Assembly: GCA_021399445.1 (NCBI GenBank)
Contig: JAJTUQ010000011.1
Span: 310,001 to 374,000 of the forward strand
Direction: 5' to 3'
DNA from: Xylogone sp. PMI_703
Taxonomy: Eukaryota > Ascomycota > Leotiomycetes
Length of the DNA stretch: 64,000 nucleotides
The notes beneath the pieces were generated by a model. The model had not been told where the DNA came from, did not search any database, and was given only the letters and a program-made list of their open reading frames with translations. How positions within the stretch are numbered: the first letter of the stretch is position 1; each line of letters opens with the position of its first letter. This document shows positions 1 to 64,000 of this stretch, piece by piece. Both the position numbers and the translations under genes were made by a program.

Positions 1-745
1 TATAAGCTATAGTGTTGCAGTCTCAAAGCCAGACTTATATCCATTTGTGCAGCGTAATCAGTAGCAAGCAGGGGATTAGGAACGGAGTTGTAGGAGGGAA
101 AGTGATAATCTTACAGTCCGTCACGCATATATATTGGACGGAAACCGGAATTCGAAGTCTGGAATTTATTAAGCGAACCTGGCTACTTTCAGATTTCAAA
201 ACACGGGATCAAGGATATAGGGTGTTATCGGAATGGCAACACGTGACCGTGTTCTGACATGTATAGTGCAGGCTAGGGCTTAGCTGAAATAAGAGTAGAC
301 AAAGTATATGTCACTAGTGGATGTGCGATAAGAGTAATCTTATGATTCTGGATTCTGATTTAGGTTGAGCACGAGGCTCCTAACTACTAAGGAAATACAT
401 GAGTTTATATAGACAATGAAATTCCCTTGGACCCCGTCGCTCCCACTGATCCTTATCGGATTGTAATCACGTGGACATCCTTGTTCCTTACTCCAGGTTC
501 TCAAGGCTGTCGAGCCTCAGGCCTAGAGTACTTAGTTTCGTAACAGTGTGCTGGTCCGCCTTACGATTTAGTTTAGGATCGATTCACAGCAATAGCGTAA
601 TCTTACGCCGGGCTAAATCGGACATGGGATAGGCGCTCACTCATAGGTTGGAGTAAAGAATACAAACACTATGCGTTGCTCACTGGAAACGAATGAGTTT
701 AATACGCAAGGGTACGATCTCGGAATTACTTAATAAGCATCATCT
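1..745. other. intergenic, no gene seen
   Basis: Both strands carry only short open frames with no recognisable motif. No splice-linked reading frame, tRNA or transposon end was found. The stretch ends where the palindromic repeat array begins. Confidence 0.6.
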
Positions 746-749
746 CAAA

Positions 750-1350
750 TTACGAGCACTAGTGCTCGGTAAAGGCTTGCAATTACATGCCCATTACAAG
801 CACCAGTGCTCGCTAGCAAATTAACTTCCTGCAGGCACCAGTGCTCGGTAAAGGTTCGCACCCACTACAAGCACCAGTGCTCGCTAGCAAATTACTTACT
901 CCAAGCACCAGCGCTCGGTAAAGGCTTGCAATTACATGCCCATTACAAGCACCAGTGCTCGCTTTACTTACTGCAGGCACCATGGTGCTTGTGCGTAGTA
1001 CCGGCAGTTGAGCAATAAGCGAGCACCAGCGCCTGCAGGAAGGCTAGAACAAGGTGTGCCTTCCTGCAGCACTGGTACTTATTTCGCGGGCTCAGTAGTT
1101 GAAGAACCTTTTGCGAGCACCAGTGCTTGTGCTTTACATAAGCCGTTCAGCAACTTGCTCAAGCGAGCACTGGTGCTTGTAAGTTAGGCTAACCTCATTA
1201 AAGGGAGCACTGGTGCTTGTGGCTCAGTAGTTAAAACCCCCTTATAAGCGAGCACCAGTGCTTGTACCTTACATAAGCCCTTTAGCAGCGACTCAATGCG
1301 AGCACTGGTGCCTTGTGGCCCAGTACTTCTAAGCGAGCACTGGTGTTTGT
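750..1350. repeat. inverted array of a palindromic 12-mer (AGCACCAGTGCT / AGCACTGGTGCT)
   Basis: About 15 copies of a near-palindromic core lie 25-50 bp apart, for example near 758, 800, 871, 947, 1113, 1164, 1204, 1249 and 1334. In the left half (to about 965) copies mostly read AAGCACCAGTGCTCG. In the right half (from about 1020) they mostly read CGAGCACTGGTGCTTG, which is the reverse complement, so the array is symmetric about roughly 985-1015. Spacers on the left repeat GCTAGCAAATTAC and GGTAAAGGCTTGC; those on the right repeat a TTACATAAGCC phrase. The reading frame through the array is a by-product of the repeat, not a gene. The role is unknown. Confidence 0.85.
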
Positions 1351-1359
1351 GGTTCAGTA

Positions 1360-2600
1360 GTTGAACCTCTGTACTGTACCTTCCAGCGTTTCACACTGCA
1401 TCCAGAATGCTGCACTTAGGCCCCCACAGTCCTGTTCCATTATTAATAGAGCGCCTGTTTACCCGTAATAAGTGCTTGGTAGAAATCTACTACAAGAAAG
1501 GATGCCAGTTCTTGATGCCACAAAGTAACTTATTGAATCCCCGAACAATGCCCCATTGCCATTTGGAGACTGTTATCGATGCGGGCAAAGAGTTCGAAAC
1601 CAAATCCAGAGGCGTGGGGCAGGCCAATAATATGCAATCTTATCTCTAGCCGTCTTGTGTTCATGCGAGATTCGCCGTTACTTTAGCTCAATGGAGAGAG
1701 GGGCCTGGCCCGGATGGCTATAGTCTAAATATAGCGTAACGATCGACTTTTTGTTCTTTCTTGGATGTTCCGCTTGCTAGAATCTTCTAAGCAAGAACGT
1801 ACGATAGGATCCTAACTAACTTAGATGCGGACTGCTCGATTTTGCGCCGTTCAGAAAAGGCTCCCGCACCCCTAGCGAGGCGATAAACCAATGATTCATG
1901 TGAGAGAGAAGATTATCACGTGATTGACAATCGGCCAATTGTAGAATAGCTGGCCGAATTTCAGCACTACTACCGGTACTCTGTCCTATTGGATAGTCAT
2001 TAGTTTAGTAACAAAAATCTATTTGTAACTAATCATTTACGCCGGCTTAAAATTAAAATCTTGGTTGGGTCCTCAAACAGCTCCTTTGGACATGCTTTTC
2101 CCCGAGAAGTAAATTCCAGAATCGGTCGCTTGAAAAGAACTAATCAGAGCCTTAGTTGTCTTCTTAGCGTTTGAAGGCTTTAAACCGTCAAGGAATTTAC
2201 GCGCCAAGGCTGTAGCCTCGGCGCTTATGTATCTGTCCTACTCTTCAACTTCAGCCTTACCCATCTGGGCAAGGCTGTAGCTGTAGCCTCGGCGTTATAG
2301 CCTTCAGGTAGCACATGCCTCCTGTACACAGCAATATGGGAGGTGACACGATCCAGGAATTTTAAATTCCTGAATTCCCAAACGAAAATCCGAAATTTCA
2401 TAGTGGAATGTAGTCTGAGGCTATAAAAATTGTTCTGTTTGAGATACAACTAGAAATGTTGTTAAAGTTTCATTCTTATCTCTTATTTAATCGTCATATA
2501 AGTGGATACTCCATTTCGTGCTTATTGCTACCAGTATTTACAAATAGCTGCTCCTTTCAGTCCTTTATTTTACTTTGCTAATTAAAAAGCGGAAGCTAAA
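1360..2600. other. intergenic with short duplications
   Basis: No gene could be supported. A short direct duplication, AAGGCTGTAGCCTCGGCG, occurs near 2207 and again, expanded, near 2272-2295. The only sizeable frame (2225-2449, minus) runs through this duplication and shows no motif. Confidence 0.55.
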
Positions 2601-2602
2601 CT

Positions 2603-3002
2603 ATGTTGGACATCGATGCCTTAGTTTCGACAATAGAAAGGAGAAGAAAACTAGCCATAGATAGTATTCGAAGCAAAGGTGATTTGCTCATAGGTGGTAA
2701 ATCTTACATAGATATTGTGTTCGTCTTCTTTCTTTTTAACATGCTACTACTAATAACACGAGAGGAGATTTAGCGAAGGAAATGAGTTCTCCGATGAAGA
2801 TCTTCTATTACTACATAAACACATTAAGCATGCGCGTCCACGCTTAGCTGGAGTACTCTTTCCTCTGGCATCTGCACTGGCGGAGTTGTATTTGACTGGT
2901 TCTCTTACTAATGAAGTAGATTTCGGTCAGCTTAGTGCACAGATATCGGAAGCGCTAGAAGCTGATAGAGCGGAAGCTGCGCTTGATAATAGTTGCATTT
3001 AG
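2603..3002 (+). CDS. small two-exon hypothetical protein (114 aa)
   Basis: I do not recognise this protein. The proposed exons are 2603-2718 and 2774-3002. The 55-nt intron has a GTTCGT donor, a CTAATAAC branch site and a TTTAG acceptor. Splicing joins an N-terminal part rich in Arg and Lys (residues 8-25) to an Asp/Glu/Leu-rich helical C-terminus (KHARPRLAG, ELYLTGSL, ISEALEADRAEAALD), giving 345 nt with one stop. No signal peptide or membrane segment is seen. The donor is not the usual GTAAGT, but the same donor form occurs in the permease relic at 54031. An RNase III-like fragment follows 500 bp downstream on the same strand. Only the frame logic supports the model. Confidence 0.45.
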
Positions 3003-3503
3003 GGTTTGCTGGAGTGGAAGTGGCAGGCCCCGTAAGAGTAAGAGTAAGAGTGGTAAATAGTACTAGGTTATTAAGTCTATCTTCAATTTTAATTAGAGGC
3101 CACAGATTCATACCCGAGTTTTTGTAGCAGAAATTTTACGGTAATTGGGATGGAACTTTTAAGCATTGAAGTGGGGGTTTGCAGGACTCTAATAGCTTTC
3201 AGCTTAGATGACATGAACAAATCTACAATGTAGTTACTAGGCTAAACTGCAACAGTTTGCGCCATATCTCAAAAGAGCTCACTGTGACGCATGAATTACG
3301 TCAACCTATTTGAGTGGCACTGGAGTTAAACAGAGGATCTTGTATTTTGGTTAATACACGGATATGATAGTGCTTAAGAGGTACCATAACAATCTATTAA
3401 CTTATGCCTTTCAAATCGATAATTACAGGTCAGCTATCGTAGGATAAAATAGTTGCCTCATTAAAATATGCACGGGTAAGAGTCGATACAAATTATCATA
3501 AAT
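3003..3503. other. intergenic, no gene seen
   Basis: This is a spacer between the small gene and the RNase III-like fragment. A short AAGAGT tandem run lies near 3038-3055. Nothing else is supported. Confidence 0.5.
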
Positions 3504-3640
3504 TATGCTTTCAATGATGCTGGACCGCTTGAGGAAGTCTTTACAGCTGCTAAAGCAGCTTTATCCGATAGGGATATTAGCGGACACGTAGAGGGCAACA
3601 AGCGTCTTCCTATAGCCGGTGATTCAGTAATTCAAACTTG
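3504..3640 (+). pseudogene. RNase III-like domain fragment
   Basis: An open stretch reads YAFND...LEEVFTAAKAAL followed by HVEGNKRLPIAGDSVIQ. This resembles the start of fungal RNase III-fold proteins, where Y-x-F-N, L-x-x-A-L and G-N-x-R-L-A-x-x-G-D are the conserved phrases. The frame has no visible start codon. It runs straight into the 16-bp minisatellite, where it loses similarity and terminates, so this is a truncated relic. The identification rests on these motifs alone. Confidence 0.45.
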
Positions 3641-3915
3641 TACTTATGAAAGGGTACTGGTATTCAAACTTGTACTTATGAAAGGGTACTGGTATGAAAG
3701 GGTACTGGTATGAAAATGGTACTAGTATGAAAGGGTACTGGTATGAAAATGGTACTGGTATGAAAAAGGTACTGGTATGAAAAGGGTACTGGTATGAAAA
3801 AGGTACTAGTATGAAAATGGTACTGGTATGAAAAAGGTACTGGTATGAAAATGGTACTAGTATGAAAAAGGTACTAGTATGAAAAAGGTATGAAAAAAGT
3901 ACTGGTATGAAAAGG
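3641..3915 (+). repeat. minisatellite, unit ATGAAAAGGGTACTGGT (16-17 bp)
   Basis: About 16 tandem units vary at a few positions (TACTGGT or TACTAGT; AAAATGG, AAAAAGG or AAAGGG). The first, longer unit (TTCAAACTTGTACTTATGAAAG) is duplicated at 3632-3680, which suggests the tract grew from the 3' end of the RNase III-like fragment. Confidence 0.9.
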
Positions 3916-4304
3916 GAGATGATCAGGGGTGGGTTATCATAAGACGCGGTTATCTTGGCTATGGGCCCTTAGATCATTCAACTAAGCCAGGTGGCCTTAG
4001 ATCTAGATCATCGCATTGTCATTATTAGCTTGTCCTGGTATCCTGTCCTGTATCCTGTTCTGGTACTCTGTCCTGCTGCCTTTAAAACTACAGCGTAGTA
4101 AAAATTACTAATCCTGCGACATCGTTTACCGAAGAGATATTATTGATATATTGCAAGATAAGCGCCGGAAGATTATCGTACAATAGAACCCATTCCCGCG
4201 CATAGATTGTTATTCGGTACGAGCGTTTGAGTCGGTCGTTCCATTATTTATACTCATTTCTCCACCTTCTCCCAGATGATTTCTACCTTTCCCCCGTTTC
4301 ATGT
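3916..4304. other. intergenic
   Basis: Short TCCTGTATCC/TCCTGGTA near-repeats lie at 4031-4075. No gene is supported. Confidence 0.5.
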
Positions 4305-4595
4305 CTAAATCACGTGGATACAACATCTGCGGTAGTGGATATGATTGTTGCTATTTCTGTGAGCGATCTGCTCTAAGTATACCCATACGGAACCACTCAC
4401 TATTCGCTCTTTAGATGGTGGCCAAGTCTCGGAATCAATAGAGTTGTAAGTAAAAATACGGCCAGTTTTGCGGTTGCGGATAGTGAGTGATACATCAGCA
4501 TCGCATAGCTCTGCAAGCTCATTAGCTCTCGTAATTAGTGTATTCTTTCTTTTCCTGAATTTTTCGTTATCTCTTTTGCATGCTTTGGCCATCAT
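4305..4595 (-). CDS. small MADS-box (SRF-type) domain protein, copy 1
   Basis: Exon 1 (4595-4401) encodes exactly 65 residues that match the N-terminal half of a MADS box: KRDNEKFRKRKNTL, then RANELAELCDADVSL, then RKTGRIFTYNS. The family uses this region to bind A/T-rich CArG sites and dimerise. Exon 1 ends at SKERI, directly followed by a GTGAGT donor. The downstream exon is uncertain. Read-through stops at 4305, and an acceptor in the CAG at about 4367 gives a short tail in the same frame. The protein would be little more than the MADS core, lacking the family's longer C-terminal region. The copy at 6432 has the same exon length and donor position. A DNA-binding role is inferred. Confidence 0.65.
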   Translation of the reverse strand: MMAKACKRDNEKFRKRKNTLITRANELAELCDADVSLTIRNRKTGRIFTYNSIDSETWPPSKERIVSGSVWVYLEQIAHRNSNNHIHYRRCCIHVI

Positions 4596-4649
4596 GTTGT
4601 ACGGCTGTAAGTATAAAAAAGGTCGCTCTTGCACCCGCTCGCACATGTA

Positions 4650-5760
4650 CTTATAGTCAAAAAATCGATGAACTACCTGGGTTCCTAATTATTACCTGCA
4701 AGCCTGGTGTTCCGCAAATTTGTCATAGATTTGATCCCAACAAAGAAACATCAGTCGGTGTTCGGCTTAGATCGTGTTTGGAACAAAGAACACAACCGTA
4801 CTAAGAGTATAGCTGTGAGACACACTTTTGAAATAGCCCCACAGTTTCCGACACGTAAATTAAGACCAAGAAGTTAATCCACTTCCAGAAGAGACCAGAA
4901 GTGTAAGAACTCGGGAATAAGTCTGGAAAAACAGCAAAAGGAAATCACAGTTAAGAACATACTAGTTCTATGACGAGTTAGCTCAGTAGGGACAATATCA
5001 CGCACTTTCCCTGGAAAAGTTCCGCTGAAATTAGTCAACTACAGACAAGGTTAGTAGTTTTGACTAGACTTGCCATAAGTGGATCCCGTAGTTCTATTTA
5101 TGGATCGTAAAAGTGAATTGTAGATAAAGGCAGCTAATTCCCATATAAGTTGGGATTCCTTTTTCAAATGTCAGCCTGTCATGTGCCCAGGAGGCAGATA
5201 AGTTGTTTAGTCAGCTCCCAGATTTTGATCTGGGAGCCACTGCTAGTGTCTCTGTCTCTATTATTAGCAATTAGAGCAACTCCTTTCTTACCCAGCTCAA
5301 ACTTCTTAATGTCGCTGGTCAGATACATACCGTAACGGGACTTGGTATAAAAACTTAACAATATGGGGTTTGCTATTCAGCAATGGTCGTCACCTTGGTA
5401 GTTATAAATCTTCCTCGTTTAATAGCCACTGCGAACGAAGAGTACACAGAAGATGCCCGCACGGTCTACAAGCCAGGAACTATCGACAGCAGTGTCATCC
5501 TCCACCTGCGTAAGTAAGTTTCAAGAAAGTGCGAATATCACGAGCCAGCTAGAACGTATAAAACGACTATATTATTATTAACGGCAATTTACTGATGTTA
5601 TGCCAAGGACTTTGAAGAGCCTCGCTGATTAAGAGTACACTTATCCTATGGCTTGTCTCCAATAATATAAACGTTATGACAAACTGCTCACCAGTAAAGA
5701 GATAAAAACTTCGTCCGCAAGAAATCTGTTTCCTTCCTCGAGTTACAAAAAGTATTGCCA
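4650..5760. other. intergenic with unrecognised open fragments
   Basis: Several 60-75 codon frames occur (for example 5179-5361 and 5567-5779, both minus) with no family motif. A plus-strand open stretch near 5422-5512 (EEYTEDARTVYKPG) looks coding but is isolated. Nothing can be named. Confidence 0.45.
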
Positions 5761-5762
5761 TA

Positions 5763-6122
5763 TCACGAGACTGTTCCATGGATCATCTGTGCATGATTCT
5801 GGAAATACATCTTGCGTTCAAGAGTTATTTAACAAAGTTTACACTTGATTAAACCTTCGTGGTACTTAGATAAATGTCTTTGCTTGAAGTGTTTTGTCAA
5901 ATCTCTTAAAGTATAGAACTCGTGAATAAACTCTTCAATGCAGGGATCATCTGGCGACAAGGACATTGTCATTCCGACGTAGACAAAACACCTTCGAGGT
6001 CTCTCCTTCTCATTCTTAACAAAAAGGGATATTGCAACGGTATGCAATGAGCTCTGGGGTGGCGGGTCCACGTTAAAAGAGACACGTGGTTGTTCCGTTG
6101 GTCCTGAGGACTTTAAAGGCAC
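5763..6122 (-). pseudogene. C-terminal zinc-finger relic of a DUF3435-family (Starship captain-like) protein
   Basis: The frame contains RPRRCFVYVG, then HEFYTLRDLTKHFKQRHL, then IKCKLC. An in-frame TAA (5829-5831) follows, and beyond it the same frame reads ITLERKMYFQNHAQMIHGTVS and stops at 5763. This order, R-P-x-x-C-F-x-C-x-G, then D-L-x-x-H-F-x-R-x-H, then C-x2-C, L-E-x-K, N-H-x-x-x-I-H-G-T-V, is the C-terminal zinc-finger tail seen in many fungal DUF3435 proteins. The second Cys of the first finger is Tyr. The TAA replaces a residue between the C-x2-C and H-x4-H parts of the last finger and is consistent with CAA to TAA decay. The recombinase domain is not present upstream. Some DUF3435 proteins are captains of Starship elements; whether this one was cannot be told. 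Confidence 0.6.
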
Positions 6123-6431
6123 AGTGTGTCCTTCCTCTACAGTGCAGTACGAGCGATAACATCGATAGCCTCGTCCCTCCGCCGGTGCTGCCCCTCGAGG
6201 CGTCAGCGAATTTTACCCGCTGAACACATAAGTAGAATTATCTAAATTTAGCCTTGGTGAGTTCCTCAAATGGCCCCCTTCAAGCCTGTCCTTCCCAAGT
6301 ACGGATCCAGAATTCAAAATCCTCAATGTCTAGAGGGCTATGATCAATTTGAACTTTAGTCAAATATGTCTATTTAAAATCATGCCCTCTGCCTTAACTT
6401 GAAATTTCCAGAGAAAAACAACCCTCCCACT
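6123..6431. other. intergenic between DUF3435 relic and MADS-like copy 2
   Basis: No coding signal continues the DUF3435 relic upstream. The stretch holds the presumed 5' region of the plus-strand MADS-like gene. Confidence 0.45.
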
Positions 6432-6726
6432 ATGGCTATCAAGGTAAGGAAAAGACGAAATGAAAGATTTAGTAGAAGAAAGGACACCCATATTAACAAG
6501 GCTCACGAACTTGGTCAACTTTGCGATGCCGACATATCACCCATTATCCGTAATCGCAAAACTGGCCGTATCTTTAATTACAACTCTATTGACGTCGAGT
6601 CTTGGCCCCCATCTAAGGGGCAAATAGTAAGTTTGCCTATTTGATTTTGAGAGCATGTCATTAATAGAAATAGCAACAATCGTATCTGGTACTAGCGATC
6701 CTGTATCTGTAGGATTTAAATGTTAA
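6432..6726 (+). CDS. small MADS-box (SRF-type) domain protein, copy 2
   Basis: Exon 1 (6432-6626) is 65 codons, the same length as copy 1 at 4401-4595 on the other strand. It reads KRRNERFSRRKDTHINKAHELGQLCDADIS, then NRKTGRIFNYNSID, and ends KGQI at a GTAAGT donor. The acceptor is uncertain. Read-through stops at 6644. A second frame after AATAG at 6669 reads EIATIVSGTSDPV and stops at 6726, and copy 1 has the matching phrase EIATIISTTADVV after its donor. Similarity between the copies therefore continues past the intron. The two genes diverge around the DUF3435 relic. The predicted role is DNA binding by the MADS core; a partner or target is not visible. Confidence 0.6.
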
Positions 6727-7602
6727 GTAGAACAAACGTAAATCTTGTTTGGAATAGGATAAGGGATAGCCTACGAATAATAGAAGAGCTCATTCAGGTG
6801 ATAGTAGATCATGCTGAACAATTATTCGTGAGATGGAGTATTCAATTTCAAGCCCTGCGGTAGGAAATATAGATCTAAAGCATTTCATATTGTGCGTATC
6901 GATAAGGAATATGCAGATACATACTGCGAACTTATTGGCTCCCAACAAATCAACAAATGCGCCTAAAATAACCTTATAAATATACGAAGTTTAGTTGTAT
7001 CTAATATTTCAACATTTGGTTATTACTCTAGTTCTGGATATAGACTTCAGCAATCCTATATACGTGAATTACAAGCTGCTGTCGTATTGTGCTCATATAT
7101 AACAACGGGTTACAGCTGAGATGATTGATCAATTGTTCTTGACTGGGAGTCTAGTTACACGAGCAAGACCACGACCACGACCATACACTGTTAAGCTGCT
7201 GGTAAGTAACAAAAAAAATACCGCGATTGAAATACTGACAATATTGACAATATACTAACTCCAGGTCTCTTGCCTTCGCAGCTCCTCTCGCTTCTTCACA
7301 CACAGTCATGACTTGTTTCGACAGCGGGGAAAGAAGTAGAAAGCGTTCTGAGACTCAAGCATACGACTGCAGGAGAGATGAAGCATGAGGAGTTTATCGA
7401 CATGTGTGCAAAGACAACGCTGCAAACTTTGAGCTTAGATGGTTCACAGTAGAAAACGGGGTGCAGCTGTAATTTACTGTAACTTGTATTATACCAAAAT
7501 TTTCATGTAAAGTGTGGTATTATTCTAGAAACTTCCACGAGCAGCCACGTAGCTGCTTTCACTCTGCCTTGAACCAGTCTTCCCCACGCCGCGATCGGCC
7601 AT
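6727..7602. other. intergenic with a possible eroded exon
   Basis: A plus-strand stretch at 7117-7203 (AEMIDQLFLTGSLVTRARPRPRP) is followed by a GTAAGT donor and a CTAACTCCAG acceptor at 7254-7264. Its LFLTGSL phrase echoes LYLTGSL in the 114-residue protein at 2603. No complete gene could be built. Confidence 0.4.
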
Positions 7603-8424
7603 TCAATTGAACGGTTCGTATGGGTTTGCGATATATAGAAACTGACCATCTCTAAATTCCTCCAAGGATTCTGGCTGTGTTTGAAGCATGTGTGGGGCGA
7701 CTAAGGGCCCTTTCCAGTTCACGGCTTCCTGTGCTAGCCATACTGGATAAATAGGGTCTTTGTTGGGTGGAAGGGGGAAACAAGAGGCAAATTCCCCACA
7801 TTTTCGGCCAATCTCGTACCATTCCCTCCAGTCCCAAGATCCTGTTTCAAGATTGAAAATCCAGTGGCATTGCTGCGTTCTCATAAAGCAAACATCCAAC
7901 ATGATGTTCTCACGTAACTGTTCTAGCCTGGTGGAGGCAGTGATTTTGGAGAAGGCAGGGAATATCTTAAAAAGACCACGATTGAGGATATCATTGAGAG
8001 ATACACTACAGACAACGCCCTGCCAAGATATTCGATTATGGAATAGATACTCCCGTACCCATTTCCCATAATCAGCGTGGCCAAAGGATCTCCCAAGATC
8101 CTTTGCGTGGAATATAATATCTCCGCATTCCAGCGCCTTGTCGATGTCGATTATCACTAAAATAATGTCCCGTTTCCCCAGTCGTTGATATTTCAAAGCT
8201 ATCAAGAGAGCCCAGAGTAGGCAATTGGTAGTCGATATATAACAAGTCCGCACCTCTTTATTGTTCATGTCCATGTGGTGGTTGAAGCGATGAGGGTGAA
8301 TGATGGAGTTGTTACCAAGTCCACGGCAGGTACTATAGCCAGCATGAATGCCTTCCTCGGTAATAACACCCGAGGATTCAGCGTGAATGATGCGATATGT
8401 TATGCAAGGAGGAGGTAAGGACAT
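7603..8424 (-). CDS. DUF7587-like fungal protein (273 aa)
   Basis: A single open frame starts MSLPPPCITYRIIHAESSGV and ends PYEPFN. Landmarks are Y-R-I-I-H near residue 10, RFNHHMDMNNKE, YISTTNCLLWALLIAL near 65, VIIDIDKALECGDIIFHA near 90, and KWVREYLFHNRISWQGVV near 125. The sequence Y/F-R-x-x-H, then h-x-S-T-x-x-x-x-W-A-L, then the E-Y-L-x-H/F-x-x-I-x-W pattern matches the fungal DUF7587 domain, whose function is unknown. The C-terminal 130 residues hold a Trp-rich part (WIFNLETGSWDWREWYEI). No signal peptide or membrane segment is seen. The neighbours give no functional hint. The frame is intact and the family assignment is from pattern only. Confidence 0.65.
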   Translation of the reverse strand: MSLPPPCITYRIIHAESSGVITEEGIHAGYSTCRGLGNNSIIHPHRFNHHMDMNNKEVRTCYISTTNCLLWALLIALKYQRLGKRDIILVIIDIDKALECGDIIFHAKDLGRSFGHADYGKWVREYLFHNRISWQGVVCSVSLNDILNRGLFKIFPAFSKITASTRLEQLRENIMLDVCFMRTQQCHWIFNLETGSWDWREWYEIGRKCGEFASCFPLPPNKDPIYPVWLAQEAVNWKGPLVAPHMLQTQPESLEEFRDGQFLYIANPYEPFN

Positions 8425-9229
8425 ATTTGTGTACGATCAGGCCGCGATAATATTTCAGTAGACGAGTGGCTGTTGGTATCAGAGACGTGATCTCTTGGGA
8501 AATTTCTCTCTCGGACTTTTTTCTCGAGACCACAAGGTTGTGCACGTGATTCATATAGATGGGAGTGGCTGGACAGTAGTGTGGCTGGGAGCAGAGACAC
8601 GTTCGTCACCCCTTTTCTCCGTCATCCGGCACAAACAGATCACAAATTCTCACACTATTTCCTATCACGGCTCTCGCCAGCGACAAAAAATTACAATGGC
8701 GTCGCGAGGCATGTGATCTCATTGAGACCCAATATTGTTGCCAGGTTTTTCCTAATCACCTTGTCCTCCTAACCAACTATCGTGACACTAATCTGGTCTT
8801 AACGTACAGGAAGCCATGATGAAGCACATGACTCTCCCTATGGATGGCCTGAGCATACAAACGCCCGGTGGGTAACCCGATAGGGCAACTATTGCTAATC
8901 TACAAGTACATTTCTTAAAGTGAATTCTTGCAGCTATGGGCAATCGGTGTCCTGATCTTCAACACACTTAAAGGATAATTTAAGCGCACGGACTAGCTAA
9001 AGGTGGTGGGGATTAAAACTTTATCCGTGTATGGTAATGTAAGCGGCTCCAAAATACGGGCACAGGAGGGGTCTTCACATCCACGTTCAAATCTGCTAGT
9101 TCTCTTTGGGTTGCTGGCGCTTCCACAGCCTTATCCTCAAAATGTCTTTTTATGAACTTTGTGTGCGTCCTCACCACATATGCGTGTCTTTTTACTCTAA
9201 TTCCAATTACTATCTAATATACGAATAGA
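8425..9229. other. intergenic containing one copy of a 50-bp direct repeat
   Basis: This is the 5' side of the minus-strand DUF7587-like gene and of the plus-strand gene at 9230. It contains the repeat copy at 8883-8931. No further gene is supported. Confidence 0.5.
8883..8931 (+). repeat. 50-bp direct repeat, upstream copy
   Basis: The stretch containing ATTGCTAATCTACAAGTACA, then TTTCTTAAAGTGAATTCTTGC, recurs almost unchanged at 10455-10504. The two copies differ by one substitution near the start and a 1-bp indel. They flank the whole gene at 9230-10434 in the same orientation. Confidence 0.85.
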
Positions 9230-10434
9230 GTGCCCGTTATCCATATGACGCACCATATCACGGACGATATTGAGCGGCAAGTGGTATTAGAGAACAACCG
9301 AGAAGCAGGGTCGACTCCATGCCCCCAGCAGTCAGACGGTCCATTTCAGATTAATATCAAACTGAAATGGACCGATATCAACCCTGACAAGAGGCTTTCT
9401 AAGCGGGCTGGACAATGTTGCTTCCTTTGTCTCAAGAAGGGAAAGGGGCAATATGCTTTTCGCGTACCCTGTATCCGACCGACAAAGCCACGCGTGGTAA
9501 AGAGGCGTCGTCCTCAAAAAGCGCACAAGGATGATGAGCTTTTTAAATTTGCCCCTGGAGGGGAAATCTACGGAGACATAAACCCCAAAGAGAAGGCCTG
9601 TGAAAGTGATACTGCAATATATGATAGACTGGTGAAAACTTGTTTCGATTTCCATGGACAGTGGAAGAGGTGGCTTCCGTTCTACGGAATCACCCATGTG
9701 AAAGAAGTCAAGGTATGACAATAAGCTACCACCAGGTTATGTTTTACTGATCTCAGGTGATTACAGTTTCGGTTTATTGGAGTAGTAGAGCGAGATGGCC
9801 GGTTTCCAATATTTAATGTGACGTCTGTTAACCTTGACGAGGCTCTGGAAGAGGCAGACCGCACGATTTCATTGCAACCAAGTCGCATTGATGTTGAGTA
9901 TGGCGATGTGTGCTCGGACGAAATTCATAGTAGTGAATGTCAGCAGATGATAGATCTGGGGATGCCATGTATCAACAAGCAGGTTGAAGCAGCACGACAG
10001 CGCAAAAGAAAGCTTGGCATGCATTACTTGCTAAGAGATTGTGCGCGAGACCCATGGAGTGCTAATGGGTTGAGGACCTTAGAGGGAATGGCCCAGAGAA
10101 GTTGCATTTCTGATGTAGAGTAGGTACAATTATCTTTTCCGTAGAATAATGCTAATCTGGTACCCGTAGGGGACCTGATAGAATTGTTGTACCAGAGCGA
10201 CAGCAGAAATACAACCAAACCGACGTAATATTGGGTCTGCAATTTACATTGGGATGGCAACTTGATTGTATGGCTTACGCGCTGCTGTATCACATTGCCT
10301 GGACTTGGCTCAGTCTTGCTTTGATCTGGTTGTGTGTAGTTGTCTGGGCAGGGCCAACAGGAGATTGGAGTACTGCATTAGCATTTGGTCAAGTTATTGC
10401 TGCTTCGATCTCCATCATATATACTGTATGTTAG
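9230..10434 (+). CDS. hypothetical protein with two C-terminal membrane segments (366 aa, 3 exons)
   Basis: Exons are 9230-9712, 9767-10119 and 10170-10434. Introns are GTATGA...TTACAG (54 nt) and GTAGGT...CCGTAG (50 nt, GCTAATC branch); the joined frame is 1101 nt with one stop. The family is not recognised. Visible parts are a basic Cys-containing N-terminus (CCFLCLKKGKGQY, PRVVKRRRPQKAHK), a central WLPFYGITHVKEVKFRFIGVVERDGRFPIF, a charged middle (EEADRTI, AARQRKRKLG), and LGLQFTLGWQLD leading into two hydrophobic segments near residues 290-310 and 330-350. The order of a cytoplasmic N-terminal region with a two-helix hairpin at the C-terminus is inferred. The gene lies between two copies of a 50-bp repeat. 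The start could lie further upstream. Confidence 0.7.
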
Positions 10435-10454
10435 TGGCTGGACATATAAATATA

Positions 10455-10504
10455 GGGCCACTATTGCTAATCTACAAGTACAATTTCTTAAAGTGAATTC
10501 TTGC
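10455..10504 (+). repeat. 50-bp direct repeat, downstream copy
   Basis: This copy begins 21 bp after the stop of the gene at 9230-10434 and matches 8883-8931. If it belongs to that gene's 3' UTR, the upstream copy may be all that is left of a tandem paralogue. Confidence 0.85.
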
Positions 10505-11282
10505 CTCCTTAAGCCCATACACCAGCTGCTTCTTGCTTCTGTCTTTTCCCCTTTGAGCTCTCTCTTCCTGTTTAGTACCGCAAGCAGGTGTACTACAATT
10601 TAGAATCCTTTGCTTTGGAACAGTACAAAATTTGTAATACACATTAAATATAGCTTTATGCTCTAGGAGAGATCTGTACGTCCGCGATTTACACGTATCT
10701 TCGAATCAAAACAGCCTAATGCAAAACCTAAACTTCACCAGTTAGGTTATTAATAGATATGCATATGTCCATCGTAGAGAGTTTCTGAAACTTGCTGGTA
10801 TGTTTTTATATCCACGTGAATCAGGGAGCCATATGAGGCGCATACACAAAACTAGGAATTAAAGCGCGGTGAAAAGACAACTTAAAGGTACTGCTGCATT
10901 TCTTTGGAGATATTATCCCAGTTATCATCTGTTTGAATACTGGCATTACTCTTTACCGTTTTTCATACCAGTGCCTTTTCGATGCCGTGAGTACAGTACT
11001 TCTACCAAAACCGTATTCCATGAGGCGTAATACTACCCCACTTATGCCCCGGTTGTTTCATGCAGATGCGGTCCTATGTTTGCTCTGTTTGTCAAAATAG
11101 GTGAACCCCGCTCTTAGCGCCGTTTTCACAAGCTTAATTCATTTTGACTTCCTACAGGATTGTCGCTGCAATGAATTCGACGCTTGCAAATCTGGACTGC
11201 AAGATGAGAAGTGATGCATCTCATTGGCATTACTGGCAATGCCCGAACCCGCTTCATCCAAGCCGCTGTGCTCCTCCACCTG
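10505..11282. other. intergenic
   Basis: No gene with consistent splicing was found on either strand before the host-gene fragment at 11283. Confidence 0.5.
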
Positions 11283-11404
11283 ATGGATCCGGTTCGTGGA
11301 GTACCCACTGCGCACCCTCTTGACCAAGATGAACACGACATCGAAAGGCCAAGAGAGCGCCTACTGAAGCGGAAGTTCCTGGATTCTTTTGCGCTTGTTT
11401 GTGC
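11283..11404 (+). pseudogene. 5' fragment of a fungal gene cut by hAT-1
   Basis: The frame MDPVRG...HDIERPRERLLKRKFLDSFALVCA resembles the N-terminal phrase R-L-L-K-R-K-F-L-D-S-F-A-L-I-C-A shared by a group of unnamed fungal proteins. The similarity stops abruptly at 11404. The next bases (CAGGCTCGATTTTGATTCG) look like a hAT terminus, and ATCGAT-rich sequence follows. I infer that this gene was interrupted by the transposon. The rest of the gene is not found in the window. Confidence 0.45.
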
Positions 11405-12382
11405 CAGGCTCGATTTTGATTCGCTAGAGAGGCGAATCGATACGTATCGATTCCGGTATCAGCAAGAATCGATTCTTATCGATACGAGATCGATTCTGGA
11501 GTAGCGCCTTAGGCACCAGCGCACCACACATCCACAGAGCACCGTCGTACCCAATATATAAATAAATTATCAGGTGAAGAAGGATTTTTTTTTATTATCA
11601 TACATAACCCTAGAATTTACTCAAGCTCATCCTCAATGAAACTATTCAAAATCCCACTCTTTTTCCAATGCTTAAGGCATTCTGTCCACTCAATGGTTTC
11701 AGGCTCCATTTGCCCCCTCTCCCACGATATCGTACGACGAGCCCCTGAAAATACTCGCTCTGGTTCATCACTCATAGCTGGTATTGAAAGAATATCAATA
11801 GCCATATATGAAAGCCGAGGCCAGCGTTGTCTTTGGGTATCTTGGCACCACCACGCAAGTGCTCCCGTCTTACCAGGATCGTACGACTCTCCAGAATTAT
11901 AATCTTGATACTCGTCTTGGCTTGCTGGCCGAGCAACTTGCCCAAGAGTTTGAGCAATTTGATCAAAAGTATCAAGTTCTTTTAGTTCTTCAGATAGTCT
12001 CTCATATGAGAAAGAAACCGAAGTAGGAGGAGCCGGAACCTCTTCTCGATACTTCTCCCAAAGCTTTTTAACCTTTTCTATAGTTGGCTTTGCCCACTTC
12101 TTCGGCCAATTAACCTCGATATACCTCGCACGACGACTCGGGTGAAAAATAAGAGCAGCAGCATATAACGCAGACATATCTGTCTTAAAGTAATACTTAT
12201 CAAAGACTGCCCACCCTTTTTGAATCCGAAAAATAAACTCGGCATCTTTTTTCTTTTTGAAATCGGCCTATCTTCCGATAAGTATCTTTTAAACTTAAAA
12301 AAGGAGGAATACTTACAAGCGAAATCTGAAAATGTTTAATTAATATGTCCATTGTAAAGAGAACTCGGTCGATTGCTGCAGA
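11405..12382 (-). mobile_element. hAT-1 transposon, one end plus 3' part of the transposase, truncated by hAT-2
   Basis: The putative left end begins CAGGCTCGATTTTG at 11405. A subterminal region follows that is rich in ATCGAT motifs and includes a perfect 20-bp palindrome at 11434-11453. Transposase C-terminal coding sequence on the minus strand (11617-12382) is broken at exactly the position where the hAT-2 terminal repeat starts. The other half of hAT-1 was not found right of hAT-2. Confidence 0.6.
11617..12382 (-). pseudogene. hAT-1 transposase, C-terminal part
   Basis: The exon at the break (12382-12317) reads DRVLFTMDILIKHFQI. A 49-nt intron (12316-12268, GTAAGT...GATAG) follows, then the final exon 12267-11617. 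The last exon carries GWAVFDKYYFKTD, YAAALIFHPSRRARYIEV and, at the C-terminus, SYMAIDILSIPAMSDEPERVFSGARRTISWERGQM. This last part is the hAT dimerisation region with the third catalytic acidic residue (E in PERVFSGARR). The zinc-finger and first catalytic Asp regions are missing because hAT-2 has inserted upstream. What remains is open, so the break is structural rather than due to scattered mutations. The PERVFSGARRTISWERG form belongs to a different hAT subgroup from hAT-2. Confidence 0.85.
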
Positions 12383-12400
12383 CAGTGTGGGGAATAGTGT
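12383..12400 (+). repeat. hAT-2 terminal inverted repeat, left
   Basis: CAGTGTGGGGAATAGTGT, identical to the reverse complement of 15654-15671. Confidence 0.9.
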
Positions 12401-12521
12401 CACGGCCGTAATACGCCTCTGTATTTGAGACATAAATACAGACAGCCTGTATTCCAATACACTGTATTTTTTAGACATACACACGGAATACAATACAGTA
12501 CAATACACCCGTTTGGCCGTA

Positions 12522-14880
12522 TTACAAGCGTATTAAAGTGGGGCCACTTAAACCTGCACAACCTCTTGACTCCTCTGTATATACGCTCAGGCCCTTAATC
12601 TTCTGCCAGGACTTGAGGCTCTCAATCATCTCTATCGTATCTGCTTTGAGACGATTTCGTCTATCAGAGACGGTAATGTTTGAAGACGAAAACAGACGTT
12701 CCACTGATGCTGACATTGCAGGAATCGAGAGTATATCAAGCGCCATTTTGGAAAGGTTTGGATAGTCTCGTTGTTGCTCTGGTAAGAGCCACCATGTACG
12801 CACGTCGTCAAAGTCATGATGCGGAGGTATGCGTATATAGCGAGCGTACTCGTCTCCGTTTGGCGTTGATACTCTAGGCACACGTGAGAGAGACCTTGGG
12901 AGCTTGCGTGAGGACATACCTTGATGCATGTTTCCCCTGCTTCCACTGATTGAAGTTGCTGACCTTAGCACTACTTGGAGTGTCGATTTGATTAACGAGT
13001 GTGGTGCTGGGTCGATATTTTGTCTTCCATAGGCCAGCAACCGATTCCCTCGCCCCTTGTATCCAAGTTTGCTCCCAGTTCTTGTCAATATACTCCCACT
13101 TATAAGCGGGGTTCAGTACAAGAGCTGCAACGTAGGCTGGCGAATCAGAGGTCTTCTCGTAGTATTTGACCAGCTTTGACCAGCCGGCGTTGATGCAAGG
13201 CCCGAGAACCGGGTCGTCTTTAAACTCCACCTTCTTGGTTTCAAAAAGCTCTAATATGTAGTCCATGGCAGGCAGGACGTCGTCAAGTGTGGACATCGAG
13301 GACTCGAGCGAAAGAAGAGTCTCGTGTAGCTCTCTGAGAAAGTCGCAGATCTGTATTTGTGGACATGTTAGTGGTAGGTGGCTAGGGAGAAGGTCCAGGA
13401 CTAGTGTAGCATGCCTTTTCGAGCGTCTCCCAATCCTCTTGCGACAACTTACCCTCGTCATCACCCTCTAACCAAATGTCATAGAATTGATTGACTGCTT
13501 TTTGGAGGTGCAGTCCACGTTCAATTAGCCTAAACCAAGAGCCCCAGCGTGTCGCGTTATCTTGTGGTAACGTGAGGCCTTTACTAAGTGTTTTAAACTT
13601 GGCGAGAAGTTGAGGTGATGCGTGTATCTTAACACATAAGTTGTGAAGCTTTCCTAGAGGTCCTGCTTTCTTCCAGTCCTTTAACTGCTGCGTACTTGTA
13701 TCGCTATCATCGATTTGATCATGTTCACTAACAGAGAGGAAGGCATGAGTTGCAAGGTTTAGAATATGACCCTGGCAACGTATACGATGATGGCGAGGCT
13801 GGTACTCTTGTGGGATTGCTATGCGCAATTAGATAGGAGCTCCACTACAACAAGTGACTACATACCGATTGACACTTCTCTTAGCATCACGTCGTTATTG
13901 GGTGCGTTATCCATCTGGAAATAGCCAAGTCGGGGAGTTATGTCAAAATCGTCGATGGCCCGTCGGATGTGCAGACTCAAGTTCTCGCCCGTATGCGGCC
14001 CATCAACCTCTTTTAAGCATATCAAGGCCTCTTCTAGGTCACCTTGGGAGTTGACAAAGTGTGCGATGGCACCTAACAGAGCTAGATCATTCCCGGACGT
14101 CCAGAGGTCAGTGGAAATATGGATACAAGAACGAGAGGCATGGAGCTGCTCTTTGACTTGCTGTTTGTAGAAGTCGAATTGACGTATTATCCAAGACCGT
14201 ATCGTATGATGATCTTCCGGGAGCCACGGTTCAATCTGACGGTTGAGGTATACTAGGAGATTCCTGAAAGACGAGCACTCGACTAAGCGTAGTGGAAGAT
14301 TACATTCCGTAATAAAAGTAGTAATCAAGACCTCTAGCTGGTCGGGGTTGACATCTGCTTGGTCAATATAGTCGTCACGACTAAGACTGCTCCCAAAACT
14401 GCCTTCCAAACTCTCTCTAAAACAACGGCGTTTTTGAGGGTTAGCAGTTGCAGTTATAAGAGAACCTTCTATTGACATCTGCCTTTTCCTTGCTCTCTCT
14501 TGACGGAGCGATAGCTCACTAATGTTATGATTGACCTGTAAGTGGACCTTGATCAGTCGCGTACCCCCATTCAGGAGGTATCTCTTAGAGCAGTATTTAC
14601 ACCTCCACTCTAACTTGTTTGCGGCATTAAAGTATTGAGTACTCGTATCTACGTCCGGCATGTGTTTATATACCCAGGAAGTTCGATTGCGGGATATCGT
14701 AGGTGTGTGGCAATCTGGGTCGAGAGAGGATGGAGCAGAGGACGATTGCGGAGTAGAGACATCAGATATTGACAGTTGAAAAGGGTCGTATTCGTATGGA
14801 AGGAAAGGGACCTCGAGCTCGTCACATTGAAGCGAGGGGGGGCTAGAGCATCGGTGCGTACTGTTGTCGACTAAGGCCAT
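12522..14880 (-). CDS. hAT-2 transposase (733 aa, 4 exons), open throughout
   Basis: Exons are 14880-13866, 13818-13415, 13350-12920 and 12873-12522, giving 2202 nt and one stop. Introns 1 and 3 are GT-AG (47 and 46 nt). Intron 2 (64 nt) fits only with a GC donor, AAG|GCATGC, joining ETLEK to ICDFLREL as in related transposases. Domains in order: BED-type zinc finger near residues 65-110 (WRCKYCSKRY...HLQVNH), first catalytic Asp in TDLWTS near 258, second Asp in QMDNAPNND near 324, LPAMDYILELFE in the middle, and the C-terminal dimerisation block MALDILSIPAMSASVERLFSSS with the catalytic Glu. All expected acidic residues are present. The protein would cut and join DNA at the terminal repeats in the nucleus. 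It is probably functional or recently so. Confidence 0.9.
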
Positions 14881-15653
14881 AACTTAGTTGAGTGCTTGAG
14901 TGGCTGAGTGATTGAGCCATAGGAGGGTAGGTAGGAGTAAGTAGGAGGACGCGCCCTTATATAGGTAGAAAGATCACTCTACAAGGATGTCGGTGATTTG
15001 TTTTCGCGTTTTCAAAACAGAACCTAAGCCAAATCAAGAATAATTTCGGAGCTTATATCTTGACTACAAGGTAAGTTACCATCCAAAAAAGAAATTAATT
15101 GGAAACAAATATGTTAGAGCTATCGAATAAGCATACTCCGGCGAGGTTTAGTTACGTTCTGGTGTTGTAAACTTGTAGTGCGTGTAAAAGGAAAAACGGA
15201 GCCCCAGTACATATATTCTGAAGCTATTCCCAACTTCAAAATCGTTAAAAGAAGTCACATTTTAGAAAACCTTAAAACTAGTTAACACAGCAGTCCAATA
15301 AGTATCAAATTGGATTTATTTGAAAGCCTTACCTTAGCCTGGAGCTTTCATTAGGTTAAGGCCGTCCATACTATTGTAGTGTCGTTAGGGAAGAAGCTAT
15401 GGACGTCTATCATATGCATTACCCCAGGAATGGCTTAAGCGAACCAAGAAATCAAAGGGTGTTGTGGCTGAATTGAGTCGGGATTGAGGCTGAGCAGCAC
15501 CCCTGCAAATACAGGCGTATACAGACTGTATTACGCTTACACTGCTGTATTATACTGTATTGTATTTTTTTTCTAACCACGCACGGAATACAGCCACTGT
15601 ATTGTAATAAACTGTATCTGTATTGTATTACAGAGCCTGTATTGTATACGGCT

Positions 15654-15671
15654 ACACTATTCCCCACACTG
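15654..15671 (-). repeat. hAT-2 terminal inverted repeat, right
   Basis: Reverse complement reads CAGTGTGGGGAATAGTGT, identical to 12383-12400. Confidence 0.9.
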
Positions 15672-15866
15672 GTATACGTATTAGCTCAGCTCTTGAGAGG
15701 TTACCTCCGGCATAGCACCCTGGTCGCTAAAATATAAATGATTAATTCGTGACGACGGTATCATCGACACATTCGTCATATAATGGCTGCGTCCCTGACG
15801 AATCGTGTCCATCAATGACATCGTCAACTCCACGTGATGCTGCAAAGGCGAAACGGATTCTCGGGA

Positions 15867-16824
15867 TTAATCTCCTTGGAGACACAGCAAGACGAAGGAA
15901 ATGATGCTAGTCTGGTTAGTCGCTATATTGGTATTTGGAGACCAGTCATCTCTTACGTTCACCAAGCTCTCTAATGATCCCGACAATGTACAAGACAGAA
16001 AGCTTAGAGCATCCTCGGACCACTTCTCATCATCAGGGGTAAGATGATAACGTGTAAGTATCATCTCTTCTATGAGTTCAGCCAAGATTGGGAAATCTAA
16101 CAGAACCTGTGACGTTTTCGAGCCCTCGTACAAGTGATCGTGATAAAGGGTTTGAAAATCTAAGACTAAGTGGAACATGTTAAGCTTGATAACATACAAT
16201 CATTGTGCTGAGCTCACCAAGTTTTATCTCTCCAGCTAAAGAAAATCTGATGTTTGCCATTGAAAGGTGTTTGCAAGAGAGTTCCAATGAGGAAATATAA
16301 GTTACTCCTTTTAAGACCTGAGATTGTAAGCATGGCATTGCCATGCGAGGTGATATAGGTACCTCCGCAGTGATTGTCGCTATTTCCCATTCCTCTAGCT
16401 CATACTTTTGGAATTCCAACTGGGATAGAGAGATACCGAGGTGTTCCATCACTAGGAAAGTCTCGTCATTGTTGCAGTAGACATCATAGACAGCTGCAAT
16501 ATTGGGATGTTGAATGCTGGAAAGAATTTGACGCTGTTCCAGAACATGGGAGCTCTGGCATTGTCGAATATTAACGAGCTTGAAATACGAAGCCTTTCGG
16601 CTTGCGAGTATTTCTTGTCCAAGATGATGAATGTAGTCGTAATCGTCCCACGGTTGTCCAAGCAGGATCCTGAGAAACCTATGGGTTGTTCCAGGCGTGA
16701 CTGCCACCGTTCCCGAACGGGAGTCAGTGGAAGATTTGGTTACCTCTTCTGAACTGTCCCGGAGAGTCATGGGCAATTTAGCCTTAATTCTCTTTAGGCG
16801 ATGGGGAATTCCGAATTGGCTCAT
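15867..16824 (-). CDS. pseudokinase A (284 aa, 3 exons)
   Basis: Exons are 16824-16363, 16317-16218 and 16159-15867. The middle exon is exactly 100 nt. The first intron (45 nt) is open in frame, so it can be mistaken for coding. The fold is a eukaryotic protein-kinase type: WDDYDYIHHLGQEI in the nucleotide-loop region, LEQRQILSSIQHPNIAAVYDVY, FLVMEHLGISLSQLEF at the hinge, then VLKGVTYISS...CKHLSMANIRF where HRDLKPxNI belongs. The catalytic HRD Asp is gone, no DFG is present, and no VAIK lysine is clear. The protein should therefore not phosphorylate substrates; a scaffold or sensing role is inference. Two paralogues lie at 24940 and 33277. A GATCATC-type repeat lies upstream. Confidence 0.78.
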
Positions 16825-17471
16825 CTTGTACTTTAGATAAAGTTGGAATTTTCTAGGAAGACCTTGAAACTTCTTTCGTGAGACAAATAGAAAGGATATT
16901 AAACGCTGATGGAGTTAGTGACTCTTAGGCCCAGGCTCGCAATCATTGAGAGTGGATGTTCCTACCTCGTATGTAACGGAGCCCATCCAGCCCATAGAAT
17001 CATCCTAGTAGAGTCGACCACCGGGAAGTTGATGGTTTTCATATATAGTAGTGAATGGTAACCATCAAAAGTTGGGTGGCATCCAGTCATCTAGACCAGC
17101 CAGAGCATCCGGTTCACACAGACCATCCAAATTATTCGGATTGTCCAGCCATCCAGATAACACTGACCATCTCTAAACGATGTCAGGAATGATTCATTTG
17201 TGTAGTGAAATGGCGTTGTGAATACGTATGAGTTGAAAATTTTCGCACGATCAAAACGAGACGACATCGTTTGACTGGTGAAGCTATGGCCTCAACAGGC
17301 CTCACAAATGGAGGGAGAAGTTCGATCCCCTGAGAACGATTATAATTAGGGTAAAATCTGATTCCATTAATTTACATACGACTAGAGAAACTTTTGGATA
17401 ATTTAGTTATGAATATTTCTCGTATCTCAGATATCAACTCTCTATGTAGCGACAGCTGGCCTGGGATTTCC
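16825..17471. other. intergenic, 5' region of pseudokinase A
   Basis: It contains the CATCC repeat cluster described separately and nothing else coding. A phrase resembling a tRNA T-loop (GTTCGATCCCC, 17304) has no matching tRNA body. Confidence 0.5.
16980..17170 (-). promoter_or_regulatory. CATCC/GATGATC-type repeat cluster upstream of pseudokinase A
   Basis: About nine units of (A/G)(T/C)CATC(C/T) occur here, including CCCATCC, ATCATCC, ACCATCA, GCATCC, GTCATC, ACCATCC and GCCATCC. They lie 155-350 bp upstream of the start codon. The units are more divergent than in the other clusters of this window. Confidence 0.4.
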
Positions 17472-18674
17472 TCAGTTCCCTACAACATCATAAGGTAACC
17501 ATGCCAGTTCAAGTAAGTTATCATTAGACTCTCGTGGGATAAAACTCGAACTCGTCGTGTTATGAAAGGTCCACCAGCTTTTTCCTATTCCAATATCAAT
17601 CCAGTCTTGCATAAGACCCTTAATGCGAACCAAATCCACGTCTAAAAATTCCCGCATTCCAACAATGACCGTTTCCCAAGAGCCTTCTTCCAAGCTGATC
17701 TCGCTCAATTCAATGTTCTTCAAGGTTAGGGTGTGCCTACGAATAAAATCCAGCAGATGCAATGGATTCTGAATTTCCAATGCATTCAGGCTGATAGCTC
17801 GCAACCTGGGAAGATCAAGAGAATCTAAAAAATCTCGTGGAAGTGGGTAGCTGTACTGATCGGATTGCAAAACCAGTTCCTCTAGTGATGAAGCCGCCGA
17901 CTGGATTAGCTTTGATATGCTATCGAAATTGAGCTGTTCACCATCCACGCGCCACGGTAATAACATTCTCAAGCGTCTCAATTTTCCAAATACATACGGA
18001 TACGGCATAAGAGCTGCAGAAGAGAGGTTCTGAATAATTCCTGTAAATGCTGGAGAACCCGTACTAGCAGATTCTAAATGTAGCTCATCAATCTCTAATC
18101 CGGACACAAATAACGCGGTTGTGATCGTCTCAAAAAGCCTCGCTCCGTTTTCTGTGTAACTAGGGTCATCCGGGAACCAATCTCCCCATAGAGTGCTTAA
18201 ATCCTCCACAATTCTAACAGAACTGAGCTTTTGAAAACAAGATAGAGCTGAAGCTAGGCTGGCCGTATCCACATTGCTGTCTTCAAATTGCTGATGTTGG
18301 CAACCATGGTAATATATGTCGCTCAACCTGTCAAACTCACGTTGTATCCATGTTTTCTGACGTGAATATGCGCCTTGGGAGTGCTCAGGCTTAGTTTGAA
18401 AGGCTTCAAAGGAACAGGTTAAGCGCCGAATAGCTTTGCAGGCACAAGGAAACTTCGACATCTTAAGGAGAGCCGCGTAACTTCCTTTTCGTTGAGTGAA
18501 TGTAACGTGTTCGAATGCAAGACCTTGCCCAACAATCGCGAGTCTTTTACAGGTAGCACGACTAGAAAGCAAATCATCCTTTTTGCCATGCACGGAGAAA
18601 TCAGTATCGACATAATGAAGGTATTTAAGGATTTCTAGCAAAATTTCATCTGGTAATCGAAGCATTATAGTCAA
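17472..18674 (-). CDS. F-box protein with LRR-like C-terminus (400 aa)
   Basis: An intronless frame. Residues 4-45 are an F-box (LRLPDEILLEILKYLHYVD, then RATCKRLAIVG), the motif that binds Skp1 in SCF ubiquitin ligases. The rest is leucine-rich with irregular repeats (IDELHLESA, LRRLRMLLPW, LEELVLQSD, LRAISLNALEI, LKNIELSEISL), as in F-box/LRR proteins of filamentous fungi. It lies between pseudokinase A and DUF3723 copy A, all on the minus strand, and shows no upstream GATCATC cluster. A substrate-recognition role is inferred from the architecture. The frame is intact. Confidence 0.82.
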   Translation of the reverse strand: MTIMLRLPDEILLEILKYLHYVDTDFSVHGKKDDLLSSRATCKRLAIVGQGLAFEHVTFTQRKGSYAALLKMSKFPCACKAIRRLTCSFEAFQTKPEHSQGAYSRQKTWIQREFDRLSDIYYHGCQHQQFEDSNVDTASLASALSCFQKLSSVRIVEDLSTLWGDWFPDDPSYTENGARLFETITTALFVSGLEIDELHLESASTGSPAFTGIIQNLSSAALMPYPYVFGKLRRLRMLLPWRVDGEQLNFDSISKLIQSAASSLEELVLQSDQYSYPLPRDFLDSLDLPRLRAISLNALEIQNPLHLLDFIRRHTLTLKNIELSEISLEEGSWETVIVGMREFLDVDLVRIKGLMQDWIDIGIGKSWWTFHNTTSSSFIPRESNDNLLELAWLPYDVVGN

Positions 18675-19544
18675 GAAAAGGCTGGGCGTTCCATCATTCC
18701 ATCGCTATGAAGGACTATATATACTCAGGGACCTTCTTATCGAACAGGCAACACGTTGGTCTTACCTCTAAGCACTGGGTGGATGCTGTCAAGACAACTA
18801 CAAATGCATGCGTGGCTTTAACCGTATGTATGACTCACAACTAGAAGTATAAGTGAACTAGACAAGTTATCATCTCCCCCGTTATGACGAGGAGTCAAGG
18901 TAAAAGTGATCAAGGTGGAGCATGAGATATAATTCATCCACGTAAAAGTGAAGATTGAAATACTGAGTTAGACAATCCATTTACGTAAAGCCACCAAGAC
19001 TCTTGGAAAGCTAGCCGCAGTTCAGACTATGGAATTTCCGAATGCAACAGCGTAGGATACGCGCGCAACACGTGGAAGAGAAGGAGGTATAAGTTTGTGA
19101 TAACTGACTATTATTTTCTATTTACCAGTTTATCCTTATGAGCATGCACGGGAAATTATCTAATCTTCTCAAATTCCTATAATATTACAAAAATTAATAA
19201 GCCACAATCTGCTCCGTTATATTTATTTTACTCCATTGCTTTCGTGCATTCAAAGTATGCTCTCCAGCAAGTGGTAATTCACCTGTCAAGTTTTGGTCTC
19301 GGCTTCGATCATCGTTAATGGGTTAATCAACAGTGGACACGAATACAGTCGAATAGCCTGTTCTTTCAAGTAAATAAAAACAGTCTTGCCAGAGGAAATA
19401 GTGACCTTGCGCTAGAAATAACCTCATTCCTTGACTTGTATATTCTCGGGCCTGGAAATTGACGTGCTCCCTCTCGTACGGTACTTCGCTAATGATAATG
19501 CCATTTGCAACAAATGTAACTACCGGTCCCGTAAGTATTGCGAC
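18675..19544. other. intergenic
   Basis: It holds a possible TATA-like ATATATACT stretch near 18717 serving the F-box gene, and AT-rich spacer from 19130 to 19250. No gene is supported. Confidence 0.5.
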
Positions 19545-19672
19545 CTAGCTCGTGACGTGGTTTTCAAAAGCTTCACTAGAATCCAAGCCTTGCTCAACCA
19601 AAGCAGCCGACCCTCCAACAGGAAAAGTGCAATGAAGATTACTTTGCGTCTCCTCTGGAATGATGCTCTGTG

Positions 19673-21486
19673 TCACCTGTGTAGCACTATGAGGAGAATC
19701 CAGTTGCTCATCTCCAGGTAAAGGTCCAAAAAAGGCGAGATAAATGGATCGTTTGATATAGAAAGAACTGACACCCTCCCCACCCCTAAGCCGACCAAAG
19801 GAATATGCATTTTATCAAGAAATATGTGATTAAGGTCGTCAGGATTTCGGTCCTTATCATTATCAGATAGTACCCAAGCTTCGGGACCACATCTTCGAGA
19901 GAGGGGTTCACCCAAACCAGACACGGTACTCCAGGGTGTCGATCTGTCTGCGGGAGGATTCCCCAACGCATTCACAAGCTCTCTGAGCTCTCTGACGATT
20001 GGCCGTGCCCCTGTCTCAATATCGGCAGCCTTCTGGGTTGGTAATATACGATACAGTAGATCAAGCACCATCTTCTGATATATATCGTTCTTCATCAACG
20101 TACTAATCCTACTAGAAGAGAACCCTAATTTCTCAGCAAGATCTGCCAGCCCAGCAATTGAATAACTATGTTCTCTTTGCCTTGGTGGCTTCGCAGAATA
20201 TCGAATAGCGCAGAGAAATATCTGGCGGACGGCGAGATCGAATGAATGCTCATAGTTTCCTGTGAACGTAGCATAAGAATGTTCTCCAATCTGAATCTCG
20301 AGAGCATCCTCGGTAGATCCCGCGTCAAAGTGAAAACGTAGCGCCTCTCGGAGTGACCCTTTCCATGGTTTTGGTATGAGGTCTCTTATCATTCTCACTG
20401 CCGGCTCGATATATAGCAGGTTTTTGAATAAGGAATGGATGGTAGGGATCGGGTGCTCAATAGTCATAAGACGGGAGGTGATTCCCTGCCTTGCGGCCGG
20501 ATCCCAGATTTCTGGGAATAACCTGCCAGATGTCATCTGATTTTGAACAAATTCGGCATCGAACCTTGATAGTGCCGGAACTCTGAGCTGAAGGGCTTCA
20601 ACCGTGAATTCATCCGTACTCTCCATGAGTGACTTGTCCCCTTCTAAGATCTTGCCCCACGTTTCTTTGATGCATTTTATATAGTGACAAATTTCCTGCG
20701 TGCATAGATTTGATTAAATGCCCCAAATTGAAGGGAACATGAGCATACCTCATCACATTTCGGAATTATAAGGATGTCCACAGATCCCGCGTGAAAGGCT
20801 TTCCATAGACCTCTCACTGGTAGAAGTGAGTCTAGAGCGGCTAATAAATCCTTGCGCTTTAGAACTTGTTTTAACTTTCGATCTTTAGCTTGACTATATC
20901 GAGCCCTCCAGTGTTGCTCCCCATTTTCGTCACCGGCGAGCTTACAGCGACGAAAATGGCGAAAAATTTCCCCGTCTGTATAGTTAGCAGAGTAGAAATA
21001 CCCATCCCGAAGGCTCTGTCGAGCGTCGTTGCTAAGACCTGTCAGGATCAGTTTATAAGTAAGCCTTTTGAAATAATACTATTTGCACTCACCCTTTCCA
21101 TAAAGTTCGAGGGTCCACCATTCCTCTTCTGAGAGAGGGATTTGTTTGGCAGCAAGTATCCTGTGCTGACCATCCAAGCATTCTAATTCTGTGCCTTTAG
21201 AGAATCGTAGCTTCGGTGGGTCGTCTAACGAGATAATCTCAAAAGCATCAACATCGATACGGGCCTTGTTTAATGCTGTTTGGAGAATCTGATCGTCAAT
21301 GACGGCTGGAATTCTGTATTGTTTGTGCAAGCATCCATCCGCAATAATAGCTTTCTTCAGCTGGGCGAGAGAATTCTCATCGATTTGTCGAATAGGATTT
21401 GGGAACGCCAGGTGACTAATTCGAACTTGGGCCCTACCCCTGAAATTGGTAGCCTTGTCTTCTATTTGTCGTGCAAGAGCTGCCAT
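19673..21486 (-). CDS. DUF3723 protein, copy A (frameshifted 3' end)
   Basis: Exons are 21486-21093, 21038-20749 and 20695-19673, with GT-AG introns of 54 and 53 nt. Family landmarks: IEDKATNFRGRAQVRISHL near the start, LECLDGQHRILAA and EEWWTLELYGKG at the end of exon 1, then ALDSLLPVRGLWKAFHAG and EICHYIKCIKETWGKIL. Near 19810-19813 a run of four A on the coding strand puts the C-terminus out of frame; the shifted frame restores the family block GEGVSSFYIKRSIYLAFFG and is open to a stop at 19545-19547. So a 1-bp deletion, or a sequencing slip, separates this copy from a full-length protein. DUF3723 is a Starship accessory family of unknown function. Copy B is at 26287. Confidence 0.85.
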
Positions 21487-21634
21487 GAAGTTATAGCATG
21501 TGATGTCTTTTTAATATTTTACCTCGTCAATTCCTAATTCTTCGACTAATATTATGTACAGATAACATTATCACCAAAAAGAAGTTCCAAAAGTATTAAG
21601 TTGGCCTAGTAGTCCAATTATCGCCACCTTTGAG

Positions 21635-21740
21635 TTAGGATCTCATCCCGGCAAGACCATCCCCACCTGTGGCAATGGATCATCTCGACAATCGATCATC
21701 TCGAGTGGGTCATCTCATCTTGGCATGGACCCACTATGGT
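21635..21740 (-). promoter_or_regulatory. GATCATC repeat cluster upstream of DUF3723 copy A
   Basis: GACCATCC, GGATCATCTCG, CGATCATCTCG and GGGTCATCTCATC lie 150-240 bp upstream of the start codon. They are followed by GACCCACTATGG (21728-21739), which recurs in the cluster at 34510. Confidence 0.5.
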
Positions 21741-22624
21741 GAGTCCATAGATTTAGGGGTTTGCACATTCATCTCCATCTTAAATTGAGTTGGGGGCTAA
21801 ATGAGCACAAGGGAGTAAAGGACTATATGTGCACGTATGAGAAAATCAGACCTTGTGTCCATGAGAAATAAGATGTGGACATGAAAAAGATTCGAGCAAG
21901 ATTGTCCAGGACTAGGGGCTAGAGTAACAGCAGTTGGCGTGAATATATTTTCAGGACAATTAGATGGCATACGAGTTTAGATGCCTCGATTGCAGGGTAG
22001 TAGGGTTTCATGTATGCACAAAGTTGGTTTTGTTTTTCCTGTACGGTTATTTGGGCCTTACGGTAGATATTACCGCGCGGCACTAAGTTCTCTGCGGTAT
22101 TCTGTACCGTGCAAGTGAATTTTATTGCATGATGGATGAAGATACTCACTTTTGGTCTGGAGGAGTCTAATTGTGCTGTTTGGGAGAGGGAGAGAGAGGT
22201 TGCCTATGGGCGCAAAGGGTCGAAGGTGGAGTTGAGTCTTAGGCCTCTAAGTATGCAGTTAAGAATACTATTTGAAGTTGAGCACACGAAGCTCTATCTA
22301 CCTAGGAAACTATCTGGCTTATGTAGATCTTCGTATCCGAACAGGAACCCCAGTACAATACCGCATGAAACCAATCAAATTGCAAAATTTACAGACTCGA
22401 GACAAATGCAGACGGAAAGGCAAATTCAATAAAAAGAGGATAGCAGGCAAGTCCTAAGGCAATGTACCAAGTGAAGAAAGCTCCCAGACCCCAAAAGCGG
22501 AACTAATTAAAAGAAGAGGACAACTGTTACAATCGCGTCATGAATAACGGGTGGGAGCTCCAGCATCCATCCTCCTCGTGCCAGTACATAATCCGCTGGC
22601 CCCTGAGGTCCCTGGCCATCTCCC
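21741..22624. other. intergenic
   Basis: Several open frames of 60-100 codons occur (for example 22136-22432, plus) but none shows a motif or splice-consistent extension. Confidence 0.5.
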
Positions 22625-23804
22625 TCACCTTTCCGACCGCTGCAGGTGGTCATCATTCAGTATCAGCCTCCATCCCTCTTTCCGAAAGAGAAGACAGCCG
22701 CAATCAGCTGCACGACATGGCGCGGGCTGTGACGATTTTAGCATCTCGCAAAGCATACTCGAAGACAGCCCAGAAAGCTCGCTCTCCGCCTGGCCCGATC
22801 CGGCGATCTTAACATCGTGAAAGCCAATAGAGCAAATGGATCTCTTATTCGTTTCCAAGAAATCCTCCAGAGAATTGCGATCGACCTCTACGTGGCACAT
22901 GTCAAGCTGATGAAGATTCAGGGTGCAGTGGGATAGGAGCGTTAAAAGAGAATTCGAATAACTCAAGCGTAGGACCAGAACGGACTTCAGCAGCTTTTTT
23001 AAAGACTCTGACAAGGTGCTCAGGTCAGGGACCTCCCACGTATAGTAGTACGGAAGGTTGAATCCCGACAAGCTAATGGTATGAATGGCAGCGCCTCTCT
23101 TTCTGGCACTCTGGATTGCGTCGGAGACGACCCGCACATGGTATTCATAGGACTCTTCTGCTGTAGTCATGTTATAGGTGAAGGGCGACAGCTGCGAGTC
23201 TTCGTGTGTCGTCTCGCAGAAGGACAAGCCCACGTCCGACAATCGAGGAAGTGCTCCAAAGGTGGAGGATAAAACCGAAAGGTCAACGCCGTTATCCACG
23301 ATACTGCGCTGCTCTTTACAAATATCGTGCAAGGCTTCGTAAATGATCATGTATGAAGGGCTTTCATCTGCCTCATCACCCGCATCGTACAATTCTTTCG
23401 CTGTTTCCACGTAGCTATCAGGAGTCAAAAGATCGGACTTGAAACGGTTGAAATCTAGTATGTCTGCGGGAGATTAGGAACAACGTCAGCGTAATTCAAG
23501 TAGACTATCCAGCAGACTAGGGGAGATAATTACCAGCCTTCAGTAGTTCCGGGACTGCATAAGTAAAGGATGCGACATGGTAGCGAGCATCTGACTTCAT
23601 GAGGCTTTTGAGTCCGTCGAATCCGGCATCTGAGAATGGAAACTCGACGCTGCGGAAGAGGGACGGCAAGCACACCTCTCTTAGCCGTTTGCTAGAAAGA
23701 GACAAATTTTTGACGTTCCAGGGCGCGAGAAGGTCAATAATGACGCGGGAAATCTCTGGTGGCAGATTCTCAAGGCGGCTTCTTTTCGCTGGGTCGATGG
23801 TCAT
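22625..23804 (-). CDS. F-box protein 2 (369 aa, 2 exons)
   Basis: Exons are 23804-23534 and 23463-22625; the 70-nt intron runs GTAATT...CCGCAG and the joined frame is 1110 nt. The F-box is at residues 10-50 (RLENLPPEISRVIIDLL, then LSLSSKRLREVCLPSLFRSVEF). Downstream lies an all-helical/leucine-rich region (LSTLSESLKKLLKSVLVLRLS, LLTLLSHCTLNLHQLDMCHVEVD, LEDFLETNKRSICSIGFHDVKI) typical of fungal F-box substrate receptors. The last stretch (RKEGWRLILNDDHLQRSER) is the usual closing block of this family. It shares with F-box 1 only the domain plan. It sits between DUF3723 A and pseudokinase B. Confidence 0.8.
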
Positions 23805-24939
23805 TCTGATTTCAGGGACTGAGTTAGTGCGGCGAGATGAGGATAAGGGATAATGGACGAATCTGAATTGATTCAGGAAACGAAGTTGGAGGAGAGTTTA
23901 TGTCAGGACAATATGTCCTCACTCTTGGCTCTCCTGCTGGTGCTGCTCTTGACTCACTGGACTGATCCCAAGAAGACCACCATGGATTATCGATACAGTA
24001 CTTTTGAACCCCCCCCCTCCCCGTTCTCCTCCCGGGGTATAATGTTAATTTTTCTGGTAGGTTCTACGCAAGAAATTTAACATTATTCGGATGGGGAATA
24101 CTAATGTCCGTAGCGTGAACACTTTAGCTTTACTTATTCCCGTACCTTCGGCAGCCAAGGTCGATGGATTTCGTAGGAAACTTCCCAGCCAAGATGATCT
24201 ATAATCAGAGTCCAGGGAGCCAGGTAGAGAGGTATTGTGACATGCCTCCTGCATAACTTCGTTTCCAAGGTTCGGAAGCAATGAAGTGAGCGTCGGGTAA
24301 AATCGCAGGTCATTGTGGGTTCTGTATTTACAACATTTGAGCCCGAACTAGGCGGTGACTTTTAATCGTGGCTCGATTTCACGAGGAGGTTCTCTTTAGA
24401 ATTTTGCATGTGAAATTGTTGATGACAGGCATTCTATTTCGCATGGAGCAAGTTAATATAGAGGAGCAGCAATTGGGATCCTGATGACCCAGCATGTGCA
24501 TTTCTCTTCTATAATTTGCGTCGTTTGTACCGTGCTGTAACACGTATGCTACCGTAACATCAACGGTAGCGTAATATGGGGGCTTCTCCCGACATAGGGA
24601 GGCACATTGCTTTCTGGTACCTTCGACCAACAACGGTAACTAAGGTTAGGTTTTCTTAAGAGTTTCAAGGTGACAAGCATTGCGTGTCTTTGCATTCATC
24701 ACAAGCTATAGGAATACTGTACAAAAATACTCGCTACTATACGACTTTCAACATGGTGTGCGACGTTTCGTCTACCAAACATGTCTTTCGAGCAATACAT
24801 AATGCAAGGTTATAGACGAATAGAAGATTCGAACCTATTGATAACGCCAACCTCGGTGTGTAGTGACTGCCGCCAGTGCCACTATCCATTTGAGATCCTC
24901 GTCCCTCCAGTCACAATCTAATAGTGGATGCTGTTGATG
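23805..24939. other. intergenic
   Basis: No supported gene. A C-rich run lies at 24009-24023. Minus-strand frames at 24045-24281 and 24379-24633 have no motif. Confidence 0.5.
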
Positions 24940-25956
24940 TTAGCATGACGCATCATTCAGAAGATGGAACTTGCTCACAGACAAGAGCTGTTCGAGCGAC
25001 GTCGCCGACGTGGTCATCGCCAGAAAGCCAACAGCATTACCATCGGAAGACCAGTGCTCGAAGTCCTCCAGCCCAATAGACCCACTGCTATTGGGATATT
25101 TCTGCATGAGTTCCATGGTTACATACCCTAAAGCCTTCATATCTTCTGTAGGGGAGGTGATTTTGCAGGATTCATGACTTGCTATTTAATGTAAGCACGG
25201 ATTGAGCGCGCTCACTTACAACTTACTAATTTTGACGGTACCGTCGGCATCGACAACGATATTGGAGCACTTGATGGGGCCCGGTTCTAAGCCCTTCCCA
25301 GCAAGATACATGAGACCATCAAGGATCTTTATCAGTCAGCAAAGGAAAGTTACAGATCAGATGAGAATGCTCACCTGTCCCACTATGGCTGCTAGCTGAA
25401 GCTCGGTAAGGAAAGGAGGGGAGCACGCAATGTGTGCAAGAGATACGGGATCATAACTAAAAACGGCAAAGTAAGAGTCTTCGACGCCGAAACATTCCAG
25501 CATTTGATGCAGGTTTCTGTGCCTAACTGACTGCAGCATGCGGACCTTGTCAGCACCCCGAAAGTGCTTCATAATAAAAAGGTCGTGGGGAGTGGCCCGT
25601 TCGGATACAACGAAGACAAAGCCACCAAGATTGAGCTCGTAGACTTGTTGGTAATGATCCCACGGTGACTCCCATATAGTATCGGCGGTGCCAATAGCAG
25701 CTTCATCAGTCGGTACCAGTGCCTGGCTGTGTAGAGCAGGCTTGGCTATGACGGTAGAAGCGGCAGACTTATTACCTTCAGAATGTTTCGCAGCACGGCG
25801 TACCTCCAAAGGAGACGCTCTCCTCTTCTTCGACCTTGGTGTTACCTCGTGAGTGGGTAATGAGCGCTCAGGTGTATAGATTTGTTGTATAGTTTCAATC
25901 GTAGGCACGAGGTCCATGTTGATTTTTGTGCCGCGATCTGGGACGGTGGAAGCCAT
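24940..25956 (-). CDS. pseudokinase B (307 aa, 3 exons)
   Basis: Exons are 25956-25375, 25326-25227 and 25181-24940; the middle exon is again exactly 100 nt with the same phases as in pseudokinases A and C. I chose the Met at 25956 (MASTVPDRG) because the kinase family starts shortly after a short basic leader; an in-frame Met at 26121 would add 55 residues. Features: KKRRASPLEVRRAAKH (possible nuclear signal), SPWDHYQQVYELNLGGFVFVV, IMKHFRGADKVRMLQSVRHRNLHQMLECF, FAVFSYDPVSLAHI, ILDGLMYLAGKGLEPGPIKCSNIVV, VKI, then DMKALGYVTMELMQKY. H-R-D is replaced by P-I-K and D-F-G is missing, so catalysis is unlikely. It is transcribed divergently from DUF3723 copy B over a 330-bp shared promoter region. 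Confidence 0.82.
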
Positions 25957-26104
25957 GATGAACAGATGTACGAAGGAAAGTTGTGATAGATGTGGGAGGG
26001 TAGGCGACCCTGAGCATTTGTGGGAGATGGTCTTGAAAAGTCTTGCAGTCAGGTGCTTAGTACCAAGATGACTCCAAACCACCGGTGAGCCACGGGCTTG
26101 AAGG

Positions 26105-26210
26105 GGGGTGGGGATGATCACTTTTGGGAGCCATCACTTTTAGGAGGCATCCGTTTAGGACGCCATTTTAGGAGGCACCCATTTTAGGACACCACCCAAT
26201 GATGACTAGG
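26105..26210. promoter_or_regulatory. GGATGATCACTTTT tandem repeats in the divergent promoter of pseudokinase B and DUF3723 B
   Basis: Starting at 26112, GGATGATCACTTTTGG is followed by GCCATCACTTTTAGGAGG, GCATCCGTTTAGGACG, GCCATTTTAGGAGG and GCACCCATTTTAGGAC, roughly 16-bp decaying units. They sit 100-250 bp from both start codons. The first unit is identical to units at 34590-34625 on the other strand. Confidence 0.55.
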
Positions 26211-26286
26211 TTGATGTATAAATGCGCGTCCCCAGTTCTAGAAGAAACTACTCCTCTCCTAACCCTCAGAGCATGACTCTGTAACC

Positions 26287-28746
26287 ATGAGACATTCTCA
26301 AGCTCAGGTGGAAGACTCAAGACTTGAGGTAGAGAGACGGCGGACATTCAGAGGATCCGCCTGCATCAGTCTGGACGTGCTTCATTTCCAGCGGCACAAG
26401 CACAGAGATCTCGATGCGAAGCATGTCGAGTATCTGAAAGGTTGTTTTCGGAAAGACAGATGTCGCCGGTTGGAGGTGCGAAATCATATCGAGGCCCAAA
26501 TCGATCAGCAAATACTCGATGTTGCTCTCCGCGACTCGGACGTCACTGCTCACGAACTCCTGACTCATCAGCCGAACGGATATCCACGGCTGCGCTTTCC
26601 ACAAGGTTTCCAACTCGAGTGCCTTCACGGACAACACAGAATCCAAGCCGCGCGAGAGTTCCTCCTCCCGACTGACAAGTGGTGGACGGTCGATCTCTAT
26701 ACCTCTGGTGAGCGTGATGACCCTTTGCTTAGATTGAAGGCTGATTCCCTCCGCCAGATATCAACACGGACCTTAAAACATGCCTCAACGAGCAGCATTC
26801 CAACGGGGACCGACCGACCGATGGCGAAGCTTATTGCAAGATACGGTACTACCATTTTCAACGCGACACGGAGTCTGAGGCGCGATGGAAGGCTTGCCTG
26901 CGGGGTTGCAGGCTGAAGAACCTGAAGGAACTCGTCCAGGACCAGGAGCTGACGGCTGGATTTGACGCCTTATTGGAGATTCCAGGCGTCTGGGACGGCA
27001 TGAGGCTGACGACTCTACAAAAGATGATGGCCATGGGTTGTAAAGACGTGAGCAAAGTCTCTCCCTCTACAGTATGTACTAATCGTTGCACTACAGGAAT
27101 GTTTGAATTACCTTCGCCGTATCAAGGAGGTGCTTACATATCTGGTGGGGAAAGATGCCCTGGGGAGAATCGATACAGCGACAGTGAAGGCCCTGGAGCG
27201 GAGAGCGCCGGGTGCATCGATAAATGATCGCAATGAGCTGCGAGGCGGGAAGATATTCGGCGCGTTCAGCGACCGTGAACGCGACCAGATCTGGGACAGG
27301 TTACAGATGGTTGATGGCCTCGTGCCATCCCTCTTCACCTTTTTCAGGGATATCCAATATCTGAAGCTCTGCATCGATTGCTTGAAGCGTTTGGTAATTG
27401 TCCCCAAACGTGCGAGTGTCTGCGAGACTCTTGCGCGCAGCTACTCCGGCAAGAACCAAAGGGAAGGCCATGTCAAAATCCAAGTCACGGAGGACTCCTT
27501 CCTAGACCGAGCTGGAACCCCCGCGGAGTGCGTAGACCTGGGGATCCGACAGCTCGTTGCCCTGGCCATGCGCCACTACCCCGACATGCCCGCGGACCCC
27601 GTCGAGGAAGATCTTGTACAGAAAGCAGCCGCCAAGGCGGATCCTGCTGTGCTGCGCAGCCTCGCCAATCTTGCATACGATTTAGGATTTGATACCCCTC
27701 AAATCCGTTCCTTGAAGCAGGATCCGGGTGTGAGGACTACACGACGTGATAGCTCGTCATCACCCCCTCCCCTCGTCACGTCTGGACCCGGTGTTGCATT
27801 GTCTCACAGATCTGGTATTCCCCGCCAAAGAGCGTACGAAGAGGACCGGGACTCCTTGTTCATCAATCACCTTCACAACGAACAGCAGCATCAGGGGGAG
27901 GGCATTACGTCCTTCTTTGTCCGGAAATCTGTATATCTTGCCTTCTTTGGGAGACCGATCAGCCTAAATGGTGGGACTGATGGCTCGGTGCGAGGATCTA
28001 GTCCCAACGAGTCTAATTTTCCCGAACGGCCTGATGGAGGTGATTCTCAAGGAAGTCCTGGGCACATGGACGAGGATATTGACGATATTTTGACCTCTTA
28101 TGCCCAACGTGGCAATGATAATCGGGCACAGACTCCCGCGGATATAGTCGAGGATGCAGGTGAAACGCTTGATCTAGCAGCTACAGATGTCATCCCATAC
28201 AAAGAGCAGGAGAGGGAGAGGGAGGAGAGAGAGAGGCAGAACAGGAAGAGGCGGGAGCAGGAGAGGTTAGCACAGGCGAAAGCTGAACGTAAGAGACGAG
28301 AGCGAGCACGTCTGGAAAGAGAGCGGCTGGCGCAGGAGAGGTTGGAGGAGCAGAGGCTGGAAGAAGAGAAGAGGAGGTTGGAGGAGCAGAGGTTGGAGCA
28401 GGGGACAATCTGCATCAACTTCTTCATCCGGGAAAGGGGTTCTTGGAGACACTTACCGCCAATACGAGTTGATCCAGGAGCGCCATCTGAAATCGAGCGA
28501 GTTGCCAAAAAATACATGTGGAAAAGCATCCGAACTTTCAATACAAGATTAGAACTACTACCTCCTCAAGAGTGCTTCCAAGCAGTCCTCGACGACAGGA
28601 CTCACACCATACTACTAGTTCCACAGGACGGTCTCGGTATCGATGAGGAAATGGTAGAATCTGCGCGGAAACTTCACGCAGACGCGAGGAAAAGGGGCGC
28701 CACTGTCGGAGATCTTCCAAGAGGAGGTGTTAGGGAAGCACATTAG
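26287..28746 (+). CDS. DUF3723 protein, copy B (786 aa, 3 exons)
   Basis: Exons are 26287-26707, 26758-27047 and 27097-28746; introns GTGAGC...CGCCAG (50 nt) and GTGAGC...CTACAG (49 nt). Exon 2 is 290 nt, as in copy A. Order of parts: FRGSACISLDVLHF near the start, LECLHGQHRIQAAREF and DKWWTVDLYTS at the exon 1 end, then LLEIPGVWDGMRLTTLQKMMAMGC and ECLNYLRRIKEVL, VKALERRAPGAS, ITSFFVRKSVYLAFFGRP near residue 510, a coiled coil of Glu/Arg heptads (28201-28410), and a C-terminal block TICINFFIRERGSWRHLP...SEIERVAKKYMWKS. This is the full family architecture. Function is unknown; the family recurs in Starship elements. The last few codons overlap, in another frame, a ferric-reductase 3' relic. 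Confidence 0.88.
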
Positions 28747-28926
28747 GAAGCCCGAGATCGATACCATACAGCTTGGGATGAAGGAATTGGAACCAGGGAA
28801 GCAAGTGGCTAGTATAGACTGAAAGTATCTGGCTATAATGACATCCGAGATCAGCTGTGGGATCTGACGCGAGACTATCTCGAGGAGGGTGTCAGTTTGG
28901 TAGAATTGGATTATCAGCCGAAGTAG
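28705..28926 (+). pseudogene. ferric reductase 3' end relic
   Basis: From 28825 the frame reads VSGYNDIRDQLWDLTRDYL, then EEGVSLVELDYQPK and a stop. The intact ferric reductase at 30489 ends VSANDNIRDELRLIVRGYL, then NDGLSMVELDYQPPK. Upstream, EEVLGKHIRKPEID and LEPGKQVAS correspond to the preceding exon of that gene, read in a frame different from the DUF3723 end it overlaps. Only this terminal NADPH-domain piece survives. Confidence 0.75.
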
Positions 28927-30488
28927 AATCCGACACCACATGGTAGACGGTAGTAGCGCCATTCTTGACTTCGGCCACAAGTAGATAGACAAATAGAAAA
29001 CTATTCAAGCGATGAACTAGCAGTTGCTTTCGCCCCCACCTGTGGCCTCAAACTGAGACCGGATAACTACGAGATCATGGCAGTTTCACAAAGGCCAAAT
29101 CACGTGATTGCAAGAGCTTCTGGGTACGCACAATCACTAGAAGAAGGTTTTGAGAAGAATATGACGCCTGGAAGGAGGGGACTGCCAGAAGAGAAATTTA
29201 AGAAGGTGAGTGCGTGTAGAAGAAAGTTTGTAGAAGCACACAGCATGTGGAAGAAATGATCTAGAAGAATGAGTCTAGAAGAAACAGTCTGCTAGAATCA
29301 AGGGACTTCGAGAAGCATTGGTCTTCTTGAAATTTTCTTCCAGAAGACTATTTCTTCTAGAATCTTTCCTCTGGAAGACCAATGCTGCTGGACGCAACTA
29401 GCTTCCAGCAGACTCTGCCCAGAAGACCCAAGGAATCACGTGTGTCTTGGGCCCGAGGCTCGGCAGCCTTGCTGCACAGAGATGTTGAAACCTCAGGCGC
29501 TCACTCCTCACATCCTTTGTATATATAAGGGCTCTGTTCCCTTCTCTACTTCCAAATAGTTTCTGCTCTGCTGGCGTCTTATTTCATGGAGCATGGATTA
29601 CATACCAATGCTGGATCCTACATAAATATGGGGTGGACAAAACTACCACAGAGCTTGAAGATTTTTGAAGTCACCTCTTTGGTCCATTCTTCGAGTGAGT
29701 ATTGATAATAGAAATAAGCATCATTTGCGTCCATCGATTACCAACCACTACATCAGTTACGCAATTTAATGAGAAGCTTGAAATACCGTCTTATCTGAAT
29801 CACGAGGCTTGAAGTAAGAGGAACTTTCACAATGGGTTGGAGACATGGTTATATCTAAAACCGTAATAGTGAATGATAGTGTAATATACTTTGCTTTTAA
29901 CCATCTACAGCCTAACGCGGACTATCATCTTTCGTACTATTTACTTCTGAATACAGGGGGAAGGAAATCCTTTATCACATCTAAGCCTGATTATCCCACT
30001 CTTACTCGATGATGTTATCTCTATTGTACTTGTAACCGGTAGGGCAGTTTGGTTTTGCGGGCGGGCAGTTTGGATGCTGAAAGCACTACTGATGTCTTTG
30101 CTTTAACGACATCTCCTTTGGGTGAGTTAGTGTAATGTCGCATATAAGAGAAATGTCTTGCAAAGTGGAGGCATGTTCTCCAATTCCCACAATGTCATCC
30201 GGCCCAATTGGTCGAAGCGCATATTATTAGTTGTGCCTCGTTAGGTAAAATCCAGGTATTGAGATCAAATATTAGATGATCTCTAATTGTGTTAGCCCCA
30301 CATTGTCTGCACATTAGTGGACGCATTTGATGTGGAATCAAAGTCTGAATCGTGTTCTGTTTATCTACTTTATTTTAGCCACAATTCTTGGTGGGCTCAT
30401 CAGCTCCCCAGAGAGTACTGAAAAGTATCCAGGTGCCTAAGCTTCTAATATTAAACAAAATCCCTTAAGCTCATTCTGCACAATATAG
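28927..30488. other. long intergenic with an inverted repeat and a TATA-like site
   Basis: Around 29220-29400 there is a dense set of TCTAGAAGAA and TTCTTCTAGAA motifs resembling heat-shock-element half sites. A 12-bp inverted repeat lies here (AGCATTGGTCTT at 29314-29325, AAGACCAATGCT at 29375-29386). ATATATAAGG follows at 29521. Only a 39-codon frame starting at 29587 lies downstream. This may be an orphaned promoter. The remainder to 30488 holds nothing recognisable. Confidence 0.45.
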
Positions 30489-32289
30489 CTATTTAGGAGG
30501 CTGATAATCCAGTTCCACCATGCTCAGTCCGTCATTTAGATAACCTCGGACAATGAGTCGCAACTCATCCCGAATATTGTCATTTGCAGACACTATAGGG
30601 TTGATAAGTACTAGCGGATAAGAGGACTCGAAGTACCTACCAGTAACAAGCATCTTGCCGCTTCTCTGCCTGGTGCCTGCTCTTCCGGATTCTAGCTCCG
30701 TTCTTTCGATTTGAGGCTCACCCTTCGCATCCCAGTCAACATCTTCTACGTTCTTTCTCCCGAGGTGCTCTCCTGCTGCCTCTTCAGCGAGGATCTGTTG
30801 GAGAGGTGCAACCCCGGGGTAGAGCGTGGCTCGCTTGCCAAAAGGGACCGTTGGTATGTCACTGGATTGCCAGTAGATAGATATCGAGAGAATCTATGTA
30901 TCGTATCAGCACGGTTAATCAGATATATCTTACATGGAATCATACATAGCCATCATCAAGTTTATCCTCCACTAATGCGCCATTCAGCAGCGATTGGCCT
31001 GCGATGCCGACCTCTGACCTCATAAGCTTCAACAGGAGAATAAATCATCAGGGGTCTCACCTTTATCTTTGATCTGCCATATCAAGTGAATTCGACGAGC
31101 ATGAACCTCTCTTGCATTATAGCCGTGGATCAATCGTTTCAGGTATGGCAATTGTGCAGCGATACCGAATCCGCTCGCAACCATGAGAATGGTCTCGTAC
31201 CCTTCCATGGAAACGCTTCTCCCATGTGGCCCGCTAAACATTACCAGAGGATTAAGAGAATGGTTACTCTTCGTGTGGTATAAAAGCTCTCGCGTCAGGC
31301 CTCTGCGAGGCTCAATGAAGAGATCAATGGTATTCTGCTCTTCCGTAGCCCACGAGATTACCACGAAGGGATGGCTTTGCGCAAAGGACCAGAAACTGAT
31401 AAATGGGATCCACAGATTGATATACTGCCCAGTTTTGATTTTTAATCGTTTTTGGGGGTAAATACGGATACGGACCGCACCACCGGCATGTGAAATATGG
31501 GCTCGTGAACAGTGATAACGGAAGAGGCCATTTGTGCGCACGAAAAATCCACACTGGATAAGGGAGGTAGACAAGAATAACCCAGTAGATATATACAAAT
31601 AAAGTCGAGGCACAAGCTTATCAGATGGAAGGTGTCGCCACATAGAGTATACGAAGAGTCCAGCAAGTGATTGGTGTGCACGGAGGAATAGCTCATAAGA
31701 TGGCTGCCGAAAGAGACGAAATGAGAGGAGTATGAGAAGACCGAGTGAGGATGCCCCCTACGTTTTGTCAGCGAATACAAGGAGAAGATGCCTCATTACT
31801 TACGATAAGCGTTAATAGATTCTGAGACTGGCTCAGAGGAAAAGACGTTCTGGCAACCACAGTAACGAGGACATGGAAGAGCGCGAATATGAAGGACATC
31901 AAGCCCGCAGATCGATGAATACGGTTGACTGAGCTCAGAGATACCCCAAGCACATCAGCAAGGAAACCGAGGTGAGGACCGGCAAAGACGGGGACCATAT
32001 TAATCAGCGAGAGAGTTCCAGCTCGGAGGCCCGCCTTCGATGTTGAGGAAATTTGAAAGCCAAGGCAGAAGCTGTTCACTGTAATATAGATCAGCTGGAG
32101 CAGCAGCGTGGCTCGACTCCATGGCCCAATGCCTCGATAACGATTCAAAGCGTATGGGTAGATAAAATGCTTTGATATCCATAATGAGATTATTTCGGCC
32201 ACTCCAGCAATGTGAGCGATTAATTGAACGAAAACGAGTATAAAGAAAATGCCGCCTATGGCTATAGCATATTCTTCAGTGATATCCAT
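30489..32289 (-). CDS. ferric reductase, FRE family (530 aa, 5 exons), intact
   Basis: Exons are 32289-31804, 31757-31061, 30998-30946, 30893-30641 and 30592-30489; all introns are GT-AG of 46-62 nt, and the 1593-nt frame is uninterrupted. The N-terminal half has several membrane helices starting with a hydrophobic segment at residues 10-30. Heme-ligand His pairs lie in NRIHRSAGLMSFIFALFHVLV and in the next helix (RAHQSLAGLFVYSMWRH). The FAD site is QSHPFVVISW. The NADPH part is FSGPHGRS, then TILMVASGFGIAAQLPYLKRL. The C-terminus is IRDELRLIVRGYLNDGLSMVELDYQPPK. It would pass electrons from NADPH through FAD and heme to extracellular Fe(III) at the plasma membrane. FRE genes are a recurrent Starship accessory family. 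No GATCATC cluster lies upstream. Confidence 0.93.
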
Positions 32290-33019
32290 GATGCGCAGAA
32301 TTAAAATTCAGGTTAGGAGGAGTCTGTGAAAGAGAGGGCTAGTTACGAAGGGAACGGTGAGAGAGAATATTGTGTATGTGAAGGTAGATGACGAAAGAAG
32401 ACGAGAGAAGTGCTGGACACATCTTTCGGGAGATGGGACACTCCGGGTATTAGGAAATACATTAGAACGTTCGGACAATATAATAGGAGGGTATCCCTCG
32501 AAATCCAGGGGGAGGATGACCACAAAATGTTTTACGGGAGCCCAGAAGCGTGAGAAGTAAAGTGTGAAATAGGATGGCAGCCATCAAAAACAAGGTGGGA
32601 GAGATGATCGTAAAATTGGATTTTTGAACTAGAAATCCCGAAAGACAGATGGGACATGTACTGCAAAGGCTGGAAGATGTGAGAAGGCCTTGTTCAAGTG
32701 GTGGCATAGAGTTTTTAGGTCCACTCATGTAGTCGGTGGGAATATATCAAAATCCCAAAGACCTATTACAAATATTAATTGCATAAAATGCACCCTCGCC
32801 ATCGTAGGGCTTCGTCCACATCAGTTCTAGAGACTGAAAACCGCTGACAGAACCCAGGGCTGAGGCCACTAGAATCATACATTGCGGTACTACAAATAGC
32901 AGTGTTAACTAATTCGTTATTGCCTTTCCCCTTGCTAAGCTTTTAGGTCCGTTTCGTTGGCTACGTTGGCTAAGCAGATCCTGTCTGTCTGTTTATCTTA
33001 CTATCCATACCTTAGAGTC
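32290..33019. other. intergenic, 5' region of the ferric reductase
   Basis: The DNA next to the FRE start codon shows no strong motif. Frames of 60-90 codons at 32308-32728 are without support. Confidence 0.5.
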
Positions 33020-33130
33020 AATGATCATATCTCCACCTGGATCATCACTAACACCCGATCATCCTTTACATGGATCATGCTTCAGCGTGATCATGTACCA
33101 CAATGATGATCTTAACCATCCCCCACCCTG
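33020..33130 (+). promoter_or_regulatory. GATCATC repeat cluster upstream of pseudokinase C
   Basis: Units include GATCATATC, GGATCATCAC, CGATCATCC, GGATCATGC, TGATCATGT, GATGATCTT and ACCATCC, spaced about 15-20 bp and 150-260 bp upstream of the start codon at 33277. Confidence 0.5.
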
Positions 33131-33276
33131 ACTGCGACCCTTGTGAAAAGAATATGAGTCATAGCCCTACCAGCCAGACTTCCCAAAGGCATAGGTTTAA
33201 ACAAGTCTCTATCTAGAGATACCTTGGCTATCGATGGCAAACGAACTAGAGAGAAGCCCTTGCAACCCCATCACTT

Positions 33277-34061
33277 TTGTATTTGAAGGGTCATTCAATC
33301 CAATACGATACCAACAAGATTGCCACTGGAATGATGATCACGACCGGCGTTTACATGCAGAGTCCGTGGGATGCGTATATAGTACTGCGTCCTATCCAGC
33401 GTGGTGGTGAAGTCACTGCAGCTTGTACGCGAATAATTCCGATTAAGATGGTAGCTGTTAAGAAGCTTTCACTCGGACATTTCAAGAAGCTTAGAAATTG
33501 CGAGGATAAGAATTTGCTCTCAATCATAGAGACCTATCGATTTGAAGGTCAATTCTTCGTCATCACCGATTATACAGATACTACTCTCCAACACATAATT
33601 TCAATCTCCCTTCCGCTGCAAGAGCCCCATGTTACTGCAACTTGTCGACAGGTAAGTTTTTTGTCCCACTCAAGAATTCATCTCAGTAATATGATACAGG
33701 TCTTCGAAGGCATGTGGTACCTACACAAGTTTGGTATTGCACACAAGAAATTGGACAGCTCTAAGGTCTTATTTTTGTCGGACGGGTGCGTAAAGATAGG
33801 CATGTCAACTGAGGTTACATTAGCCCATAACTAACCAAAGCTGCTCAAGCCCACTTTGATGATTGTCAAAACGCAGAAACGGCATCAGCCCGCTCACTCG
33901 GGCTGATTGCCATGGAAATGATGCAAAATAGAATTACTCCTGCGACGGATGAGGAGTTGGTCCTGAGCGACCCCGACAGATGGTCGTCAGAAGCATCTGA
34001 ATTTTTAGAAGTCGCTTCTTGGGCCACGCTGAAGGAGGTCCAAGATGTTAGGGCCCCCTGA
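33277..34061 (+). CDS. pseudokinase C (231 aa, 3 exons)
   Basis: Exons are 33277-33651, 33700-33799 (100 nt) and 33841-34061. The second intron (41 nt) has a GC donor (ATAG|GCATGT) and CTAACCAAAG at its 3' side; without it the frame stops at once. Landmarks: SPWDAYIVLRPI, IKMVAVKKLSLGHFKKL (a VAVK-type lysine is kept), CEDKNLLSIIETYRF, FFVITDYTDTTLQHI, VFEGMWYLHKFGIAHKKLDSSKVLF, then SLGLIAMEMMQN and DPDRWSSEASEFLEVAS. HRD is H-K-K, the metal-binding Asn is Lys, and no DFG is seen, so it is probably inactive. The leader is shorter than in pseudokinase B. GATCATC repeats lie on both sides of the gene. Confidence 0.78.
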
Positions 34062-35814
34062 TTATTTTGATGAATCGTCCCGACTGACCTCAATTAGAAT
34101 AAGTTCTTAACGCACGCGTCGCCAACAGTTATGATTCCATTCGTGGGGTGCGCTCGCTGGGAGACCCTCGAAAGCATTTGGTCACTAGCTGATTAGAACT
34201 ATATAAATATTCTAAGTTGATGCAAAATTTTGAGAGCTTTCACTTCATTTTATCAATGTCTAAAACATGTAACGATGTGTATTCATCGACAATATTAATG
34301 CTAGCCTCTTCGAGGAAGTGAGATGTTATCAGCATGTATTCTTTACATTGTATTAATTATCCAATAACTCATCTGATTACTAGCAATATGCATAATGATA
34401 CGTGTTTTCGATACTAGGTAGTCTGTAACTTGAAACTAGACCCATGAATCCTCATCCGGGATGGTCCTCTTGCTAGTTGGATCATTCTCCAGCAGGGATG
34501 TCTCAGGATGACCCACTATGGCATGATTTAGTGACGGAGTTGAGGACTCAACTTGATTGGATGATCTAAAGGTTCCGAGAAAATAATAATGGGGAAAGGT
34601 GATCATCCAAAAGTGATCATCCAAAAGCGATATCTAAAAGTGATATCTAAAAGTGATACCCAAAAGTGATCATCTAGATTAAACCATCAACATGACGTAT
34701 CTTTGTCTGCGCACACCTTAGACGGATGGACTCTGGAAACTGGCTGTGGGACTGTCTACTTCGGAGGATACAGCGACTGAGCGGAGAATTTACACTGAGA
34801 ATTATCTTTAATATCAATACTTTTAATATACATCTTGTCAAACCATGTATCGAACAGAAGAAGAGCGGCCGACTGAACGCTACAACGAAATACAAGCTCC
34901 CACGTAAGTCTTGCGGATTCAAGTATAGGATCTTAAGAGGACACATCATTCCCCTGAAACTAGGCGTGATACTGAGGGTCTAAAGCAGCTTCCCGAAGGC
35001 CAATTCTCTTAAACTTCCAAAATTATAATCATATTAAGTTATAAACATTGTATTTAGTGGTATTAATAGTGATACTACTGAAGTGAAGAAAGTGAAGAGG
35101 GGCTACCTGAGTTAATTCAAGGGTCAACTGACCTTTTCCCATTAGCGTAAGTGCTAAGCCAGCTAAAGCTAGAGTCAACTGACCAATCCCTGTAAGGGTC
35201 AAGTCACCTGTATACTTGTACTTGAGAAGCTGCATAAATTTAAATGCCTCACATCGTTTATTGGATTGTGTTGAGGATACGATGTACGCAGTCACACAGT
35301 ACATGCCATACTGGGGTATATATAAGGGGCTTACCCCCACCTTCATAGCACAATCAAGCCGTCAAACTCCAATTACACATTGCAATAGATTGCTTGGCAT
35401 GGCTATGGAATTACAATTTACAATTTCACACTTTTCTAAGTAAATTCCTCTCGATTAGTAAAAATTTGTCTAGATTCAACAAAAAACAATATTATTACTA
35501 TTATTATAATATTTGCGAACGTTCGTGCGAATAATAATGACGAGCACAAACATCGTTGCGGAATAGTACAACAAGAATGTGACGTTAGAACGTGACCGTC
35601 TTATTAAAAGTTGACTTGAATTTTCCATTTTGTGGAAAGTAATCTGTCAATGTATTGAGCAATTTTAGAAATCAAATTACCGACCTCTTTAAATTCTTGA
35701 TCTTGGGGAAGGAACAGGTAGATATTATAAACTTTCCTTCTAGGTTTCCAACTATATATATCTTTTCGCGAGTGGATGTGTACCTTCAAATAGCCCTTCT
35801 ATTTGCTTATTTGA
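34062..35814. other. intergenic
   Basis: Apart from the repeat cluster at 34465-34680 it holds no supported gene. A short duplicated phrase AGTCAACTGACC/GGTCAACTGACC lies at 35122-35185. Confidence 0.5.
34465..34680 (-). promoter_or_regulatory. GGATGATCACTTTT tandem repeats (orphan cluster)
   Basis: GATGGTC, GGATCATTC, GGATGACC and GGATGATC lie at 34458-34566. Tandem AAAAGTGATCATCC-type units follow at 34590-34678 (six to seven copies, some decayed to AAAAGTGATATCT). The 12-mer GACCCACTATGG at 34510 also occurs at 21728. No gene starts next to it, so it may be the promoter of a deleted gene. Confidence 0.55.
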
Positions 35815-36075
35815 TTACTTTGGAAATAGTCATCGAGCTTGCGCTTTATGGTCATCAAGTAATGTTGGTTGATATATCGCAAGCAGAGTTAGATATCGCC
35901 CAGTCCTCCGCTAAACGTAGAGGCGTGTAACTACGGGGAATTCACCAGGCTGACGCACGGAATATCAGAGAAAGTACCGCAGTGTTCGGCAATTCACGGT
36001 ATGACTTAATCCTTTGCCAGAGTTCAACGTATCATCTCCTAAAGAAAACGGAACAGCTTGATCTGGTATTCACAG
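35815..36075 (+). pseudogene. SAM-dependent methyltransferase fragment
   Basis: The frame reads VIELALYGHQVMLVDISQAELDIAQSSAKRRGV, an in-frame TAA (35928-35930), then LRGIHQADARNI and RYDLILCQSSTYHLLKKTEQLDL. This is the Rossmann nucleotide-binding core of a class I methyltransferase: G-H-x-V-x-L-V-D-I-S around motif I/II, Q-A-D-A-R in motif III, D-L-I-L-C-Q in motif IV. The N-terminus before motif I and everything after about 36075 is missing. The stop fits CAA to TAA. Confidence 0.6.
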
Positions 36076-36160
36076 TATCCATGGTAATCACCTGAATCTA
36101 ACGGTAATCCAGGTCATATCATTCACTATCATCGGTATAATGATGTTGATGATGATGTAG

Positions 36161-37144
36161 GCTTTGACAGAGCTCGCCGTCTTGTATCCCGTGAATGGCA
36201 CGTTTTATACCTATATCAGCCGGTTCATGGATCCTGCTTGCTCAGTCATTGTTGCTGTTGAGAAAAAGCTTAGTGGTATGATTGTTAATTATGGCTATAG
36301 GGGCTTCGCTATGGGATGGCAGTATGCTTTCCAGTGGCTAATGCTCCTGCCATTCGAGATCACGGCCGCTAGTATTACTATTCAATACTGGAGGGACGAC
36401 ATTAATATGGGTGTCTGGATTGCTGTATTTCTTGTCGCTCTGTCTTGCATTCAGATATTCGGGGTACGAGGATACGGAGAAGGTAATTTCACACCTGGCA
36501 AACTGATGATATCCAGAGCTGCACGCGAAAACTAACCTCTGCCTTCTAGTGGAGTTTATTCTATCGCTGATTAAAGTAATGGCTTGTACTGGGTTTATTA
36601 TCCTTGGAATAATCAGTAAGACTCTTTTCCTAGAATCGATCCATTGCAGTTTCTGATTCAATTTTTAGTCAACTGTGGTGGTGTCCCTACCGACAACAGA
36701 GGATATATCGGTTTTAAATATTGGCATGACCCTGGAGCTTTCCGACATGGGTTCAAAGGATTCTGTTCTGTATTCGTCGTTGCATCTTTCGCATTTGGTG
36801 GTACGGAAATGACGGGTCTTGCGGCGGCTGAAACCGCCAATCCACAGAAAGAAATCCCCCGGGCAGCAAAACAGGTGTTTTGGCGAATCACCTTTTTCTA
36901 CGTCGTCAGTCTTCTAATACTTGGATTGATTGTGCCTAGCGATAGTGACGTGCTCTTGGGTTCATCAGGGGCAAATACTAAGGCATCCCCATTTGTGTTG
37001 GTAATAAAACTTGCAGGTATCAAGGTCTTACCCTCTATCTTCAACGCTGTTATCACCATTTCGGTTCTTAGCGTGGCCAACTCAGCTACTTACGTATCCA
37101 CACGGACGGCCGCTGAGTATAAAATTGATCAATCAACTAAATAA
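36161..37144 (+). pseudogene. amino-acid permease (APC/YAT family), central part
   Basis: The open pieces read ALTELAVLYPVNGTFYTYISRFMDP, GFAMGWQYAFQWLMLLPFEITAAS, IQIFGVRGYGE, VEFILSLIKVMACTGFIILG, then AFGGTEMTGLAAAETANPQKEIPRAAKQVFWR and KVLPSIFNAVITISVLSVANSATYVSTRT. These are transmembrane segments 3 to 8 of fungal amino-acid permeases, with introns at 36477-36549 and 36616-36668. The N-terminal exons and the part after about 37110 are missing, and the donor near 36243 is eroded. It probably does not encode a transporter. Confidence 0.8.
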
Positions 37145-38726
37145 TTAATTAATGCTTGGCTAGAATTAGTAATCTTGCCAGCTAATAAACGTGTAACTCT
37201 AAGCTTAGCTATTCTACTTATAGCTGAGTTACACTCGTTTATTTGCGAGTCAAACAATTAGCATGCATACAGGCTGGCAAATTCTGGTTATATTTTATGT
37301 TTAGTATCATGCTATTAGCGTCCGTACTCAGCGAATGTAAAATCCCTACTGGGAAGGTGAAAGCCACTTAGATTTGTGTAATGCTCTCTTCGCCTCCTAT
37401 AAAATACGCCCCTTTAGTGGAGTAAATAAGCTCGTTCAGCGTTCCGACTGCTTAATCCCCCGTGTTATGGGTACTTCTCCATAAAAAAAATACGCCCACC
37501 AGGTGACAAACAAGCGTGCGCGTGCGGCTGGAGGCAGTGGAGTGAAGTGGCCCCAGTGGATACTTCAATCCAAGTCCCACATACTTGTATCGGCGACTCT
37601 CACCTGTGCCGCAGAGCTGGCACTCTCAGATTTCAGCAGAGTTTACAGTATCACAGTCCGAAGCTCAGGGAAGCTGGACATTGTGGAGGACTCCGATCCA
37701 CCCAACCTGTTGTTGACTGGTGTCGGGAGTTTTTCCTTGCGGTACCGGGTACCGGCTCATGCCGTTTGATAGTGGCGCTCGGTTTCAGCTAAGCCTCTTG
37801 GCATGGCTCTACGCGGTAGCCAAGCTTTCCCCGAAGCCCTTACGCTGCTGCTGACACGGGATTAGAGTCTAAAAGTCTTATCAGACTTTAAAACTTTATA
37901 AAGATATATTTATTATATAAGGGAATAGATTTTTCAGTAAATAAAAGCTTTATATTTAACTCAAATTGATATAACATTCTTATTATCTAATAATTTAAAT
38001 CTACGATATAGAATTTCATTTACTCCTTTTACCTTTAAGTCTATTATTTGAGTAATAACTAAACCCTGACGTAGATATGTTATATTATTATAACTAATAG
38101 GCTGATTAATACTTAATATGAGGGGAATTATAAGCTTAAAGCTGTTATCTTAACTCTTTAAAAGCATCCTACTGCCTAATCTATAAACTATAAATCCGGT
38201 ATTAAGAAGTGGAGATAAGTACAGTAAAAACTCTATTACGTGTTAGTAATTACTATTTTTATCGAAAAGTACTTTATGTTACCTTTATAATCATGGGGAG
38301 CCTTTAGATAAGATCATATGCCTCGTTTGACTTCCTAATCATTTTGATACTAGCGGAACATAGAATTAATCACCGTCGAAAGCTCGGGAGTGCTTGACTG
38401 TATATATTCCGTATCTCTTCGTGAGCGGATTTACTCTTCATCAAAGCAAAATTCCGTGGACATCTGGTAGAAGGTATTAATTCACTGTTGTCTTCAGGCC
38501 TACTTAGTACTTTTACTTCATGGCTATGAATTGGATGCGGAATTTTCTCATATTTTGGCTATGATAAAACGAGACACTAACATGTGAGAGCAGGTAAAGA
38601 GCGTATATACAGCAGGGAAAGCTATGAACAGCAGAACTATGATTGCGAGACACCCTCATTCCATCCAACAGCACTCTTTTTGCTCGAAATGGGTAAACTT
38701 GATCTAGTAATCCCGGTGAGCGTTGG
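37145..38726. other. intergenic with AT-rich block (37860-38330) and a hairpin
   Basis: The part from 37860 to 38330 is strongly AT-rich with many TA and TTA steps, as expected after RIP, and contains no frame. An imperfect inverted repeat (AAACGTGTAACTC near 37188, GAGTTACACTCGTTT near 37227) follows the permease relic. A GC-rich patch at 37505-37860 is not recognised. Confidence 0.5.
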
Positions 38727-39531
38727 CTAGAATTTGGTTTTTTGACGCGGTGGGGTGGGGGAGAAGGTGGGAGGGTTGTAAGTGCCATCCGAGTTTTGCG
38801 AAACAGAAGCATAGACCTTTTTCCCTTCGTTTGTGAAATCAATGGCCACCTTGGCTCCGATTTCAGTAAGAATCACGGCCTCTCCGCTAGTGAAGCTTCC
38901 GGTCGCAATATAAAATTTGACGACTGGTCTGACGATATAGTCAGTATCCGGATCGGCTTGCCAGCATGCTGCAACCTTGACGCCCGGGACGGCTGTAAGG
39001 CCGCTGCTGACAGCTTGGGGGGAACTATGAATGTCGCCGAGTGCTCCCATTTTGCCGTAACCGCACCAAACATCGGCTGTGATATGTCAGTATATGCATT
39101 TAATGAGACCCAAATTCGCTATTCAATGATTTGGAAAGCGACTACTTACGGTATGTCCCCTGGTCAAAAGGTTGTACATGAATCTTGAATGTTCCGGGGT
39201 CGGCGCCAGCCTGGCTCGTCACAAAGCCTGGACCTCCATCAATAACAACAATTTCAGCTAAATTTGGATCTGTACCATCCAGGTGCATGGGTGTATTATC
39301 TTCTCCGGAAATGATGACGTTCTTGTTGATCTGTTGATACCCACAGACCGCGTAGGCGTCCGTCGTAATTGCAAAATGCTGAACAGAGCCATCTGGCTGA
39401 CGTGGACGACCAGCGGCAAAGACATTGGAGTATGGCTCTGTTACACCGTCGACAGTGGGGAGCTCAACGAATAGAAAGTATTTCTGCACCTTGGCACTGT
39501 TGTTTATAACATCAATGTAATAGGTCGTCAT
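38727..39531 (-). CDS. hypothetical protein (243 aa, 2 exons)
   Basis: Exons are 39531-39150 and 39076-38727; the intron runs GTAAGT...TCACAG (73 nt), giving 732 nt. It starts MTTYYIDVINNSAKVQKYFLF and has no signal peptide. A beta-rich composition, FVELPTV, YSNVFAAGRPRQPDGSVQHFAI and YAVCGYQ in the first half, and KVAACWQADPDTDYIVRPVVKFYI in the second, suggest a compact all-beta protein, but I do not recognise the family. The tail TFSPTPPRQKTKF is disordered. TATAAA lies about 155 bp upstream. It is the first of three small genes before the AT-rich block at 42852. Confidence 0.65.
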
Positions 39532-41115
39532 CTTGAATAGGTGTTATGTCGAGTACTAACTGATAGCGATATAACTAGGGTGAGATGGGAGCAATCTCTA
39601 CCGGTTAAGCGATCAGACAATGTTAAAGAAACAAAAGTGAGAAACTGAACAGTGGTTTTGTGCAAGAGGAGCGAGTGGGTGATTTTATAAATCTATCTCG
39701 AGCACTCTGCTCACGAAAGGTTCGCAGCAGCCAATCTTCCCCAGCACCTCGTGTCCTCAGCACGTAATTTCGTTTGGTCGGCAAACTCCCTATACAGTCA
39801 AATTCACGTAAGGCGCCCGTCCCAAGTTCGCTCCGTCCAGCCCCAATTAAAGCATAGAGAAGGAATCTCTCGGTGGCCTTAGTAGTAGCTCGCATCGCTT
39901 TTTGTTTCCAGCTATATCTGGCCCCTACAGCCTTTGCCTTCATTTGGCTGAGCAATTCTTCGATGAATCATGCAAGATGACACTGAGGCAACCAGAGAAG
40001 CACCTTTCAGCTAGCCATTCCATAAAAGAGGAGGTATTGGTGAGAGGCGTCTTCCAGCTGGCCTTGTCCCAAGATTCATGCAACCATCCACAACCTCAGC
40101 TGGCCGTTTTGTCTTTTCTAGCAGATCAAATATTGTCAGGAGATATCTCGTATAATATGTCTCTACGTCATTGTCCATTTTGATTTTCCTGGCGGACTGA
40201 TGACGATATTCATATAGTCCTGATATTCTGCGGCTTTTTGTTAAGGCTGGATGTGATCGGAGCTGCACATCATCTTAACTTCAACTCACATGCCTGTGGA
40301 TCAACCCATTCCCACAATCTATTCCTCGTATTATATTGCCATGTGATATGAACTGATGAAGGTCAAAAGTCAAATGTTAGACAAAGTTCGTTTGACAGAC
40401 ATGTGAATCAAAATTTCCTCGGAGCCAAGGACATCGAAGGTAAGGATGTTACATTCTTCGAGAGTGAGTACGATACGAGAATGTCTTATGTATTGTTTGT
40501 CTGAAAGTGATCGGGTAATCGCAAAAGCAAAGGTCATTACCCGATGGTTGATTACATACCGTCACACGCCGGCGCTGTGTCGCATAGGGCCCAACTTAAT
40601 AAACCAACGACACTGGCCACATCTTTTGGATCTGGCAACTTCCAGTCCCTATTTTGTTTGTCACGTGATTACCGTGTTACAAGGAGGAACCCGCCTGGCA
40701 GAGTGGTCTGAGCTGAAGCCTATCAGCTACGCAGAAACGGAGCATAAGAAATAGGTTGACGTTGGATGTCAGCGTTTTGGCGGGCTGGCTGAGGTTGGGA
40801 TACAAAGATCGGTTCGCGGTGGGGCACCAAGTTCCGATCACCTTAGAGAGCTTGTTTGTGGGTCTTTGCGCTACCATGGAGTCTCAAATTTAAACTTCTG
40901 GGCTTAAGGTATAATCTAACTTGGTCAGGCTAAATTAACGAGTTACTGTGGGCTTTTGCCCGCACTAGGGCGCAGATCATTCGGTAAGCATACTATATAA
41001 GGCTAACTCAGGAGGTGTTGAACTTGAGGCTTGAAGTATGGATTCGTCATCTACAGTACTGGTAGGTTCCACCCCGTAGTTTGCCACGCAGATTTCATCA
41101 TTACAGCCTCCAAGG
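39532..41115. other. intergenic
   Basis: Only short unsupported frames. A tRNA A-box-like phrase (TGGCAGAGTGG, 40697) is not followed by a tRNA. Confidence 0.5.
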
Positions 41116-41640
41116 TTATCCCCGAAACACGCCATCGTCGCCGGCGAAGTCCTGCAGCTCGTCCAGTCCGACTGTACCAAGATTGATCGAGACTGGAATG
41201 CTGTTGATGTGGCTTGTCCCCAGGCGGATCGTCGCAAGCCCCGCAGCTGAATCAACCCGAACAAAGACCAGGCTATCAGTTTCGCTCGTTTTTTCATCAA
41301 TGACCAGAAATTGGGTGCCAGATAATGCCGAATTGGCTGCGTTTTCTCTGATGAAAGTGGCGAGCCATTGCACTCCTTTGGAGAGGAAAGGAAAGGATGG
41401 AATCGGAGGCACATCTGGAGCTGTTGGAGGGGTGCCTGCTGTCGGTGGTGTCTCGTCCACCATTAGGTACAAGCTTCGCGATCCTACTGGAACGCCCTCG
41501 TATGCGTTTGACAGCCACTGGTTTACTGCCTGAACCCGTGCAAATGTCAGCAACCCGACCTAGATGATTTCGCAGCCCGTCAAACTTACCGCCGCCTCCA
41601 CCTCCACTGTGCAGAATATGGCAAATAATCCTTCAGACAT
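41116..41640 (-). CDS. DUF6924-like protein (2 exons)
   Basis: Exons are 41640-41590 (MSEGLFAIFCTVEVEAA) and 41529-41116, joined in phase 0 by a 60-nt GTAAGT...TTCAG intron, giving 154 residues. The second exon has AVNQWLSNAYEGVPVGSRSLYLMVDE, a Pro-rich stretch, GVQWLATFIRENAANS and FLVIDEKTSETDSLVFVRVD. It ends NLGTVGLDELQDFAGDDGVFRG. The closing pattern N-L-x-x-x-x-x-x-D/E-E-h-x-D-F-A-x-D-D-G-V-F-R is the C-terminal signature of DUF6924, a domain better known from bacteria. Function is unknown. The similarity of the last residues supports the stop at 41116. The gene is divergent from the nuclease gene at 42005. Confidence 0.6.
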
Positions 41641-42004
41641 CTTCGGAGACCTGGAGAGAATGAAAATTTAGAAAATAGTAAGTAGATTCTAAAAAGAAAC
41701 GAACGGGTCGAGGGAGGTTAGACGGTTCTTATTAACTTCCGGGGACCCTTGTCCCGTCATGTGAGACACCCTCCATCATCGGCCTCGTGTTGCTGCGCAC
41801 GCCACCTTGCTACTCAGAAATGTGCATACTAGCTTCAGCCCTAGGCGAACGGACGCCTCTTCAATATGAGTTAGTGTCGAAATACATATATTATATGGAC
41901 ATGATGCTTCATAGGTCGCCTTTGTTCGTCGTGATTCCCACGAGAAAGTGTTGATACTGCCCAGTATATCATCCTTGAACCCACTTCTGCCATCCAGCTC
42001 AATC
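41641..42004. promoter_or_regulatory. divergent intergenic region between DUF6924-like gene and nuclease gene
   Basis: A 364-bp region that must contain both promoters. No clear motif stands out; ATATATTATATGG near 41886 may be a TATA element for the plus-strand gene. Confidence 0.35.
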
Positions 42005-42851
42005 ATGACAGCCATATCATTTTGGCTTTACATCTTCTGCTTTACTTTGCTATCGTCTTTGGTGCGAGCACAAGCATTTAGCTGGGACTGCGCGAATACT
42101 CCCAACGGATGTAACAACGCGTGCTTTTCTGTTTTTTGCGCTGGTCGCCCCGGCCTGTTGACTCGAAATGCTCCCGGAGTGGCCAGAACGAATAATCGCC
42201 GACGGTCTGGTTGCGCAAACGCCCCCTGTACCTTCGTGCCATGGGCAATGCCAGGAACAGTCTGCGACGAGTTTCCATTTGCAAGCGCCGTCGAAGGTGG
42301 AGCCGGTGCCGCCCAAAGATGCATCCCAACTGTGGAAAGCACCAGTACGATGACCCATCTTCGCCCCAGCAGATATTGACATTGCTAACGCTCGGCACGC
42401 TACAGCTCAAGGACTTCTACTTGCTAATTATATCAACGGCGCCCGTATCGCTGTTGGCGGCACGTATCAGGTTTTCTTGCAGAATGTTAATCTGGTTGCA
42501 TCGTACGTACCTAGTTTCTAGTATTCCGATTGCGTATTCCACTAAACCTCTGCCAGGAGTTACTGCAGCAGACTTAGCTGTCTAGGAGACGGGCAAGAAT
42601 TTCGCACGCTGCAGCTACGCTACCCACGAGGGCAAGAGACAATGGTCCTCCCCAAGTTGGTTAATGACACAACTTCCGGATTATATCCAGTCGCCGATAA
42701 AGCCAGAACTTTTATTGCGCAGGGAAATATCAAACTGACACTTCTTTCAACCGACAAGAATACGGACTTCATTGGAACAACCGTGTGGATCGCAGACGGA
42801 AAGGAGGTTCAGATACAAGCTGAGATCACTAAGGATTCTGACCTAGCCTAG
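42005..42851 (+). CDS. secreted NucA/NucB-type nuclease domain protein (243 aa, 3 exons)
   Basis: Exons are 42005-42344, 42406-42502 and 42557-42851. Introns are GTACGA...CTACAG (61 nt, TGCTAAC branch) and GTACGT...TGCCAG (54 nt); the 732-nt frame has one stop. The N-terminus is a signal peptide (MTAISFWLYIFCFTLLSSLVRAQA, cleavage after about residue 22). NRRRSGCANAPC, then GTVCDEFPFASAVEGGAG, then TTQGLLLANYINGARIAVGGTYQVFL follow, the core of the NucA/NucB deoxyribonuclease domain including the C-D-E-x-P-F-A-x-x-x-E-G-G signature. The first two Cys pairs suggest disulfides. It would act outside the cell on DNA; biological use (nutrition, competition, defence) is not shown by the sequence. 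The frame is intact. Confidence 0.83.
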
Positions 42852-43828
42852 AAGGGAGGTCTAGGAGGCCTCCTGTAATCGTAACAATTTTAGGATTAGC
42901 TGTTCACCACGAATACTATCTAGATCGAGATAGGAAACAAGAGTACTTGTATGATTTATGAGCCTCGATCGCACCGCTCTGGCGCAGGGATCTGTCAGCC
43001 TTTCCAGCTTTAGACCGCAGCGATAAGGTGGCCTACGATTCTTTAATTTAAAAAATCCCTACAGCTAGTTCTGAAATCGTATAACTCGTTAACAAGATTA
43101 CTAGATTTATATAATATAACTACACATAATTACTTTAAGCAAAGCATCCACATCTACTTATACTTTTTATTATCAGTTAGTATATATAAACTTATAATAT
43201 ATTAATTTTACAAGAGTTAATTCGGTTATAAGAAGCATTTTAACAATTTAGAAATCTTTAGGTTGTCCACACTGAGTTAGTAGTTTCTAAGGTTATTCTT
43301 AGATAAGTTTAACGTTTTAGGATTATAAAACTACAACTTAAAAGTGTTCAGCCCAGCCCTTATCAACAGCCCCAGTTAATAAACAGCTCCCGTCTTATTT
43401 TTAACTATAACATTCATATAATTCCTTAATAGCCATTTAAAATAAAAATTATTATAAATCTCAATTAGTAAACTCTCTTCCTGTGTAAATGTCTAAAAGG
43501 CTATTCTTAATAGTAAGAGTCCAAATTTGATTTCATGAATACTAACCAGTAAATTTAAGATAATATTTAATATTTAATTATACTAATAAATAATCTCTTC
43601 TTATTATCACTCTTTAATATTAATCCCTTTAGACATAACGCCCTTCAACAATCCACTGTTAATATCATAGTTCGGTCTTAACTATTATAAATTTTAAGGT
43701 CATTTGAGAAGATGTATAATATATTCACTACATTCTTTGCTAGAACACATTAAAGGATATACGTACTTTCTGGAGTCCGATTTTTCAGAAAATTTCAGAC
43801 ACTGTTTGATAAGCCATCAGCTGATTTT
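42852..43828. other. AT-rich, RIP-like block
   Basis: From about 43030 to 43760 the sequence is very AT-rich with TTA/TAA in all frames, and no coding sense survives. It truncates the 5' end of the following regulator gene. Confidence 0.6.
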
Positions 43829-44902
43829 ATGGCGTTATGTCTGAATATCTATCTCATCCAGCAACTTCCATCGGAGGGGGAAGCAAGCATACAGTCTTCA
43901 CTTTACGTCGCAGTAAAAAACTTGATCAGTTTGCTTCAAGCGACAAACCCCCTTTCGAATGATTTCCTCAACTGTAAAGTTCTTGCCACATACTATAAGC
44001 TTAAGCATGGACTTTATTCCGCCGCATATATGTCGATTGCAGAATGTGTGAGAGCAGCAAGATTACTAGGTCTACATCGAAAATGTTCACGGAATATGGA
44101 TAAAGGGACCAACGAAGAAGATATAAGAGTATGGTGGGCGATACTCAGTCTTGAACGATACATCAATCTCACCAATGGAGAGGCACTGTTTATGACTGAA
44201 GATCCAGAAAGTACAGATATCCTCCCTGTGGAAGATATACTCTGATCAGAAAACAGGGTTTCAGAAGCTACCGAGACCCCGACACTCTTAACACCTGTAT
44301 CTGTTTTCGTCGGTCAAATGGCTCGAAAATGTCAGTCATTTCACCTCGCAGGACGAGTTACACGGCATATATTTGGACAACAGTTGGACGAGAAGTTTCA
44401 TATAGAAGAAGCACTCCAACTTGAGCGCACAGTAAAAGCTTTTATTCCACTGCTCGCTCAGGATGCACTGAAAATTGGAAAGTATTGTGGAGCGCTTGGA
44501 ATTTGCAGCAGGTCTGTCAGTTTAGTTATCAGAGTATCACATAAACTAATTATTTCAGCACATTGTTCACGCTCTATGATTATAACTTAAAGCGGGCCTT
44601 CGTAGAAAATGATATTAAAGAATCAGAGAGTTCAATCTATGACGGAATTGTCAGAGCTTCTCTTTACCTGCGCACGAGCTGCTTACGGAGGAAACGAAGG
44701 GGTTGAATCCGAGGCGTTATCACCGTTCCTGCCGTACTCCTTTTATCAAGCAGCAATAGTGCAATATCGAATCTGGAAGCAAAGAGACGATACGTCCAGT
44801 AAAGACCGTTTTAATGTACTGGCGAATATCTTGGATATCTTTTCAACACGTTGGTTGATCGCAAGTGAGTGGTTAAGCTCGCCCACTGAGAAAAAGCACT
44901 AA
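43829..44902 (+). pseudogene. fungal-specific transcription factor (Fungal_trans domain), broken
   Basis: The piece at 43829 reads LYVAVKNLISLLQA, then LATYYKLKHGLYSAAYMSIAECVRAARLLGLHRK and IRVWWAILSLERYINLTNG, the middle-homology (Fungal_trans) domain of Zn2Cys6 regulators. An in-frame TGA (44243-44245) follows, with the frame continuing to MARKCQSFHLAGRV. A possible intron lies at 44512-44559 and a frameshift at about 44640-44690, before SELLFTCARAAYGG. The N-terminal zinc cluster is missing, lost in the AT-rich block. The C to T type stop fits RIP. It lies 1.3 kb from the dehydrogenase cluster and may once have controlled it, which is only inference. Confidence 0.7.
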
Positions 44903-46207
44903 CTACTATCATGAAAGGGAAATATGTTGATACTTTGTCCACGATTAACGAAGATTGGCCACCGATTACACTACCACCCCAAGGCTCTTTCATCAGTGTA
45001 GAGTACTAAAACTAACAACTATCACGGTGGGTCAAAAAGGCCAGTTTTTTTCTCTCTAGATATAAATCCAATGACGACGGTTGCATCTTCAAAATAAACA
45101 TTTTCTACACAATAACTTATTTCTTCTAAAATTCGCTTCCTCTCTGAAGGTTCATTTAATCATTGATTTCTCGGCTGCTCCATGCCCTAATGAAAGAGCA
45201 CCGCGCTTTTCATGCAATTGGCATACACCGAATATTCCGAGAATAGAACTTTGTATATTTCTGACACTCTGCAGATTATGGCTATAATAATATAAGGAAA
45301 GCTTGTTATTTGAACGAGAGCAATTCCAAGCAGTTATGCATTGGATGTTTCAGGCTAACCACAACACTCGCTGAGGGGTCTGGCTGGAGGATCACATTAA
45401 GGAATATTCATATTGTAGAATGATAAGTTCGAAAAATGGATCGAAAACAGTATGATAGTACTTAGACAAATTCTTGAAAGATGCTATCTAACCTAAACGC
45501 CACTGAGTCACAAGTTGCTGACTGCCCATAAGCTCAATGATCGCTACTATCTGAAAGAAAGCGAGCAGTATCAGAGGGAGGAGATTTCTTGAAAATTACG
45601 AACGCTGAAACAGCTCATCTGCTATATCCTTTGGATGCTTCATTGAACAAGTGAGCAAAAGGGGCTTGTCTATGGTCGCGTGTGTTCCGAAGAGCGACCG
45701 TCAATCACATCGAGATCTGTTATCTCCAATTAAATAGATACGCTACATCATAGTAATAGTTTGGGACAGTAGTAGTGAGGAAATCTTAGTCTCCACTGGT
45801 TGAACTTGCCTCCACGCAATTACAATCTGTTTGGATTTGGTCCCCAAACTTGCCAATATTTGCGATCACCATGGTACAACCGCTACATCATATCGTGGCA
45901 AATTCTCATATTTTGTTGTTATGTACTAGATCTCTAAGATGTATATTCTTAATGCCCAGATGCTTAATGTTATTATCTACTAGCATCAAATATAATTTTC
46001 TGAACCTCCATAGCATTAAACCTTTTATACCATATTGGTGCTTCTGATAGAGGCTTAATGTTTTCCGCCAGGCATCTGTGATCCCCGGGTTAGCCTTTCA
46101 ATATTTTAGGTAAAAATTATATTTTATTCCATGGATGACTTACTCTAATTTGTCTTGATGCCTAGCAAAGCTATTCAAGGCCGCGGGATAAAGGCCTAAA
46201 TTAACCG
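44903..46207. other. intergenic
   Basis: No supported gene or structure; short frames only. Confidence 0.5.
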
Positions 46208-47205
46208 TTAAAAGTGTATCGGCGTAAAGAGAAGAGACTGCATACTTCTGACAGGACATCTTCCCATTTCAATCCGTAAGTTTTTATGAAATGCTTGATT
46301 TCCTGTCCATGGTATTGGTCCGGAATGCACTCCAACACTAGAAATATTGCCGTAGGGCCGTAGAAGATTGAACGCCAGGTCTAATGCATCGCTGTGTCCA
46401 ACAACTTCAACAGCAATATCCGCCCCCCTACCGTCAGTAAGCTCTTTGACACGCTCTTCAAGTCCTTTTTTATTGGTCATATAATTCCATGGCTCAGCTC
46501 CTAGTTGCCGGGCTGCGTCTAAGCGTGATTCGATAGAATCTATGGCAAGGATTATTTTCTGGTTGTAGTCTAGCGCAGCAACCAAGGCACAAAGCGCGAC
46601 AGGACCACAACCAATTAACAAAACGACAGACTCGCGAATTAGTGCTTGATCCAGGCCTTTAAATGCATTAGCAGCAGCAAAGTAACCCGTTGGAAAAATA
46701 TCTGCCATGAGAACGAGGAGATGCTCGCGAATGTGATTGGGTGCTTTCAACACGCAGCCATCAGCAAAGGGAATGCGACAGTATCCAGCTTGACCACCGT
46801 CCAACACAGCTGAACCAAAGAGCATACTGTGCTGGCATCGGGACGAAAATCCTCTTTCACAATAGAAACATTCGCCGCAGTTAGTGGTGAATGGTGTTAC
46901 CACATAATCTCCCTTTTGAAACTGTGTAACATCCGAACCCGTTTCCACAACCTCACCAGTAAATTCGTGACCCATAATAAAGTCACTCCTGCCCGAGGGC
47001 AGATCTCCGCGGTAGACATGGAGTTCACTGTAATGTCGTTAATCAATTATCTCAATTGCCGATCTTGATGTAGTATCTGTGCTGACCTGCCACATAAAGC
47101 GGTATATCTGATTTTCACGATTATATCCTTGGGATCTTGGAGCCTTGGGAGGGGCCGCTCCTCAACTGCAACTTTCAACTTGCCCTTGAATACTACAGCT
47201 TGCAT
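46208..47205 (-). CDS. zinc-dependent medium-chain alcohol dehydrogenase (2+ exons)
   Basis: Exons are 47205-47087 (MQAVVFKGKLKVAVEERPLP...TALCGS) and 47027-46208, 59-nt intron GTCAGC...TTACAG, giving 312 residues. Motifs: catalytic zinc ligands in LCGS and GHEFTGEVVETGSDV; structural zinc cysteines in NCGECFYCERGFSSRC; cofactor-binding VLLIGCGPVALCALVAAL; VEVVGHSDALDLAFNLLRP. The family oxidises an alcohol or sugar/polyol with NAD(P). The last residues (MQSLLFTPIHF) diverge from the family, where QDKLG-type text is expected. HQDKLE occurs in another frame near 46160, so a 3' intron or lesion is likely and the true end may be near 46140. Divergent to the SDR at 47781. Confidence 0.85.
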
Positions 47206-47780
47206 ATTATCTTGAGATATATAAGTTTGTTTTGTAAGGCAGTTATCTCATGTAATGATGGATGAAAACGTGCTTTAGCTGACCCAGAAGATGACATCAA
47301 AGAGAAACTCGTAAAAACCCATCTTATATATCGTGAGTAATGTGAAGTTAGCGTTTATAAATTATGTTCCTGAGCGGCAAAAGTCTAAAATTTCCTGTAT
47401 GTATCAAGTATCGATGTCGTAAAGGGTGCTGGAACTTGTGACTATTTGGTCATTGGTGTACGCTGAATCTCGTTGTCGGTTGCCGAAAATGTGGGTGGCC
47501 CCCTAGCCCAACCTGGTTTCAGATGAAACAAAGAACTCGTCGTGGCTTTCCTCCCTCAGCTTTTAAGGTTACTTGCTATAGCAGTGGATCTACACCAAAC
47601 ATTTGCTCTGTCTTTTAATATCTTATGATTTATTATGCTTAAAATGAAAGACTGATAAAGGTGTATGCTGTTGTGTGGCTTCAGAAATTTAAGATACAAG
47701 TTCTTAATTGAATCTTTTTCCAGAGAACCAATTTCTAAACAAAAAATAACAAGAATTTATAAAATTCTTGCCATTGAACG
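47206..47780. promoter_or_regulatory. divergent intergenic region of the dehydrogenase and SDR genes
   Basis: A 575-bp stretch between two diverging starts. No clear binding-site repeat is visible. Confidence 0.35.
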
Positions 47781-48607
47781 ATGCTGGTAGATAACGAGAT
47801 AAGAGGAAGACTTGCCCTGATTACGGGAGCATCTGGTGGGTGAGTGATGGTTTTGCAATCCTCACGTGTCTGTACATTCTAATGCCATTATGCAGCATCG
47901 GAGCGGCTTGTGCGTCAGAACTTTTGACCCACGGTGCCCACCTTGCTCTGATGTATTGTAGATCGAAGGAAAGCATTGATGCCCTTGTCAACCAGCTTCA
48001 CCAGATAGGCACTTTCAGCGATGTCAAAATTTCTGTTCATCAAGTGGATATGGCATCGGGGGAAGATCTAATAAGCTTGTTTGAAGACATTTACCGCCAG
48101 CATGGGCGTTACCCGGATATACTCATTTCTAACACTGGGTATGGAAAACGAGTGCCAGATTTGAAGGATATTACATTCGAAGAGTGGAATTATACGATCT
48201 TAGTGAATCTGACCGCATCTTTCGTACTTTGTCAACTGGCTATCCAGCATATGCAGACCAGCAAATGGGGGCGAATTGTGATTATCAGCAGCATTGCGGG
48301 CTACGAAGGTGGAATTAATGGATGCCATTACGCTGCTTCTAAAGCTGGAGTTAAGGGCATGGTCCGAAATCTTGCACAAAAACATGGAAACGACGGAATC
48401 ACTATTAATGATGTTGCTCCTGCTATTATTGGTGACACTGGGATGATTCCTGACGCAAAATATGTTGAAGGGACACCTGGAGACGTGAAAAATATTCCTG
48501 TTGGTAGATTAGGCACTCCAGTGGAGGTAGCTAATATTGTGATTATGGCATGCAAAACGGGATATCTAACGGGGCAGAGCATTCTTTTAAGTGGAGGACT
48601 GAAATAG
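47781..48607 (+). CDS. short-chain dehydrogenase/reductase, FabG-like (256 aa, 2 exons)
   Basis: Exons are 47781-47839 and 47896-48607, intron GTGAGT...TGCAG (56 nt). Splicing restores the cofactor motif TGASGGIGAA. Further classical-SDR landmarks: VDMASGEDL, LISNTGYGKRV (NNAG variant), IISSIAG with the catalytic Ser, YAASKAGVKG with the YxxxK pair, and VAPAIIGDTGM. The C-terminus TGQSILLSGGLK is the usual V-D-G-G ending changed to S-G-G. It probably reduces or oxidises a small carbonyl or sugar with NAD(P) in the cytosol. It lies between the Zn-dehydrogenase and the dehydratase; the SDR and dehydratase converge, 75 bp apart. A sugar-dehydrogenase role in a catabolic pathway is inferred from context. 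Confidence 0.9.
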
Positions 48608-48682
48608 TTTGGATCTTTAGGAATATGCTTCGACATTCCCGTATGAATTAAAAAACATCACAATTACACTTATAATATACGG

Positions 48683-50602
48683 TCACAGTATGACATCCAC
48701 TAAAATTTCCCATATCCGAGTTGAATCTAGAAAAGATCTGTCACTGACAAGTGCTGCATATTTGGCCAGTGTACCTCGATTGACTGCCAGCTTTCTGCTT
48801 TTCCACTGCTTTTTTCTTTCCATCAATTCCTGCTCACCGACTTCGACAACGATTTTGCACGACACGGCATCAATAGTTATTACATCGTCGTTCTGGACTA
48901 AAGCTATTGGTCCCCCTTCTGCAGCTTTAGGACAAACATGACCTACAATAAATCCATGGCTAGCACCACTGTACCTGCCATCTGTTACCAGTGCGATGTT
49001 GGTAAGATTTGCGCCCATAATAACTGCAGATGCCTTCAGCTGTTCTGGCATACCCGGTCCACCTTTGGGACCTTCATACCTGACAACTAGAACTCTGTTC
49101 TCACCGCGTGGAATAAGTTGCTTGTTCAACGCTTGGTTGAGTTCTTCCTCCTTGTCAAAGCACATTGCTTTACCTCTGAAAACCAAACCTTCCTTGCCGG
49201 TAATTTTTGCAACAGACCCCCCCGGCGCAAGATTCCCTGTGAGGATGCGGATATGCCCAGTATCCTTGATAGGAGAGCTCAATGGTTTGATAATTACTTG
49301 ATCAGGAGGTAGAGAGGGCCAGTTCTTCACATTTTCGGCCAGGGTCCTGCCTGTCACAGTGGGAATGTCGCCGCCTATCAACCCTGCGTGGATTAAAAGC
49401 TTCTGAACGCTTGGAATTCCTCCAATTTCAAATAAATCGGCCATATAGTATCTCCCACTTGGGGCTAAATCTGCAAGAAGTGGGATCTTATTCGATACTC
49501 TCTGGAAATCGTCGAGAGTCAATGGAACATCCGCCGTGATTGCCATTGCCAAAAGGTGGAGAACCGCATTGGTGCTTCCACCGAGCGCCATAGTCATTAC
49601 AAGAGCATTTCCAAAAGAGCGTTTGGTAAGGAGCTTTCTTGGAGTGATGTTCTTTTCAAGACAGACTTTAATTGTCTGAGCAGCTGTTGCACACTCTCTC
49701 ATTTTGTTTGGTGATGTTGCTGGCGTAGAGCTAGAACCAGGTAGTGTCAAGCCCATGCTCTCAATGGCTGTAGCCAATGTGTTTGCAGTAAACATTCCTC
49801 CACACGCCCCAGCGCCAGGACATGCATTCCGGACTAAGTCATCCATTGTTTCATCTTTTGTCTTTGATGTATCTCCACCATCATTGGGTTGTTTTAGAGT
49901 GTCGTATCGGTATGCGCCAAACGCTTCAAAACATGTTGAGATATTTACAGGCTTGCGTAGAGTCTTGGAGAATCCCTTGTCAATTGTTCCCCCGTATATC
50001 ATCAAGGATGGCCGATTGTGCCGCGTCATGCCTAAGATACATCCTGGCATATTCTTGTCGCAACCGGCGATAGTAATATTTGCATCGTGACACTGAGCAC
50101 ATGTAACCGTCTCGATAGAATCAGCGATAATCTCTCGAGACTGGAGGGAAAACCTCATTCCTGTAACATTAACATCAGTACAACAGCCATCTAAACAGGA
50201 CTATTCATTGTAATAGCATCGCTGACTCGAATAGTATTATATTGCCATCCAAGCATCCCCTGAGCAAGAATTCCTCTTTTCACCTCCTTTGCCATGTCAA
50301 GTAAACTCATATTACAAGGGTTTCCCTCCCACCATACACTGGCAATGCCAATATGTGGTGCAGTCTTCATTGCTTGCTTGTCAGGCACTCCTGCCGCATA
50401 TAGCATGGCCTGTAAAATGCGATTAGAGTCAAAACTGCAGTTCAGGTTTCGAAGGTTGTACCTGGGTGCCAGGAAAATCATATCCTTTAGTCAAGAGTGA
50501 TGAATATCGATTCAACATTGGCTTCCCATCTTCTCCAATCGCATCTTCTTCTGCGTGTTGAAATTCCAAATATTGAGCTGATCGATGAGTTTGCTCAACC
50601 AT
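48683..50602 (-). CDS. IlvD/EDD-family dehydratase (608 aa, 3 exons)
   Basis: Exons are 50602-50462, 50409-50202 and 50160-48683; introns 52 nt (GTACAA...TTACAG) and 41 nt (GTCCTG...TTACAG), frame 1827 nt. The Fe-S cluster cysteines are all present: GNPCNMSLLD, IAGCDKNMPGC, ACPGAGACGGMFTANT. Other family blocks are MALGGSTNAVLHLLA, PGGSVAKITG, VVRYEGPKGGPGMPEQL, LVTDGRYSGASHGFIVGHVCPKA. The family dehydrates 2,3-dihydroxy acids: dihydroxyisovalerate in branched-chain synthesis, or aldonic acids such as arabinonate, xylonate and gluconate. Its neighbours (two dehydrogenases and an aldehyde dehydrogenase) favour the sugar-acid use over biosynthesis. No mitochondrial leader is obvious with the chosen Met; the start may lie upstream. 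Confidence 0.9.
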
Positions 50603-51539
50603 CTTCTCGATAACTGAGGTCTCTATGCCGGGAAATGATTCTGTAGCTGTTGAAAATTATTGATTTGTTCTAATTAAATTGGTATTGTGCAACCTAAATA
50701 TATCATTAATACTGGATCGCAAGGCATATACTGGATAATGATATAATATTCGACCACATGCGTAAAACCAGGTGGTACTTGGATTGGCACTACTTTCCTT
50801 TTCGGCTTGGACACAAAAGAGATGTTTAGACCATTTTAACCTTGTAACATTGAAATTTCCTAGGTAAGTCACGACGACATACTCTTCTACTGCTTTCTAG
50901 CAGGCTAACCCGTTTAAAATACGGTGCGTAATATGCATGCAGAAGACATTTCTTTTGGTCACACTATGAGAAGCCGATTATAAGCACAGGCCACGTAGAG
51001 AGCCTGAACTCTCATATCCAGGTAAGGCAAGAAGGTCACAACGATGGCTACGCCAGGCTAGTTGTAGCCCAGATTTTCATGCACCTAAATTCTCGCCTAT
51101 ACACGTGTATTAACTTTCAGGGCAATAAGATTTACTACGCAGCCGTATGAAACCCACGACGAGGGCGGAATCCAACACCCACACTCTATAATGTGGGTTT
51201 CACGCCAATTCCCATCCCCCCAATCAGGTTAGAGCAAGTGACAAATCGTTTCTGAATTGGTCTATACTAATCAGCGCTTTTGAATTGAATTGCTAAATCT
51301 AGCAAGTCTTGTGGATTTCAGTCTCCAATTACCTGCCCAACCGGCTGGAAACGGTCCCATTGGTGCATGCACACTACGAGGATACATCTCACTCCAATAA
51401 ATTTGGCGCCTCCCGACATAGGCAGATGGTTTTAAAGTATTTATACATTCGCTGTATAATTTATCTCCTGTCCAATTGCATACTTTACAAGTACATCTGT
51501 AAAACTTGACTTACATACGTAGGTTTCCTCTATACTAAA
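50603..51539. other. intergenic with a small cruciform
   Basis: Holds the divergent promoters of the dehydratase and aldehyde dehydrogenase. An inverted repeat of 10 bp (TGAAACCCAC at 51148, GTGGGTTTCA at 51193) encloses a 7-bp hairpin (ACCCACA / TGTGGGT at 51177-51198). Confidence 0.5.
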
Positions 51540-53186
51540 ATGTGGAAAATGGCACAGGCCGAAAAGTTAGAGGTGCTCACGAAGGTAAGACTCTTTAATA
51601 TCCGATTGTTGTGGGGGTTGAAACAAACAAGCGGTGGTCTAGCTCCAAGATCGTAGCCTCTTTATCGACTCGGCCTTTATAGACGGCCAATGAGTGAACA
51701 AGCCCAATACGTTTGCAGTAACCGAACCTTCGAGTGCAAACATCTTGGGTCATGTTACGGATTGCGATGTTGCAGACTTCCAGCGGGCAATTGAAAGTGC
51801 ACATTCAGCACAAGCAGAGTTCTACAGATCAACAACAGGCCCGGCTCGAGGGGCTCTTCTGCGTAAGTGGTACGACTTAATTATTGCTAACAAGAAAGAC
51901 TGTAAGTAGCCTAGCACAGCAGAGCATGCCAGTGCCGATGCTGAAGTAGTAAATACAGTGGCGACTATCTTGTGTCTCGAGAATGGAAAGCCGTATGCTG
52001 AGGCTATGGGTGAAATTATATTTGCTGCATCCTTTGTAGCTTGGTTTTCTGAGGAGGCACCTCGGGTATACGGGTTTACAATACCTTCTCAACATCCAGA
52101 CAGCCAACTTTGGGCTGTCAAGGAACCAGTTGGTGTATGCGGCATCATCACGCCTTGGAATTTTCCAGCAGCCATGATAACGAGAAAAATTGCACCTGCG
52201 TTGGCTGTGGGTTGCACAGTGGTCATAAAACCTCCGAGTGAAACCCCATTCACATGCTTGGCTTTAACTAAACTTGCTCTGGATGCTGGATTTCCACCTA
52301 CCACGATCCAAGTTTGTCCTACAAAAGACCGTCAGGCAGCAACAGAACTGGCCACTAATCCTTTGATAAGGAAGATCAGTTTTACTGGATCAACGGCAGT
52401 TGGCAAAATGCTGGCAAAACTCGCATCAGGTACGCTGAAAAAAGTCAGTCTAGAATTGGGCGGAAATGCCCCGTTCACTGTTTTTGACGATGCCGATATT
52501 GATGCTGCTGTCGATGGTGCCATGTTCAGCAAATTTCGTTGCTCTGGACAAACTTGCATTTGGTATGTTCCTTTTGCAGAAGACTTTGTTTACCTGGATT
52601 TATGTACTTACTTATTCTGTAGTTCCAACCGGTTTATAGTACAGAGTGGAGTAGTTGAAGAATTTACCAAGAAATTTGCTGCTAAGGTAGCCTCACTGAA
52701 GATGGGCCCTGGTCTTGACGCTTCTACTACTCAAGGCCCTCTTGTTAATAAAGCCACCGTACAGAAAGTTGCCGAATATTTACAGAACGCAGTCGAAAAA
52801 GGAGCGAAAATTGAGGTTGGTGGTTTGCCAAACAACAGCAGCGGGTACTTTTTCTCACCAACAGTCCTTACTGGTGTCGAACAAGGCATGTTGATTGCTC
52901 ATGAAGAGATATTTGGACCAATAGCATCGATATTTACGTTCTCCAGCTGGCCAACAATACAGAATTCGGGTTGGCCAGTTATTTTTTCTCAAAGGATATC
53001 AGTCGAGTTATGCGTGTAGCATCGCGCATCCAAAGCGGTATGATAGGGGTAAATACAGGCAAGATATCCGCTTGCGAAGCTCCGTTCGGTGGTGTCAAAG
53101 AGAATGGTTATGGTCGTGAGGGAAGCCATTATGGCATAGACGAGTATCTTACTATCAAAGCTATAACACTCGGTAATCTTTCTTAA
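51540..53186 (+). pseudogene. aldehyde dehydrogenase (semialdehyde type), two lesions
   Basis: Exons are 51540-51584, 51643-51901, 51959-52562 and 52623-53186. The family is clear: LQDRSLFIDSAFIDGQ, GIITPWNFPAAMITRK, ISFTGSTAVGK (Rossmann), LELGGNAPFTVFDDADIDAA, RCSGQTCI with the catalytic Cys, EEIFGPIASI, and EAPFGGVKENGYGREGS. It is closest in pattern to succinate-semialdehyde or oxoglutarate-semialdehyde dehydrogenases. Lesion 1: TGA at 51691-51693 where Trp is expected after FIDGQ (TGG to TGA). Lesion 2: between FTFSS (52942) and ANNTEFGLASYFFS (52950) about 20 bp are missing and the frame shifts. The first stop lies about 30 codons in, so no full protein is made. It was presumably the last step of the neighbouring catabolic cluster. 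Confidence 0.85.
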
Positions 53187-53855
53187 CCTGAGTCACATTT
53201 AATATACACGACCTGCACTCTGATCAACTATCGATTGCTGGTCAAAAGTATCCATATAGAATGAAAATTGAACTATTTAAATCCACTTGCCCCAGATACT
53301 TGATCAGACATTTGCGTGATAGTTGTAAAGAGATAACAAGCCACTACACGGCTTATTTTGAGGGTGTTAAGGAAATATACGAGATGAAGAGACCCATACA
53401 CCACCGTTTCTCATGGGGCCACCACGGTACGAAGCCCGAGTACTCATGATAACACAGGCGTACCCCATGGGGTTGGAGGATTTAGGCTGAAAATATATCT
53501 TCGATAACAAATTTAGGCCCACTCCACAGTCAGACAGGAGAGGAAATTCAGGACGAGAACCGAATCCGGCTGAGCCGACATCCTGTCTGTGCTGATAAGG
53601 TAAACCCAAGCCATCAAGACTTGGAAGACTTGGCGTGGTCAATGCGGCAAAAACGTCTTTGCATTCTTATCTAATCTCTTTGAGTCTTGATAACACTGAC
53701 ATTTAGTACTTAATAGATCCATGAGTACATTTGACCTACCCGGAATGTTATGAGCGATCTTGGTCCCTTCTCTGCTTATATTACCTCGCCCTTATTCTTC
53801 ATGGTCTTTCAAGTCTCTTAATAGCTGAATATTTCAAATCTTTAGCATTAACAAA
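53187..53855. other. intergenic
   Basis: No supported gene; the frames at 53261-53642 show no motif. Confidence 0.5.
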
Positions 53856-54152
53856 ATGGATATAGAACAGCCAAACTATGCTTCACCTAGGATTGTGGAC
53901 ACCAAAGCTAAGAATGAGCAGCTCCCAAGCCTAGGTGGATCCATCTTGGTGGCAGAGGAGGATGTTGGGCAGAAGCAAAATAATCTCAAGCGGAATCTCA
54001 AAGGACGTCACATTCAGATGATATCAATCGGTTCGTCTTCTGTAGGATTTTTTAAAACGTGTCATTGATGTAGGACGGTAGGCGGTGCGATCGGTGCTGG
54101 TTTATTTGTTGGTGTGGGACAGGCGTTATCTGACGGTGGTCCAGCATCCCTG
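53856..54152 (+). pseudogene. amino-acid permease N-terminus (relic)
   Basis: Exons are 53856-54030 and 54082-54152 (intron GTTCGT...GGTAG). They encode an acidic N-terminus followed by LKRNLKGRHIQMISIGGAIG, then AGLFVGVGQALSDGGPASL, the first transmembrane segment of fungal amino-acid permeases, and end at a GTGAGC donor. The next permease exon is not found. The central permease part lies at 36161, upstream in the window. Confidence 0.75.
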
Positions 54153-54239
54153 GTGAGCTATGATGCATCATAAGCTATGCTGAGAGGAAATGGCATGTTG
54201 GTTGTAGCCTTTGTATCTAAATTGGGCCATCCCAGAGAC

Positions 54240-54638
54240 CTTGTTTAGAAGGATCCGGGGCGTTTACGCCGGGAATACAATTCTTTTTACCTGGACTATC
54301 TCATGTCTGGAGAATACACGCGTAATCCATTTACACAATCGTTCCACTGCAACCCGGAATGGGTTCGAGAACTGTTTGAGGAAGGGTGACCTAACAACGG
54401 CTCGCTGGTACTGACTCGCGTGGTTGCTTGCGAGGAATTTTTAGGCAGCCATTTGGCGCGCCATATTAATGAGTTGACCGAGGAAGATTATGAAATGTGG
54501 TTGGAGGTCATCATGCAGTTTGCAGAGCAAGACTATGTCTTGGTTTGTGCGGATCATATTTTAGCACTAGCTGCACGAAACAATCATAGAAACATATTGG
54601 AGAGGGCTACAAGCATCGAATCGGAGCTTAGGAAATGA
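54240..54638 (+). pseudogene. unrecognised protein fragment
   Basis: An open stretch reads REYNSFYLDYLMSGEYTRNP and CNPEWVRELFEEG up to a TGA (54387-54389). The same frame continues to CEEFLGSHLARHINELTEED, then QFAEQDYVLVCADHILALAARN and a stop at 54636-54638. A 51-nt GTGACC...GCGAG intron could remove the stop but has a weak donor. No family is recognised and no start codon is certain. Confidence 0.4.
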
Positions 54639-55846
54639 CCGGTCCTTTACGCAATAAAGAGCATGGTTTACATAAAAACAGTATAGTTATAATAGTTATA
54701 GTAAGTCTATAACCAGCGTAAGCCTTGGCTAGCCAAAAATCGCTTTGTTATCGGTGTTACGTATAGCTTTGCCCAGAGGTGGTTGTAAATTTAGTGATGG
54801 CCTCAATTTTTGTTCCATTACTTCTGGATAATTTACTGGAGAGTCAAGGCTGCAAATTACAGTTCCACCTATATAAGATTGATCACAGCAAATCCCGTTC
54901 GATTAACAATTCATGATTTAGCAGTCAATTAATCAACATTATGAAAGATAATTTGATCGAATATCAAAACGATAAAATTGTGGAATCAGTCGGAAAGTGG
55001 GAATCAATTTGCTCGAGTTCGCTAATTCTCAAATTTTGGCGCACACCCTAAAGCACTGGCCAAGAAATGACATTAACCTTACTAAGTTAAGAACCTTAGA
55101 GTGGTGATTATCTATGCATGCGACCCTGCGAAAAGCCGGATTCAGACGTGCAACAAAACTTTCGGTACCAATAGCCTTGGCACAGCCCATTGGTGGAGAA
55201 AGCGAGATTTCCTGCCGATTGCTCCACAACGCTAATCACGGTAAGGAACAGAGCCGCACTTAAATTTTACATCATCCGTAACAAGCCACTGTATAAGATA
55301 TGTTATTGCGCAAATCAAGCCTTTAGTTAACCGGTTTCTTATATACACGGAGTGGACGGCCAAATTTGATGTCGATACAATACTATATCAACACTTTTAG
55401 ATGTCAATTGCTTACGGGGTTTATATATGAGGTTTGAGAAGAGCTAAAAAATACCAAAGATAAAACTTAGTATACTCTATCAACCGAACTGAAGAAATAT
55501 CAAATGCAGAGTCGTTTTAAAGCACCTAGGAAGTAAAAGCTAAATCCAGGGCTTCAATTGAGGCCTCTAAATCAGGAAACAATAAAAGCAACTTTATTCA
55601 GAATCGAATTAGAATTATACTTTCTATAAAGCAGGCGTCCTAAGACGGCTTATTTTCCTTCTCCCGTATCAAGAAGATCCTGTTTCTCCCATTTCGACCT
55701 CCATTAGTCTAGTTACTGACTTTAGGTTGTACTAACTTCCGGTGGTATGGTTTTTCCGTGCTTCTGATCCAGATTAGAAAGATATCACTTGTCGGCACGC
55801 GTATATAGGATATCTAACCTTGAGAATCCTTATGTTATATTTCGTA
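54639..55846. other. intergenic
   Basis: AT-rich spacer with no supported gene. Confidence 0.5.
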
Positions 55847-56707
55847 TTAAAGCCTTCTTTTTATTTCCATAGATAATAACCCCGGTAAACAATCTCGAGT
55901 TTCGCATAATCTTTGCAAGACGCGGCGAGTGAGATGGTTCTCATTCCTATCTATAGACAAACCTTTCAATGCTTTTACAGCCTTTAGGAACCACTGTTCA
56001 AGTGCTGTAGATGTATCAAAGAGGTTACATGTTGGTGATAGATTGAGCAGGACCAAGTCTTCCTTCAAGGTGTGGATTTGGTCAAAATGGCGGCGGGCAA
56101 TCCCTGAGCAGTGTTCTTTTTGCAATACCTTTCGCGATGCAAGATATATAGTGCCGATAGGTGCAAAGCGAGAGCCGTAGGCTTCAAAAAGCCTGCCAAG
56201 CGCTAGGAAGTGGGAGAAGCCTTTCTCCTGAATTTGTTGCTTCAGATTCTCAGGGGTTTCGATCCTTAGTCTGACTAGCATCTTCAGGATCACCTCCAAA
56301 CTGAGTGAGAGACTCTCGAGTATCTCATCCAAAATCTCTTTCTCCGCCATCTTCCTTTCGTGATTTCTTTGCCATAAAGCTATGGACATGCGAGTGAGGT
56401 GGTAAGGCGACTTGGTGATACCACAGACGATGGGTGCGGGAAGTGATATGATCGCGGAGACGCGTAAACCCTCGGAATCGATCTGACCCTGCTTGCAAGA
56501 ATGGAAAACTTGTGCTAAAGTCTCTCCTGTCTCACTTAGGAGCATAAGCTTTGATTTGTGCAGTTTTGCCGTGTTTGTGAGGTGAGAGACCTTTTCGCAA
56601 GCATAGAGATAAGGGTGAGGGACATTGCCCATGATCATTTCGTTAACCTCGGTAGAGATTTCGTATATAGGTCTGTGGCCATACAAAGGAGGCGGGATCG
56701 AATTCAT
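55847..56707 (-). CDS. hypothetical protein (286 aa)
   Basis: A single open frame. I chose the Met at 56707 (MNSIPPPLYGHRPIYEISTE) because the upstream in-frame stretch to 56827 is basic and low in coding sense. The protein is mostly helical: FHSCKQGQIDSEGLRVSA, KSPYHLTRMSIALWQRNHERKMAEKEILDEILESL, FLALGRLFEAYGSRFAPIG and FDTSTALEQWFLKAVKALKGLS. No signal peptide, membrane segment or known domain is seen, and the neighbours give no hint of its role. Confidence 0.6.
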   Translation of the reverse strand: MNSIPPPLYGHRPIYEISTEVNEMIMGNVPHPYLYACEKVSHLTNTAKLHKSKLMLLSETGETLAQVFHSCKQGQIDSEGLRVSAIISLPAPIVCGITKSPYHLTRMSIALWQRNHERKMAEKEILDEILESLSLSLEVILKMLVRLRIETPENLKQQIQEKGFSHFLALGRLFEAYGSRFAPIGTIYLASRKVLQKEHCSGIARRHFDQIHTLKEDLVLLNLSPTCNLFDTSTALEQWFLKAVKALKGLSIDRNENHLTRRVLQRLCETRDCLPGLLSMEIKRRL

Positions 56708-58412
56708 ATTGGATAATAGCGAATATAACTTAACAAGAAATTGTGAAGGGTGAAGATGGAAAGCAGAAGAATGGTGGAAAGGTCTCCTTCTTATACCTCG
56801 CCGACTGATGTGTTCAAACTCAAACATCTAGGTTGCACCTGACCTCTTACGGAATCTTCTTTCTCTTTGTGTTTAGTGTAGCATCCTGCAGAAATGAAGT
56901 TGGCACACTTAGAGTTCAGGGATTCGATGCTGCGCCTCCGTCAGGATGTGTTTAACCTGTGATCGTTCATTTATTTCCCTTTCCAAGCCTTGATCAGTAT
57001 GATGTGGTGCATATACGACGGTGAAGTGCTTCATCTGTGGATCCCAAAATCTATCACTATCCAATGATTTAACATTGGACAGGGACAAGACTGGACAAAC
57101 TGGGATAGATGCTCCTCTGCATGAACCTCTTATCCCAGCTGCATCTGATGGGGCGGACGTCACATAGATTCCATATTGAGCTTTGCGAAGATGATACGAC
57201 TCAGCTTCACAAGTGTCACTGTTCCCATGAGCGGAATCAGATATGTGGGACCGGTATCACTAAACCCGTTCTCCTGGCTGATCCCTTTAAGATGTGGTGT
57301 GTACGGCATATCGTTTCGGCTTTGAGGTCAATTTCTCTCTCTGGAGTTGGTCCTCTGGTAAGCTCTTTAAGCGTAGTATCACTATAAAGATAATGTCAGT
57401 TCATTTAGCTTGAAAATAGATAAAATAATATTGGATACCTAATCATGCCCTAAGAAATATCAGTCAAAAATAAGGTGGACGATAGTCCAACGCTTCTGGA
57501 GATGTAACAACTTTGAAGTTCATTGCTTTGGGCTCCAATGGCTTCGTTGGGTTGAGCACGATTCCCGCGGCCATGGTGCTGATGCACCTGACCAACACTG
57601 CTGAACTTCTCGATACAGCTGACACGGGCAAAGCGCCGCCACTATCGTCTCTTATGGTTGTGGTGCGTGAAGATCGCAAAAGAAAACGCCCACTTACACG
57701 GATTATAGGTGTAGGCAACTATCCCTTAGGATCCTTTCTGATATCGTGTCCGGATACAAATTCTTTGTAAAAACTTCAAATTGATGTTAAGCCAGCTCGC
57801 TCTTTTCCACGGTTCCAGCCTCCGGACATCATCTAAGCAATCAGCTGGCCATTCTGACTTGAGTAGAGACAATATCTAATTTGGATTAGATAGGGTAAAG
57901 AGCAAAGATCATAGTTTAGAATAAAACCATTGCACTGCCTCGTCGGATTCCGTGGTACGTAGGGTCATGTACTTACTGCTCAGCAACTTATTGGCCGTTC
58001 ATCGGGACCCCGAATCGCCGTTGTCAATCCTTGCAGCAATTCTGTCTCTCTGTTGGTGTTGTTGTCGTTGGGGTAGTGAGACCTGCATTCTGCCCGGAGA
58101 GAGTAACCTGAACCAGAAGGTGATAGATTCTGTGATATCCGTAAGCGCCCCTATTCCGTGTACCCCTATTCCGTACCTAGCACTGGAAACCTACATACCT
58201 CACGGGGGAATACCGTGTGACCATATTACCACTATTGTACCGCCGACGAAAAAAACTCATCGCGCAAATGTTCGACATAATCGAAACTATAAAAGGGGTT
58301 CATGCCCACCCACTCGCGCCTGGTCTCCCTCTCACTCAGCTTTGCTACAACCAAATCCTCTGTTATTCGAGTTTTCCTCACACAATTCCTCTCATTTTCA
58401 ATTCCTGTCACC
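56708..58412. other. intergenic, with a TATA box for the RING gene
   Basis: No supported gene. TATAAAAGG at 58288-58296 lies 125 bp before the start codon of the RING protein and is the best core-promoter match near it. Confidence 0.5.
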
Positions 58413-59728
58413 ATGAGAGTCTCCAGATCTTTTGTCACTTTTAAAGAGTTCAACGAGAATCCCTCGAAGTGTTCTGCGTGGCTCAAAGAAAAAGATCGAT
58501 GTTGTGGAAGAAATATCGTCGCCACAGACCAAGAAAGAAAAACTTTCCTACTTCAATCGATTGCGCGTAATCGAATCCACGATGGAGAGGAAGCAGAGGA
58601 GCTAGTAGGGCTCTATTTTTGTAATGGCTGGCACCGCCCTGGGGGAAGATACGCCATTCCACACTCAGAAAGGCGCAAGCTTCTTCAAGCTCTTTTCCCG
58701 CGCGATTCAGAATCTGAGACGCAGACTCTTCCAGCTGTTTTACGGCAGCACTCACCAATTTCTTCTCCTACAAACGAGACTCAAGAACCAGCACTGCTTC
58801 AGTTTTCAGATAGTGAGAGGCCATCTTTGTCTGTCATGCCCTTAACTGTGCAAGACGCTGGGTATAGTATGCCCAAACTTTCCGAAGCTGAAATATTGTC
58901 TTCTTCCATCGCACAATCAGCTATCGAACCATCCGAATATGAGACACACACAAGTTCCTCATTTCAACGAATCGATCGAACAGGACCCACTCAGTCGGAA
59001 CAACTGTCGCCATCGCTCCGTTCTGAGAGTGATAGGGAGGACGGACCGGTTAGCGTAGGGGGGGACTGTGCCATCTGTCTGCTGACTCTTGGAGATCCTG
59101 CCGAGGCAGCCAGGTGCGCGTTCTGTGGTGTCGACCTGCACTTAAACTGTGTGGTAGAATGGCTCACCGCACCAGATAGCGCTACGAGCTGTATTTTCTG
59201 GTAAGATTTCTTTCTTCCGAAAGTCGGTTACTTGCTTATAACAATTTCCTAGTCAACACAACCTCGAAGACCACGACGTGTTTGATCTGATTGAAGAAAT
59301 TAGAGACCCTCTCGACAAAGAGAGACTTCAGCGACAATATGACCTTAAAACTGCTCAGCCAGAACATCCATTATCGCCATTGTCGGCTCAAGAGATTCGA
59401 AGAGACAGACCGGTTAATGTAGAAGATGACTGTCCGATTTGTATGCAGGAACTTAGAGACCATAACGAGGTCACCAGGTGCTGCAACTGTGGTAATGATA
59501 TGCACATGTACTGTGCTATTGAATGGTTTACCACACCAACGAACGTTGCAAGCTGTCCTGTCTGGTGAGATTCATCGTCCTAGAAAGTTGATAGCGTGCT
59601 GACCATGGATTTTCAGTCGGTCCAAAGTCGAATACGACGAAATACCTGCACTAATTACATTAATTCCAGATTGCCGCAAGAGGAAGAGTTTGAGCACGCG
59701 ATATTGGACAAAGAAAAGCTCGCTTTAG
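58413..59728 (+). CDS. protein with two RING-type fingers (403 aa, 3 exons)
   Basis: Exons are 58413-59200, 59253-59564 and 59617-59728; 1212 nt. The N-terminal 75 residues hold Cys and His (CSAWLKEKDRCCGRN, YFCNGWHRPGG), followed by a disordered Ser/Glu-rich region. Two fingers of one design follow: CAICLLTLGD...RCAFCGVDLHLNCVVEW...SCIFC, and CPICMQELRD...RCCNCGNDMHMYCAIEW...SCPVC, each with a C2-C2-HC-C2 ligand order. In both, the last Cys codon is split TG|T by an intron of the same phase, so exon 2 is a tandem copy of the finger end of exon 1. RING fingers bring E2 enzymes to substrates; a ubiquitin-ligase role is likely but unproven. It is the convergent neighbour of the RING-patatin gene. 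Confidence 0.8.
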
Positions 59729-60061
59729 AAGTTTACCAGAGGAATACAATTATATATCTTTATAAATACTGCATTTCCTCTATGACCTACCTTCTGATGC
59801 TGCTGAATGCTCAGTACACAGGAGAAAGCGTGCTATAGTAGAGGGAAGTGGTGACAGAGGCCTTATCATACTCTAAACCTCTAATTGAATCATGTGTGTG
59901 AGCCTCTGCGAGAAATAACAACGAGGCACTGCAAATGCAACTACATAAATCATAGCTGCTGTATCGATGGCAAAAATGGACATATCATATTCCTAGGAAG
60001 GGGAAATTTTTAGCTTAGCTTAGAGCGGCTCAAATTAAGATAATATTCCATCGGCATTCCA
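59729..60061. terminator. convergent 3' intergenic region
   Basis: A 333-bp region between the stop codons of two converging genes. It must hold both 3' ends; no distinct polyadenylation signal could be singled out. Confidence 0.3.
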
Positions 60062-63000
60062 TCACAAGCATCGTCGCTTCCTCCGTGTCCTTTTTCGGAC
60101 AGGAAGAGAGTGCTTCTTGCTGTCGGATACGGGCGTCGATGTGTTGCTGTAACGTTTGCGCTCACAGCTGCAAGGCGGGTTTCTAGACCGCTCTATCCTG
60201 CTATTATGATCAGGCCGTCCAAACTTCGCATTAAGTCTCTGCCTCTCGGCAAACAATTCCATAGAATTCGGGAATAAACTAATGCTCCGATGGAACAGTC
60301 TGTTAAAAGCAAGCTGGATGGTAACCCTATCGGAGGGATGGCGTACGTGAAACACGACTGCTTTCCAAAAACGCCCACATAGCTTGCAGATATCGTTTGA
60401 ACTGAGAAATCCAAGGGAGACGTCGTGATGGAGGAATTGAGCGTAGGGAAAGGTGTTGAGAAGAACCTGAATGAGATCACGGCTGTCCGGACTCCGAGAG
60501 AGGATAGAACCACGACAGCAATACCGTCCTCCATCTAAAATCAGAGGCCCGTCCAGCTCAAAGAAAAAGGTTACCGCCTTGAAGGCTCTAGCAATACCGT
60601 CTATATCACCAAGATGATACCGTATTTGGTCATAGAGATACTGCATCTTGTCAACGTCGTCAATATCAGGTTCCTTGCCCACGAGTGGTAAATTTAGACG
60701 GAATTGCTGAGCCTTTGCTTCCTCTTCCAAGCCAGACCAATGGTCTTCCCAGCTTATCTGACCATTTAGAGATAGCGATTGCATAGCAGCTCGGTAAAAG
60801 CGAGCCATGGCCCCATCTTGAAGAAGATTTCGAACATTCGAGGCTACCGGTGACATGAGCTTTTGCTCAAATCCGGTTCCGATTGAGAGAACCACGTCAC
60901 AGTCGCAGTTGTCCCAGATTCTGCGGACTTCGCTCAGGCCGGGCCGCACAGGGTTATTGTTCTTTAAGGCGCCATCTTGAAGTGGCCCAAACGAGCGGAT
61001 AAGCTTAGGTTTGAAGTAACTAGGATCGTTAGTGTCAGCGCAATACCTATTTTCATGGCATTTACCTGGGTGCTGCCGTCGTACATCGTGCCCTAAAAAC
61101 CATTAGCAAGCCCGGCATGATGCGTCAATCGTACCTACGCTTCCCAGAGCAACATATCTTCACTCGCTTTTGTCGCTCGAAGGTGCTTATACCCTAACAT
61201 ATCGTCAGCTTGAGATAGACCTGAAGATCTTCCACCTACTTAGACCTTTCCGATACTGGCCCTCACCATTGTAGTTTGATATGAGGCATAAGGATGCGTC
61301 GGATATCGTGGTTGCAGTAACGGCAAACCTCATCCCAGATGTTCTTGACCCTACGGGTCCGAATAGAGAACCCAGCCCAAGAGCCTCTTTGAGAGAGTCT
61401 TCTAAGACAGTCACATCATACTTACCGTCTTCAAGATAGAACACAAAGATGCGCTGAATTATTGCCCAGATTGAATGCCTGCTGCGGACCTTAGATGGGA
61501 AGATATTTCGCGCAAACTTGCGAAAGAATGCGAGGCATTTTTTGGGGCTCCAATGCTTCCCAAAGAGCCCAATAGTTGCAATACCACCTATTTCACGTTA
61601 GGATTAGACTCAGGTGATACACTATAACTTACCTGAACTGGTTCCGATAGAATAATCAAAGTTGTCCTGTACCGGATAGTGCAGCCCGAGAGCCTGGCGC
61701 AGCTCCTCCATGAACCCAAGTGATACCACTCCTCTCGATCCACCTCCGTCAAAAGCTACGAATCGTACCCGACACGTCGGTGGCAAGATTCTTGCTTGGA
61801 AGCAGATTTTGCTCTGACACTGGGGACAGGTGCTGATGTCGAAATAGTATTCTCTCCCCTTTGTTGGTTTCCCGAAAGAGGGGATGCAAATGCAGGTGTC
61901 ACATATACCATGGCCACATTCCATCATGTGCTCTGGTTTCCTCTGGAGGCATATGAAGCAATCAATATTGGATTTTAATAGCCGGAGGTACCGACTATTT
62001 TGGTCGAGGCTTTGCTGACGGAGGGCAGCAGCAGACTGGCCACCATATTTTACGTGAGAAAACATTGAAATGATTCGTGCCTCAATATCGGCACAGATCA
62101 ACTCACAACACAACTGTCGAGAGTTTGCGAAGTCACGAATTCCAAAGAGACACGCATGGCGATATAACGTGCGAAAAACTTCCGATGGATTGAACACTCA
62201 GTTTTGGTTAGCTTGTCTATAGAACTGATTATTAGGCCCAAAACTTACAGTGCATATCAGGCGGGAAACTATCCAGAATGATTGCTGAAGTGATAAAATC
62301 CCAGGGGATATTATCGGGTAACTTGTGCTCGGAGTACAAGCTCATGAACGATTTCAGGTGATGCTGAAAGTTAGGAGAGACAGGATTGCCCTCTCTCGAG
62401 CTCCTAATAAAGTCAAATGTATCTAGTGGCGACATTGCAAAATCACGTAAAGCCATGTCAAAGAAGGCCGCAATGTGGATCATCGAAAAGAGTGTGTGAG
62501 TATTAGTGCGCTCGAAGCGTGTTGCACGGGCTTCATCATGTAAAACCTCCCCTAAACCGCTGAACAGCTCGCGAGGGGGTTGACGAGTCGACCCCAGAAT
62601 ATTCACTACCTTCAAGGATGAAAATGATTCCGCAAACCGAGAATTAGCCAATACTCTCAGACGAAAGCGTAGGACTTCTGAATCAAAGGCATCCCCTGGA
62701 ATTACCGTTACCACTACCAACCGAGGACGAATGCTGTTTGGAAGGCTTGACGCAGAACCTATTGTAACCCACGAGGTCAGCCTTTCCGCCACGGCGTCTA
62801 AGCTGCCGTAGTCCTGTGCGAAAATGCACAGCACGTCAACAAAGAGTGAAAGCAGTCGGGCATGAAGATGATCGACCAAGTCCTGTTGCGTAGGTAGGCC
62901 ATTCTCGTTTTCGGGCCAGACTACTGCATGGTTGATAATCTCGTGGCAGGTGACCTTTCCCCTGAGGTTTGTTTGCGTGTGGTCAAGACTACTGTCACCA

Positions 63001-63275
63001 ATAAGAATGGGATGGTCATCATTTGCCGTCGTTGGGTCCGCACATATATTCGCGATCCCGTATTTCCGGCAGTGGGATATGCTGTTCCCGGGGAATAAGG
63101 CTCGTAATGCTCGCGCTTTCGACTGTTTACCGATAAAGAATATCAGTGATGGGTATTGCTGGGCCGGGCAGGGCAGAGAGTTCGTAATATTGTGGAGTCG
63201 ATTGCCGTACTGCAGTATGAACCCGTTCTCGCCTTGATGCACACGTAACCACTGCTGGTGAGCGCAAGAAGTCAT
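60062..63275 (-). CDS. RING-patatin phospholipase-like protein (992 aa, 6 exons)
   Basis: Exons are 63275-62249, 62196-61633, 61587-61240, 61193-61139, 61092-61066 and 61019-60062; all introns are GT-AG of 45-53 nt and the 2979-nt frame is clean. Residues 1-340 form a family-specific N-terminus (YPSLIFFIGKQSKARALRALFP, DHLHARLLSLFVDVLCIFAQDYG, LDAVAERLTSWVTIGSASS). A RING-like finger follows near 420-465 (CFICLQRKPEHMMECGHGICDTC...CPQC). The patatin domain then has the oxyanion loop FDGGGSRG (about 498), the nucleophile elbow GTSSG (about 529) and the dyad Asp in QDGALKNNNPV (about 689). All catalytic parts are present. It should hydrolyse acyl esters of lipids. Patatin-like genes are a known Starship accessory family. 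The C-terminus ends in Lys/Arg-rich text. Confidence 0.92.
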
Positions 63276-63464
63276 GATGCTTACGATGAGACTTACCTAG
63301 GAGCCATGGAAACTTTTTAATGTAAAAATTTGGACTGTTGAAGGCACGTCCCGCGATTTGCACCAGCAAAAAAGGGAGGGTTGGATGTTGAGATAACACA
63401 GAAGAGATGGTCCTACTGAAAACTTGCTGGCGGACTGTGGTCGTCACTTAGTGATGACGGGGAT

Positions 63465-63560
63465 GATGACGATGCCTGGGGGATAGATCATCCCTCAAAA
63501 GCAGATCACCCTTATTTAGCGATCATCTTTAGGCCAGCGATCATCTTTATTTAAGTGATT
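63465..63560 (-). promoter_or_regulatory. GATCATC repeat cluster upstream of the patatin gene
   Basis: Units include TAGATCATCC, CAGATCACC, GCGATCATCTTTA (twice), and GATGATGACGATG. They lie 190-285 bp upstream of the start codon at 63275. Confidence 0.5.
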
Positions 63561-64000
63561 ACTTAAAATAGTGTGTCTTTTAGCGGGGGCTTTTCGCAAC
63601 CGAGGATTCTATACCCATTGTGGAAGTGCTAATGGACGTATGGGCATTTGTATGGACTAATCTAGTAAAAGCAAGATCATAGAGCGTCATCTTAGCAGCA
63701 AAATTTTGCACATCTGTACAAGACTCTTGGTTACAAAATGTTCAACTGGCTACGGCCATGTTGGAGAAAATCTTTTTGACTCTAGATTTCCATTTCTGCA
63801 TACGCACTTTGCAAGAGGATACCCCTTTAATAGGTCAAGCATTTCTATTGCAAAAAATAGCCCGTGTATTTCTCAACCTAACCAATACAACTCTATGCCG
63901 TAATCTTGTCTGAGTCCTCCACTCCTTCCACATAGACTTCTGAGTGCTTACGGTAGCCTGCATAGGCAGGGAGCGTGAGAGAATCGGGCCTCTTAGTGAC
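63561..64000. other. window end, no gene seen
   Basis: One 65-codon frame (63706-63903, plus) without motif. Nothing else is supported. Confidence 0.5.

Follow-up and report, generated by a model that had tools for sequence, protein, structure and literature searches.

Probable interior of a Starship-type giant transposon, near a captain gene with a recognisable 5′ end, in the fungus Xylogone sp. PMI_703

Introduction

When gene families known as the cargo of Starship giant transposons are found side by side in one stretch of a fungal genome, is that stretch the inside of such an element, and where is the captain gene that would move it? The stretch analysed here (the window; 64,000 nucleotides, C3:310001-374000) comes from Xylogone sp. 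PMI_703 (Leotiomycetes), with a genome of 50.13 Mb in 25 contigs. Positions in Table 1, and those without prefix in the text, are relative to the window, and those preceded by “C3:” refer to the whole contig C3 (701,806 bp; contig C10, which returns below, has 175,881 bp). Starships are described as elements of 15-700 kb with a DUF3435 captain as the first gene at the 5′ end, DUF3723, FRE and PLP cargo, direct repeats and presence-absence variation (available parts of PMC12134995, PMC9594970, PMC12289983), and they are a proposed vehicle of gene transfer between fungi. The species (assembly GCA_021399445.1) is called a mycoparasite, and is in the top ten of 829 genomes searched for prokaryote-derived, HGT-acquired genes (accessible text of PMC11708051). 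In the open-licence literature we found no paper on Starships in Xylogone; PMC11708051, in which both words occur, names Starships only in its reference list as far as its accessible text goes.

Our answer is that the window is probably the inside of this known kind of giant mobile element and not of a new kind, and that it likely belongs to the one element whose captain sits at C3:427,857-425,049; pieces of it may come from several elements.

Results

Accessory genes of the window

The initial annotation had named two DUF3723 genes, a ferric reductase (FRE) with a relic, a patatin and the end of a DUF3435 gene, and all of these are present (Table 1), the recurrent accessory genes of Starships (DUF3723, FRE and PLP) among them. 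DUF3723 gene a has one TAA and one TAG within its two six-frame matches, which were taken without an intron model, and gene b is annotated as a partial protein of Xylogone sp. PMI_703. The FRE signal is spread over Ferric_reduct (E 7.4e-7) in the ORF 31,771-32,307 and FAD_binding_8 (E 2.5e-10) and NAD_binding_6 (E 1.4e-5) in the ORF 31,032-31,757, with no Pfam match in the C-terminal ORF 30,492-30,893. The Patatin profile falls slightly below the cut-off in the ORF 61,625-62,197 (E 8e-6; 26.6 vs 27.7 bits), passes it in the six-frame search (E 3.3e-9; C3:371,376-371,756, with four internal stops) and has no match in the ORFs 60,065-61,102 and 62,235-63,296, and the RING signal of the same gene is weak (E 0.004, below the cut-off). 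NLR genes, which are frequent in Starships and not required, were sought by their NACHT domain, and none of the at least 63 matches genome-wide is on C3. The two FREs on the contig are about 34% identical to each other, and between the DUF3723 genes and the other loci compared the identity does not exceed 36%, so that no recent shared history is visible; a recent duplication of accessory genes was rejected on these same figures.

Table 1. Features of the window, with window-relative positions and the evidence for each.
Feature	Position	Strand	Evidence
DUF3435 3′ end (C-terminal finger), relic of the C4/C5/C20 subfamily	5,651-6,200	-	DNA and protein identity
hAT transposon ORFs	11,620-14,883 (part of 11,617-15,675)	-	Dimer_Tnp_hAT 4.3e-14, zf-BED 3.9e-4
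Kinase-like and F-box genes, common to C4 DUF3435 locus	15,727-18,267	-	DNA identity, Pfam
DUF3723 gene a	19,676-21,510	-	Pfam DUF3723 E 1.4e-51 and 1.7e-19
DUF3723 gene b	26,263-28,743	+	Pfam DUF3723 E 3.1e-72 and 6.1e-30
FRE C-terminal relic	28,697-28,920	+	tblastn E 3.6e-9 to ORF 30,492-30,893
Block common to C4 DUF3435 locus	29,548-30,226		80% to C4:49,079-49,923, two pieces
Ferric reductase (FRE), three ORFs	30,492-32,307	-	Pfam matches in two ORFs
Amino-acid permease fragment	36,620-37,141	+	AA_permease E 4.1e-50, profile positions 156-307 of 470
Metabolic cluster, candidate cargo	46,211-53,016	mixed	Pfam
Zinc alcohol dehydrogenase (ADH)	in 46,211-53,016	-	Pfam 1.2e-18
SDR	in 46,211-53,016	+	Pfam 6.3e-39
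Dihydroxy-acid dehydratase paralogue	in 46,211-53,016	-	Pfam 3.3e-95; annotated 608-aa protein
Aldehyde dehydrogenase (ALDH)	in 46,211-53,016	+	Pfam 2.7e-107
Patatin-like gene, weak RING signal	60,065-62,197	-	Patatin profile

The metabolic cluster may have been carried as cargo. A DNA comparison of the part 44,000-63,900 with its own genome turned up two further matches, of which one (68%) involves the dehydratase. This enzyme shares 70% identity with the host copy found on C19. In a tree of 23 rows the dehydratase groups with a protein of Trichoderma breve and one of Exophiala aquamarina (support 96/93), a grouping that, with the C3 and C19 rows flagged as long branches and the 22 rows besides C19 picked from 120 listed matches and holding no other Leotiomycete, is only a hint of acquisition.

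The DUF3435 relic and the blocks common to C4

In DNA, the relic at the left of the window is 75-79% identical to the 3′ ends of three DUF3435 genes (on C4, C5 and C20), and its peptide is 70.7% identical to the C20 copy over 58 amino acids; it was therefore rightly recognised as a DUF3435 finger, in spite of having no Pfam match. As a candidate captain of the accessory set it was rejected, being a truncated 3′ fragment of another subfamily, on the minus strand, that reads left and away from that set. To its right, a young high-copy repeat (14,900-15,675; nine other places, 97-98% identity) is what we infer to be the right part of the hAT transposon. The adjacent kinase-like and F-box genes (Pkinase E 4.5e-7, below the cut-off; F-box-like E 2.5e-5, at the cut-off) are 88% identical over 2.5 kb to C4:43,779-46,339, some 6-8 kb from the DUF3435 match C4:36,863-38,153, and in part 95% identical over 1.2 kb to C5:27,862-29,090. 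The blocks that the window has in common with C4 are not collinear, their order being scrambled, and a block near the captain is found again on C10 and other contigs, which together make a mosaic of several elements the main rival to a single one.

A captain gene and the 5′ end of its element

The initial annotation had proposed to look for a full DUF3435 gene at one edge, and would have counted the lack of a captain within 200 kb against its reading. Such a gene does exist: 51 kb to the right of the window, at C3:427,857-425,049 (minus strand), lies an uninterrupted DUF3435 tyrosine recombinase gene model of 863 amino acids, which reads leftward toward the window and has a recognisable element end upstream. 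Its best match among those listed is a Cadophora protein (82%), with a partial Scytalidium lignicola protein at 65%, matches that at the level of sequence are no more than suggestive of horizontal transfer; among the same matches an annotated protein was found for the C10 captain and none for that of C3. The 82%-identical protein is predicted, by a model of middling confidence, to fold as a Cre-like tyrosine recombinase. This fold assignment comes from a second structure aligner, Foldseek having given no match at E ≤ 0.001 for the modelled relative, with XerH ranked first. The conserved R, YxxR and Y columns of the recombinase are present in the captain, and we take them to have catalytic roles. 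A search of PDB sequences with the captain profile gave one weak zinc-finger match (E 0.049).

Upstream of the captain, a DNA search with C3:428,300-430,400 shows two classes of repeat meeting at C3:428,715-428,723. Other copies of class A, which lies on the captain side, are at C19, at C25 and upstream of the DUF3435 gene on C10; those of class B, on the outward side, are on C14 (94%) and C24 (79%), and C14:13 kb matches more weakly. A terminus of about 95 bp ending in AAACCGCAGTACTCA is common to C3, C10 and C19:6.843 Mb (the other two loci being 79-83% identical), and is followed, after about 9 nt, by TATAATATT on C3, and by TATTATATT and TATAATAAT at C10 and C19:6.843 Mb, giving the core TATWATAWT; the terminus end is absent from the class A copies at C19:516 kb and C25. 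The 5′ end of the element is at about C3:428,714 (terminus C3:428,705-428,714), with TATAATATT as its core. The right flank at this junction reads TATAATATTTTAC... On C10, too, the terminus is upstream of a DUF3435 gene, which starts about 0.65 kb inside it, compared to 0.85 kb for the captain on C3, and the captain is the first gene at the 5′ end, reading inward. The three sites suggest TATWATAWT as a possible target preference. In C14 and C24 the class B repeat crosses the junction with no element in it and reaches just 22 bp to the left before the repeat itself ends, so that the evidence for an empty site is thin, and these paralogous flank copies, the only places where a 28-base pattern across the junction occurs, support the 5′ junction only.

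The far end and composition

The short target repeats that the initial annotation hoped for did not appear: no target-site duplication, left end or left half-site was found in C3:210-428 kb, the reading of C3 for a left end having begun at 210 kb, with the first 150 bases of the contig read in addition. The 11-base terminus (at most one mismatch, both strands) has no second copy in C3:210-474 kb, the half-site pattern (at most three mismatches) occurs only on C14 and C24, and an ungapped scan for the left end did as its reversed control. A copy of TATAATATT at C3:329,178 with similar left context was tried as the left end and rejected, since its score is equalled or exceeded at 754 of 40,362 AT-matched positions and equalled by another of the six cores. 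In composition, with a single change point allowed, C3:210-428 kb splits best at 326 kb by ln(TA/AT) (reached by none of 1,000 block shuffles), at 398 kb by GC (5 of 1,000) and at 355 kb by a second dinucleotide index (1 of 1,000 shuffles); a fourth index has no change point there (451 of 1,000 shuffles as high). Since the change points disagree, we name no left boundary. With this one end defined, the distance from the 5′ end to the leftmost DUF3723 gene is about 99 kb. The stretch from the window to the captain (C3:374-425 kb) contains the second FRE, one HET gene, a protein with a CHAT domain and two transposase ORFs of the Tc5 type, and none of the 13 ORFs scanned there was recognised as a housekeeping gene; a further HET gene is found just beyond the 5′ end. 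The left flank has transposase-like ORFs and pieces of NRPS, P450 and MFS genes.

Genome-wide association

After merging by hand, DUF3723 (at least 23 matches) occupies at least 12 loci and DUF3435 at least eight in 50.1 Mb, and five of these eight have a DUF3723 locus within 100 kb, a number reached by none of 20,000 uniform shuffles (mean 0.32) and by 8 of 20,000 within-contig shuffles (mean 1.85). Within 30 kb, the other distance tried, it is three of eight (4 of 20,000 uniform and 318 of 20,000 within-contig shuffles); in the shuffles 19 of the 25 contigs were placed individually and the remaining six (together 0.99 Mb) were pooled into one. Part of the association is explained by the concentration of both families in small contigs. 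FRE, at 22 hand-merged loci, lies within 100 kb of DUF3435 in three cases and of DUF3723 in five, and patatin, at 12, in two cases of each. Of the 11 accessory genes that lie no more than 100 kb from a DUF3435 gene, ten are on the side that it reads into; five of the 11 are on C3 and so are not independent, and by locus the figure is four of five, the exception being C4.

Discussion

The best explanation of these results, in which we place somewhat more trust than doubt, is that the window forms the interior and the distal part of a giant transposon of the Starship type on C3, with a length of at least about 99 kb should the element extend to the leftmost DUF3723 gene. Such an element would have inserted at the AT-rich TATWATAWT core by Cre-like strand exchange; its captain, the first gene inside the 5′ end (about C3:428,714), would read leftward into the cargo and be expected to cut at the element ends, and the cargo would consist of DUF3723, FRE, patatin, HET, CHAT and kinase-like genes, perhaps together with the metabolic cluster. 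The element would have to continue unbroken from the captain to the window, and it might still be mobile today. The term Starship cargo, used for the window in the initial annotation, is supported by the cargo families, their genome-wide co-localisation and the nearby captain; the window's own DUF3435 relic is of another subfamily and would read away from the accessory set. Against this explanation we count the internal stops of the patatin and the presence of relics, the lack of a NACHT match on C3, the non-collinear blocks shared with C4, the C3 captain without an annotated protein among the listed homologues, the left end and target-site duplication not found in C3:210-428 kb, the 22-bp flank, the change points of GC and of the second index and the lack of one in the fourth, the concentration of DUF3435 and DUF3723 in small contigs, and the low identities among FREs and among DUF3723 genes.

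A different history, unlikely in our judgement and still the one to be taken most seriously, is that the C3:426 kb captain belongs to a shorter element and that the window is a mosaic of one or more older, captain-less Starships, one of them of the C4/C5/C20 captain subfamily, with later insertions of transposable elements. This would account for a relic of that subfamily on the minus strand, for the two divergent FREs and two divergent DUF3723 genes, for the pieces common to the C4 locus in scrambled order, for the hAT insertion and for change points at different places. However, the stretch from captain to window yielded no recognisable element end (the 3′ end sequence being unavailable as a query), and the relic is on the left side of the 326-kb TA/AT change point, with most of the accessory set on its right. 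The same families could, with a still lower probability, have accumulated in a lineage-specific compartment, accessory-chromosome or subtelomeric, without forming one mobile element, as nine of the at least 12 DUF3723 loci and six of the at least eight DUF3435 loci are on contigs below 1.5 Mb, the other three DUF3723 loci are within about 320 kb of contig ends, and the left flank has the makeup described above. The association nevertheless survives within-contig shuffles at 100 kb, the shared terminus and the captain as first gene speak against a compartment, and the 150 bases at each end of C3 contain no telomere repeat, which leaves C3 as a chromosome unsupported. A chance neighbourhood of common fungal genes is very improbable: FRE and patatin do have many members elsewhere, but DUF3723 and DUF3435 are rarer here and co-localised, and the shuffles disfavour chance.

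For one captain, these results supply a 5′ terminus, an end sequence shared with other loci and a candidate for the target core, so that a single strain comparison can put the element to the test. It is tempting to speculate, and we do so tentatively, that one Starship of at least about 100 kb, with an intact captain and the TATWATAWT core (leaving aside its novelty relative to described cores), carries the catabolic-looking ADH/SDR/dihydroxy-acid dehydratase/ALDH cluster, and that this genome has further elements, recognisable by the same terminus. Starships would then serve as an active route of gene transfer in this mycoparasite, whose genome is among the fungal ones richest in horizontally acquired genes according to the accessible text of PMC11708051.

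Among known systems, solo DUF3435 genes and Cryptons have the same or a similar recombinase and, to our knowledge, no large cargo set, whereas the recombinase here stands amid Starship accessory families. Most captain-like genes are orphans, with 143 Starships against 10,628 orphan genes in 2,899 genomes (available part of PMC12289983). Compared to the Starships of the Pezizomycotina, the locus differs in that the 3′ end, direct repeats and an empty site were not found in this single genome, in the lack of a NACHT match on C3 and in that some genes are broken; it resembles them in the DUF3435 gene that comes first at the 5′ end and reads inward, in DUF3723, FRE and patatin, and in the AT-rich surroundings of the insertion. 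The nearest parallels are ‘Horizon’ (143 kb) and ‘Icarus’ (294 kb, captain absent) of Pyrenophora tritici-repentis, whose edges come from isolate comparison, unlike those of the single genome studied here, and which have in common with our locus a captain or its loss, DUF3723, FRE or phospholipase, and heterokaryon-incompatibility genes, Icarus being a model of a disabled element (available part of PMC9594970).

Results and discussion

The pair of ferric reductase (FRE) and DUF3723 genes on contig C24 reads as an inverted duplication, with about 380 kb between two copies lying in opposite orientation. The parts present in both copies score equally, and the second DUF3723 half is matched in the first copy only.

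A further copy of the element terminus is present on C19 (G000:C19:6,842,889-6,842,986, core TATAATAAT), a contig on which no DUF3435 match was found among the matches listed in the profile search of the genome contigs. This copy may be an orphan end or a decayed element.

On C3, the dihydroxy-acid dehydratase paralogue (window 48,686-50,200) has proteins of Trichoderma breve and Exophiala aquamarina as its neighbours in the tree, and not the host copy. The direct repeats of the same contig, together with the frame between them, are taken, by eye, as an LTR retrotransposon. A telomere-like AACCCCCTAACCCTAAA stretch is found inside the contig (L014:9742-9764, C3:433,742-433,764), adjoined by an AT-rich block.

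Repeats and gene groups, with their coordinates
Feature	Coordinates	Orientation	Details
FRE + DUF3723, copy 1	G000:C24:516,889-520,199	inverted relative to copy 2	profile matches
FRE + DUF3723, copy 2	C24:897,805-900,082	inverted relative to copy 1	profile matches
Direct repeats	C3:442,894-448,439		~230 bp, 94% identical, flanking 1,534-aa open frame
Minisatellite	window 3,677-3,913		17-bp unit, 14.5 copies
MmgE/PrpD protein, isochorismatase-like ORF (label assigned by eye), MFS transporter	L028:1-5700 (C3:210-216 kb)		adjacent

NACHT matches are located at 137 and 142 kb on C10, near the DUF3435 gene at 149 kb, and at 225 kb on C2, near that at 231 kb. Among the matches listed, the DUF3435 genes of C10 and C2 have NACHT matches close by, whereas that of C3 does not.
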